Assembly: GCA_002794785.1 (NCBI GenBank) | Contig: NBBA01000012.1 | Coordinates: 496,001 to 560,000 of the forward strand | Source: Coniferiporia sulphurascens | Lineage: Eukaryota > Basidiomycota > Agaricomycetes > Hymenochaetales > Hymenochaetaceae | Direction: 5' to 3' | DNA length: 64,000 bases | In this document: positions 1 through 64,000 of the stretch, in pieces | Numbering within the stretch: the first letter of the stretch is position 1 | Layout: the number at the start of each line of letters is the position of its first letter | Notes under the pieces: model-generated | The model's input: only the letters and a program-made list of their open reading frames with translations | What the model was told of the DNA's origin: nothing | The model's database searches: none | Program-made: the position numbers and the translations under genes

Positions 1-395
1 TCCTCCATCGCGCCCGGCTCGGTGGAGCCGGCCGGGGGTTGGAGCCTACGGAAGGGGGACAGCTGATGTGCGCGAAGGTGCGAGTGAAGTCGTTGTTCGA
101 GATGCCAATGACGGGAGATGGAGCGAGCTGGAGAGCATCTGGAGACGATGCCAGGAGGCCTGGGTCGATTTGGGCGGGGGTGGGGGTCGTACTGTGCATA
201 GCAGCGGCAACGTTGCCAGCGGCCACTCAATTGGCGGCGGCCCTGGCGGCCCTGTCAGCATCGGCACTGGCCAATGAGGGAGGTGGGAGGGGTGGTCGAG
301 TCGAACATAGAGCATTCCTGTATCCACTGGGGTTCGACATGGGGGAGTTTTAGCTGCCCACACTAGTCGATGGTGGTGGTTACTGGTCAAGAAGG
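1..395 (-). mobile_element. LINE copy 1, 5' segment in antisense
   Basis: Matches the 5' end of the full-length LINE at 2790-9227 (compare 8880-9227): the same 5' leader ending in GGTCAAGAAGG when read on the plus strand, followed on the minus strand by the alanine/proline-rich start of ORF1. It runs off the left window edge. At 395/398 it is joined head to head to a sense 3' segment, so the LINE RNA 5' terminus sits exactly at the inversion point. An inversion made during target-primed reverse transcription (twin priming) would give this; the missing left end prevents proof. Confidence 0.7.
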
Positions 396-397
396 AT

Positions 398-1152
398 GAC
401 ACAGACATGGCCTGATCTCTCATTGCAGGTGGCACAACCACCCACCCTGGCCAGCGCAGTCAACCTCCCATGTCCTCAGCGGCTGTGAAACCTTCCAGCC
501 TTGGATACACTGTGTCTGGCCTAAGAACGACCCCCTCCCTGTCCACCATTCCGAATGGGTGGACGAAAACCACCTCCTGGTCTTAAGGTGCTGGCTCCAC
601 CTGACAGGCCACCTCAACCGTATATCCAACCGCACTGAAGGGGCTATTTGCCTTGCCTTTGCGGCCATGGAACTGGATGGACTCCCTACCGATAACAACC
701 TCGACTTGGACACCCTCTGGGGCTACATGTGCAGATTGCTCGGATCCAGGACTCAGGACATGGACCCAGCCCTTTTGGAGCTCTCAGGTACACTCCCACC
801 ATATCCCTCTGACTCTTGACTGCCCTTCAGATTCCACATTGGTTTCTTCTATGGCACTTGCAGCCACTCCTTTCCACTTCTAAGGGACTCCTCTTTCCTG
901 ATCTCACTCTCTGCCTGGTCTGGCTTTTCATAGTCACAATATGTATGCCTCCTTCCTTCTCCCTCTATTTATCCTTAATAGGGCACGTAAGTACACTAGG
1001 CCTCCCACAGGAGGCACACACCCGCCCAGTTTCACTCAATAAGTGATGATGGGTGCCTCAGTAGTTAGGTAGTTTACAGGTGGCCCCTTCGGGGCCGCAG
1101 GTGTATTGCATAGCTCAGTAGGAATTTTAAAAAAAAAAATTTTAAAAAAAAG
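398..1152 (+). mobile_element. LINE copy 1, 3' segment in sense (poly-A subfamily)
   Basis: 5'-truncated LINE 3' end: the C-terminal part of ORF2 to 819, then a 3' untranslated region, a GC-rich stem-loop at 1080-1098 and an A/T-rich tail at about 1127-1152. The tail abuts LINE copy B on the opposite strand, so copy 1 was inserted into copy B. The same 3' end occurs at 12261-12440 and from 55837 rightward (both minus strand). Confidence 0.8.
403..819 (+). pseudogene. LINE ORF2 C-terminal fragment
   Basis: Open frame of about 139 codons with no start of its own. It is the ORF2 segment downstream of the RNase H domain, including a Cys/His-containing stretch (HGLISHCRWHNH, then GCETFQPWI) and the family C-terminus ending near SGTLPPYPSDS. 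The same stretch is found in the copies ending near 11028 (plus) and 56169 (minus). It is a fragment and cannot encode a functional enzyme. Confidence 0.75.
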
Positions 1153-2789
1153 AGCGGAGATTGAGGGGGCAAGGGAAGAGGGGGGAAGCTCAGTTGCTAG
1201 CTTCGCCTCGGCGTCGGCCCATTTGTTCCCGGGGATGTCCTCATGGCCCGGGCACCATCAGAAATGAACAGTCAAATGCAGGAATGAGTCGAGAAGGGTC
1301 TTGACCCCTGCCTTCCAAAGGGGTAGGGGCTGGGCCCCTGAAGCAGAGGGCCAGGTGTGGAAGAGGCTGAGTGCTGTCAGAGAGTCCGAGAGGAAGTAAA
1401 TTTCTCAGGCGTCTGGCAGCAGATGTTGGAGGCAGCGAGCAGCCCAGCCAGGGGCAGTTGCCAAGGAGAAGATCTTGGTGTCTGTCACTGTGGTGCAGGT
1501 GGGGGGAGGCAAGGTGTAGGGAGGAGATGTGTAGCTCCCCTTTCATGCTGCAGATAGCGGATCCTGAGGTGTTGCCAATGCGAGAACCATCGGTGAATAC
1601 CTGCAGGGATGTGTCAGTGCAGCATGCTCTGGCCTGGGTGACATAACTGTTGCACATTTCAGAGGAAACCAGCTGTCTTGGGGCCGAGAAGATGATTTGG
1701 CCTTGACCAAAGGCAAGGGGGTCCGTCCAGGGGGGGTGTGTGTATGCTGGGATCCATTGGACTCGGAGGACATGGACCTGCAACAAAAGGGAAAAAGGAG
1801 TGTTAGCATTAGGATTGAACTTTTTCTGCCCAACACAGTGGGAGGTGCGCCATAGGTGCAAGGCATGAGTGGTCTTTAAATATTCGAAATAAGCAAAGAA
1901 AGGGGGATTGGAACAAAGAAAATTGGTAGAATATGGAGATGCACCCTTGTAGATGCCTAAAATCCAACAGCAGGCAGTGTTCTGCACGGCCTGTAGTCAG
2001 TTGACAAGGGTTTTTTGTTGACGTCCATGGTACCACACTGGTGCACCCCATGCTAGGATGGTGCACATGCAGGCAGTGTAAAGTCATTGGAGGTGGATGG
2101 CTGAGAGTCCCTGCTCGGTGTTGCCGAGAATGCAGAGGGCTGCCAGAGTTGAGAGACCCTTGGAGCACATGTGTTCCACATAGGGTTTGAAGGTGAGGCC
2201 TGAATCCCACCATATCCCCAACCAGCATAGGGGGTTGGTGGGTCGGACTAGGGTGTCGGTGTCGATCTGAATCCCTGCAGTGTCCCAGCAGTGGTAGCCA
2301 GTTCGTTTCCTGGGCGGGTGGAAATGGAGGGCCTCCATCTTCACTGTTTCGATGTTAAGGCTGATTTGGCGGAAGAGGTGGTCGAGTTGCTGGTATGCCT
2401 GTGTGAGGGATCTACAGTTGGCAGTTACTGAGGTGCCCACACAGGCTATGAGGCAGTCGTCAACATAAGCCAGCAGTTGTGAGCCCTGCTGTTGAATGCA
2501 CTGCATCACAATGCCTGCAAAAATTGTTGAAAGGATTGGTGAGACTGGTGACCCTTGTGGGGTGCCAAGGTCGGGTTTGGGAGCTGTTGGTAGGGTCGTG
2601 CCATCGAAGGAGATAGCCACTTCCCTGCTCGTCATGAAGGAGAGACACCACGCTGCCATGTCTGGTGGGCATCCCATCTCCATTAGCTGGTGGTGGAGTC
2701 GCCTTGGGTGCACCGAGTCAAAGAAACCCTGTATGTCCACTGCTAGAATGGAACAAACAAGACCTCTTGCATGTGTGCCCTCAACAAAC
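1153..2789 (-). mobile_element. LINE copy B (truncated at both visible ends)
   Basis: Minus-strand LINE covering the second half of the reverse transcriptase through most of RNase H. The left end is cut by copy 1 and the right end by full-length copy A at 2790. In connection-domain sequence (GQKKFNPNANTPFSL) it belongs with the copy at 55837-59293, not with copies A and D. Confidence 0.75.
1241..2789 (-). pseudogene. LINE reverse transcriptase - RNase H fragment
   Basis: Reading leftward, the fragment starts in the palm of the reverse transcriptase (VDIQGFFDSVHP; GTPQGSPVSPILS; catalytic YVDD at about 2450-2465), continues through the thumb/connection region (GYHCWDTAGIQ, WLGIWWDSG) and ends in RNase H with the first catalytic aspartate in QVFTDGSRIG at about 1590. 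Reading frame changes near 2084-2230 and near 1810 show frameshift decay. The N-terminal endonuclease and first half of the reverse transcriptase are absent. Confidence 0.75.
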
Positions 2790-3104
2790 TTTATTATTAT
2801 TATTATTCCTGCAGTATTACATAATTACAAGCTGCCCCCCCGAAGGGGGGGCCCTAACTACATAACAACAGAGGTGCCCGTCATCGCGCATTGCACGAAA
2901 CTGGGCGGGGGCGCTGCTCCCCAAGGGGTGCCGACATGTGAAGAACCCCTATTTAGAAGGAAAGGAGGGAGAAGGAGGAATACATATCGCTACAAACAAA
3001 CCAAGCTGTTGAGGGCAGGTTAAGGTAAGAAGCCTAGAAGTGGAAAGGGAGGGCAAGAGTGCCGGCCGAGATGTATTCACAGGAATTCGAAAGGCAGTCA
3101 TTAT

Positions 3105-6100
3105 TCGAGTGGGAAGGGAGGAAGCATACTTGAGAGCTCCAAAAGGGCTGGGTCCAAGTCCTGGGTTCAAGGTCCGAGCATATGATGCATGTATTCCCTA
3201 AGGAGGTCCAAGTCCATATCCTCGTCGGTGGGGTGGCCATCTAGGTCCATCGAGGCAAATGCTAGCCTGATAGCGCCCACAGCACAGTCGGAAAGGCGGT
3301 TGAGGTGCCCCATCAGCCTCAGCCAATGGCGCAGAACTGGGAGTCGGTTTTCGTCAGCCCACTCTGAGTGGTGGACTGGGAGAGGGTCCCGAGGTGGCCA
3401 TACACACCATATCCACAGGTGGAAGGTGCTGCAGCTGCCAAGGATGTGGGTGGTCGACTGTGCAGGCCAGGGGGGGTGGTTGTGCCATCTGCAGTGCGAG
3501 ATCAGGCCATGTCTGCGCTGGTAGGCTGAGGCAAAGCTCAGCCAGTAACCCCTGTAGGGACCAGCACGACAGAGGACCTGGGCGACTGCAGATAGTTCGC
3601 TTCAGGGGTGGTCGACTGAGTGCATGAGTAGCTTCCTTGGTCTTCATGAGGGGAGGCCATGTACCGCTAAGTATTTGTTGGCGGTTGAGGCTAGGGGGCA
3701 GGCTAGAGAGAAGGTCCAGCGGTCCATTAGGGTGCGGACTGCTACTTCCTTGAGAGCGGAGGTGGAAGGTTTGAGATTGGATGGCGGGAGCTCTGTTGCC
3801 AGTTTCGCTTCCTTGTCAGCCCATTCGTTTCCTGGGATGTCCGAGTGGCCAGGGCACCGTATGAAGTGAACGGTGATCTGGGGATACGAGTCCAGAAGAG
3901 TCTCCACACCCGCTTTCCAAATGTGGAGGAGGTGGGCGCCTGGCGCAGCAGTCCATGTACGGAAGAGGTGTAGTGCAGTCAGCGAATCAGATAAAAAGAA
4001 GACATCTGATGCGACATGCAGCTGAGCTGGGAGGCGGCGTGCTACCCAACCGGGGGCCATTGCGAGGGAGAACTCCTTCAGTGTCCATAGTGGTGGCACA
4101 GGTGGGGGACTCCAGTCTGGCGATGACCGGAAGGCGGGTGGGGGCCTAAGCATTGTGTGCAAATGGCTGAGCGCTGACTTATCGTCGATGTGTGCAAGCC
4201 ATCTGTGAATACTTGGATGTGGGGGGTGGAGCCTAGGGCCCGTGTGGCACTCATGAATTGTTTGTGGGTGTTCGTGCTGACTGGGGTGACAGGGGTGGTG
4301 AAATGGACTCGGCCATTTGTAAATGCCAGTGGGTCCATCCATGGGGGATGCGTGTATGCAGGGACCTGTTGAACCCAGGGGGCTTGGACCTGCAGAGAAA
4401 GGGAGAAAGGTCTATTAGTTATGTTTTTAAAAAGTTTGCGGCCAATAGAGTGTGGGGTGTGCCATAGGTGCAGAGAATGGGTCGTTTTTATATACTTGAA
4501 GTAAAAAGGGAGAGGGGGAACAGAGCAAAGGAAATTGGTGGAATGGGGGGAGGCGCCTTTAAAGACGCCCAGGATCCAATGGCAGGCCGTGTTTTGCACA
4601 GCCTGGAGGCGGTTTACCAGGGTTTTTTGGTGGCAGCCGTGGTACCACACTGGCGCTCCCCATGACAGCACGGAGTGGATGCAGGAGGTATAAAGGCGGC
4701 AGAGGAGGAGGGCCGATATGCCGCATTAGGTGTTGCCTAGAATGCGGAGTGCAGCGAGGGTGGAGAGCCCCTTGGAGCGCATGCACTCGACATGGGGCTT
4801 GAAGGAAAGGCCTGGGTCCCACCATATCCCCAGCCATCGCAGTGGGATAGAGGGGTGGATCAGGGTGTTGGGGTTGACTTGGACTCCGGCAGTGTCCCAG
4901 CCGTCATAGCCGGTGTGTCACCGAGGGGGGTGAAAGTGGAGGCACTCCATCTTGGCCACCTCGATGTTGAGACTGATAGTGCCGAAGAGGGTGTCTAGTT
5001 GGTGATAGGCGCAGGCAAGAGCGTGGCAATTGGATGCCACTGAGGGACCTACGCAAATAAGTAAGTGGTCGTCAACATATGCCAGGGCAGTGGTGCCGGC
5101 TTGATGAAAGTGCCGGAGGACCACCCCCACGAATATCATTGACAGGATGGGAGAGACTGGCGATCCTTGGGGGGTGCCGAAGTCGGGTTTAGGGGCCATA
5201 GGGAGGGTGGTGCTGTCGAAAGCAACGGCAACCTGCCAGTCCGTCATGAAGGACAGACACCAGTCGGCCATGTCTGGCATGCAACCGAGGTCCAATGGTT
5301 GACAATGGAGGAGTTGAGGGTGCACCAAGTCGAAGAAACCCTGAATGTCGACTGCTAGGACCGAGCATACAAGGCCCTCCGAATGGGTGTGTTCCGCAAT
5401 CTGTAAGAGGTGTTGGGTGGCGTCATAGACTGAGTGGCCTTGGCGTCCCCTGTATTGGTTGGGTGGCAGCCAGCCCCTCATGTTAGTGAGGAACTGGAGC
5501 CAGTTAGCTATTATCTTTTTGAGGAGTTTCCCTAAGGTCTCTTCGAGGGTGATGGGCTGGTATGAACGCAGCGAGAATGGGTCCTCCTTGTTAGGCTTCC
5601 TGAGCATCACCACTTTTGCCACTTGCCAGCACTCAGGGTGGTGCCCCAAGCATAGGCAGTCGTTGAAAAGCATGAGTATCTCGTCAGGGTAGGCATCAAC
5701 CACCCATTTCAGGGGGCGATAACCTATTCCCGAGAGACCCAGAGCCGACAAGTTGGATGTGTCAGCCAGTGCCCCCGTAAGCTCCACTAGGAGTATGGGC
5801 GGGGCAGCTGGTTGTGTTGGTGGTAGCAGGATGTCGGCCACTGCCTGGGGTGGGGGGGGCATGAAGAAAGTCTCACGGAAGAGCTCACCTTTCTCGCCAT
5901 CCGTCTGAGTGAAGGATCCATCTCACCGTTTGAGCGAAGGGATTGGAGTAGATCGGTTGCCGAGGCTGCACTTGGCCCAGTTCCAGATGTTGGAGGCATC
6001 CGCTTCTGATGCCTGATCGGTGTAGAACTGCCGTTTGGCTGTCCTGATGCCCCTTTTGAAGGTGCATCGGCTGATGCATGCTGGAGGGGGGTGGTGGCCA

Positions 6101-7109
6101 TCGTAATGGCGGATAGGAGGGTCTTGCAGTGGGGTGACCACCATGGGACTTCCGTTCTCAACGGCTTTGAGAGGTGGGTGAACAGCTGGAGGGCGGCGAC
6201 CATGGAGTCGATGACCGCCTTGGCTTTGATGTCCAGGGCTTGGGTGTCGAGCCCCGGGAGGCAGAAGGCTTCTTCAAGTAGAGGGAAGGCAATGTCGGTC
6301 CATTCCTCCTTGTTAGCTGGGAGTAGCCAGTGTGTCTTTAGGACAGGAGGGGGGGGCCGAAAAGGCAGTGACCATCGCAGTATGGCGTGGTCGGACAGTG
6401 GGGAGGGGTCGGAGGTAGCCGAATCTAGAATAGAGTTGGGGTTGATCACGGGTGGGGCCCAGGTCATGTCAATGGGGCACTGATGACGATTGCCATTGGG
6501 CCATGAGTCAGAGTCAGGAATATGGGCAGGCACCAGGCCATGCCCACGGAAAAAGTCGTCAAGGGGTTGCACCCTCAAGTCATCTTGTCATGGGATGGGG
6601 AATTCGGACCATGTGTGGTGGCGATGGTTGAAGTCGCCCACCATGAGTAGAGTGGTGGCTAGCACCGAGGGGAGTGTAAACAGGAAAGACTCACCTGGGT
6701 ACTGGGGGGAGGCATTCTCTCGATCCGGGGGGTGCATGCCGTAATAGTTGCATACCCAGAGGGTGAGTTGGGATTGTACCTCCACCATCAGTATGTCGGT
6801 GCCATGGGATGCGGCTCTGAGAATCAACCAGGAAGTTGGGGGGAGGGCCTTGGATATGTACATGACTACCCGAGGACAGACCTCTGGTGGTAGGACCGGC
6901 ACGTAGCCTGGGATGGTTGGGACGTTGAGGACTGGAGTGCCAGTCGGGTCAGTGAGCGATGGTTGCAGGCCTATTTGATACCAGGGCAGTTCCTGGATAA
7001 GAATTATGTGTGGGGGGGAGGGGTCAGTTGTAAGGACAGGAATGAGGGAATGTATCGCTGCTAGTGAGCAGGTGGTGTTCCACTGCAGGATAGAGAGTGT
7101 CTCTATCAT
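3105..7109 (-). pseudogene. LINE ORF2: endonuclease - reverse transcriptase - RNase H
   Basis: The replication enzyme of the LINE, acting at the nicked chromosomal target. Domains in order: APE-type endonuclease (7109-6588, starting MIETLSILQWNTT, with the substrate-loop glutamate in LIQELPW and GDFNHRHH); a linker; reverse transcriptase (5862-4918) with LPPNQYRGRQGHS, GTPQGSPVSPILS and the catalytic YVDD at about 5070; a connection region; RNase H (4342-3644) with QVFTDG, SDSLTAL and IPGNEWADKEAK carrying its acidic residues; and a C-terminal tail. Frame changes near 6580, 4900, 4340, 3650 and 3350 make it a pseudogene, although each domain is still easily read. Confidence 0.8.
7106..7109 (-). 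promoter_or_regulatory. ORF1/ORF2 stop-start overlap (ATGA)
   Basis: On the minus strand the ORF1 stop TGA (7108-7106) and the ORF2 start ATG (7109-7107) share the four bases ATGA. This is the arrangement expected when ORF2 is translated by termination-reinitiation from the same mRNA. The overlap is read directly from the sequence; the coupling is inferred. Confidence 0.65.
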
Positions 7110-9150
7110 ATTTCTTCCATCTGGTCATCGGTGGGGTTGGTGGCGAGGGCCTCTTCGATTTGACAGTAACGCCTCTTCTTTGGGCAAGCCGGCAGGGTGG
7201 TGGGGTGGTCGCCCTTGCAGTTGTTGCAGAGGTGGGGGTGGGGACATGTGTCGCCTTCAGGCACTGCATCGGTCACGCAGTGGGTGCACAATTTGCGGTG
7301 ATTGTGGGTCAGGTGGGCACCTGCGCATTCTGCGCAACAGGGTTGGGCTCGGCAGCCCTTGGTTCCATGGCTGAGGCCCTGGCACCGCTCACATTGGGTG
7401 AGGGTGGGGCGAATGGGTGGGACCGAGAGCCGTAGTGCAGATCTGAACATCCATATGCATGACCTCTTGAGGAGGCGTTCACAGATGGATCCATCGAGGT
7501 TGATGAAGGAGAAAACCACTGGGCACCTGTCGAGTGTTGGCAGGTGGCCCTCAGTGGTGGCGAAGTGGGGGGTGACTACAAAGTCAAGGTTGCAGAGTGC
7601 CAGATTGTGTCGGATTTCAGCCATGAGGGCCTTCTCAGTGATGGTGTGTCCATTCTGGCCAAATAAGAAGTCTTTGCAGGGCACCATTGAAATGTGGAGG
7701 GCGGACCGGGGGCGGACTCTGGAGGGGGTTAGCGAGAAGGCAGCTGGGACGTTAATCCTGGCTGTGATGCACTCTGTGCACATGTGGGAGGCGAAGGCCA
7801 CGGAGTGACAATCAATGATTGTTTCCTGTGGTCAGGTTAGCCGAGGACGGGCATGTCGCAAACGTGGTTATGATGTTCCCCTTCACGTTGTATGAAGAAG
7901 ACAGGACCGGGACTTGGTCTGCTGTGGGGAGGGAGGCGAAGAACTCACAGGACGTTTTGGTCAGGGCCATTGCTGACTTCTGATTTTCGGCCCGTATGCC
8001 TACAGTTGGGGTGAGGACCAAGGTTGGGTCCTTGGCATACATTGTGGGTGGGGGGGGCACCTTACGCTGGCGCTTCTTCTTCTTTTGCGTGGGGTTGATG
8101 ACCGCTCCTATGGCTGGGGCCACTGGAGATGGGTTGGTGGTTGTTGGGGGGGCCGCTGCTGCAGCCACTTGTGCATAGGAGGTGGGGGAAGCCTGGATGG
8201 CCGCCTGTGGGGCGGGTTGCTGTTGTTGTTGCTGCTGTTGTCGGGGGCGGGCCTAGAGCTAATGGAAGCCATCTGACGTGAAATAGAAGCTACGTCAGTA
8301 GTCAGGCACTTGACTGCATCAGTCAGCGCCCTCATTTCTGGGGTCACGGGGGTGGTGCCAGGGGTCTCGGTGGTGGCCGGGGCCCGTTGGGGGGGGCGAG
8401 CTGGGGCGAAGGGTTCCGGGAGGGCGATTTCCGCCCCCTCCCTCACAAAGTTGTAGGCCATCACCATGTTGCGGTAGATGATGTGTTGGGGGTCGTTCCT
8501 TTCTTGCACGATGTTGGCCACTGTTGTTTGGAGGTTCCAGAGGAGGTCGCCTACAAACTGAGTGGCTTTGACATCAATGTCTTTGGTGGTGGCGCCCAGA
8601 GTTTCCTTGTTGAAGTCGTCCAGGGCTCGGGAGAGGGCATGCATGAACCCCACAGTATGGGGTTCGTGTCATTGTTGGGCTGGGGGTCCTCTCAGGGTGA
8701 GAGGCGACATGGCAGCAGAGGAGCGTTTCCACCCAAGGCTTGCACCTCCCACCTGTTGCGGGGGGGTATGGGGGTCGATGGCCATCTCTGGGGCTGTCTT
8801 GCCGAATTCGTTGGAGCCATGGATCGACCCTACCGAGGCTGCTGGGGAGCCGGCTCAGGATGCCTGCCTTGACTCCATGTGCGCTTGGGCAGTGAAATCA
8901 TAGGCTGACACCAGTTGGGAGTCGCCAATGGCTGGGGAGGGTGCCAGGACGTCCAGGGAGGAGGTCAGTGGCGGGAAGCCGGTGAGGGGTTCTCTGTTGG
9001 GGGTGGTGGGGGCAGCCGTTCTGTGTCGAGTGGCAGCGGCTGCGCCAGCTGACGCCCAGTTGGCGGCCATCCTGGCTACCCGGTCGGGGTCGGCATTGGC
9101 CGATGGGGTGGGTGGTGGGTTGGTTCGAGTTGTTCGACGGAGTGTGTTCC
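7106..9150 (-). pseudogene. LINE ORF1 (gag-like, zinc knuckles)
   Basis: RNA-binding ORF1 protein of the LINE. The N-terminal part is Ala/Pro/Thr-rich low complexity (8168-9150, spread over at least three frames, so frameshifted). The C-terminal 231 codons (7801-7106) are open and hold a Cys/His array: CERCQGLSHGTKGC, then CAEC..H, CTHC and CNNC, typical of zinc knuckles that bind the element RNA. It ends in MEEI-stop, and the stop codon overlaps the ORF2 start. Confidence 0.7.
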
Positions 9151-9227
9151 TGTAATCACCTGGGTTCGATATGGGGGAGTTTTAGCTGCCCGCACTAGTC
9201 GATGGTGGTGGTTACTGGTCAAGAAGG

Positions 9228-11028
9228 TGGGGTATGACAGCTGGGACACTGCTGGGGTTCAGGTTGACCCCAACATCCTGATCCACCCCTCGATCCCACT
9301 ATGGTGGCTGGGGATCTGGTGGGACCTGGGCCTCTCCTTCAGGCCCCATGTTGAGCACATGCGCTCCAAGGGGCTGTCCACACTAGCCGCCCTCTGCATT
9401 CTGGGCAACACCCAATGCGGAATCTCGGCCCTCCTCCTCTGCCGCCTCTATACCTCCTGCATCCGCTCCATCCTGTCATGGGGAGCACCAGTGTGGTATC
9501 ATGGCTGCTGCCAAAAAACCCTGGTAAACCGCCTCCAGGCTGTACAAAATACGGCCTGCCGCTGGATTCTGGGCATCTTCAAAGGCACCTCCCCCCATTC
9601 CACTAATTTCCTTTGCTCTGTTCCCCCTCTTTCTTTCTATTTTGAATATATAAAGACTACCCATTCCCTGCACCTTTGGCGCACCCCTCACTCTATCGGC
9701 CATAAACTATTTAAAAATGTAGCTAACAGACCTTTCTCCCTTTCTCTGCAGGTCCGAGCCCCCCAGGTTCAACAAGTCCCTGCATACATGCATCCCCCAT
9801 GGATGGATCCTTTGGCCTTCACCCAGGGCTGTGTCCGTTTCACCACCCCCACCACCCCGGTCAGCGCTGACACGTGAAAGGCATTCGTAACAGCTGCGTG
9901 TCAACTCGGCTCCACCCCCCATGTCCAGGTATTCACTGATGGCTCCCACATTGACAATAAGTCGGGCTCAGCCATCTGTGCTATGCTAGGCCATACCTGA
10001 CTCTGGTCATGCCGACTGGAATCCCCTCCCTGCGCCACAGCCATGGACACCGAGGAATTCTCCCTTGCCACAGCCCCGGCTGGGTAGCGCACTGCCTCCC
10101 AGCACAACTGTGTGTTGCATCGGACATTTTTTTCTTGTCCGATTCACTGACTGCCCTCCACCTTTTCCGCACTTGGGCCGCCATCCCGGGTGCCCACCTC
10201 CTTCACATCTGGAAAGCCAGTGTGGAGACTCTGCTGGACTCATACCCCCAGCTCACCATCCATTTCGTATGGTGCCCCGGTCACTCGGACATCCCTGGTA
10301 ATGAATGGGCTGACACGGAAGTGAAACTGGCAACAGAGCTCCCCCCATCCGACCTCAAACCCTCCACCTCCGCACTAAAAGAGGTCGCCATCTGCACCCT
10401 CATGGACCAGTGGACCCTCTCGCTAGCCCACCCCCTTGCCTCCACTGCCGATAAATACTTGGCAGTACATGGCCTCCCCTCCCAACGACCTCGAAAGCTG
10501 CTTATGCATTCAGTCGACCACCCACGCCACGAACTATTCGCAGTCGCACAGGTCCTCTGTTGTGCAGGTCCCTACAGGGGTTACTGGCTGAGCTTCGACT
10601 CAGCCTACCGATGCAGACATGGCCTGATTTCGCACTGCAGGTGGCACAACCACCCCCCATGGCCTGCGCAGTCGACCGCCCACATCTTAGGTGGCTGTAG
10701 CACCTTCCACCCATGGATACGATGTGTATGGCCACTGTGGGACCCTCTCCCAGTCCACCACTCAGAGTGGGCTAATGAACACTGCCTCCCGGTTTTGCAC
10801 CATTGGCTTAAGCTAATGGGGCACCTAAACCGCCTCACAGACCGTGCCGCAGGTGCCATCAGGCTTTCTTTCACTGTGATGGAGTTAGATGGCCACCCAA
10901 CCGACAAGGATATGGACCTGGACCTCCTTAGGGATTACATGCATCATATGCTCGGACCCAGAACCCAGGACTCGGACCCAGCCCTTTTGGAGCTCTCAGG
11001 TACACTCCCTCCTTTTCCCTCAGATTAG
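9228..11028 (+). pseudogene. LINE ORF2 fragment: RT thumb, RNase H, C-terminus
   Basis: 9228-9877 encodes the post-palm reverse transcriptase/connection region (WLGIWWDLGLSFRPHVEHM, TLVNRLQAVQNTACRWILG). RNase H follows with VFTDGSHIDN near 9930, then, after a frame change and in-frame stops, SDSLTALHLFRTW and IPGNEWADTEVKLATELPP at about 10140-10345. The frame then stays open to the family C-terminus at 11028. All three RNase H acidic motifs can be seen but lie in different frames. Confidence 0.75.
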
Positions 11029-11349
11029 TGCCTGCCTTTCGGATTCCACTTGATATGTCCCAGCCAGCACTCTCGCCCTCCCTTTCTGCTTCTAAGCTTC
11101 CTACTTTAACCTGCCCTTTGCTTGGTTTTGTTTGTAGCAATATGTATTCCTCCCACTTGTGTCCTTCTTACTTAATAGGGGCTCTTCACACTTTGGCACC
11201 CTTTCTGGGAGCAGAGCCCCTGCCCAGTTTTGTGCGATGTGCGATGATGGGTGCCTCCGTTGTTATGTAGTTAGGGCCCCCCTTTGGGGGGCAGCTTGTA
11301 ATTATGTAATACTGCAGGAATAATAATAATAAAAAATAAAAATAAAAAA
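9228..11349 (+). mobile_element. LINE copy D, 5'-truncated, sense
   Basis: Starts abruptly inside ORF2 (GYDSWDTAGVQ) directly after the 5' terminus of copy A and runs to a complete 3' end: stem-loop 11276-11292 and an A/T-rich tail (AAT and AAAAT repeats) at about 11320-11349. It belongs to the same subfamily as copy A. The 3' third of the element is therefore present in inverted orientation at 2790-4900 and 9228-11349, around 4.3 kb. Confidence 0.78.
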
Positions 11350-11808
11350 GGCCACCCAACCGATGAGGATATGGACCTGGACCTCCTACAGGACTACATG
11401 CGTCATATGCTCGGACCTCGAACCCAGGACTCAGACCCAGCCCTTTTGGAGCTATCAGGTACACTTCCTCCTTTTCCTCCCGATTAGTGCCTGCCTTTCA
11501 AATTCCCATGAATACATCCCAGCCAGTGCTCTCACCATCCCTTTCTCACTTCTAAGCTTCTTACTTTGCCTGCCCTCACCTGCTTGGTTTGTTTGTAGTG
11601 ATATGTATTCCTCCTTCTCTGGTTTTTCTTATTCAATAGGGCTCTTCACACTTCGGCACCCCTCGGGAGCAGAGCCCCTGCCCAGTTTTGTGTGATGCAC
11701 AATGACGGGCACCTCCATTGTTATGTAGTTAGGGCCCCCCCTTTGGGGGGCAGCTTGTAATTATGTAATACTGCAGGAATAATAATTAAAAATAAAAATA
11801 AAAATAAA
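11350..11808 (+). mobile_element. LINE copy E, short 3' end
   Basis: Starts in the last coding segment (GHPTDEDMDLDLLQDYMRHML) directly after the tail of copy D and ends with the stem-loop at 11734-11751 and an AAT/AAAAT tail at about 11778-11808. Copies D and E sit tail to head on the same strand and are about 90% similar by eye, so E is a separate 5'-truncated insertion. Confidence 0.75.
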
Positions 11809-12075
11809 ACTGGTGCACCCCAGGCAAGAACTGAGCGCACACAGGATGTGTATAGGCAGCAGAGGAGGAGGGCTGAGATGCCGCATTGGGTGTTACCAAG
11901 GATGCGGAGGGCAGCAAGTGTTGAGAGGCCCTTGGATCGCATGCAATCCACATGAGGGCAGAAGGAGAGGGAGGGGTCCCACCAAATACTGAGCCATCAG
12001 AGGGGGTTGGATGGTCGGATGAGCGTGGTTGTGTCAATTTGGATTCCTGCGGTGTCCCAGCTGTGATAGCCAACA
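11809..12075 (-). mobile_element. LINE copy F, internal fragment
   Basis: Minus-strand fragment of the post-palm reverse transcriptase (GYHSWDTAGIQIDTTTLIRPSNP, then MRSKGLSTLAALRILGNTQ and VLAWGAPV). Its left side is cut by the tail of copy E; its right side stops abruptly at about 12075 in unrelated acidic-coding sequence. No ends of its own are visible. Confidence 0.7.
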
Positions 12076-12260
12076 CACTGGATGAGCCAACTGGTACTGA
12101 GGGCGATGCTGAGGATGATGAGGATGATGAGGATGATGTGAGTGATGGTGATGAGAGCTATGAGGAGGAGCTGTTGGCTATTGGTGATGGACACATACCT
12201 GAGCATCTGTCTGATGCAGTCCTGATGGTGGGTACTGTGGAGTTTGCACTTGACAACTGC
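12076..12260 (+). other. Unassigned acidic-coding segment
   Basis: About 185 bases that are not LINE, LTR or KDZ sequence. The plus-strand frame is open throughout and very acidic (EGDAEDDEDDEDDVSDGDESYEEE, then LLAIGDGHIPEHLSDAVLM), built on GATGATGAG repeats. It sits between LINE F and the tail of LINE G. It could be a scrap of the original target gene or of another transposon; I do not recognise it. Confidence 0.35.
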
Positions 12261-12440
12261 CTTGACTTTTTATTTTATTTTTAAATTTATTATTCCTACT
12301 GAGCTATGCAATACACCTGCAGCCCCAAAGGGGCTGCCTGTAAACTACCTAACTACTGAGGTGCCCGTCATCACTCATCAAGCGAAACTGGGCAGGGCAT
12401 GTGCCTCCCAAGGGAGGCCTAGTGTACTTATGCACCCTAT
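12261..12440 (-). mobile_element. LINE copy G, 3' end only
   Basis: Minus-strand 3' terminus of the poly-A LINE subfamily: T-rich tail complement at 12261-12285, perfect stem-loop at 12319-12337, then 3' untranslated sequence matching 55860-56000. It is cut at 12440 by the gypsy 5' LTR in the middle of a segment that continues elsewhere as CCCTATTAGGGATAAATAG. Confidence 0.8.
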
Positions 12441-12835
12441 TGTAAGCCTAGGGGCTCACCACGATCACCTGATGCATATCCGACATGGCTGCTCTGCCCC
12501 ACTTGGCAGAGCCGATGCATGGGAACACTGCTTGACACTGCCACGTCCCGACAGGCGGCGTCTATCAGCCGATGTGCAGGAAGCCGCTCCAACCTGACAG
12601 GCGGTACCGACACACATGTTGTACTTGGCACATGACCAGTTGGACTCATCGGCTTGGCGTGGGAAGGATCGGAATTGGTGCGGACTGTACAGAACCATCA
12701 TTACATAATGTTCCTGCTATTCCTGTCCGCTTTCCATACCTTTGTTGCCTCAGTCTATCTGACAGCAACAAAGACACCTTTGTCCTTTCTGTCTTAGGCT
12801 GAACTTCAGTGTCGCCAACTTCTGGTTGGCTTCCA
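12441..12835 (+). repeat. Gypsy 5' LTR
   Basis: 395 bp, beginning TGTAAGCCTAGG and ending GGCTTCCA (TG...CA). It matches 19317-19743. Most of the roughly fifteen visible differences in the first half are CpG against TpG/CpA. It lacks the 32 bp internal duplication found in the 3' LTR. Confidence 0.9.
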
Positions 12836-13314
12836 CTTTTTTTTTGAAATCGACAGAGCATTTCTACGCTGTATATGCACCAGGGAACCGATTCCAACAT
12901 CCCAGGTGCTGCTCTGATGATCCCAGCACTCTGATCCCGACAGATCAAGTGATCCCAGCATTCCCTGAGCCTGTACGGCATCCCAGCGCCTATTGGTGCT
13001 TCCCCACTTCTCGGCTTCGCAATTCAAAGCAATCCCAACGATCCCAGCTTGTCCCAGCCACTGTTGATCAGGTCTACCACCTGGTCAGAATCCCAGTTCC
13101 CAAAATTCCCAGACCATGTCCACAAACCTGAGCCATAGAGAAACTGTACCAGTGGCACAAAACTGCCGCCTCCAGTGCCTGACCAGTTCCGCCAGAGTCT
13201 ATATTTAGCTCTCCAACCCTCCCACCACTTTCCGACTCCGACTCCAGTCTCTCATATCTATCTACCGCTTCGGACCATTCCTCAGCATTGGAAAACAAGT
13301 ATACCTCAAAAACC
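12836..13314 (+). other. Gypsy leader (5' untranslated region)
   Basis: Lies between the 5' LTR and the first gag ATG at 13315. It begins with a T-rich run and is rich in ATCCCAG repeats (about 12898-13060). I cannot identify a primer-binding site with confidence immediately after the LTR. Confidence 0.5.
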
Positions 13315-14787
13315 ATGACTTCTATGGGTCGGACCACCATGCAATCTCCGATTGTGGAATGGGCGGGGCCAACCAAATGTCCAATACTCACGCCAGGCGA
13401 TCCAAACATCTGAACACTCCGCCAGTGGCAGGGAGTGGCCCTGTCCTACCAGATGGCGAAGTCGGTGGCGGATGATAAGATCATGGCTATGGTAGTGGGC
13501 AGATTGATGGACCCCCAATTCTGAGAATGGTATGTTAATGACTACCACCATCTCAATGCCTTGTTCCTTTTGGCATTCATGGATGAACTCTATGCCAAAG
13601 CACTCCCTGTGGACTGGGAAGCAATGGAATGTCAGTGGCTCTTGTCTTCTCAGCAAGGGTCCAACATCTTCTGGGACTGGCAGCTTGAGGTCTCAACTCA
13701 GAATGCAGTCCTCCTGCCTCTGACATCCTGACTCTCATTGGCTCTCCTTCTAGAGTTTCTAGAGGCCAATATGCACCCCGATCTCCAGCACCAGCTTCAT
13801 TTCCATCCACCCACACTTACCCCAACCCATGCCCAACAGACCAAGGCACATGTGTTAAGCTCAACGGTTACTCGATGATCGACGTCAGGGCTTCCTGATC
13901 ATCAGGGCTGGTAGTATGGCAACGGGGCTTCCTAGATGTTGTAACTCAAAGGTGATCGTCGATGGGGCTTCCTGATTGGTGAAGTGATGCGATAGGCTTC
14001 TTAGCTGAGTTGGGTTACGACGAAGCGACTAGTGGCACAGCAGCACACAGTAGACTGGTGAGGAGCAAATAATGGGCTTGTATGAACAAAGAGCACAAGC
14101 TTAGGACTTGTGCTACCAAAGTTACATGCTTATATGCTACTCTATGTGTTTGCTACTGTAGGGTCATGTGTAGGTTTGTTTACATGGCTATGGAAGGTCA
14201 TGGAAACCCAAGGAAGGTCTTGGTAATACACGTTGAGGTATCAGTAAGCAAAGCACGTCATGATGGTGTGATATGGTGTCATCATGGTGTCTTATGGTGC
14301 AAGGGGAATAAGGATGAGTAAGGGAGAGGAATGGGGGAGTTGCGCTGACTGATGATGATGAAGAGGAAGTGAGTCAGCGCAATAAGGGGAAAGTAAAGGA
14401 AAATTGTAACAACATGATGTCACTGTAGCAGCAGCCAAGGCCACCAGAACAACTCCTCTGACTGCTTCCATCCTTCCCGAATCGGTCATAGACCGCACCC
14501 AACTATGGGAGTGGGCCTTCCATGTCAAAAACTTAGACAAGCATCGGATTTATGATGAGTCCCGCATCCAAAAGGCATCTGAGGAGGCAGTTCGGGCAGA
14601 CCGTGCCCACAGGTGGGCCGCAGAAAGCCACTCATCCCGCCCCGAAGGCTCCCTGTCGGGTCGTAAACCAGCAAAGAAGGCAGGAGGCACAGCTGGTCAG
14701 CCAGGGCCTTATGCACCTAAGCTAACTGAGGTGGAGTGGACTCTGCTTCAAGAGCACCAGGGCTGCTTCTGATGCCGACACTTTTAT
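13315..14787 (+). pseudogene. Gypsy gag (capsid and zinc knuckle), interrupted
   Basis: Starts at ATG 13315 (MTSMGRTTMQSP). A capsid-like region follows (VADDKIMAMVVGRLMDPQF, then EWYVNDYHHLNALFLLAFMDELYAKALPVDWE), typical of fungal gypsy gag. A solo LTR splits it at 13853-14411. The second half continues with TQLWEWAFHVKNLDKHRIYDE and a basic stretch (SGRKPAKKAGG) and ends in a CCHC zinc knuckle (CF-stop-CRHFYVGHIGSAC) at about 14770-14810. At least four in-frame stops, all TGA, interrupt it, one of them inside the knuckle. Confidence 0.78.
13853..14411 (+). repeat. Solo LTR a (TGTTA family)
   Basis: 559 bp, TGTTAAGC...TTGTAACA, flanked by a perfect 5 bp duplication ACATG (13848-13852 and 14412-14416). 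It splits the gypsy gag and is therefore younger than the gypsy element. Internal marks of the family: spaced GGGCTTCCT boxes near the start, a palindrome at about 14085-14107, and a perfect 10 bp stem TGCGCTGACT/AGTCAGCGCA at 14341-14381. No internal retroelement sequence is attached. Confidence 0.88.
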
Positions 14788-17700
14788 GTGGGACATATCG
14801 GATCAGCTTGCCCTAATGGCCCTGTATATGCGAAGGACTACACTCTGCTCACTCCAGCCACAGCCGCAGCTGCACAGGCAAGTGGCGGATCGACTGTCAG
14901 CGACAGGCGCCCAAAGGCAGAGCCGATTGCGGCTCTGGCCGCTCCGCCATCAGGATTGGATGAGGCGGACAAAGGTTCCACCACGTCAAACACTGAGTAC
15001 ATGCACTTCTCTGAACCCCATTTCCTCCCCCACTGTATTGTGGGCCATTCTGCTACCTCCCCCACTGCTCCGATCCAACCCCTGATTGATCATGGCTGTG
15101 TCACAGTTCTGATTAGGCCTGACCTTGTTGAGCAGCTTGGGCTCTGATGAAGGAAGCTCCTGCAGCCGGAGTCCACCTCATTGGCCATTGAATTGGAAGG
15201 GTCAGAAATTGTGTTCATGGAGTGGGTGAAGTTAAAAGTGTGGTCAGTGGATCGGAAATGGGTGTCTAAGACTGTATGTGCAAAGGTAGTGCCTAGATTG
15301 TGTACTCAGTTAATCCTTGGAATCCCATTCCTTTCCTGCAACAACCTTGTCCTGGATGCGGCTGCATGTACCCTGATTGACAAGACCTGTGGTTATGACT
15401 TGCTAAGAGCCCTGCCGCTTCCTGATGGTTCCGCTGTCGGAGCAGATTATGCACCATCGGAGCGGAAAGTGCGGCATACTGCCAAGGAGGCCAAGGGACC
15501 TTCAGCCTTGGTACCTTTGCATAGGGAGAAGATTGCCTTCAATGTTCCAATGCCTAAGTCGGCCCCTGCAAACACCCACCCAATCTCCAAGCCAGCTACC
15601 ACCATGCTCAAAATACGACAATGTATTCAGGTGCTGGCCTACCAAGAAAATCTTGCCCAGGAGGACGCCAAGATGAAGGAGAAATATCGGGACCACTTTC
15701 CGGCTGATATTCCGCACCTTCGGGAGCTCCCCAGTGATGTGTTCCACTGCATTAAGCTCAAGGACGCTACCCTGACCATGAATGCCTGCACATATGCTAG
15801 CCCAAAGAAGTATTGGGAGGCCTGGCAGATCCTTCTGAAGCAGCACAAGGAAGCAGGGAGGATCTGACAGTCAAGCAGTCCATATGCTTCTCCAGCCTTT
15901 CTAATTCCGAAGGCGGACCCGACAGCACTGCCACATCCGGTTGGGGACTTCCATGCACTCAATGCTAATACAGTCTGAGATCGGACACCACTGCCACAGA
16001 TCGATGAGATTCTGAGTGACTGCAGGCGGGCAAAGATCTTTGGCAAGATTGACATGACCAACTCTTTCTTCCAGACCTGCATGCATCCAGACAATGTCCA
16101 GTTCACAGCCATGACCACTCCCCTTGGGCTTTATGAATGGCTCATCATGCAATGGGGACATGTAATGCACCCACCATGCACCAGTGGTGCATGTTCTGAG
16201 CCTTGGAACACCTCATCAGAAAGGTTTGCCATGTCTACCTTGATGACATAATCATCTGGTCCGACACAGTCGAAGAGGATCGGATCCGAGTTTCGATGGT
16301 TTTGGAGGCCATGCAGGCTGCCAATCCGTACTGCTCACCCAAGAAGACCAACCTCTTCTGCTCCAAAGTGACATTCCTGGGACATGTCATTTTGGAATGA
16401 GGAATTGAAGCGGACCCTGGCAAGGCCGCTAAGGTTACTGAGTGGCCAATCCCGACCCGCACCCGAGATGTCCGAGCGTTCCTGGGAATGGTCCGCTACA
16501 TTGCGGTGTTCCTCCTGCAGCTGGTGGAGTATACAGCGGTACTTACACCACTCACTCGGAAAGAATATGACTGCAATTTCCCGACTTGGACATCGGAGCA
16601 CCAGCACACCTTTGACAAGATCAAGGAGCTTGTTACAAGCTGAGATTGTCTCACTACTGTTGATCACAAGTCCGATGAGACTATCTATGTGACTACTGAT
16701 GCAAGCGACCTCCGCACAGGGGCAGTGCTGAGTGTCGGACGGACATGGGAAACCACCTGACCAGTGGCTTTTGAGTCCCACCAGCTCAATGGCGTGGAGT
16801 GGAACTACCCTGTGCATGAGAAGGAACTTCTTGCCATCGTCCGTGCCCTCAAGAAGTGGCGGGTTTATCTTCTGGGGGTACACTTTGAGGTTCACATGGA
16901 TCATCGGACCCTACAGTACTTTCAGGGTCAGCGTGACCTATCCCAACGACAAGCCTGCTGGTCGGAGTTCCTTTCTCAGTATGATTACTCCCCGCATTAT
17001 GTCAAAGGGGAGGATAATACAGTGGCCGATGCTATGTCCCGCTATCCCGACACAGCCGCCACTTCCCCAAAGGTTGCGGCAATCAGACTAGCTTACCGCC
17101 CCACAGTACCAGAATCAGCCTTGATTGGGGCAGTCCTAACCATTTTTAGCAACCCCAAACTGCTGACAAAGATTTGGGAAGGCTATGCGGAGGACGAGTG
17201 GTGCCAGAAGCTACTCCGCAACCTTGGTAGCATTGAGGGGGCACGCTCCGAAGCGGACTTACTGTATGTTGGGACCCGACTGGTGATCCCTCGGAAAGGG
17301 GACATCCGAGAATCATTGTACCACCTTGCACATGACTCCCTGGGCCATTTCGGACCTGAGAAGAGCTATGAGTCTCTTTGGGACACTTACTATTGGCCAG
17401 GGATGCAGCGGGATTTGGAAGGTGCTTATGTGCCAAGCTGTCCAGAGTGCCAGCATCACAAGACTGCAACCACCAAGCTGGTGGGCCTGCTACATCCACT
17501 ACCCGTCCCTGACAAGCGGTTCGACAGCATGGCAATCGACTTCATCGGACCACTTCCAGAGGATGGGGGATACAATGGTATTGTTACCATGACCGACAGG
17601 ATGGGGTTGGCCGACATCCACATTGTGCCCATATGCATGGACATGTCAGCAGAAGCCTTTGCAACAATATTCTTTAATGAGTGGTATTGTGAGAATGGCC

Positions 17701-19183
17701 TTCTGCTGGAGATCATTTCCGACAGGGACAAGCTTTTTGTCTCCTGCTTTTGGAAGGCCCTGCATACACTCACAGGGGTTAAGTTGAAAATGTTGACTGC
17801 CTTCCATCCCAAAATGGATGGTGCAAGTGAGCGGACCAACAAGACAGTGAACCAGATACTCCGATTCCATGTGGATTGGAACCAACATAACTGGATTAAA
17901 GCCCTATCCAAGGTCCAATTCATGATCATGAACACAAAGAATGCCTCAACCGGATACACCCCATTCCACCTGAAGTCAGGACACTCACCCCGACTCATTC
18001 TGCCAATCGTGCCACCAAGCGGACCGCCAGCGGAAGGGGAGGAGACAGTGCGGGCCATGGAACTGATCCAGCAGCTCAATTGGGACCTATTGGATGCACA
18101 AGATTCGCTCCTGGCGGCTAAAACCCGACAGGCACATTATGCCAATCAGCACAGGGCAGTGGATTGTTACAATTTTCCTTTACTTTCCCTTATTGCGCTG
18201 ACTCACTTCCTCTTCGTCATCACTAGTCAGTGCAACTCCCCCATTCCTCTCCCTTACTCATCCCTATTTTGCCTTACACCATAAGATGCCATGATGATGC
18301 CATATTGCACCATCATGATGTGCTTTGCTTACTGATTGCCCTACCTGTATTACCAAGACATTCCTTGGGTTTCCATGACCTTCCATAGCCATGTAAACTA
18401 CCCTACACAGGCTGCTACAGTAGCAAACACATAGAGTAGCATATAAGCATGTAATGTAGATCGCACAAGCCCTAAGCTTGTGCCCTTTGTTCATACAAGC
18501 CCATTATATGTGCCTCAGTGCCATCTGTGTGCTCTACCTCATCATCTGGCACTTCGTCATAACCCGACTCCTCTAAGAAGACACCACGTACCTTCTTGAC
18601 AATCAGGAAGCCCCATCGCCGATCACCCCGCTTTACGACATCTAGGAAGCCCCGTTGCCATAACCATCAGCCTCGACGATCAGGAAGCCCTGACGTTGAT
18701 CACCGCATAACCATTGAGCTTAACACGGATGACGTCTTTCGGATTGGTGATCAAGTCATGGTCTCAACACGGAACCAGCAGCAGGAGTACAAGTCCAAGG
18801 GACAACATCGAGTAGCAAAGTTTATGCCCCGCGATGGGCCCTATACCATCTTGGCGGCATTCCCGGAGAAGTCAGAGTACACCCTGGAGCTGCCCGACTC
18901 CGACCAAACCTTCCCAGGGTTCCATGCCAGTCAACTCCGACATTTCATTCCAAATGATGATGCTCTTTTCCCTGGGTGGGCGCTTGCACGACCTGGCCCA
19001 GTAGATGAAGATCGGAATGAGTTTGAGGTTGACTCCATCATAGATGAGTGCAGGCGGGGACATGGAACCCAGTTCCTAGTCTGATGGAAGGGCTGGGGGA
19101 ACCAGGGACAAGAGTGGAAGTCCCACATGGAGCTGCGGGAATCTGCTCTGCTCATTTTGGAGGCTTGGGAGCAGCACTGAGAG
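14788..19183 (+). pseudogene. Gypsy pol: protease, RT, RNase H, integrase, chromodomain
   Basis: Continuous with gag in the same frame. Protease core LIDHGCVTVLI at about 15080-15110 (DHG in place of the common DSG/DTG). RT from about 15600, with [11 protein letters not shown] and the catalytic YLDD near 16235. RNase H with VTTDASD near 16690 and HMDHRTLQYF near 16895. Integrase with its HHCC finger (HLAHDSLGHFG ... CPECQ, about 17320-17455) and DDE residues in MAIDFIGPL, ISDRDKLF and DGASERTNKT. After a solo LTR (18165-18725) the frame resumes exactly and reaches a chromodomain-like end (FLV-stop-WKGWG, about 19070-19160). Defects: TGA stops and one frameshift near 16160-16200. Confidence 0.85.
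18165..18725 (-). repeat. Solo LTR b (TGTTA family)
   Basis: 561 bp in reverse orientation, inserted in the gypsy integrase C-terminal region. The flanks TGGAT (18160-18164) and CGGAT (18726-18730) form a 5 bp target duplication with one C/T difference. Removing LTR plus duplication (566 bp) restores the integrase frame across the gap. It shares diagnostic variants with the copy at 54061-54620, so the two form a subfamily. Confidence 0.87.
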
Positions 19184-19302
19184 CAGGCCGCTTAATTTCA
19201 TTTCTTGCAATTTTCCACTTTTCTCCTCACCTTCCCTTCACATATTTCTCTTTTGTTTTATCCATTCCACCACTTCTCCCCACAGAGGGGGGACTATTTT
19301 TC

Positions 19303-19316
19303 AGAGGGGGGAGGGG
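19303..19316 (+). promoter_or_regulatory. Polypurine tract of the gypsy element
   Basis: Fourteen purines (AGAGGGGGGAGGGG) end directly at the first base of the 3' LTR. This is where plus-strand DNA synthesis is primed in LTR retroelements. Confidence 0.8.
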
Positions 19317-19743
19317 TGTAAGCCTAGGGGCTCACTATGATCACCCGATGCATATCCGACATGGTTGCTCTGCCCCACTTGGCAGAGCTGATGCACATGA
19401 ACACTGCTTGACACTGCCATGTCCCGACAGGTGGCATCTATCAGCCGATGTGCAGGAAGCCGCTCCAACCCGACAGGTGGTACTGACACGCATGTCGTAC
19501 TTGGCACATGACCAGTCGGACTCATCGGCTTGGCGTGGGAAGGATCGGAATTGGTGCGGACTGTACAGAACCATCATTACATAATGTTCCTGCTATTCCT
19601 GTCCGCTTTCCATACCTTTGTTGCCTCAGTCTATCTGACAGCAACAAAATAACATATGTAGTCTATCTGACAGCAACAAAGACACCTTTGTCCTTTCTGT
19701 CTTAGGCTGAACTTCAGTGTCACCAACTTCTGGTTGGCTTCCA
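19317..19743 (+). repeat. Gypsy 3' LTR
   Basis: 427 bp, TGTAAGCC...GGCTTCCA. It is 32 bp longer than the 5' LTR because the segment around GTCTATCTGACAGCAACAAA is tandemly duplicated (about 19625-19680). Confidence 0.9.
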
Positions 19744-19821
19744 GCCACCTAACCAGTATGGGGGGTGCCAAGGACATTCTGTCTATGATGCTGTCCAACA
19801 CCTTTTACAGATAGCAGAGAA
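19744..19821 (+). pseudogene. Host LINE, left half (RT segment before the 43 kb insertion)
   Basis: Encodes PPNQYGGCQGHSVYDAVQHLLQIAEN, an RT stretch that in the intact LINE precedes the palm motifs. It stops at the outer KDZ terminal repeat and resumes at 62941 (AENAHLKGLVCSVLAV), giving a colinear LINE once the insertion and one copy of CAGAGAA are removed. Its left side is cut by the gypsy 3' LTR. Confidence 0.82.
19815..19821 (+). repeat. Outer KDZ element target duplication, left
   Basis: CAGAGAA, repeated exactly at 62941-62947, within LINE sequence on both sides. Confidence 0.8.
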
Positions 19822-20065
19822 CACTTCAGGCTGGCAATGTACCAGATACTCTTAGTGTATATTCTCTCCTATTGAAGGTATAGTCTAATAGAGTGCTGAG
19901 TGCACAGCATTGTGTGTGTGCACAGTGTCTACACACACACACCCTGCCACACAATATTTCCCAAGTTTGGACTGGTGTGTGGTGCATGTGTGCACAGTGT
20001 GTCCACACTTTGAATAATACAATATCCAGTTGTCACAACTGTCAGGGGTCTTTTGTGTGCACACC
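19822..20065 (+). repeat. Outer element left terminal inverted repeat
   Basis: Starts CACTTCAGGCTGGCAATGTA. The first 48 or so bases match the right end (inverted) nearly perfectly; alignment continues with gaps to about 244 bp, ending in a conserved TTGTCACA..CTGTC..GGGGTC block and a TGTG-CACA word. Confidence 0.83.
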
Positions 20066-20304
20066 AAAGTCTGTTAGAACCTTTCTTCAGGTGAATGCAA
20101 TCATAGTTACAGGAACATGTCACTGATGCAGACTTTCTCAGACCACAAGGATGGATATACTTAGTTAGTAACTTAGTAACTTCACTAATACAACTTTTCA
20201 ATCCACCCCAGAATTTTATGCTGGCCTGGTTGAAGTCCTTACACACTGTCAGATTAAATAGGCTTCACCTGCACAATTGATGCAGATGATCTGCTGACAG
20301 TTTG

Positions 20305-20768
20305 TGTTGTTAGGTTTGTGGTGATCATGTCGGGCTTTGATGTCAGAACTGATGGTATGGCACGGGGCTTTAGTGTGTAGTCGATGGGGATGTCGATGGG
20401 CTTTGATCGGTGATGTGGACGCAGTGGGCTTTGTGAGTCGGGTACGAGCGAATGGCAGTGGCACAGTGAGGTGGTAGGATAAGGGCTTGTATGAAAAGGC
20501 ACAGGGGCTTGTGCTACTGAAGTTACACGCTTATATGTATCTATGTTTGTACTGTACGACTTGTTATTGTTTACCAACTATGAAGGTCATGAAACAAGAA
20601 ACCTTGTAATACAATACTGACATAAGCAAAGCACGTCATGATGTGCAGTAAGCGTATCATGCGTCTATGCGCAATGTGAATAAGGAGAGTAAGGCAGAGA
20701 TGGGAGTGCGCTGACTGATGATGATAAGAAATGAGTCAGTGCAAATATAGAAGTAAAAAATTGTAACA
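20305..20768 (+). repeat. Solo LTR j (TGTTA family, heavily eroded by small deletions)
   Basis: About 464 bp against 560 in the other copies. The order of family landmarks is kept, but several-base pieces are missing in many places (for example TATGTATCTATGTTTGTACTG where others have TATGCTACTCTATGTGTTTGC). It ends TTGTAACA. Flanks GTTTG and GTTGA are only a poor candidate duplication. Confidence 0.75.
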
Positions 20769-21519
20769 GTTGATTACAGAAAATAGGAGACCTTATCCAT
20801 CATTGTCATGCTTTCTGTACAAAATGTTTTTACAGGCCAAAGGAGGCCTGTGTAGATTCTAAAAAGCCAAGTTTCATCAGATGGACAGGCAACCATTTTA
20901 ACCCTATTGATAGTCCATCTATAACAGCCAGGGGCAGGTAAATTCTCCAACCCCTTAGTGTTACAAAAAATTTATACAGACAAGGAGAATCATGTCCCTT
21001 ATTTGACAAAAAGTGGCTGAGTGAGCTTGAGACTGCTGACTTGTATACCAGTGGTCAGAGCAATGCCGATGAACTCCTATTCTCATCACTGATGATAGAT
21101 CTGACTTGGTGGAAAGTGCATCTAGGAGATATCTAGATGAATGGGACAGTAACATGATCCATTCAAGCTGGCAATGACTTTGTCTGCAAAGCTGAGAAAT
21201 ACTTTTAAATTGGACACAAACTCAGAGATATGAAGGTCGACAGCAATTTAAGAACTGCGAGTGTCTGCACCATTGCAGAACACGTATGCACGGCACTTGT
21301 CTCAGCCCTGGCACTCGATCTATGCACAATGGTTACACACTACATGGGAAGTGTGCAAATGGATATCCTGATCCCTTCAATTGTGTTGGTACCATCTCAC
21401 CGAGGGAGTAAGAGCATAACCTTTGGACTCAGAGAATACTCAAAATGAAGTTAGATGGCATACACTCAATGAAAATGGAGTACACCATCTAGACAGCCCA
21501 AAGTGTATGCATAATGTGC
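20769..21519. other. Outer element subterminal spacer, no gene seen
   Basis: AT-moderate DNA between the eroded LTR and the palindrome array. The short open frames have no recognisable family and no counterpart in the inner element at 46204-47796. Confidence 0.5.
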
Positions 21520-21960
21520 CCACACTGATTTTTGTGTGCTTGCAAGGGTGTGCATGCACACACACTTTGGGTCTACACTAATAGTATTGTGGCCACACAG
21601 CATGTCCGCACTAGGTGTGTGTGCACACATGGTATGAGTCCACACAAATATTGTGGCCACACTACATGTCCACACTAGGTGTGTGAGCACATACAGTATG
21701 AGTCCACACAGACTTTGGGCCACGCAGTGTGTCCACACTAGGTATGTGTGCACACACAGTTTGAGCCCACACAAAAAATGTGGCTGCATATGTCCACACT
21801 TGTAGTATGTGTATGCACATATTAGTAGCTGTGAGGCCATAAACAGAATGCGCACACACGGCATTGTGGCCAGAACGTTGTGGCCACACACTGCAGTGCA
21901 ACCACATAAAATTGCGGCCACACCATATAAAGTACACACACATACTGTATATTCTTTTGT
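21520..21960. repeat. Subterminal palindrome array, outer element, G3 side
   Basis: Dense in TGTGTGCACACA and TGTGGCCACA words. About four tandem units of 63-64 bp start near 21586, 21650, 21713 and 21777; each has TGTGGCCAC, then TGTCC(A/G)CACTAGGT, then TGTGCACACA, then GAGTCCACAC or a close variant. Probably transposase-binding sites; the apparent open frames rich in VCTH are translations of the repeat. Confidence 0.7.
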
Positions 21961-22162
21961 GTACTTAGGAGTGGACAAACCTAAGTGTGCACACAAATTT
22001 TTCACAGGGATATTATTCTGCGCACACAGAGGACTTGATTCACTTTGTATCAATTTGTTTTTATACCACTGCAGTAGAAACTTGATTTAATTACAAGGTA
22101 AATGCAATGAGATTCTGAATACCAAGTCAGCATCTATTGGCATTCAATTATAAAACCATTAC

Positions 22163-22702
22163 TGTTAAGCTCAATGGTTATGTGGTGATCAACGTCAGGG
22201 CTTCCTGATCGTCGAGAATGGTAGTATGGCAACAGGGCTTCCTAGATGTCGTGAGTCAAAGGTGATCGTCGATGGGGCTTCCTGATCAGCGATGTGGGCG
22301 CAGTAGGCTTCTTAGACAAGTCGGGTTACGATGAAGTGACTTAGTGGCACAGCAGCGCACAGTAGACTGGTGGTAGCAGATAATGGGCTTGTATGAACAA
22401 AGAGCACAAGCTTAGGGCTTGTGCTACTGAAGTTACATGCTTATATGCTACTCTATGTGTTTACTACTGTAGCTGCTTGTATGCAGTTGTTTACATGGCA
22501 TGGAAGGTCATGGAAACACAAGGAATGCGATCAGTAAGCAAAGCACGTCATGATGGTGCGATAAGGTGTCATCATGGTGTCTTATGGTGTAAGGTGAACT
22601 AAGGATGAGTAAGGGAGAGAAATGGGGGAGTTGCACTGACTGATGATGATGAAGAGGAAGTGAGTCAGTGCAATAAGGGGAAAGTAAAGGAAAATTGTAA
22701 CA
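22163..22702 (+). repeat. Solo LTR c (TGTTA family)
   Basis: 540 bp with a perfect 5 bp duplication ATTAC (22158-22162 and 22703-22707). Inserted just downstream of the outer G3 gene. Its 3' hairpin reads TGCACTGACT/AGTCAGTGCA, changed on both arms relative to the common form yet still perfectly paired. Confidence 0.88.
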
Positions 22703-22779
22703 ATTACATCAACAAGGATTAAAAATGGGATCAGGCTTGAGTAATTAATGAAAGGAATAGTCCATAGTAGTTGATTTAA

Positions 22780-25700
22780 TTAGTCCTCATAGGCAGACCT
22801 CTGCCCCTTCGCACAAACATCTAGTCCATCATTAAGACATGCATCATGCTTACCATGGCATTGGCCCAACCTGCAACCCACAGACACATCAGGATGAGAA
22901 ATTTGTATTGGACAGGAGGATGAACCCTGTAGGAACTCAGGCTGCAGGTTGTGATGAGCTGGGTGCTGCCGACCTAGGGATGTGTCACCAAGTTTACGCT
23001 TCTTGCAGGGGTGATCTTGAATTGAGGGGACACTCACGGTAGATGGCTGGTCAAACTCATGGGACGGAGGGCCATCGTTTTCATAGTAATGCATACGATT
23101 GTATGCATCATTTGGCCTACTGGCTTCTTTGTCAATTGCTGGTAAATTTTGGGGACCAGACCAACCAGAGACTCGGTCATGCTGAGAGGCGAGTGGGGTG
23201 AAGTAATCCACCCAAAGTGCAGGGGGGGGGCATGCTTGAGTCTGAGTCCAATCAAGCCAATTATGGCCTTCAGTGATGGTGGGGCTAGGGTATCGATAAC
23301 CCTGCATTTGACTGGTGTCCTGACGCCATTGAACATTCTGCTGTGGGATGGAAAAGTCGTTGTGCATGGCTCTCGAAGTCCAATCCTCGGCCCCAAAGGC
23401 ATTGTCCTGTGCATCTAGGTTTGAATAAGCTGACATGAAGTCCTCATGTGGTGCAATAGATTGATGACATGGTGCAATATGGTGAGGCACGCTGGACTGT
23501 TGATGTGCGGCTAGGGGGGGGGGCGGTGCGGCACTGTTGTCTCATGCTTTCGCAAAGTGCCAAGTTGATGGTGCAAGGCACCAGAGTGCTGACGCGAGGG
23601 AGTGGGGTATTGGAGTGGGGCTGCAGATTGTTGATGCAGGGCATCAGAGTGTTGGTGTAGTGCTGGGGGTTGTTGATGTGGGGCCACAGGGTATTGATGA
23701 GGAGCAGTAGGGCATTGGTGTGGTTCGAGAGGACCTTGACTTGGAAGGGACGAGTCTTGGTGACCATGTGGCCGAGGAGCCGCAAACAGGCGGTTCCAGG
23801 GTTCTCATGTCTCTTTGTTGTCACTTGTGTGGGCGGAAAAGTCGGTTTTGTGAGATGGACTACCTCGAACATCTTGAATGTCATTGCTATCATCAGTATA
23901 TGCATCTTGATTGAGTGCATGTCTAAATCTTGCTGACTCCTGCAGAGTGATCAAAAAATTTCTGGACCAAGTTACAATGAGTGGGTGACCCTTGATCGAG
24001 GCCAAATCGTTAGTATCGAAAACTGTGTATACACATTAGTTGCTATAAAGAGAGTCTTCAAGCAGGGCTATAGTTACGAACCATCTGTGCAATCTACAAT
24101 GCAAGGCACACATTTATCATTTGGATGCGGCTCTGAATCAACCCCGTTAATACAATGCTCATCAGCCAATAACAAAGCTTCAGTGTAAGGCGTGAAAATT
24201 GACTTCGTAAAACGCCTCGACCACTCGACATTTGCCTCGAAGGGGTAACCATCCGGCCAGATCAGATGCAGTTTCTTTTCCCACAAGAAGTCCAAAAAGT
24301 TACTCCATGGAATCCTAAACTCCTTGTAACCCTTCTTAACCAAGGGATCATCTCTACAAAGTAGTATTTCCACTGAAAACATGGCGTCAGGATGGGAAGA
24401 CGCAATGAGATTAATAGCAGGCATACCTAGCTGATATTTAATATAGCAGTGATGGAGGTGACAAGCATACTCCCTTGGGGATTTACCCAGTACATTGGCA
24501 GCCAAGGCCGGTCTTTGAAATCCCCTGTTCTTGTGGTGATTCGTCAAACCAGACTTCTTTTCTTCATGCTGCATTTCAGCATGTGATGTGATGAAGGCAT
24601 AATTTAATAAGTATTACAAAGCCATCAGAATGAGAAGAAATAGCTGTGAACCGAAGAAATGAAGAAAATGTCTGCAATATATCCCGAATTATTATGCCAT
24701 GTGCATCCATGGCATGCACAATTGCAGCAGAGGAGCTAAAGGTCCTGTTTACCAAGTGCACTTGGTCATGGACAACATTGCAGTTGATGATGCCCATGAC
24801 ATCGAGTCCGAGGCACTCCCCTTCAGCACACTAAGTGTATATCATGACCAGGTGATTGCAGAACATAATATATTGAAACAACATACTAGGGCATCGAGCT
24901 TTTCTTGATAGGCTCTGTACACATCAGGTAGATTTCGCACTTGCTCCAGGGCCAAATGGTTGGTGGTCATCAAGTAATCAAGCTGCACCTTGAATGTCTG
25001 ACGGCGAGCCTCAGCATCATCTTGCTTATCTCTTGGTATAGTGTCAAGAACACAATCATATTCACACCTTCTAGCCAGCTGAAACTCCTCTAACGTTTCT
25101 TATGAAAACATGAGTTGGAACTCAACAGGGACTAGGACGTCTGACACTCACTTATTTCAAGGAATGATTTACGGCCTATTGCCGCAAACCACGCACCAAA
25201 GGTGTTCCAGGAATTCAATTCCAAATGGGGAACCTTACACTTGTTCAAATTATCGAGACCAAGAAATACATGCAGTCGTTGAGGGTTGACACCGCTGTTA
25301 GTAGCCACCACATTTAGCCCATCATATAGATCATCCAGCGCCGCTTTCGCTTCCTTTTTGATAGCTTTTGACAACAGGCCACACTGCCTTTGCCGAGTGG
25401 GCTTGTCGGAGGGGGAAAGGACATCTTCCCCATCTGGCTTGTCTAAAGTAAAATCTCAATATACACATATAAGAAGGCAACAACTAAATGTAATCATTTA
25501 CCTGAAGAAGGCGACAACTGCACAGTCGCAATTGATGCTTTACTCTGCTGTAAAGGCAAATGAATTCCATCCTCTGGTTCAGCATCCTGCATCCAATACT
25601 CCTCATCCTCTTCATCTTCATCTGAAGTTGAAGGATCGATCAACTGGCCTCGAGCATGCTTGGCTTCCCAATTTGTTAGAAATTTTTGATGGCCCTCTTC

Positions 25701-27205
25701 AAAATCATCGTTGTCAGTGCTGTCTATGGCAGAGTCATTATCTTCGATATTGTCGGGTCCACTAGCAAAGCCGTGAAACTCTTCATACTCGATGTGATCG
25801 CTATTCATTGAATAACCATTGCTGGGATCATCATTGCGATAATTGCTGTTGCTGACATTGTCATTGTTGCTGGCATTGTCATTAATGTCGTTGTCATCGC
25901 CACCGTTAATGGTGTTGTCATCATCATCATCGTCATTGCCACCAAAACCACCGTTAACCTCACCACCTATCTCCTCCCCAGTACTAAGATGCTCATTAGT
26001 ATTGGGGTTAGCAGTGCCCCTGCCTCCTTCCCTATTGTTGTTGTCTTGACTGGTACTGCTTCCATGGACTTCGGCATGAACACTTTCGCTACCCTCAGAG
26101 TCTCCAGTACATGTAGAATCACGCAAAGCAGCGAAGTGCTCCACTAGGGCATGTTGCCTTGATAACTCAAGCAATGCCGACCTTTCGGCATGAATGTTCT
26201 TCGCTTTTGCAACTGGCTGCATGGCACTCCTAGGCCCTGGAGCCAAGAGGCAAATACCTTCATTTTCTGCCAACAAAGGGGGGATGCTTTTCTCTCTCAA
26301 CGACAAGGGGGGGGGTGTCTCCGTTTTTCGACAATGTTTGAGATAAGGAAGTATGAGTCTTAGTGCTTGTAGCGACTCGCATCAACTGATTTTTTAAATG
26401 TGGAGCACAGGTACCCGATTCTCATGTTGGGAGGATTAGAGACAATCCTTCAGATACGGCTAGTGGCGCATAGAGGGTAGGCGCCACTCCTCGCAAAACA
26501 AATGGAACATTTCCGACTAGGATGTTCGAAGAATGCAGCATGCGTATGATACCAGTCGTCAGGTCATCTTCAGAGTTCTCGGTTCTTCATCTGTAGGGTC
26601 CATACACCAGCCTCGGCCTCGGTAACCGTCTCTGAATCGACTATATGATACTAAGCAAGGCGGCAAGCAAACCAAATGAAATAAGATATTCACCTTGGAG
26701 TTAGATTGAGTGGCCGGCCCTACAACTGTAGAGATGGTTGTTTCCCAACCACCATTCTGTATGTTAAAGTAAGTATTTATCATTACGAGTTAATGAAAAA
26801 AAGCTGACAAGTTGATCCGGCCCTATGTCATTACACCTCCTTGGTATAATGTCACCAGGTTCAGCAGTCTGTGAATCACTTGAATAAACATTCTGAATAT
26901 GATGGAGGAAAAGGGACATGAACCAGCAATTGCATCTGGACCATATCTTCTGATCCTTGTCCTCCCCCTTCGTCGTTTGAGCATGCCCCATCCTTATTGT
27001 TATTGCAATCAAATCCATGAAGATTGTCCGGAGCTGCGGTGGGAACATCCACACTCCCAGTGGCTTCACACAAATCCTGACAGCGGCATGAGTGTATTTG
27101 ACAAAAGGACATATGCATACAAACCTTTGGGCTTGCTTGAGTACTCTGTCCCCTGGTATGGAGTTCTTGTCCATCAGAGACCGAAGATGGGTCCGCATCG
27201 TTCAC
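22780..27205 (-). pseudogene. G3 gene of the outer element (unknown family, acidic, multi-exon)
   Basis: Not a family I recognise. Reading leftward: an N-terminal exon (27205 to about 27130) ending ASPK at a GT donor; a short exon near 26640 (GYRGRGWCMDPTDEE) that resembles RPVYRRNVDPQDD in the inner copy; a 270-codon exon (26306-25494) that is Asp/Asn/Glu-rich (GGNDDDDDDN) and ends with DPSTSDEDEEDEEYWMQDAEPED; then conserved blocks LNSWNTFGAWFAA (about 25200), the segment EYDCVLDTIPRDKQDD...YQEKLDALV (25080-24900), GIINCNVVHDQ...IIIRDI (24800-24650), and WPDGYPFEANVEWSRRFTK (about 24250). The C-terminus is Gln/His/Pro-rich and carries the basic stretch CKKRKLG, possibly a nuclear signal. 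Exon joins are approximate. It points away from Comp/KDZ across a shared spacer. Nuclear DNA-binding or regulatory role is only inferred. Confidence 0.6.
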
Positions 27206-28682
27206 AGGTGGTACGTGTGTATCAACTAACCTGTCAGTACCATCTAAATTCTATAATTTGTGGGCGGTCAGGATGGTCCGTAACTTATTTGAGAATTAAC
27301 TCACTACACAGTTCCCTGCACTAGGCGGCACCGAGTCAGGTTGAATTGTTAGATTCTACTCGAGCACTGTCAACCACATCAACCGAATCAGGGTATATAT
27401 AATGTACCTTTCATCATCCTTTTCCTTTTTCCTTTCCCCTTGGTCAGCAGCGGGGACATTGGTATCTGAGGAGTATCTGAAGGCAAACAAGCTCATCAGA
27501 CCATTATAAAAACCTGAAGTCACTGTAGAATATACTGGTATTTTTGTGTTGGTAAATTGATGAAAAATCGTGATCACCAGATCGACGGATTGGCAAGATC
27601 GACATGGAGAGACCTGTAAACATAATAGATACCCAGGGAATGTGTCAGTGATGTAAAGACACAAATCTAATTAGCTGGAAGGTATTCAACATAGCATGTG
27701 CAACAATAGGTGCAAACACAGGATATGATAACTGTCAAATCATATTTGATCATACTACAAGAGAAATACCAGTAATGGACAAACAAGAAATTGTAATTGA
27801 ACACAAAGCCACAATGTTCTCTTACCAATTAAACAAGTGGGTAATCAATGCTTACATCAGAACTAGGATATGTAATCAGCCACATAACAATTTATGTTAT
27901 CAATGAATGGTGATAGCACAAACTGATTATGCCAAAAACGCCAACCAAATAGTTCACAATATCAATAAGCAATTACAAGAACAAATGTTTGCATACATGA
28001 ACAACTTTGTAGCCAAAGGAAATACAACAGTAGATTGAAGAGAAGAAGGAACACCTCAGATGATGAACATGGACAGAGAACTCCTAATGCACTGGATGAA
28101 TGAAGAACCATCATATTGAGTCATGACAGGTTACAATAGAATTGTAAACCTTATGAGTGCAGGGCCTGAAGAGCTCTTTATGCTAATAGATGATAGGACA
28201 CCAGAGCAAACCCCTTTCACCGATATCATTAATCTATAAGCAGAATGACTCAATCTTAGTCCACAGTAATAAGTAACAAGCCACAACAAGATAAAATTAA
28301 GAAGGCTAGCATAAGCGCTGAGCCACACAAGTATATCTAAGTGTTCAGCTAAGAATAGCCAATGGAAGCATGGTGATCAATTGAAGATGCAATTGATGGG
28401 AGCCAAGTATAGTGCATCGCACAGCAGAACCGATTAGGAAATAAGGAGAAGCATCATAGGTATAGTAGTATCTGAGAATGGTTACCTTAGGTATTATACT
28501 GTATGACTCAATGGAAACTCAGTGAAGGTTCTAGCATAAGATAAAGATAGCACAGTATGCTGTAGAACATACTGGAATATGTAACTGACTCATAGGAAGC
28601 TAAGAATAGTAAATAGCATGTACAGGATTGTACCAGAACATTCCTATGACTTATAAATCAAGAGTAGTATGTTGTAGTATCT
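27206..28682. other. Divergent intergenic spacer of the outer element, left part
   Basis: AT-rich, no convincing gene. Before the inner element inserted it was continuous with 48065-50292, forming the spacer between G3 (minus) and Comp (plus), where promoters for both directions should lie. I cannot place the promoters. Confidence 0.5.
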
Positions 28683-28689
28683 ACCAGAA
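28683..28689 (+). repeat. Inner KDZ element target duplication, left
   Basis: ACCAGAA, repeated exactly at 48058-48064. Confidence 0.85.
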
Positions 28690-28950
28690 CACTTCAGGCA
28701 ACCCTTTTATAGACCCCTATTAGGCTTATCTACTTCTGTTAGTGTTTAGCCTAGTGAGGCCTTCTTTTTCTGAGCACCACACAGGTGTGTGTGCGTACAT
28801 AAGGGGGTGTCTGTGCACACTGTGTGGGTTCTTTCTGACCTTTCCCAGATGGTTGTGTGTGCACATCAGCCGCTTGTGTGGACCCACTTGGATGTCCATT
28901 TTTCAAGCTGTCACAGGCTGTCAGGGGGACTTTTGTGTGTACACATCCTG
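28690..28950 (+). repeat. Inner element left terminal inverted repeat
   Basis: 261 bp starting CACTTCAGGCAACCC and ending GTACACATCCTG. It matches 47797-48057 in inverted orientation with roughly ten differences. It contains TGTG..CACA words and the block AAGCTGTCACAGGCTGTCAG shared in outline with the outer termini. Confidence 0.88.
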
Positions 28951-29058
28951 TAGTTCTCCCATTTTTTGTCCACTAAATGCTCCCACTAGTGAAGTGGCAA
29001 CTTACATCCTATGAGAGTGTGTGCTCAGGCTGCAAGCCTGCCAGACTAGTGTACTGCT

Positions 29059-29676
29059 TTAGGGCATCCCATGGGTGCACCCATTGCCTTACCTGCGCCC
29101 ATGCCAACACTCACCATGGGTAGACCTGTATCTGTGGGTGACATGTATGTCATCCCATGGGTACTGTAGGTTAATGTTAAGTGTAGGTAGGGTCTTTGAT
29201 AAGCACATTACCCACATGTAAGGTGGTGTGTCAGACCACAGGTGCACCCATCCCCTAATTTGAGTATTGTTCTCATATTTTAGTTACAAAAAAACTAGCA
29301 AATGGATGTAGTAATAAAAAGAATGAGACACTGTAATTGGCATAAACCAACCCATGTGCCCAACTCACTATTCAAAAATAATATCTCAAATCTTTACAAC
29401 CAATGCATTTACAGGGCCAAAGGTCATGCCAACATATACTCACTCACATACTTGCCATACAGAACTACTTGCATTTCCTCCATGTATCCCTATCTGGATT
29501 CTGCACTTTCCTTGTTATCCTAATATATCTGACAGTGACAAATGCACCTTTCTCCTTTGTCTTCTTTCTGTCATAAACTGAAACCACATGCCAACTTAGG
29601 GCATCCCATGGGTACACCTGTGGCATTACCTGTGCCCATGCCAACCCTTACCATGGGTAGTATCTGTGGGTGACAT
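29059..29676. repeat. 85 bp direct repeats around a decayed LTR-like segment
   Basis: 29059-29143 and 29597-29676 are direct repeats starting TTAGGGCATCCCATGGGT and ending TGGGTGACAT, rich in CCATGG. Between them, 29450-29596 resembles the 3' half of the gypsy LTR (ATCTGACAG..ACAAA..CACCTTTCTCCTTT...CTGTCATAAACTGAA). This may be a very old LTR relic; the direct repeats are too long for its target duplication. Confidence 0.4.
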
Positions 29677-30262
29677 ATTGTGTGGGCACACATCAAGAAC
29701 ACCATGTGTGCACAGTGAATTTATTGTGTGGGCACACATTGAATGCACTGTGTGTACACAGTGATTTTATTGTGTGTACACAGTCCTATTATTCCACACA
29801 CTGTGCCCACACAGTGACTTATTCTGTGTGGACACAGTCCTATTGCTCACACACTGTGTCCACACATTGTGTGTGCTGTGAACACACAGTGGATGTATGT
29901 GTACACACAAACCAAGTGATGTGTATACACACTGTTGTGCCAATGGTGTGGCGTGTGTACACAGTTGTATTGTTCCCACACATTGTGCTTGCTGTGAACA
30001 CACAAGTAAATCACAACAATGGTGTGTGTACACAACCCTATTACTCACACACAGTGTGTGCACACACGGTGCCACACAGGAGCATGGTGTGTATACACAG
30101 TAAGTACTGTACACATGCAGTGTGTGCTCACACTGTGACCACATGCTGTAAGCACACAGTCGCATACACAAAACTAGAATGCAGTGCATACACATGGGAA
30201 AGATATACAATATGTGTGTACACACAGCTAAGAGATTTTCCACTGTGCACACACACAGCAGG
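29676..30262. repeat. Subterminal palindrome array, inner element, transposase side
   Basis: Repeated words of the form TGTGTNNACACA/CACTGTGT spaced by 15-40 bases (TGTGTGGGCACACA, TGTGTGTACACAGT, TGTGTGGACACAGT and others) immediately beyond the 3' end of the KDZ gene. An equivalent array lies at 61110-61490 in the outer copy. Confidence 0.7.
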
Positions 30263-30420
30263 TAGGGCATCAATCTGGACAAAATCCATGGTCTAGAGGA
30301 GAATTCAGCACATGTTGGGTGAGTTTTGATGCAGACCTTCACAGAGTGCACTGAGATGATCGAACTACTAAAGGGATGACTTGGAGCAAGAAAACAGGGG
30401 AGGAATGGTATATTATAAAA

Positions 30421-33400
30421 CTAGATAAGCCGCATCTTTTTCTGAGGTGAAGATAATACAAAAGGGAGAAGCAACTCCGACTCGGACTCCAAACGATCAT
30501 TATGTACACTCATATTAGTTAAATCAAATTCAAGGGCATGTATTTCCTCCATAGCCTCCATCATCTGCAAGTCTTTGCTATCGACATCGCACCTGTTAGT
30601 AGAAAATTGATCATTAGATAACTCATCAAAATTGTTGGAATGTATACTACCATTATCAGCATTTATATTGCGAAACATCTGGGATTCATTGTCAGAAGAT
30701 ATTGAGGATTCAAATGAGAGGCTTTCGCCTTTCCCAACCATTTCGCTTTGAAGGAGCTGGAAGGATTCAATGTCGTACATTGTCGGGCCCCAAGGGGCCA
30801 CTGTAGGCAGAACATCAAGGGGAAGTGTTTCAAGGCGGCAGCACCACTCCCTGAGGATATGAAGAAAGTGCTGTTGGCGACAATAAATAGCATAATGGAT
30901 GGTGGCATCTGTTGCTAAAAACAAAACAAAAGATTAGTGAGACCACATTTAATGACCATCAATAAAAAGTTAAAATGCACAGAGGGACTTGGTGACTGCC
31001 AATTGGGCCCATTTGCGAGTGAACCACTCTTGCATGGCAGCCCTCTCCATTTTGATACATTTGATTTCCTCCTGACACCACAGATCAAGAAAAGCAGAAA
31101 TCCCCTTTCACACGTTCTCATCACCAAGCCATCAAGGGATGTCACCATCCATGTCATCATACAAACCCAAATCGCTCCAGACAATGTTGTCTATGTCCAT
31201 GTTGAAAAGGCCTTTTATTTCAATGGGATCAGGACACACAGCACCCATGGGTGCCTTGCATTCCCTTACCAACTTTTGCATACTTGCACAAAGTTTATTG
31301 TACTTAGTGGCAAGCTGAACTATGCTTGGGTCATGCCGCTTCATCTGAGAGTCGATAAGGTCCATTTTTTTCTTATCTGTGTGATAATTAGAATATTCCA
31401 GGGCACTGTGGCTGCTGACATGCTTACCATTCACCTGTGATTGAGAGGCATGGGATTGGTATGGATGTTCAATATTCTGAAATTCAAACTTTTGCGATTG
31501 AAGTTTGGTGTGCAGCTGCTGCTTGAGAGCTCGAGCATTCACTCGCTGATTGACAAACAAGCTGTTTTTCAGATTCGTCAGACACTTGTGATCACCGACC
31601 CCTAAAGCGCGAGCTCTTAGGCTCACATAAGTAGCACTACTGAGAAAAATGGAGAATATGCGAACCTCTTATTGATTTCAACAGAAAGTTTTGACTTGGA
31701 GGAAATAGCTTGCATAAGTTGTGCATCAATGATGGTAAAATCACCAGCATTTGGATCCACAATTTGTGTATTTAGGAGTTTTATTCAGTGATCCAGGTCC
31801 TCCAAGCACACTTGAAGTCCGGCAATGCCTTCAACAGCATTACATGCAGCTGACTTGCTTTGACCTAGATGAGTTGCGCAGTAAGACAGGATGGTCAGTG
31901 GTACAAGATACATTGCACGTATGCAGTAAAGGTTTTGTCTGAGCCTCAAGCTGCTTTCTCCATTCCGCTTCAAGGTCCTCTTTGGGAATGTTACAGTTGC
32001 ATAAAGCCCTTTGAGCATCATTCATATGCTTGTAAGTGCACAATGTTCATCTAGCTATCCAGTCACCCAACTTTAATATGTTATTGCGGGTTAGATGTTG
32101 GACCTGCATATCGAGTGTATAAAGACGAAGGTGATACTAATACTGAAATAAGGAATAGATTAGCATATGTAAGTTATTGGCATCATATTAAACAGCTTAC
32201 CCCTGTGATGCACATTGAGGGAATGAGATGTTTTATGGAGCTCCAAAAATGTTCACAGCCTTCCCCATCAGTGAGACCAAAGCCTTCACACTTCTGGGGG
32301 TGATAGACAATCTGACACGCCCATTGGTGACAAAAAGCGTGGAAAACGGAGACAGCGAAAACAATCCGCAATGCCACATCACTAAGGAATCCCCATTTTA
32401 CAATGCTGTGATGCAGCTGGCAGCCAATATCATACAGAACACCAACAGTAGCATGTGCTGGAAGGTGTTGGAAGAGCTTCGTAAGCAGTGCAAGAGCATA
32501 GTGCTGCTTTTTGCTGGCAGAAGACATATTTGTGAGCCAAAGAACTTGATCATGGCAGCAGAGTAAAGCCATGAGGCCTGTGTCAGAGAAAAAACGAGTG
32601 CTAGCCTTTTGTCTCTTGTCATCAGCTGCCTTGAAAGATTCTCCACAGCCATTTAGGACCTTTTCCGACACACGCATACCTTCCAAGACAAAATCTCCGT
32701 CATCATCACTGTCGTTATCAGCAAGACGCTTGCGGGAGTTAGGTTGTAAGCATGGGCGAGGTTTTCGCACATTTTCAACCATTGTCTCCATTTCATTGAC
32801 CTCAAATTCCAGCACAAAAACGGTTGAGGGATGCCGATGCGGAGGATCATAATTTCCCTGCCCACGCTTTTGTTGAAAACATGTGTCAAGGCATACCATT
32901 ATATTGGCACTGTGAAGTGTGATGTCAGCAGAATATACATGCTTGGGACATATTAGACTTACGGGGCAGAAGACTCAGTCCTGAGAAGTTGTCCACCAAA
33001 GCAGCATGGACAACGCTCTTGGAGATAGAGAGAGGTGTAACCATCTCCTTCCTCAAGTTCATTTTCTATTATCAGAATAAGTAGGTAGCTGGCCACATGA
33101 AAAGTGGGAGTCACAAACCTTCATTTTCCATAAAATAGTTCTTGACTTGTCCATTTGGTATGAAATGACCATTGCCATCTGCAAGAATGATAAATTTCAC
33201 CACAGAAAAGGACCGAGTATAGGACTTACCATCGGATGCATGTATGCCACCTTGATTGTCTGGGGGTTACACCATTATTTGATGTATATGTATGTGAACA
33301 AGACTTTCTCACCATTTAATTGCATCTGAGCTTGTTTGTGTTCTACCAAAGTTGAAAGTCGTCACTTGCATGGTGAGCTAGGACTAGAATCCATGCTCAT

Positions 33401-34934
33401 GCATCCTGAAGATGGAAATATTCCCCCAATATTTCCATTGTTTAGATGGTCGTCAACAAGTTCACATGGACTCAAAACGACTCGGTTAATGTATTCCCTT
33501 GTCGCATCACACAGCGCGCTGAACCACTGTAGGGCGTTAGAAAATCTGCGCCTCAGACTGTCCTAATTTTGAAATGTCAGTAGGGTCTTGGGAGAGAAAG
33601 GAATGAATAAGCTACCTCGCCATCAAAGGCGAAACCTCTAGTATAGAGGAATGCCTGCAGGGCCGAGCACATGGCGGACCTATTTGGTGGGATTCATAAG
33701 AAGAGCTCAGAGACAAACTCGAGCAAGTTTAAATCAATGGCCAGAGTAGGAAGGCATGGCGCAGATGCAAATGGCCCAAGTTTAAGGAGTTGAAGAGGGG
33801 CTGGGCGACAAGGACATATATTAATCCTTTCTACAGATGTATCTGTTGCATATTTGTTTCAGTCACAGAGTGAAAATTAGTAGAGGAATGTCGGCACGGC
33901 TCACAGGTAAAATACATGCATAGAACCTTTAAATGGGTTTGCACTCCTCCACAAGTACATGTGCAAGATGGCAGCGGCTCTACAGGGAACCTGAGGGACT
34001 CCGAGTGATGAAGGACTTTGAGATATGGCTTTATCAACAAAGGAATAATGTCCTCCTTCCAATGCTCCCATTGTCTAGTTCTCTTTTGCTTGGCTTTAGA
34101 TAGGGCAGGATCCACAGTGTGCCACCGAGAGGTTCTGAAGGATGGACCATAGAAGACAGTAGGGGAATTGTTACAATTTTCCTTTATCTCTCTCTTACTG
34201 TGCTGACTCACTTCACCTTCATCATCATCAGTCAGCACAACTCCCCCATTTCTCTGCCTTACTCATCCTTATTCGCCTTACACCATAAGACGCCATGATG
34301 ACGCCTTATTGCACCATCATGACATGCTTTGCTTACTGATCACCATACTTGTATTACCAAGGCGTTCCTTGAGTTTCCATGACCTTCCATAGTCTGGTAA
34401 AACACACCTAACCAAGTCGCTACAGTAGCAAACACATAGAATAGCATATAAGCATGTAACTTCAGTAGCACAAGCCCTAAGCTTGTGCTCTTTGTTCATA
34501 CAAGCCCATTATCTGCTACCACCAGTCTACTGTATGCTGCTTGGCCATTAGTCGCTTCGTCGTAACCTGACCCATCACCAGGAAGCCACCCGCGTCCACA
34601 TCGCCGATCAAGAAGCCCCATCGATGATCATCCTCGACTTACGACATCTAGGAAGCCCCGTTGCCGTACCATCAGTTCTGACGATCAGGAAGCCCCGACG
34701 TTGATCACCGCGTAACCGTTGAGCTTAACAGGAATCATCAAGATTGCAAGGGTTATCAACAGTATTGTCTCGATTGTATGTCATTTCAAGCTGTGTCTTT
34801 GATGATGGAGTGTGAGGGGATGGATCTGTTTGTTGAAAGTGAAGGCCCTGGGGCTGTGTAAGAGGCTTGTTGAAGGGAACAAAATGTAGAGGTAGACCAC
34901 CCGGCTTCATTGGGGACAAGCTTGACTGGCCCAC
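30421..34934 (-). pseudogene. KDZ transposase of the inner element
   Basis: The enzyme that should cut and join the element ends. Exons read leftward: N-terminus 34934-34731, solo LTR d, then RQWEHWKEDIIPLLIKPYL and a cysteine cluster CTCTCGGVQTHLKVLCMYFTC (34130-33900); segments at about 33780-33390 (PCLPTLAIDLNLLEF; SNALQWFSALCDA); CPCCFGG near 33010; the catalytic exon 32899-32183 with the acidic residues of the RNase H-like fold in VCLDTCFQQKR, YDIGCQL and GEGCEHFWSSIKHLIP; a helical region (31626-31132); and a C-terminus ending at 30421. Intron joins are approximate. At least two TGA stops (near 33695 and 32045) and the LTR disable it. The family assignment (KDZ with CxC-type cluster) rests on these motifs. 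Confidence 0.82.
34169..34730 (-). repeat. Solo LTR d (TGTTA family)
   Basis: 562 bp, perfect 5 bp duplication GGAAT (34164-34168 and 34731-34735), inserted in the 5' part of the inner KDZ gene. Its hairpin arms in LTR sense are TGTGCTGACT/AGTCAGCACA, a second paired double change. Confidence 0.9.
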
Positions 34935-35446
34935 ACCTGAAGATGAGAAGCAAGTGATTGCTTCTCATCTTTTATATGCCATTATCTGCATACTGCAAGT
35001 TTAGTTCTGCAGGACACTGTAATGAAGGGGATAGAAAGGTAGATGATCCTCTGCAGACCACAGTAATACACATATGGGGTTGCAAATACTGACAGGTAAG
35101 CATGGTCCACTCCACCTCGACTTTTCGGACTGGCCCAGATCCTGATTCTCTGGCGACAGCAGCCCAGTACCAAATTTTTCTCGCCTCCAAGCTGTTGACA
35201 AGTAAAGCAAACATCAGCGAGTATCGGAAGATTCAGTACACCATGCCGCACGCACCATTTGGATATTGGGGTCTGATTGTCCGGTGGTGGGAGGAACCTA
35301 AAATTCAGATGGACGTTTTAAGTTAGCATCCAGTGAACCCCAATGGCTATTCAGGCTGTCCCGGGTAGAATAAAATGTCATCACCAAAGGCAAAAAACTT
35401 GTATTAATTAGAATAGAGGTTAGGGTAACAAAAATATTCACATCTA
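34935..35446 (-). other. Junction between Comp and KDZ, inner element
   Basis: About 0.5 kb between the Comp stop at 35447 and the first readable KDZ exon. It contains open stretches on the minus strand (an 80-codon frame at 35214-34972) that may be a first KDZ exon, but I see no clear match to the outer copy at 52499-52792, so I leave it unassigned. Confidence 0.4.
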
Positions 35447-36602
35447 TCATAATAAAGTGGTGGAAGTATTACAATGTATAGTAGGAATCCTGTTGAAAGC
35501 GTTCACAAATGTGGTAACATAGAAGTCTATCATCATTGGAAAATCTCGTTTGTCTACGTCTCCCTGTAGCTTCAGCCTTTGGGGACAGTTAGGCCATCTC
35601 CTGAAAACCTCCCTCATCGATCGAAGGGAATTGTGATTTAAGCATGTACCCCAATATTCGATTATGGGGCGCAATAAATCGGGGAGAAACGTGGACCTGG
35701 CATCCAGCACTCTGAGGTATATTCTGCTGAGCTGGGCAATATGGGCAGAAACTTTGTCAACTTGCATAAATTCATGTGGCAGTAGTCTTTGATCTAGTGC
35801 CCAAAGCTCGGTGCAGAAAACCATTTCCTGCAGCTCCCATTGAACCTCTGATTGAAAAATTTTGTCCATGTTGACATGATCAATGGAAACAGGCTGACCA
35901 CACCACTCGGTCCGCACATCTGATGTGAAGGAGGAAAATGACCACTCTGTGCCAAAGGTCGCTTTCATGGCTACTGTCTCTGCAAGCTTCCGTTTCTTCG
36001 AGGACCATCAATCATCGCCACTGTAGTTTTTTGCTGGTGCTGACAAAGAAGATGCAGATTGTGGCAGGGTTTGGTAAATATTTTCAACAAAGGGGGAAAC
36101 CGTGTTGGGTATGAGCGGTGAGCCTCTGTCATAATTCCTGTGAACTATTGACTGCCATGCCTGTGGTTTGCGCCAGATCGACTTATCAAAGGTCCCACCA
36201 TTTACAAGCAAGTGTCTAAGGGCACAGAGGATGTGCACATAGTTTAGATAGTGCCTCACATTTTTTTCGGCATCTGTATGGACAAGTACATAGGGAGGGG
36301 GGAGGGGATATAGTGCAGCAGAGTTCAGAATCACCTTGACAGGTGATGCCCTTTCCAGCATGGCCCATACCAGAGGGTGGAATGCAGGGAGATCAGGTGT
36401 GCCATTGACACCCAAGGGGACATGAAATTGACGAGTGAAGTTGGGATTCGCCTCATTCCCTTTCTTCGCATCACGATGATGTTTTGTCCCCGAGTTGGTT
36501 GAGCTCAGAACGCATACAATCCCAGTAGGTGGAGTAGAAACCGATACGGTACTCACTGGCTGCATGGATGTGGAAGGCGATGGTGGTATACCTGAGGCAG
36601 GG

Positions 36603-37163
36603 TGTTACAATTTTCCTTTACTTTCCCTTAACTACACTGACTCACTTCCTCTTTGTCATCATCAGTCAGCGCAACTCCCCCATTTCTCTGCCTTACTCAT
36701 CCTTATTCGCCTTGCACCATAAGATGCCATGATGATGCCTTAATACACCATCATGACATGCTTTGCTTACTGATACCTTCAATTGTATTACCAAGACATT
36801 CCTTGAGTGTTCCATGACCTTCCATAGCCATGTAAACATACTAATACACAACCCTACAGTAGCAAACACATAGAATAGCATATAAGCATGTAACTTCAGT
36901 AGCACAAGCCCTAAGCTTGTGCTCTTTGTTCATACAAGCCCATTATCTGCTACCACCAGTCTACTGTGCACCAGCGTGCCACTCGCCACTTCATTGTAAC
37001 CCGACTTACTATAAGAACCCTACTGCGTCCACATCGTCGATCAGGAAGCCCCGACGACGATCACCTTCGACTTACGACATCTAGGAAGCCCCGTTGTCGT
37101 ACCATCAGACTTGACAATCAGGAAGCCCCGACGTTGATCACCGCGTAACCGTTGAGCTTAACA
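36603..37163 (-). repeat. Solo LTR e (TGTTA family)
   Basis: 561 bp, perfect 5 bp duplication CAGGG (36598-36602 and 37164-37168), inside the inner Comp gene. Confidence 0.9.
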
Positions 37164-38059
37164 CAGGGATAACCTGAGGTCCTCCACCAGCCGTTTGTAC
37201 CTTGCCATGGATGACATTGATAAGCTCTGTCATTGTGTGATTGTCCATGACTTGAGAAGAGGATGAGCACAAGTCATATTTCAGTGAAATTCTCCACCAC
37301 GTTGATGTCCCAGGTATACAGTAGGGCATGCTCTTCATGATTTGATCCCATTTCAAAAACTGCACAACCTGGAATATCTTCGTCTCTGAAGTAATGGAAG
37401 CAGCTGGTCTTATATACCAGACAGGTATCCCCAGGCGGAAAAAATCCTGCATGATTGCCGGTTCAGTAGTAAATACCCCTTGAATGCCTAGTATGCTGTC
37501 ATTGAAATAGCGTGTAGATTGTATATGTGGGTAGATCTTTCTTGCAATATCAAATGATGGTGTCGAGCTCAATACCGGCCCATTGGATGTCACAGAAGCA
37601 AAAAAGCGAGGCAGTCCAGCTCTGTCGTAATTGGCAAAGACATTTGATAGCAGCACAACCAATGCTTATAACAATATTGACTGTCAGTCGCAGCTTCGTC
37701 TCCTTGAGAGCACCATATTCCTTCTGTGCTTTTATCCCACAAAGCTCGAGCACTTGCTCGAGTCTGTCTAAAAATTCCATTCACAACTGACCCAGTTGCT
37801 CACCAAGGTTATTAAATCCAGAAGATAGAGTAAAGTCCGATTTTTGGAGGTCATACCACAGGATGTGGTCCTTATCATCGTTACATCTGTTGCAATCGAA
37901 ACTGAAGGATATACATGCATGGTGTATATTTGCCACCGAGTGGAGCTGTGGCCATCTGGAATATTTGTGACCCCCCCAGAGCCCATCTTTGCACTTTGTA
38001 ATACCATTATTATCGACGAAGGGGAACTCAGGAATATAGCTAGTGTTGGGCATTGAAAT

Positions 38060-38620
38060 TGTTACAATTTTCCTTTACTTTCCCCTTATTGCACTGACTC
38101 ACTTCCTCTTCATCATCATCAGTCAGCGCAACTCCCCCATTTCTCTCCCTTACTCATCCTTATTCCCCTTGCACCATAAGATGCCATGATGACACCATAT
38201 CGCACCATCATGACGTGCTTTGCTTACTGATACCTCAACGTGTATTACCAAGACCTTCCTTGGGTTTCCATGACCTTCCATAGCCATGTAAACAAACCTA
38301 CACACAACCCTACAGTAGCAAACACATAGAGTAGCATATAAGCATGTAACTTTGGTAGCACAAGTCCTAAGCTTGTGCTCTTTGTTCATACAAGCCCATT
38401 ATCTGCTCCTCACCAGCCTACTGTGTGACGCTGTGCCACTAGTCGCTTTGTCATAACCCGACTCTGCTAAAAGAAGCCTATCACATCACTTTGCCGATCA
38501 GGAAGCCCCATCAACGATCACCTTCGAGTTACGACATCTAGGAAGCCCCGTTGCCGTACTACCAGCCCCGATGATCAGGAAGCCCCAACGTTGATCATTG
38601 AGTAACCGTTGAGCTTAACA
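38060..38620 (-). repeat. Solo LTR f (TGTTA family)
   Basis: 561 bp, perfect 5 bp duplication GAAAT (38055-38059 and 38621-38625). Inserted in inner Comp between the codons for NMVIS and MPNTSYIPEF; removing the LTR and one duplication restores the frame. Confidence 0.9.
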
Positions 38621-38720
38621 GAAATGACCATATTGCAATAGAACAAATTTGCAACTAGTTTCACATCTAGTGCACGTACTGCAACTGTACCATCTACAAA
38701 CCAAATCAGACTCTAGGTCG

Positions 38721-40255
38721 CAACCGAGACTTGTAGGGCATTTACCCAGAATATGTGTCACTTGCAGTGAAGACATAAGATTGTTCAATTTATAAATGAC
38801 TGATACCATGTGAGACTTAGCATTACATGCAAAGTGGGCAGATTATATGAAACTCATGGGTCAAACAAAGAAAAAAATTGGATGAAGCGGAATGCACAAA
38901 CAAACGAACAAGAAGCAGTCTGGAAAGTAAGTTGTGAACTCAATATGACACATATGTGTATCCCTCAGTTGTGATATAGGGCCTACCAGACTCAGAATGC
39001 GATGGGACACTTCAAACCTTCGAAACAATGATGGACTGAAATTTCCCTGGAGATATAATTTGGAGTGCTTGGATTGTGCTTCTGGAATTAATTCAAGTAT
39101 ATAGCATGTACACGCAGTCAACCAGACAAATCAGGTAAATACAAGTAGTCAAACGAGAAAGAAAACTGCTACTGATGCATGAAGAACATGAGCTCATTTA
39201 ATGACATACTGCTGTTTAACATCAAATGAATGTTCACTTACATTATTGCTGAACCTGTGTATAACAAAAGCTTTCATGCATACCAAACTGAAAAGTTATA
39301 TGAACAAGTGATTCAAAGGGCGAAAATTGACATACACATATGAATCCTAGACGAGGGCCTCCAGAAAATGAATGTCGATGAGTGCATGTCCGTGGCACTC
39401 TGGAAAACTAGCAACATGCTGAGGCCTATTGGCCCTGCGCAAAATAAATGCAGATGGGAAACAGTTGTTTCCCTTCAATGCTTATGCCCATCAGCTAGCA
39501 AGAAGCAGGCTGATTAGGACTTTATCCATGGTCTTGAGCGCAACAGGGACGGGGGCCGATAGATGGGGGGCGAGATGGCAGGGTCGACACAACCAACTGC
39601 CGGAGAGAAAAGGGGTATGAGCTGGGGATGGATGAGGTAGTGGGTGACAGTGGGTGATTTAGGAAATTGGCATGTGCTTCTGCATTGGCATGTTGCCCAA
39701 TTCAGCACAAAGAGAAATCATGAGTCACAGCTATTACATCATGTAAGTTGACATCAATGTTTCATCATTGTTCATCATCGTCGCCATCTCCTTCCTCCCA
39801 CTCATCCTCCCCATTCATGCTTCACACCCTCTTGCAAATGCATGCAGGTGTGCCCACCCATTTCTAGCTTATCGCTTGTGATGGGATTGGGTTGAGCGCC
39901 TGGATGGCACTTGCCAGTGCATGCTAGCTGTTCGGGCCCCATTGGCCCCTCGTGAAATATCGGTGAAATGTCCAGTCGGCGCGACTTCTAACAAGGGATG
40001 TGGATCTCTTGCGTACTTTGGGGCCTTGTTTCCCTCTTTTTTGGTGTGGTAGCGAGCTCAAGGGTATGTTTGGTAATCTTGTTAGTTGTGCTTAGTGCCT
40101 GATACTCTAACCCGTTTTACCACCGGTTCACTTGACAGTGGCTGACAATTCATGCGCTAAGTGAGGTTGAGGCTTTTGGGTATAGTTTGCTCATTTCATG
40201 ACCTATGTAAGCTTCTACTCTTACCATTCCGCTTGCTAATTCTCTCCACAGGTTG
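38721..40255. other. Divergent spacer of the inner element, left part
   Basis: Between Comp (minus) and G3 (plus). Small open frames only, none convincing. An earlier part of Comp may lie here. A GC-rich patch lies at 39545-39600. Expected site of divergent promoters. Confidence 0.45.
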
Positions 40256-40815
40256 TGTTAAGCTCAACGGTTACGTGGTGATCGACGTTGGGGCTTCCTG
40301 ATCATCAGAACTGATGGTACGGCAATGGGGCTTCCTAGATGTCGTAAGTTGAGGGGGATCATCGATGGGGCTTCCTGATTGGCGATGTGACGTGGTGGGC
40401 TTCTTATAGCGAGTCGGGTTACGACAAAGCGACTAATGGCCAAGTGGCACACAGTAGACTGGTGGTAGCAGATGATGGGCTTGTATGAACAAAGAGCACA
40501 AGCTTAGGGCTTGTGCTACTGAAGTTACACGCTTATATGCTACTCTATGTGTTTGCTACTGTAGCGACTTGGTTAGGTGTGTTTACCAGACTATGGAAGG
40601 TCATGGAAACCCAAGAAAGGCCTTGGTAATACAAGTACGGTGATCAGTAAGCAAAGCACGTCATGATGGTGCAGTAAGGCGTCATCATGGCGTCTTATGG
40701 CACAATGCGAAATAAGGATGAGTAAGGCAGAGAGATGGGGAGTTGCGCTGACTGATGATGATGAAGAGGAAGTGAGTCAGCGCAAATATAGGAAGGTAAG
40801 GGAAAAATTGTAACA
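40256..40815 (+). repeat. Solo LTR g (TGTTA family)
   Basis: 560 bp, perfect 5 bp duplication GGTTG (40251-40255 and 40816-40820). It has the standard perfect hairpin and lies in the spacer, so it does not break a gene. Confidence 0.9.
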
Positions 40816-41423
40816 GGTTGGTCGGGTCGAAGAGACCCTTGCAATACCACCAGTATGTCAGTAGAAACACATATTTCTTTCTTGATAGTGAAGTTTACGT
40901 CTGCCGGTGCTGAGTTATTATTCACCAACACCATCATGTTTACATGAGTTTGTGCGAGAATTCATTGGGGTCCCGGTCCTCCCAGTTACCTGCTTTCAAA
41001 AATGGACAGCTGCATGCAATCGTGTCTCCTCGCATCCCTATGTGCACACAAGAAGCGATTCGATCTAAGATCATTTGCTGGTGGCAGTTGAACACAGGTG
41101 AGATATATTTATTGGAGTAGTTTTATAGTAATATTTCGTTTTATGGCTAAAAATAGATTTTTTGCTGCTTGTTATGCATGTTGAATGTCCTCTGAAACAC
41201 TTCTGGAATTGTCAGGCTTCAGTTCCTCTCTGGCAAAAAAAAATACCCAAGAATACTTAAGTGACCTACATCTTCTTCACCCCATAATATCGCCCTAAAG
41301 CAAACCAGTGTACCCCCACCTTTGTCTTGACATCTTATCATTCTGGTCGAAAGGACTCATGGTTCAAACTCATAGTCAAGGGCACAACAGGGGTAAGCCT
41401 TAAACATATGACTGCAATTGTCT
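40816..41423. other. Divergent spacer of the inner element, right part
   Basis: Upstream of G3. A short minus-strand frame at 40935-40816 (MMVLVNNNSAPADVNFTIKK) could be a first exon of Comp or chance; I cannot match it to the outer copy. Confidence 0.35.
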
Positions 41424-42009
41424 ATGCAGACTCTAATGCACAGTTTCCTAGATGCGGCAGGGCCTTTCCCTATACAGCCACAGGATAATAAGAGACCAAG
41501 GGGCCGACCCAAGGTAAGTTGTACTGCGAATTATGCTTCCCTTTTCCAACTGGTTACAAATAGAAACCAGTCGTTGCTGCAAATGCAAATGAACAAGACT
41601 CACAGTCGCAAGCTGGCCTTACAGTAATGTCGGAATGCTCTGGGGGGGGACACGAGATGGGTTATGATCAAACCGATGAAGGAAGAGTGGTGTGTTTATT
41701 ACTGTTTTTCTCTCTCTTTCTTTCTAAAGAAATACCTAAGACTCTCAATCCTGAGGTTGTGCAAGTTGTTTCCCAGCACGGAAATGCCAAGGAAACTGTT
41801 CATATGAGGCCATATCTCCCTAAAGGTTGAAGCCATTCTGACTTTTTGCAGAATTTGTCGGTCTCTACTGCAATGGCAGGGAAGAATCCTAGACCCAGGC
41901 CAGTGTACAGAAGAAATGTAGATCCTCAAGATGATCATTCAATTTCGCAGAATGCTAGTCTTGATGGAAGTGTGTGCGTCTCAGGTCAGGTTTCGCAATT
42001 TGTGACACA

Positions 42010-42480
42010 CCTACAATTGCCCCCCCCTCAGTTGGCCCTAATCCCCCCCAGTTGGCTCCCCCTCAGTTGTCCCCCCTTAATTTGGTCTCCACTCACTCGG
42101 CCCCCCCCCAAGTTGGTATCCTCCCAGTCAGCCCACCCTAAGGTAGTGTCCTCCCAGTCGGCCCCCCCTGAGGTAGTCCCTCCTCAATTGGCCCCCCCTA
42201 ATTCAGTCTCTACCCAGTTGGCCCCCCCCAAGTTGCTATCTTCCCAGTCGGCTCCCCCTCGGTCAGTTCCCCCTCAGTCGACGAGTTTTCAACCAGTCCT
42301 CCCACAGTTGATCCCCCAGATGGTCCCCCCTCAGTTGCTGGTCCCCCCTCAGCTGCTGGTCCCCCCTCGGTTGTCGGTCCCCCCTCAGTCGCTGGTCCCC
42401 CCTCTGTTGGTTTTCCATCAGTCAGTCCCCCCCTGGTCACCGGTCTTTTCTCAGTTGGTCCCCCTCCAGTTGTCTCCAGT
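42010..42480 (+). repeat. Proline-coding minisatellite inside inner G3
   Basis: Degenerate repeats of about 15-30 bases (CCCCCTCAGTTGGCCCC and variants) encoding PPQLAPP, PPQLLVPP and SSQSAPP. The outer G3 has no equivalent block at the corresponding place, so the tract was gained or lost between the copies. Opposite-strand frames here are shadows. Confidence 0.7.
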
Positions 42481-44766
42481 TGTCCCCAGTTCACCCCCCT
42501 CCAGTTTTCGACTGTCTCCCGTCTCTTTTCAGTCTCCTCCCATGACCAAAAGAACCCGAAAAGACAAGAAAGGGAAGGGGAAAGAGAATGAACAACTGTC
42601 AGCATCTCGAGAGATATTAAGGCAATGAGTGTTTGCTGAGCAAGCCGTGGCCCTTCAGCAGAGCTTAAACGATAGCAAAAGCGACAGTACAGCAAATATC
42701 AGAAAAGGCTGTGACACTAATGTCATAATGCACAACTGAAGCGGCATTCAGGGCGATGAAAGCAGCGGTGGTGTTGAGGACAGGATCAACGACTACAACG
42801 AATATGAAGAATTTGATGGATTCGGCAGCGCTTTTGATTACATAGATTCTGGGAACAATAAGGAATTGGGGCTTGGACATCTACCTAGCGACTTGCATGA
42901 CTCACACATGTTCCCAGGTGCCAGAACCAGTAGCAAGAGGACAAAGTCTGGTCCCCGAATTGTTGCAAATCTGTCGGATTTATATGACAAGGACTTGTGT
43001 AGCAAATCAGATGATGACTTTGGGGAGATCCAAGAGAAGAAGAGGAAGACCCAAGAATCCAGGATCGCTCATGGTCAGACAGTGGAGCCCTCGACTTCAG
43101 ACGAAGGTGAGGAGGACAATGACTTCTATCTACAGGATGCTGTGCCAGAAGAGGAGGTTCATAGCCACTCAGGGAAGAAAGCATCAAGAAAATCAGCGAA
43201 GAAGCCGAAAGCCAGGCCCCTTCTCCGAGAGTCTCCTCATCCTGACGGCCCCCCCAATGATGATGGAGACCTGTCTCCTGATGATGTTCCCCAAAGTAAG
43301 AAATGCGGTCCACTGCCCAATGCTGTCAAAGTGGCGGCTGACACAGTGCTTAAAAAATTATTTGATGAGGTTGACAATATTGCATGCACTGCTGAGGTGC
43401 AGAAGAAGCATGTAGACAAATATCTTGGATTGGATTGGGTGTACAAGCCAAAGGGTATACATATAGGAAATTCCTGGAACACATTTGGAAGCTGGTTCGC
43501 CAAAGAAGGTAGAAAGGCTTTCCCTGATATTTGTGAGTTGTCCTGTCTCATACTACCTCATGTGTCGATGCTGATCTTCCTTAAGCATCGATGAGCAAGC
43601 TCCAAGCCACCCAACTCCATGAATATAATATCATTCTCAACAGTATTCCAGAGGATATATGAAACAGTTCTGAAGCCCGTCAAGAGGCATTCAAAGTGCA
43701 GTTTGAATACCTTGAAAAGTCTACCTGGGCTACCTTAGAACAGACTGAAGACCTGCCCAGAATGTACAAGCCATTTCAGGATAAGCTTGATGCTCTTGTG
43801 AGCCTTCCCTTACTCTGTCTATGCATGTGGGAAAAAGCTAATAATACATATGTTAAATCTCCATTTAGTGCATCGAAGGGGAGCGCATCGGTCTAGACAT
43901 CATGGGCATTGTCAATTGTAACCTTGTACATGACCAGGCTCGAGATGTCAATTGGACGTTCTGTTCCTCCGCCTCTATCACTCATGCGTTGATCAAGAAA
44001 GGAATCATAATTTGGGACATCATAGATAAGTTTTCGGCTGTTCTTCGGTTCATCCAATGTTTTGTCCGGAGAGGCTATTGTTGATGCATTTTTTCCTTAT
44101 ATCAGCATGTCATGGGATGAGATTGCCGGGACAACAGCTTTCCATTGGCCGCCATTGCCAAGGCCCACTGAGAAGGACAAAGGAAAGGAAAGGGATTATG
44201 TCCAGCGCCTTCATCGCATTCATATTTGCTATGAAATAGGTGTGCTATTTCCTATTCTTTCCATATTGTATTGTCTTATAACACTAAGTCAGTTGTAGTG
44301 ATGGCGCTACTTAATCACAAGGGGGAAGACTTCGATCTAAGTTATGAAACATTTAAAGTCCTGTGGTCCCACTTCGTCGATTTCTTGTGGAAGTTCAAAC
44401 TACAGCTTGTCTGGCCGGACACCTACCCTTTCACGGCCAATGTTGAATGGTCAAGATCATTCACAAAGAAGATTTATCTACCATATAAGACTGATCTACT
44501 TGCTGCCAATAACATGCGGATTAAAACTGGGAATGGAGATTACAGTGACTTACAAGTTCCTCGCATTGTTGACTGGAAAGCACATGAGTCATAATCCCCT
44601 TTACTCCATCACTATCTAAAACAGATGCCTTTTGTCAGTGTACAAAAAGAGTTCCATTGGTGATCTCAAGAACTTCCCTATTGTGGTCAGCAGGTTGGGA
44701 AAAATGCTTGTCCCGCTTTCCAAATCCATCAAATATCAAGTTGTCCTTGAAAGGGAAGGCCATGCC

Positions 44767-45326
44767 TGTTACAATTTTCCGTTACTTTCCTCTACTGCGC
44801 TGACCCACTTCCCCTTCGTCATCACCAGTCAGCGCAACTCCCCCATTTCTCTGCCTTACTCATCCTTATTTGCCTTACGCCATAAGACGCCATGATGACG
44901 CCTTATTGCACCATCATGACGTGCTTTGCTTACTGATCACCGTACTTGTATTACCAAGGCATTCCTTGAGTTTCCATGACCTTCCATAAGTCTGGTAAAC
45001 ACACCTAACCAAGTCACTACAGTAGCAAACACATAGAGTAGCATATAAGCATGTAACTTCAGTAGCACAAGCCCTAAGCTTGTGCTCTTTGTTCATACAA
45101 GCCCATTATCTGCTACCACCAAGTTCCCTGTGTGCCCTCTGGCCATTAGTCGCTTCGTCGTAACCCGACTCGTTCTCAGAAGCATACCGCATCCACATCA
45201 TCGATCAGGAAGCCCGCCGATGATCCCCCTCGACTTACGACATCTAGGAAGCCCTGTTGCCATACCATCAGTTCCGACGATCAGGAAGCCCTGACGTCAA
45301 TCATCGCGTAACCGTTGAGCTTAACA
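44767..45326 (-). repeat. Solo LTR h (TGTTA family)
   Basis: 560 bp, perfect 5 bp duplication ATGCC (44762-44766 and 45327-45331), in the inner G3 coding region after VVLEREGHA. Confidence 0.9.
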
Positions 45327-46203
45327 ATGCCCACTGTGATGATGGGGATGATGGTGATGACAGTGAAGGCCATGACAATGATGGTAGCGGTGACAATGGT
45401 GGTAATGGCAGCAGTGGCAGCAGCAACGATGGTGATGGTGATGACAATAAATATATGGATTATGACGCCAATACCAACTATGACTATGATGACAACAACC
45501 TTCAGTCAAAGTGGGAACAAGTGTCAAATTCATTCCGATCCCAAATTCCTCATCCTCAGCGCCAGCTCAGCGAAGACCCTGGCGCTCACGCAAACGGTTT
45601 GTCTAACAAGCCTAGGGTGGGGATTCACCAACGTGCCCGTAGAAGTCGCTCTTGGGATCTAACCTCAATCCATGGGGCAGGACAGTGGGGTGCTGTGGTA
45701 GCCACAAAGCCCCATAGGGATCCTGGATCTCATTCTTCTCAAGTGCAATGTCCCACTCACTTGCTGGACAGTCAAAGATTAAGGGTCCCGGAGGAATGTA
45801 CAAGGCAGGCTCCCGTGATCGGAACCGGACACCACTGTCCGACGATGATGAGGGATTCTCCCCTCCATCACGGCAGCGGCATGCCATGCGCCATGTGACG
45901 GAATGCTCATCCATGCATGGTTCTTCCCCTACCTACTGGTCCTATGACTTGGGAATGGCCCAAGATCATATGCGACCCTTGCACCATGAGGGTTCAGCCG
46001 GCAATGCAGGCCATAAAGTAGGTCGGCACCCTTCCACTTCAGTGCCTCAATTGGCTCATGTCCAATCCTTGTCACATCAGCAATGTGCCCTGCATCACCC
46101 AAGTAAAAGGCAGAAGGTTTTTCACTCATCTAACAGCCAGAACCCAACTCTCACTGAAGGATCTGAGTCTAGGTCTGGCAGTCACAATCCGGTGGCGCAC
46201 TGA

Positions 46204-46777
46204 AGGGATAGGAGCCATCTGCTGTACTTGAGAACAGTGATGGAAGAAACTTTGTCACCAGACTCGGACTTTGGTGACAATTATTAATGACAGAGTTTTA
46301 CTCTGGTTGATAAAGGCTTATAAGTCTGAGTGCATATGTGTATATTTCCATAGTTTGTACACTATAATTACATAGTTATGGGTGTGTGATCCCCAGCCTA
46401 TATTGTATTTACTATATCCCTATAGAATGTTGTGTCAGATGCATGAGCGTGCAACAGTGCAAGACCCATCATCATGAACCATACTTTTCATAGCATTACA
46501 CTCTATTGGTGTCTACTGTATTGTACATGCAGTCCTACCATTGAAATTTACACATAGTAAGTCCAAGCGAGCTGCAAGGATGATTGAGAAATGAAGCCTC
46601 CATATGCGGCCTCTGTTGAGAGGCAAAAGCAGGCTGGGCACATAACATGTTGAAGGCCAATGTAGGCAAGCGCAAGACCGACAATAGCTCTGGTCTTCTG
46701 GGGCACTGATTTGCTCTCGGTTTGGTCTCCATCTTAGCAATGCAAGCATGACATCTGCCTCTGTTTTAACACTGTAG
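46204..46777. other. G3 3' flank, inner element, no gene seen
   Basis: AT-rich 3' flank of G3. No open frame with support. Confidence 0.5.
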
Positions 46778-46935
46778 TTGTGCCAGTGTGTGCACACAAT
46801 TGCCATGTGTACATGCAAATGTGTATATACACTTGCATGTGTGGGCACACTGTAGTTTCATGTGTGTACACATAATACTGTGTGCCCACACTTGACACCT
46901 GTGTACACGCACCTGTGTACACACAATTCCAAGTC
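46778..46935. repeat. Subterminal palindrome array, inner element, G3 side
   Basis: About 160 bp of TGTG..CACA words (TGTGTGCACACA, TGTGGGCACAC, TGTGTGTACACA, TGTGTACACACA). Shorter than the other three arrays but in the equivalent place. Confidence 0.65.
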
Positions 46936-47796
46936 CTGTCCTCCGCACACAAGTTCTGATAGAGTTGGATTTAGGATGAGTATGATGATACAGTCCTTGG
47001 TGAGGCACAGTATGCCTAGGGTACATGCTTATATAGGCCTACAGAATATTATGGAAAGGTATGGTAAGGGTAGGGTATGGAATAGGCCTGCATTGAATAT
47101 TGTGTAAAATAGTGGAAGTGCATAGAGGGAGAGAGGATTGATCATGGGAATAGGATCAGTCAGTGCAGACTGTTGTGGAAACACAGTAGAATGTACTACA
47201 GTGTGAAGATAGAGAGAGAGGCAGGGGAAATACTTAGCAGCAGAATGGGGAATGGTTAGTGTGAAAGGAGTGAAAGCGAGGGAAAATGTAACAGATCAGG
47301 TGTTCAACTTGAATTCTTCAGTCAGTGTCAAGGATAGATCTTTCAGATTGTACCAATATCATGGATGGACCAACACAATGCACTGAAACATTTTCTTACA
47401 AGCACACTGAACCACTCATGGCTGCATTGGTAGGAGAACATTTAAGGCATTACCATGTGAGCCATCTGTTGTTCCCCCTGTTGACTCCCTTATTCCTGTG
47501 GCTCTCAGGGACCCATGCTGATTGTCCTGGAATCCTGTCACATGTTTCCTTAACACACCCTTGCAGCCCCTAGTGGCCAAAAGTACATTGAAATCAACAT
47601 GGCACAATTGAGAATCATGAGGCTCCCAAGGCATGATTCATTGTAAAACTGCAGCAGTATGTAGGAAAGCCTGTATACATGGTCCCAGCACTGTCCATTC
47701 CAATCCAGAGTAAAACATGACACTGCATGCTTATGATATACATATATATAGCAAGAAAAAGAGAGAATACAAACAGGGAAGAATGTAGGCAATATC
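46936..47796. other. Subterminal spacer, inner element, no gene seen
   Basis: Contains purine-rich stretches (about 47040-47290) and no supported gene. Confidence 0.5.
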
Positions 47797-48057
47797 CAGG
47801 ATGTGTACACACAAAAGTCCCCCTGACAGCCTGTGACAGCTTGAAAAATGGACATCCAAGTGGGTCCACACAAGTGGCTGATGTGCACACACAACCATCT
47901 GGGAAAGGTCAGAAAGACCCCACACAGTGTGTGCATACAGCCCCTTATGTACACACACACACCTGTGTGGTGCTCAGAAAAAGAAGGCCTCACTAGGCTA
48001 AACACTAACAGAAGCAGATAAGCCTAATAGGGGTCTATAATTGGGTTGCCTGAAGTG
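47797..48057 (-). repeat. Inner element right terminal inverted repeat
   Basis: 261 bp, inverted match to 28690-28950, ending GGTTGCCTGAAGTG. It is followed directly by the target duplication ACCAGAA at 48058-48064. Confidence 0.88.
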
Positions 48058-48064
48058 ACCAGAA
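48058..48064 (+). repeat. Inner KDZ element target duplication, right
   Basis: ACCAGAA, identical to 28683-28689. Confidence 0.85.
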
Positions 48065-50292
48065 CATAGTAAATAGACTACAACATGTAGGGTATAAAAG
48101 CCCAATGTAAAATTGCAGTAAAAAGCAATTTAATTCATCTCTTGTCTCTTACCACCATCATCAGCTCTAACACTCTAGCGAGTGAGGGGTATCAAGCCTG
48201 CCCTAAACTAACTAGTATCATTGTGTGAATCTGCTATCACTTGTTTCTAACCCTTAATCAGGGAGCAAATCTAACAATTTTTGTCCTTACTGCTGTGTGT
48301 TCGAACCATAACTCAGTCCTGTTCCTAAAATGTGGGCTGACAAAAGACATGAAAAAAGGAGGTCTGTCTTTATAAAGTGTAAACTTCTTTGAGCCGAGGG
48401 AACCCCCTACCTGTAATAAAATTGGGGTTGCAATATTTCTCAAGCAAATTCGGCCCTTCCAATGGTATTCCGACATAAATTCCGATTCCATTGGAGCGAT
48501 CTTTTTGTATATTACACAACTAATCCGCTGTGCAGAACAAACATACACAAAACAATGGATCTCAGACTGACCTATCTGCCTGGACTGTTTACACGGCTCG
48601 CAATAAGGGCAGCCGCTTCCCCAACAAAGCATATAGTGCAATCACTTGTTCGGCTCCTGCTTAGCGAACTATGATTGATCCAGAATAAGCGATGATCACA
48701 ACTAGAGGGGGGAAACAAAAACCCATGGGGTGAACAAAACAGTGCACGCTCCTGCAGATTGATGAACCACAGCGACAATGGTGTACACATGAGGAACAAT
48801 TAGTGATGTTTCTTAGTGGTATAGCAACTGGAACGACTCACTAGTGAATGATGAAAACACTAGCAAAGAACTGGCCATCTCCTGTTAAGTGGGGCATGCA
48901 GGAGACGACATCAGTGAGCGACTTTTAGATAAAGAATGCAGTTGACACACCACAGGACTGGGACTGGGTGATCGCAGGCGATCATCAGCAGTATACACCC
49001 TGATAGGAGGACACAGTACTGCATTTGTTTAATTGTGCATGGTAGTCGGCCTGACAGTTGGGGGGCCTGATGGGGCCTGGACAGCGATGCCAGTGATTGT
49101 GAGCAAGCCGCCCAGGTGCTCAACCCAATCCCACTGCAAGCACAAAGCTGGCAGAGGGTGGCACTTTCCACTAGCGATTGCCAGAGAAAGAGGAGCACAC
49201 AGCATACACAAGATGATTGGAAGATGGTCATGGTCAGGGAAGGAGATAATGTTGTGCACTTAGATTTGGCACATACCTGATTGGATGGCAGGTCAAGTGA
49301 CTCCTAAATTCAGTAATTTTCAGTGCCACTCATCAAGTGATTCCCCAATTCAGTAAAGTGCCAGCGCCACTCATCAAGTTCTGCACCACCCACCACCGCC
49401 CACAATCATCGGCACCTCAAATCTTTAGAGGCTTTTCTCTGTCTCACCATCCTCTAGTCTAAGTCCTGAAAAGCCTGCTTTGTGCTTGCTTTCAGGCACA
49501 AACTTCAACAGGTGGCCTTGGTCTCTGTCTGGGTTTGTTTTTGTGTGCAGACTGATTGGTCTGCATATTGCTGTCCGTTCCGAGTGCCGGTTTAGTGCAC
49601 TTATCGATGCAATATTGAGCCCACCAGGTGAATTTTGGTTTTGGCTGATGTGTGTCTAGCCCCATACTTTCTATTGATCAGCTTCATATTTGTTGAAGAA
49701 TTTTGCGTTGGTAGTCTACCCACTTGTGCATTACATTGTCGACGCCATCCTGTAATTAGCCAGTGAGCTATTTCAATTGGTATGTTTAGTAAAATTGCTC
49801 ATAGGTTACATGAACTAATCACCTTTCGGTCTGTGGCTGTAGTCTCGTGTCTTCCCGCCATTGCTTCCCTTAGGCTCATTGTGTGCATACAGTATATTTG
49901 AGACAAATAGATGGAATAATGATACAATAGTTATTGGTGTATATAGTTCACTTGAAAGGTGTCCAGAATTCATTGCAAGACTTTGTAGCTCATGTTTGTA
50001 GTGCATCTTAGTACTCGAAATATCCACGCAGGTTCAGTGGATCAGGTATGTGCTCTGTCTTCAGATATTCCCAGTTGCACACAGCATATCTGAGCTCATC
50101 TTTTCAGATAGTATTTAGTCCAGACATGTGAGTTAATGGAGTCGCTCGAGGAGAGAGTTAGTATTGAACAAGCCATACTCAGGTCTGTAGAGTCACATTA
50201 ATGAACATGGCTACATTGCGGGTTACACATTTCCTTGGTATTTATTGCATGATAACCTTAGACCATGACAGTCTGGTTGACTTAAATTACAG
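48065..50292. other. Divergent spacer of the outer element, right part
   Basis: Upstream of outer Comp. The longest frames (127 codons on the minus strand at 48641-48258; about 106 codons near 49000) show no family features and overlap others, so I call no gene. The first Comp exons may lie near the right end. Confidence 0.45.
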
Positions 50293-52498
50293 ACAATAAT
50301 GCTACATCGGTTCATACACTGGATGCGAGAGTGGCAGCAGATATGCGCTATAATGATCTGGTTGTCACAACCCCCAATAGTAGCTATCTTCCTGAATTCC
50401 CATTTGTCAGCACTGAGGGGATTGTAAAGTGTGAGGATGGCTTTTGGGGGGGGCACAAGTATTCCAGGTGGCCACAGCTGCACTCCACTTCAAATATGCA
50501 CCATGCATGCATATCCTTCACACTCGACCAGGATACAACCAAGGATGGTAGGACAACATCTTTTGGTATAATCTCGAGCAGTCTGACTTTATTGAATCAA
50601 CGGGTGTAAATACTCTCAGTGAGCCCCTAGGACAATTCCGCATAGATCTATTGGATCGCATCGAGCAAGTACTCGAATTATGTGCTATCAAGGCTCGAAA
50701 GGAATACGGATCCCTAGAGGAGACCAGACTATGCCCGACAATAGATTGTATTATTAATATAGGGCATGTGGCTGTAGATCGACTTCGACAGGTTCAACAG
50801 AGCTGGAGGACATCTCTTTTCTCCTTTCATGATGTGCAACGAGCTGGGATCGAACTGGATGCTGTCATACACTATGCATGCAGGGTCTACCCTCGTATGA
50901 AATCTGCGCGATTCTTTAACGATGATGTCCTCAAGGTTTGAGGGGCATTCACAACTGATCCGGCAGTTGTTCAAGATTTCTTCCATATGGGAATACCTGT
51001 CTGGTATATTCGACCATCCATGTCTCTCACAACGCAGATGAGGGTTTATCAAGTAGGGAGGTTTTCTCGATGGGACCGAACAATGAAGAGTGCTCCTTTC
51101 CAGCTACAGGGGGCAACATCAACGAAATGGAGCATATTGCTACAGTATGGCTTGCGGACATCCTCCCCACATGTAATGGATGATCGGACAATGACTGAGC
51201 TCATAAGAATCATGCATGGGTTCACGTTATCCCCCATCACAGGGCCTCAGGTTAATCCATTTATTGCTTCGTCATCAACTACCTCGACTACCTCATCTGT
51301 CACCGTTTCCTCCTCGTCTTCGAGTAATACTCCACCCAGAACACTCCTCCGAAATGCGTTGAAGCCATCAACTTCTAATCAGATCAACCCTCCTCCAGTT
51401 GCTGATTCGAGTAGCTCAAAGAACAAGTGTTGCTGCACCAACAAGACAAAAAAGGGGAATGAGGTAAATCCAAACTACCCCTATCTATATCATGTCCCCT
51501 TGGGCATCAATGGCTCACCAGATCTCCTGGACTTCCATCCTTCCATCCACGCATCCTTGGAAAGGGCATCACCAATAAAAGCAGTTCCTAATGCTGCCAC
51601 CTTATACCCACTCCCACCTCCATACCTCCTAGTCCATAATGATGGTGAGAAAAATGCAAGGCAATACTTAAACTATGTGCATGTCCACAGCGCCTTGCAA
51701 CATATGCTTTTGAATGGAGGTACCTTTGATAAATCAATTTGGTGCAAGGTGCAAGTCTGGAGGACAATAGTGTACAGTAATTATGACAAAGGTTCCCCCC
51801 TTGTCCCCAACACCATCTCACCTTTCATTGAGAATATCTACCATACTCTCCCTCAGTCGTCATTGTCATCAGCATCGTCAGCATCACTGCCTGTCCGGGC
51901 GAGAAAAGGTAACATTAGTGATGCACAGGGAGACTTACTGCCCTCGAAAAAACAAAAGCTAGTGGAGAGTGCGACAATGAAGGCCACATTTGGTGCTGAG
52001 TGGTCGTTTTCGTCCTTCTCACCAGATATACAAGTTGAATGGCATGGTCAGCTTGTCTCGATTGACCACATCAAGATGGGCAAGGGTTTTCGAAAGGAAG
52101 TCCAGTGGGAGCTGTCGGAGATGCTCTTTCGCATGGAGCTTTGGGCACTGGATCAGAAAATTTTCCCACATGACTTCATGACTGTTGAGGCAGCCCAAAA
52201 ACATGTTGCTCACCTGAGCAGAATATACCTTGGTGCAGCAGATGGTAAATCAACATTTGTCCCAGATATTTCTTGTCCCATTGTTGAGTACTGGGGACCT
52301 AGTCCTAACGTTGACTCGCTTCACTTGATGAGAAGTGTATTTAAGGAGTGGCTGAACTGTCCCCAGAGGTTGAAGTTGTCAGGAGATGTGGATGAATGCG
52401 ACTTTCCCATTATATTATATTTTTACATCAGCACCTTCATTAATGCCTTTAACAGGATGCCCACATTACATTGCAATACCCCAGAAACATTATTTTAA
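50293..52498 (+). pseudogene. Comp gene of the outer element (unknown KDZ-linked family)
   Basis: The readable part starts after an acceptor (TTACAG) at 50293: VHTLDARVAADMRYNDLVV, NSSYLPEFPFV, GFWGGHKYSRWPQLHS, then after a frame change near 50560 DRIEQVLELCAIKARKEYG and ARFFNDDVLKV, a TGA at 50939, and a long open stretch of about 518 codons (50942-52498) containing GIPVWYIRPSMS, a Ser/Thr-rich linker (51260-51345), LYPLPPPYLLVHNDGEKNARQYLNYVH and the C-terminal block MKATFGAEWSFSSF ... FINAFNRMPTLHCNT. It aligns block by block with the inner copy. No known domain recognised. It ends about 0.3 kb before the first readable KDZ sequence in the same direction. Confidence 0.66.
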
Positions 52499-54060
52499 TG
52501 TAGAACCACTTAATGCAATTTTTTATCATCTGGCGATTTGGCAGGCCTCCCTTATGCGACATATCTAACTCCCTAAGTTGTTTTACTAACCTTACCCATA
52601 TGTAGATCGGGGTAGTGAAGACCGAAAAACGTATGTGGAGAAATTATTTCATGGAAATGGCGGAGTTTCTTCTGATTGATGTTTGTCCAGGAGCATGGCC
52701 TGAGCTAACGTGCCGCGAAAAGGTGCTATCTTTGTTTCCAGACCGATATTTACACTGACCCATGCCCTGAGGATGCACGTGTATCATCGCAGGTGCAATA
52801 CTGGTATGCAGAGGAGGCGATAAGGGCATGTGACCCATTGCTAGTCCAAATTTTACATGAGCTAGTTTCAGTATCCGAGACTCTGAGTCTCAAGGTCCAT
52901 TCTGCATTAGCAAAAGGTGGGGGGTTATCCATTTTTTTTCTTCACAACTCGATGCTTATTGTTGACATACAAAGGCCACAAAGTATGCAGATATCTGCAC
53001 AAAGGAGACACAAGGTATACAATTTTGCCACAAATGCAACAACAAGAAGTTCGTCCACTGCACCATTGGCTGCCGGAGAACACTGTTCCAATTCTCCTAA
53101 GAAAGTTTCCAATCGCCCCCTTCACTTTATTTCTACTGGTGAAAAATTATCACAACCACACAGAATACGAGTACTACCTGCCAGTGTGGAACCAGTGGCC
53201 CCTGTCACTCCAGTACATCGGTGTATCGACACCGGCTTCAGCCATGTCACACCCTTCAATCCAGATTTGTCTCCAGGCACCTTTTACAGTCCCTCTTTCA
53301 TGAGCCCACAGAGGCAACCCATAGATGCAACATTGACAAGGACCAAGCAGAGGAGGGTGAGACAGTGGGAGCACTGGAAAGAGGACATAATACCTTTGCT
53401 CGTGGAGCCTTACTTGGATGTACTTCGCCATTCTGAGTCCCTCAGATTCCCAGTGTCTTCCCCTCCAAATGGAGAGTGCTTATGTGGAGGCGCAAAGACG
53501 CAGTTAAGCATCCTATGTGTGTACTTTTCCTGTGTGTCTCTTTTTTTCTCTTGCTCTCACTTGCACAAAGCCCCATACTTAGGTATGCTATCCATCAGAC
53601 ACTGCTGTGGAGCTTGTTACTGTCTGCTGTTGCAGACCTGCTCCTCTTCAGCTCCTCAACCGAGGTCTTTTCGCTTGTGTGCCCTGCCTTGCTACCCTCA
53701 CCATTGATCTGAATTTGCTCGAGTTCATACTAGAGCTTTTCCTTCATATTTCGCCAAACAAGACAGCTATTTGTCTGACACTGGAAACATTTCTTTGTGC
53801 ATGTGGTTTCGCATTTGATGGCCAGGTGCGATACTTCTTTCATTTCTTTCATACTTGTTGTTCTTTCAGGACCTAAAGTCATACCAGGACTCTCTAAGGT
53901 GACATTTCTCCAGTGTGTTGCAGTGGTTTGGAGTGCTACAAGACATAATGCACTCTTATATTGACAGAGCTGTCAACAAAACTGCAAATAATTGTTTCAG
54001 TGGTGGTGAAAGCGCTACCGATGAAGGCGTTACAGGCATCCACTCCCCATCGACCAATTG

Positions 54061-54620
54061 TGTTACAATTTTCCTTACTTTCCCCTTATTGTGCTGACTC
54101 ACATCCTCTTCGTCATCACCAGTCAGTGCAACTCCCCCATTTCTCTCCCTTACTCATCCTTATCCACCTTACACCATAAGACGCCATGATGACGCCATAT
54201 TGCATCATCATGACATGCTTTGCTTACTGAGACCCCTACATGTATTACCAAGACCTTCCTTGGGTTTCCATGACCTTCCATAGCCATGTAAATGACCTTA
54301 CACAAGATGCTACAGTAGTAAACACATTGAGTAGCATATAAGCATGTAACATAGATTGCACAAGCCCTAAGCTTGTGCTCTTTGTTCATACAAGCCCATT
54401 ATATGCGCCTCAGTGCCCTCTGTGTGCTCTACCTCATCATCTGGCACTTCGTCGTAACCCGACTCCTCTAGGAAGACACCACGTACCTTCTCGACGATCA
54501 GGAAGCCCCACTGTCGATCTACTTCGTTACCGGCATCCAGGAAGCCCCGTTGCTGTCACTATTAGCCTCGACGATCAGGAAGCCCTGACATCGATCACCG
54601 AGTAACCATTGAGCTTAACA
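54061..54620 (-). repeat. Solo LTR i (TGTTA family)
   Basis: 560 bp, flanks AATTG (54056-54060) and GATTG (54621-54625): a 5 bp duplication with one A/G difference. Inserted in an outer KDZ exon. Same subfamily as copy b. Confidence 0.87.
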
Positions 54621-56168
54621 GATTGTGAATCTTCTGTACCAGGTTCACCATGCATGCACTGATCTAAACAACTTGGAAATGAAAGGGTACTGGCAGATAA
54701 AAGTAGGTGACTTTGTGCCTGTATCCATTCAATTAATAAGCTCTAAGGAATTTTGTACAGTCGAAGGCAACAGCGCTCTATTTTTGCAGGGCATTCCAGC
54801 GGCTGGTGGGACCGGTCTAAGTTGTGCACTGGTAAATGAAGGTACATGAAACTAACTCTTTATCTTTCACTATGCCCTTCGAATGACTGACACTGCATGT
54901 TACAAAAGGTATTACAAGCTGTCCTTCATTACAAGGGGATCGGGAAAGAAATGGCATCGATGGTGCAGTGATTTACACCATGAATATATGTATTTTTCTA
55001 ATGTAGTACTTTGTGGCTCCTAAATTAGAATCACTGGATTGTTATGCGTCGCAGTATCTTCGGGATCATTGCCCATGCTGCTTTGGGGGCCGGTTTTATG
55101 CAACAACGACAGAGTTAGTAACTCCGCCTGCTTCTATGAGTGTCTTGTATATTTACTAATTTTATTATAGAGCACATATCCTTGTTTGTCTAGACATGTG
55201 TTTTCAGCAAAAGTGAGGATAAGGGAATTATGACCCACCGCATCAGCACCCGGAAACTGTCTTCGTACCACTACAGGAATTGTTGGCTATGGAGAAGCTT
55301 GTAGACAACACACGGAATCATGTACACAAAACCGGGAACACTCAGAAGCAATGACAAGCCCATACAGGCAAAGACAATGCTGATGAAGACTTTATTCAAG
55401 AAGGCATGCGAGTGTCCGAGGGAGTCTTGAATGGCCACGAAGAGGCTTTCAAGGCAGTGGATGACAGACAACAGAAGGCCAGCATGCGATTTTTTTCAGA
55501 TACTGGGTTAATGGCATTGCTCTGTCATCATGACCAAGTTCTTTGGCTTGCTAACATGACTTCAGCTGGGGAAAAGCAGCACTATGTGCTTTCGCTCATA
55601 ACTAAACTTTTCGAAAATCTTCCCTCATATGTTACCATGGGCATCTTGTATGATATTGGTTGTCAGCTGCATTGAAGTATAGTGAAGTGGGGGTTTCTTA
55701 AGGATTTTTCTGAGTGTATGGCCTTTGCTATTTCAGTGTTTCATGCCTTCAGGCATCAGTGGGCATGCCAGATCATCTATCACCCACACAAGTGTGATGG
55801 GTTTGGACTTACTGATGGTGAGGGGTGCGAGCGATTTTTTTTTTTATTTTTAAATTTATTATTCCTGCTGAGCTACACAATACACCTGTGGCCCTGAAGG
55901 GGCTGCCTGTAAACTACCTAACTACTGAGGTGCCCATCATCACTCATTGAGCGAAACTGGGCGGGGTGCATGCCTCCCAGGGGAGGCCTAGTGAGCTTAC
56001 GTGCCCTATTAGGGATAAATAGAGGAAGGGAGAGGGAGGCATACATATTGTGACTACAAAAAGCTGGACCAAGCCAAATAGTGAGATCAGGAAAGAGGAG
56101 TCCCTTAGAAGAGGAAAGGAGCAGCTGCAAGTGCCATAGAAGAAACCGATGGGGAATCCGAAGGGCAG

Positions 56169-58187
56169 TCAAGAGTCAGAGGGAAATGGTGGGAGCATAC
56201 CTGATAGCTCCAAAAGGGCAGGGTCCACATCCTGAGTCCTGGATCCGAGCAACCTGCGGACGTAGCCCCTGAGGGTGTCCAAGTCCAGGTCGTTGTTGGT
56301 CAGGAGTCTGTCCAAGTCCATAGCCGCAAAGGCAAGGTGAATACTCCAGCTGTGCAGATGGTCATCCGGTTGAGGTGGCCTGTGAGACGTAGCCAGCGTC
56401 TTAAGACCAGGAGGTGGTTTTCGTCCACCCATTCAGAATGGTGGACCGGGAGGGGGTCGCTTTTTGGCCAGACTCGTCGTATCCAGGGCTGGAATGTTTC
56501 GCATCCGCCCAGGACGTGGGAGGTTGACTGTGCTGGCCAGGGTGGGTGGTTGTGCCACCTGCAATGGGAGATCAGGCCATGTCTGTGTCGGTAGGCCGAG
56601 TCGAAGCTCAGCCAGTAGCCCCTGTAGGGACCGGCACGACCGAGGACCTGAGCCACCACAGTGAGCTCTGAGTGGGGTGGTTGACTGAGATGGTGATTAT
56701 CTTTCTTGGTCATCATGTGGGGGGCCCAGTTACTGCGAGATACTTGTTGGCAGTGGAGGCGAGGGGGCGGGCCAGTTGGAGGGACCAGTGCTCGTTGAGT
56801 GTGCGAGTCACCACTTCCTTCAGAGCGGAGATAGAGGGAGCTAGGGTCAATGGGGGAAGCTCTGTTGCAAGCTTCGCCTCGGAGTCCACCCATTCATTCC
56901 CAGGGATAGCCTCGTGTCCCAGGCACCACTGGAAGTGGACAGTCAGATTCGGGAAGGAGTCATGTAGAGTCTCGACCTCTGCCTTCCATAGGGGAAGGAG
57001 CTGGGCCCCCATTGCTGAGGGCCAGGTGCGAAATAGGCCGAGGGCTGTCAGTGAGTCTGAGAGAAAGTAGATCTCCTGGACGTCTGGCAGCAGATGTTGG
57101 AGTCGGCGAGATGCCCAGCCAGGAGCAGTCGCCAGTGAGAAGATTTCGGTGTCTGTTGCTGTGGCACAGGTGGGGGAGGCGAGTCGGAGGGCGGTGATGT
57201 AAAGATCGCCCTTCATACTGCAGATGGCGGAGCCTGAGGCGTTGCCGATGTGAGAACCATCTGTAAACACCTGCAGGGAGGAGTCGGTGCAGAGAGCCTG
57301 GGCTTGGGCGACGTAATGGTTGCGCACTTCCCCTGAGACTGGCTGCTTCGGGACTGAGAAGACGATTCAACCTTGACCGAAGGCAAGGGGGTCCGTCCAG
57401 GGGGGGTGCATGTACGCTGGGATCCGTTGGACTTGTGGACGCGGACCTGCAACGAAAGTGAAAAAGGGGTGTTAGCATTGGGATTGAACTTTTTCTGTCC
57501 TACATGGTGGGGGGTACACCATAGGCGCAGGGCATGAGTGGTCTTTAAATATTCGAAATAAGTGAAGAAAGGGGGAGTGGAACAAAGAAAATTTGTAGAT
57601 TGGGGAGACACGCCCTTGTAGATGCCTAAGATCCAATGGCAAGCAGTGTTTTGTACCGCCTGCAGTTGGTTAACGAGGGTTTTTTGTCGACGTCCATGAT
57701 ACCACACTGGTGCGCCCCATGCTAGGACAGTGCACACACAGGTGGTGTAGAGTCGTCGGAGGTGGATGGCAGAGAGGCCCCTCTCGGTGTTGCTGAGAAT
57801 GTGTAGGGCTGCCAGTGTCAAGAGGCCTTTGGAGCGCATTCGCTCCACATGGGGTTTGAAGGTGAGGCCCGCGTCCCACCAGATTCCCAGCCATCGCAGG
57901 GGATTGGTGGGGCGAACCAGGGTGTCGGCATCTATTTGTATCCCAGCAGTGTCCCAGCGGTGATAGCCGGTTCGTTGCCTGGGCGGGTGGAAGTGGAGGG
58001 CCTCTGTCTTCGCCAGTTCGATGTCCACGATTAAGGGCACCCTTGCGGGACCCATCACTACGCATACACCTTCCTCGTGACATCGCTGCCCCCGGACAAA
58101 GGCCTTACATGTGACACGCTGTCCTCTACAGTGTGCTGGGTTGGGTAGGGCGTGCCACACCAGGAGAACACCCCGAGTGGAGGTCAC
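56169..58187 (-). pseudogene. LINE H ORF2 3' part fused to a novel N-terminal stretch
   Basis: A 324-codon frame (58187-57213) starts in the novel leader (MTSTRGVLLVW; CRGQRVTCKAFVRGQRCHEEGVC, a Cys-rich stretch) and passes in frame into RT thumb sequence (ALHFHPPRQRTGYHRWDTAG, WLGIWWDAGLTFKPHVERM). RNase H follows in other frames with QVFTDGSHIG, SDSLTALGLF and IPGNEWVDSEAKLATELPP (57270-56860), then the family C-terminus at 56169. Without the RT palm it cannot be active. Confidence 0.7.
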
Positions 58188-59293
58188 GGCGCCGTAGGCA
58201 CTACTCCACCCATTGGAATGCCCCCCCTACCCTACACATTCCCTCCCTTGCCCGCTTTCCACTGTAGAGCGCTGCTGGATCATGGGAATCAACTTAAGCC
58301 CGAAATGGGAATTACCCCCATCCGAACCCACAGAGGATTTAGTCCTCTCAAGCTGAATGAAGGGAACTGCCCCCCACCACTACGGCCCGCTCAGAGGTCA
58401 GGTTACCCCAACATGAGTTTCCCATTCCCATGCACATGCTTCGGAGCCCAGGGTAAACCCTGGGGAATACTCAGGATGGAGTCCCACTTCCGGATCCACT
58501 GCGTACACAAGTCTCTGTGTTGCCAGAGGCTTGGACCCCGGCCTATCTCTTTCGAGGCTGCCAGGGAGTCCGCTTGACTAACCACCCCCAGTAGAGCACC
58601 AACCACCTCCCATCGTTCCCAGTGAAGGGTTCGTGAGTAGGGGCCTGCCATCTCCCCCGAGGGCCCATGGTGGCCTGTTGCTCTCACATCGGCTGGTTAT
58701 CACTGACAACGCCACATGTTATGAGACCCCTATGTCCTTATGGCATCTAATGGCATCATCAGACACCCTCTCAGGATTTGGGGATGGCAGTTCTTTGATT
58801 AGTCTATGCCGAGGACTACGTGGCCCCAGATCCGAGTTTCCCCAAACCCAAGGTTTCCCGACCGAAGCCGACCGCTGGGTGGGCAGGGGGTTTCCACCCT
58901 CCCATAGGGACGTTAACATCGTGTCCCACCCCGACTGGCGGGTGTGTGCACCCTTGCACCACTGAGAGGCGGACCAGCGAGCACACTGCCTCGAGAAGGT
59001 CAGCATAGATGTGAAGAAGGGTCATCCTCACCGAGTCCCCCCCCCCAATGCAACATTTTCGACGGGTTGCGTACCCTCTGGCAAGCGGTTAGGCCCCTTT
59101 CGCACCATCCAGCGACACCGCTACAGCGCCTCAGCAACCAGTGAGTAGTGCTCCTTTACAAAAGGTGTGCAGTCAGATGCCTTCTCTCATGATGTCCCAG
59201 TAGTATACCAGAGCAGAGCATGGGTTGCTGCGACTGACCAGAGACAACCCCAGAGCAAAGGTGAGATGGTGGTGGTAAGAGGACAAGAAGGAT
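58031..59293 (-). other. Novel 1.26 kb 5' region of LINE H
   Basis: GC-rich, flanked on the right by the LINE 5' terminus and on the left by RT sequence. It has no similarity that I can see to the 5' region of copy A except the first 30 or so bases. It holds short frames on both strands, none recognisable. It may be an alternative LINE 5' region or a transduced/captured host sequence. Confidence 0.5.
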
Positions 59294-61109
59294 GGGTGCG
59301 AGCGATTCTGGAGCTCAATAAAGCATCTTATACCCTCAATGCACATTACTGGAGTAAGTTGCTTTGTCCCACCTTCACTTCAATCAGCTCAGTTTCCTTT
59401 CTGTTAAGTATCATCAATGACTATACACTCTTGATGCACAGGTGCAACATCTCCAAGATGATAACCTGGTGAAGCTCAGCCAGTGGATTGCCAGGCATCT
59501 CAGAAGTGCATATTCACATCTGAATGACGTGTTAACTTCGTTACATGAGTGTGGGATCCTGCAGGAAGAGCTTGCTGCTGAGTGGGATGAACAGCTCAGG
59601 ACTCAGACGAGGCCTTTACCAAGTACGTGATTCCTTGCTCACTTCTACCAAAGGTAATGATATGCTAACGTAATCAATGGGAAACTGTAGGACAGAGTAA
59701 GAGGGCGGCGCACAATGCTATTGAAGAAATAGCCGCCCTGCAAACACGCTACGGTGAGCTCGGTAGGCACATTCAAGACCTAGACAAGCAGACTGTCAAT
59801 ATTGATGCAGACTTCAATGATGTGGATGCAAGTCTCACTTGCACAATTTCCGCAAGATTGAAACCTCAGGCTGAAATAGATAGAAGGGTCAAGGCGTTGG
59901 GTGTTGGTGATCGTGATTGGCTGGATGTATTAGAAACGAGCCCGTTCGTCAATCTGAGAGTAAATGCTCATGCACTCAAACAGTGGCTTCGATTTAAACT
60001 TCAGTCATGGAAGTTTGAACTACAGAATGTAGAGCGGCCTTATCGCTCTCATGCTGCACAGTCCCGAACTAACGGCAGGACCAGTTACATTGTTTCTCTG
60101 CTATGCTACTGGCTCATTATCAGCTGCAGAAAAGAAAAAAGCAGATCTCATTGACACTCAGATGAAATGACATGACCCTAGCATAGTCCAGCTTGCTACA
60201 AAATACAACAAGTTATGCACAGATATGAGAAAACTTATACAGCAGTGTAAGGCACCCTTAGGTGCAGTATGCCCTGACCCCATTGAAATCAAAGGGCTCT
60301 TCAACATGGATGTCGACAATGCCATTTGGAGTGATGTAGGTCTTTATGATGAGACAGATGGTCCTATCCCTTGCTGGCTGGGTAATGAAGACATGCACAA
60401 AGGGATACATGCACTACTCGATTCTCAACAATGTCAAGAAGAAATCACTTGTGTGGAGCAGGAGAGGGCTGCAATGCAGGAGTGGTTCTTGAACAATTGG
60501 GGAAAATTAGCTGCTGCTCTCAATTGTAAGTGCTCATAACTCTGCATGTGGCTCATGTACTGATGTTTTTACAGCGTCAAATGCTGGTCTTACTTATGCG
60601 ATACAATGCCGGCAACAATTTTACCTTTTGATCTTTTCAGAATGGCAAAAGCAACTTAAATTTTTTCAAGTCCATAATACTTCTATTGTTCCCACATGGG
60701 GTCCATTGCCCGAAGATATAGTAAAGTATGAACTTACTCTGAAGGCAATGATGGGATGAAATGACATCATATCCATCCCATTGTCCCCACTTTCTTACAA
60801 AACACAAATACTCCCTGCTGATGACTTTGAGAACTCATCTGAGTTAAGTGTCAATAGGCTATCCATCGGGTCGCATGATGGCAATGATATGGATGGCAAA
60901 GAGTTGGAATTGATGGAAGCTATGGAAGATATACACACTCTGGAGTTTGGTACAACGGCTGAATTGGACAGAGATTTGACTTTAGAATATAGCCTGGGTA
61001 GTTCATCTCTGACAAAAAGAATGTGCATGTAGTAACTGATTCAAAATTTGTTCTTTCTTCACATTGTAACCCTGGCCTGACCTAGTGCCAGTCTCTGTGC
61101 TCTTTTTCT

Positions 61110-61490
61110 GGACATGTGGACACACAATCTAGTTTCACAACTTGAAGTGTGTGCACCATTATTTCGGTGCATACACATTTGTAATATGTGTGCACTCTCC
61201 AACTGCATCAGAACAAGTGCAGCCATGCTCTCCATCTCTGCGGCCACTCTCCCTCGTAGTGTGGCCGCATGTGGGCACACTGCAAATGCGTGTGGCCACA
61301 TCAGATTATTTCAGACACTGCGGCCACACTTGCATGTGGACATGTTCCGGATGTGTGGGCACACTCTAATTTGAGTGTGGCTGTTTCCAAGCAAGTGTGG
61401 CCATGACATCGGCAACTACAGCCACACTTGCATGTGGCCACACTCTGAACACCATGGTGTGCCCTTAGCGACATGTGTGGCTCACTTGTA
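61110..61490. repeat. Subterminal palindrome array, outer element, transposase side
   Basis: Begins just downstream of the KDZ stop. Words include GTGTGGCCACA, TGTGGGCACAC, GCGGCCACAC and GTGTGTGCAC. Short plus-strand frames rich in CGHT are translations of the repeat. Confidence 0.7.
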
Positions 61491-62694
61491 CTACACATAG
61501 TATGTATAGAATAATTATTTCACACCTTTTCCCATGGTAGTACTACTTACTAAGACAATAAAATTAGTAACACACTTGGAAGCAACACTGGTAAATCAGA
61601 ACAAGTGTAAACTCCAGTATAGAAACTTCCTGGCACATTGACTTCTTAGAAATAGTACTAGTACCTTGTCTTTGCAAGATAGTCTCTGATAAGATAGTCT
61701 CTGATGGTCTATTTCAATGACTGATATCTTATTCTTTGGAAATCAAGGAGCAGTTCAAAAGGCTCAGTACTGCTACTACTGCCAGTGCTCTCATACTACA
61801 TTGATGCTAGTATACACCTATTTGAAGGGTGAAATTTGGCAGGTGACATGAAAAAGCAAATGCCATTTGACCATGTTGAGCAATGAAGAACTCATGGCTG
61901 CACTGTGTAGCAAAGCTCATTTGCAGACTGTATGCACCAGAGTTCATCCCAGCAACATTCCCTGAAGCCCCCCTTCATTCCCTATTGTTCCCTGCAGTTC
62001 CCAGAGCCCTGGAACGTCCAGAGTATGTAATGTAGCATGCTGGAGTTATCCTGGAAACATGCCCTTGCTTGCAGAGCCATGAGGCCTGTTGTATTTAGTG
62101 GTAGCAGGTTGTTTTGATAATTGAATTTTGTTCCCCCCAGTTTTTATCTATTGTGTGCATTGGAGTGTTTTGTTCAAGCTCCCTGTTGTTCCCCTCTTTG
62201 TTCCCTGTTGTCCCTGGTCCTCTGGACCACCCCCCTGATGTTCCCAGAACTCCGGCACACCCCTCCTTGACACTCCAAGAGACCCCTACTCCCCCCAGGA
62301 TGGCTGTGCAGTGCACCCTGCCCACAAACCTTTCAGTAATTAGACCATGACTGGCCTCAAGCACTACCAGCCTGAGGTACCTCACAAGAATCTTAATGGA
62401 GTTGCTTATGCCCCAAACATGGCATATTTGGAGCAAGGCCATTAGCTAGCTTAGTGGAAGTGAGCAGTGCCATTACCATGATGGTGATATGTGCTTTCAC
62501 TCCTACTCAGACTGCTTCTCCTTTAACTCTCACCCCTTTGTTCACTAACAGATTTGGTCAGATTTATCTTATTTTTAATGGCATAATTTTTGCTCTGACT
62601 CTATCTAGTGAGTTTACACAGAAGTGAGCCCTATACACAACAAACATTCTGCCAGAACTACCATATGACTGAAAAAGAATAATACATGAAATTT
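61491..62694. other. Subterminal spacer, outer element, no gene seen
   Basis: Contains CCCTGTTGTTCCC-like repeats (61960-62250). The 115-codon minus-strand frame at 62442-62095 has no family support. Confidence 0.5.
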
Positions 62695-62940
62695 GTGTGT
62701 ACAAAAAATGGACCCCAGACAGTCTGTGACAACCAAATATTTTCATATACAAAGAGTGGGCATGCTGTATGCACCCACACCACACAGCTATCCCAATTTG
62801 GAAAAAAGTGCAGAGCCCAGTGTGTGTGCACAGTTTCTGTGCACACATGCAATGTGGTGTGTACAGCACTCTCTTAGAATATATTTACAATAGAAGAGAA
62901 TACACACTAAGAGTATCTGGTACATTGGCAGCCTGAAGTG
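62695..62940 (-). repeat. Outer element right terminal inverted repeat
   Basis: 246 bp, ending GGCAGCCTGAAGTG; inverted, gapped match to 19822-20065, strongest over the terminal 48 bases. Confidence 0.83.
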
Positions 62941-62947
62941 CAGAGAA
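62941..62947 (+). repeat. Outer KDZ element target duplication, right
   Basis: CAGAGAA, identical to 19815-19821. Confidence 0.8.
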
Positions 62948-64000
62948 TGCCCACTTGAAGGGCCTTGTGTGTTCAGTCCTTGCAGTCAACATACAGGGCT
63001 TCTTTGACTTGGTGCATCCCCACCTCCTCCACCAACAACTGCTGGAGCTCCAGTGCCCACCTGACATGGCGGACAGGCAGGTCGCTGTCGCTTTCGATGG
63101 CACCACCCTCCCAACTGCCCCCAAACCCGACTTCGGCACCCCCCAGGGATCGCCAGTCTCCCCTATCCTGTCAACAATCTTTGTGGGTGTGGTACTCCGG
63201 TGCTTTCACCAAGCCAGCACCACAGCGCTTGCATATGTTGATGACCATTTACTAATATGTGTTGGCCCCTCGGTTGCATCCAACTGCTGCTGCCTGGCAG
63301 ATGCATACCACCAGCTCAATGGCCTCTTTGGCAACATTGGTCTCAACATCAAAGCTGCCAAAACTGAGGCCCTCCACTTCCACCCACCTCGGCACAGAAC
63401 TGGCTACCAAAACTGGGACACTGCCAGGATCCAAATCGACCCCAACACCCTCATCCGACCATCCCGCCCACTTAGGTGGCTCGGTATTTGGTGGGACCCA
63501 GGCCTTACCTTCAAGGCCCATGTTGAGTGAATGTGCTCCAAGGGACTCTCCACCCTTGCCACCCTCTGCATCCTAGGCAACACCAAACACAGAGTCTCCG
63601 CCCTACTCCCAGTGACTGTACATCAGCTGTGTCTGCTCTGTCTTAGCATGGGGCGCACCGGTCTGTACCATGGCCACCACCAGAAAACCCTGGTCAACTG
63701 TCTCCAGTCTGTGCAAAACACGGCCTGCTGGGATCCTCAGTGTCTATAAAGGCACCTCCCCCTTTTCTACTAATTTCCTTTGCTCAGTCCCTCCCCTTTC
63801 TTTTTACTTTGAATATTTAAAAATGTCCCATTCTCTGCGCCTCTGGTGCACCCCCCACTCTATTGGTCGCAAACACTTTCATACCATAACTAATAGACCT
63901 TTCTCCCTTTCTCTGCAGGTCCAGGTCCCCTGGGTACAACCTGTCCCTGCATACATGCATCCCCCTTGGATGGATCCATTGGCCTTTACAGGTGGATGGG
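62941..64000 (+). pseudogene. Host LINE, right half (RT palm onward)
   Basis: Continues the LINE broken at 19821: AENAHLKGLVCSVLAVNIQGFFDLVHP, then GTPQGSPVSPILS, the catalytic YVDD at about 63235, GYQNWDTARIQ, WLGIWWDPGLTF, a TGA at 63528, and connection-region sequence running off the window. Relative to copy A it lacks the short WCLSFMT stretch after PPDMAD (in-frame deletion near 63070). Same subfamily as copies A and D. Confidence 0.8.

Follow-up and report, generated by a model that had tools for sequence, protein, structure and literature searches.

The window examined here is a 64,000-nucleotide stretch of Coniferiporia sulphurascens DNA (assembly GCA_002794785.1, contig NBBA01000012.1, positions 496,001 to 560,000, forward strand), and it contains two KDZ elements, one nested within the other. 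The outer element spans 19822..62940 on the plus strand, as delimited by terminal inverted repeats (TIRs), a 7-bp target duplication and empty-site alignments. It measures 23,744 bp after subtraction of the inner element and one duplication. Its left TIR (19822..20067, plus strand) matches the right TIR (62692..62940, minus strand) at 76% over 251 columns, and copies of the duplication CAGAGAA flank these ends at 19815..19821 and 62941..62947 (both plus strand). The inner element (28690..48057, minus strand) lies inverted in the spacer of the outer one. It has TIRs of 261 bp at 28690..28950 (plus strand) and 47797..48057 (minus strand) that match at 96%, and it is flanked by the duplication ACCAGAA at 28683..28689 and 48058..48064 (both plus strand). 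Both elements share the terminus CACTTCAGG, at 19822 and 28690, and its counterpart CCTGAAGTG, ending at 48057 and 62940.

These borders, duplications and nesting agree with what the first-pass annotation had claimed from this DNA. A chance 7-bp flank match is expected for a random pair of window positions at a rate of only ∼1.3e-4. Furthermore, the joined flanks of both elements align without gaps across the junctions to uninterrupted sites elsewhere. The inner element splits a repeat of ∼1.36 kb (27547..28689 plus 48065-48276) whose other copies are uninterrupted and which must predate the inner insertion.

Both elements carry the same three genes in the same orientations, as had also been noted previously: a KDZ transposase gene and a gene called Comp in tandem, and a gene called G3 that diverges from them. 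The inner KDZ gene (30844..34076, minus strand; PF18758 E 2.5e-54; tblastn) has its KDZ domain in an open reading frame at 32186-32974 and a conserved N-terminal block at 33909-34076, both on the minus strand. The outer KDZ gene (53360..60669, plus strand; KDZ domain E 3.2e-45) has four in-frame stops and a 3.8-kb gap (55837-59672) that contains other repeats. Inner Comp (35450..38056, minus strand) has three in-frame TGA codons and a solo-LTR-like insertion at 36603-37163, and outer Comp (50367..52495, plus strand) is disrupted by a frame break and a single in-frame TGA. The outer G3 gene (23808..26381, minus strand) comprises conserved blocks and an acidic N-terminal exon, and the conserved part of inner G3, in divergent orientation, occupies 43283..44591 (plus strand). 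The two elements had been taken for copies of one family. Their borders and layout are indeed shared, but their alignable gene DNA is only 64-77% identical, and by this measure they are two families.

Five elements with KDZ, Comp and G3 are present in the genome (the outer element, the inner element and three more of 17-20 kb), and every copy analyzed stems from this single genome. In all five, G3 diverges, followed by Comp and KDZ in tandem at similar spacing, and TIRs of 244-294 bp form the borders. These TIRs start with CACTTCAGG or, in one element, with CACCTCAGG. The ends read 5'-CA..TG-3' in every case, although this pattern was required by the end search itself. The expectation that such termini are accompanied by a target duplication held for all five elements, each with a different duplication. 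However, only three of these duplications measure 7 bp and the other two 8 bp, so the fixed 7-bp length that had been proposed is wrong. For three of the five elements, paralogous uninterrupted sites align gap-free and confirm the duplication length. No flanking sequence shared between elements was found beyond the receiving repeats.

The KDZ domains of the five elements are 62-72% identical to each other, and judged on such comparisons the elements are divergent families. When the TIRs of the inner element and of the C29 element were searched genome-wide, no second full element of either family was found, and hence recent multiplication is seen in neither. Three other end pairs, each with a 7-bp match (C29:21850-24149, C29:29811-48116 and C12:703129-712184), have no matching repeats at their ends and were discarded as chance. 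At C17, the ends of a KDZ element without Comp (643718-661161) match, yet no duplication flanks them, and a fragment at C16 has a similar right end but neither a left end nor a duplication.

The PF18758 KDZ domain scores above cut-off in all five elements. A block with a cysteine-rich pattern, a candidate for the N-terminal cysteine cluster (CxC) domain of the superfamily, is conserved in all five, and searching Pfam up to E 10 with the N-terminal block of the outer gene gave nothing. An unrooted tree covering ten KDZ genes separates the five Comp-bearing ones from five Comp-lacking ones with a support of 1.00. Protein-level constraint on both KDZ and Comp is evident from codon comparisons. 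Position 3 of KDZ is more divergent than position 2 in 10 of 10 pairs, and for Comp the differences are 0.54-0.62 at position 3 versus 0.18-0.25 at position 2, again in every one of 10 pairs. Constraint on G3 is weak (0.55-0.70 at position 3, 0.35-0.55 at position 2).

The first-pass annotation proposed that Comp and G3 belong to the transposon, and it named homologues lying mostly away from KDZ genes as the contrary outcome. Within this genome, all five close Comp loci and all 17 G3 matches (E ≤ 0.001) reside inside the five TIR-bounded KDZ elements, where Comp is always upstream of KDZ and on the same strand. Exceptions are confined to remote relatives: two distant Comp homologues near another type of transposase, and weak G3-domain homologues outside the Comp-bearing elements. 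Genome searches yielded no further copy of Comp or G3 beyond those reported here.

Comp has no domain match over cut-off in Pfam or NCBIfam. Its AlphaFold model, built from an eight-row alignment, is poor (mean pLDDT 38.5) and was set aside. A search of 5.8 billion proteins returned four matches among 7980 candidates scored, including one named fungal protein, P0001 of Phellopilus nigrolimitatus, which matches at 36% over the full query. The only other Comp homologues found in the genome, at C2 and C7, have 23-31% identity. Both lie near a divergent Plavaka-like transposase match (PF18759; E 2.3e-4 at C2 and 5.1e-4 at C7, each below Pfam's cut-off), and they have in common an additional open reading frame with 49% identity. 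At C2 the Plavaka-like match is 12 kb from Comp, and a set of copia-like open reading frames, judged by eye, intervenes. At C7 the central portion of Comp runs opposite to its own ends and to the transposase.

The G3 protein has an acidic, repetitive N-terminus and a helical conserved core. No G3 domain match above cut-off was obtained in Pfam or NCBIfam, and when five G3 rows were searched against Pfam up to E 10, DuOB (0.1) and Metal_resist (0.016) each matched one row and were judged to be chance. Against 5.8 billion proteins, neither residues 360-760 as a sequence nor an alignment query gave a match at E ≤ 0.001, and none of 153 pattern matches in viral contigs was confirmed. The structure model of the core (two rows) contains helices only, is weak (mean pLDDT 61.5) and was likewise set aside. 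Some KDZ elements without Comp contain weak homologues of the G3 domain, and two more sites have such a homologue with no KDZ match nearby.

Five KDZ loci that lack Comp were examined with their flanks, and four of them (C12, C17, C6 and C18) carry an SPT5-like gene instead. These four share the KDZ gene with the Comp-bearing elements, and three have a weak G3-like domain. Ends of the CACTTCAGGC type are found at one end of the C12 element and at both ends of the C17 element. A region at C7 (398-416 kb) is related to the C12 element, is truncated and has no KDZ match. Four of 17 SPT5-like loci have neither transposase (KDZ or Plavaka-like) within 23 kb, a count that weighs against the explanation proposed below. 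Binomial values for proximity to transposases presuppose an even distribution and, since transposons cluster, exaggerate the significance. Comp itself was rejected as an SPT5-like relative (hhalign probability 0.1).

KDZ elements with TIRs, duplications of 4-8 bp and accessory genes are already known. In Cryptococcus neoformans, where KDZ insertions have been caught in the laboratory, KDZ1, KDZ2 and KDZ3 have TIRs of 241, 139 and 169 bp and duplications of 8 and 4-8 bp (PMC12810828). These elements resemble ours in having a KDZ transposase, TIRs and duplications. They are ∼9-11 kb long and encode a putative transposase with KDZ and CxC1 domains, and the parts of that report consulted mention neither Comp nor G3 (PMC12810828). 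The TET-bearing Kyakuja elements of Agaricomycetes, Kyakuja-1_LB and -2_LB, also combine a KDZ transposase, 5'-CA..TG-3' ends, 7-bp duplications and an extra gene (Kojima 2025, PMC12730594). Unlike the elements described here, these Laccaria families are reported, in the sections consulted, to lack TIRs and to carry a TET/JBP dioxygenase (PMC12730594), whereas all five of ours have TIRs and duplications of 7 or 8 bp. Six-frame translation of the genome gave no match to PF12851 (Tet_JBP), a family that was unmatched in control genomes too, and the divergent PE type could be missed. Judged by Pfam, which matched neither, Comp and G3 are probably not divergent TET/JBP proteins.

KDZ elements are reported to contribute much of the DNA transposon complement of at least one mushroom: KDZ and Plavaka together account for about half of the DNA elements of Marasmius oreades, and the TIR motifs of both groups have been characterized there, according to the portions consulted (PMC8290104). 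In the literature searched, some of it seen in part, few complete KDZ units are documented together with their borders, duplications and entire gene complement, and the combination of KDZ, Comp and G3 was not found. Two unrecognized genes that are kept together over deep divergence are targets for learning which additional proteins a large DNA transposon of eukaryotes depends on.

The unit is best explained as a cut-and-paste transposon of the KDZ superfamily to which Comp and G3 are accessory, a reading to which we give a probability of roughly 0.85. The KDZ protein would cut and join at the inverted repeats, insertion would generate the 7- or 8-bp duplication, and Comp and G3 would act as accessory proteins. 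G3 is more KDZ-bound than Comp, and our guess is that it may bind DNA or the transposase. We read Comp as an accessory gene that unrelated transposases have in common and that may influence expression or silencing. Since Comp homologues lie near a Plavaka-like transposase and an SPT5-like gene replaces Comp elsewhere, we tentatively suggest, at somewhat less than even odds, that Comp is not a component of the cutting complex but helps the element to be expressed or to escape silencing. Should Comp and the SPT5-like gene be alternatives, both would point to expression or silencing. A more speculative version, to which we give a still lower probability, is that Comp is the founder of an accessory family that moved between unrelated transposases, KDZ and Plavaka-like, and that Comp and a captured SPT5-like elongation factor can take each other's place. 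An element would carry one of the two, and both would keep it transcribed in methylated chromatin. If this interchange is true, the strategy parallels transposon-borne TET/JBP.

Rather unlikely, in our estimation, is a role for Comp as a subunit of the KDZ transposition machinery, required for cutting and joining. The En/Spm system has a second transposition protein (TnpA/TnpD), and the tandem, same-strand arrangement of Comp and KDZ in all five elements, with similar constraint on both, would suit such a partnership. However, the five KDZ loci examined with flanks do without Comp, and its distant homologues lie near a transposase of a seemingly different superfamily. It is improbable that Comp and G3 were taken up from the host and travel as mere passengers that contribute nothing to transposition. 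Neither contains a recognized transposition domain, as might be expected of cargo, but the pair, its order and its orientation are kept across five families with such divergent KDZ domains, Comp is constrained, and the searches with both genes gave no further genomic copy. Spread of a single insertion by segmental duplication, with which the lack of a second same-family element for the inner and C29 TIRs would be compatible, is refuted by the differing duplications and flanks, by the uninterrupted sites elsewhere for three insertions and by KDZ domains that differ by 28-38%.

The accessory-gene transposon appears in this genome only in degraded form, and its five copies look like old, methylation-decayed fossils. 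Differences between the left and right TIR fall at CpG in 0 of 70 cases for the outer element, 2 of 10 for the inner, 0 of 31 for C10, 6 of 27 for C2 and 3 of 12 for C29; CpG transitions as the main difference are not clear from these counts. The TIRs give recent CpG decay no support, so that stop codons and dinucleotides carry the argument for decay. TGA accounts for all 16 stops across the five Comp copies, and CpG is depleted, which is why we favor the fossil reading; the elements may have been silenced and then have decayed through CpG mutation. Ten of the 16 stops fall at an arginine of the Phellopilus homologue, and CpG observed/expected ratios are 0.42-0.61 in the elements versus 1.02-1.04 in two presumed host stretches.

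The G3-Comp-KDZ unit forms a real and coherent transposon that carries two extra genes. Both elements that the first-pass annotation had placed in the window, an outer one at 19822-62940 and an inner one lying inverted within it at 28690-48057, are genuine and their coordinates exact. The terminal inverted repeats (TIRs) of the inner element span 261 bp with 96% identity, and those of the outer span ∼251 bp with 76% identity. Each element carries the KDZ transposase gene (PF18758; inner, 30844-34076, minus strand, domain E 2.5e-54; outer, 53360-60669, plus strand, domain E 3.2e-45) and two unrecognised companions, Comp (inner, 35450-38056; outer, 50367-52495) and G3 (inner, 43283-44591; outer, 23808-26381). 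With KDZ oriented rightward, the genes run G3 (reverse), Comp, KDZ. A 3.8-kb gap (55837-59672) in the outer KDZ gene contains repeats also present in other parts of the window, and the inner Comp is split by a ∼560-bp repeat (36603-37163).

To this pair, end pairing in the 39.3-Mb genome (31 contigs) added three elements; eight end pairs were found, five were kept and three, without matching repeats, were discarded. The additional elements are C10:1683661-1703498 (ends CACCTCAGG, duplication GTGGATGA), C2:755374-774054 (duplication CACGAGG) and C29:27336-44596 (duplication TTTCAAAG), with TIR identities over 244-294 columns of 90%, 95% and 93%, respectively. When the inner G3 was used to query the genome, all 17 matches fell within these five elements, and the Comp search gave 12 matches, nine in the same five and three at two distant loci. 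The proposed 7-bp target duplication holds for three elements, and the other two have 8 bp. The KDZ domains are 62%-72% identical pairwise and, judged by sequence, the five elements are different families. A fragment at C16:234659-236292 retains a right-end TIR 70% like the inner TIR but has lost its left end, and is possibly a shortened relative.

For empty sites, element flanks were joined with a single copy of the duplication and compared with the fetched regions. Gap-free junction alignments were obtained for the inner site (11 other places of one repeat family, 90%-96%), the outer site (three places, 74%-76%) and the C29 site (two places, 81%-82%), which bears out duplications of 7, 7 and 8 bp, respectively. 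No empty sites for the C10 and C2 elements were found in these regions. The repeat into which the inner element inserted, ∼1.36 kb long, spans the insertion (27547-28689 and 48065-48276), and therefore the inner element is nested in this repeat. The repeat in turn lies within the outer element, which lies within another repeat.

Among the five copies, both Comp and KDZ diverge chiefly at third codon positions in every one of the ten pairs, and this excess is much weaker in G3. All five Comp genes are broken. All 16 of their in-frame stops are TGA; ten align with arginine of a Comp relative, protein P0001 of Phellopilus nigrolimitatus, and one is outside its coverage. The elements have CpG observed/expected ratios of 0.42-0.61 and the TE-rich start of the window has 0.45, versus 1.04 in one and 1.02 in the other of two short stretches presumed to be host sequence. 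No clear CpG excess was seen among TIR differences. The C5-methylase domain has two genome matches above cut-off (E 9.4e-9 and 2.5e-4). We infer that the elements decayed through methylated CpG.

The two distant Comp loci (C7:1568242-1573329 and C2:782813-786316) are 23%-31% identical to the KDZ-linked copies and hold one TAG (C7) and two TGA (C2) stops. Between the C7 Comp and the Phellopilus protein, identity is 23% (E 3e-25). Both distant loci have a divergent Plavaka-like match nearby, in each case below Pfam's cut-off (C7:1563999-1564412, E 5.1e-4, or 3.4e-5 with hmmscan; C2:797069-797278, E 2.3e-4). All seven Comp loci lie ≤13 kb from a KDZ or Plavaka match. At C2, Comp and the transposase share the minus strand and the transposase is the upstream gene; at C7, the transposase and both Comp ends are on the plus strand, and the Comp middle is inverted and flanked by two inverted ORFs. 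The distant loci share a further ORF (49% identity).

KDZ itself gave 24 genome matches, counted as 20 loci. Comp-lacking loci on C1, C6, C12, C17 and C18 were examined with their flanks; at ten partial KDZ loci, the genome-wide Comp search revealed no Comp. An unrooted tree of ten KDZ genes splits the five Comp-bearing from the five others with support of 1.00. The CACTTCAGGC end is present in C12 and C17, and fetched ORFs of both have a weak G3-like domain (1.7e-5 and 4.8e-4), as does C6 in the genome search (3.8e-4, two stops). G3-like domains also occur at C1:244557 and C14:1009654 with no KDZ match nearby.

C12, C17, C6 and C18 each have an SPT5-like gene at 4-5 kb from KDZ; none was found near the C1 KDZ. 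A PDB comparison of the C12 protein gives SPT5 chains at E 8.5e-11, and Pfam KOW matches are below cut-offs. From 26 matches, seven of which hit the G3-like part of the query, 17 SPT5-like loci were counted. A KDZ or Plavaka match occurs within 12 kb of nine and within 23 kb of 13, leaving four without one; three of the transposase-near loci adjoin divergent Plavaka-like genes. None of the 17 is inside a Comp element, and one is 324 bp beyond the C10 element border. Members beside KDZ or divergent Plavaka-like transposases are at C12:709928, C17:652065, C6:761980, C18:223477, C7:948900, C3:1820451 and C1:428305.

KDZ elements, their ends, their duplications and their habit of carrying accessory genes are already known. 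The founding paper is that of Iyer et al. 2014. In the portions available, Kyakuja is described with 7-bp duplications, CA..TG ends, TET/JBP genes and no TIRs (Kojima 2025, PMC12730594), and Cryptococcus KDZ elements with TIRs of 139-241 bp and duplications of 4-8 bp (PMC12810828). The corresponding portions of PMC8290104, PMC12062965 and a Marasmius paper (PMC9674265) do not mention the G3, Comp and KDZ set. No such set surfaced in the KDZ and SPT5/KOW-in-transposon literature searched, which excluded the founding paper and supplementary files, and thus Comp or G3 could have been described earlier. Within that literature, the gene set is apparently new, as is the finding that Comp is shared with a Plavaka-like transposase. 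The roles of Comp and G3 are ones that we infer.

Several other repeats were observed. Further copies of the ∼1.36-kb repeat are present in the fetched regions, which had all been selected for their KDZ, Comp or SPT5-like genes. One common repeat family holds the outer and C29 elements at different points; it overlaps the first of two window stretches (4918-5862 and 10009-11028) with a reverse transcriptase match and an RNase H match below cut-off. LTR-retrotransposon RNase H and integrase zinc-binding domains are found at 16764-18284. A ∼450-570-bp repeat has ten copies (13851-14412, 18165-18725, 20320-20771, 22158-22705, 34166-34735, 36603-37163, 38054-38626, 40256-40815, 44767-45326 and 54061-54622), by appearance solo LTRs; most end TGTTA..TAACA, and three have exact 5-bp flanking duplications (CAGGG, ATGCC and CAACC).
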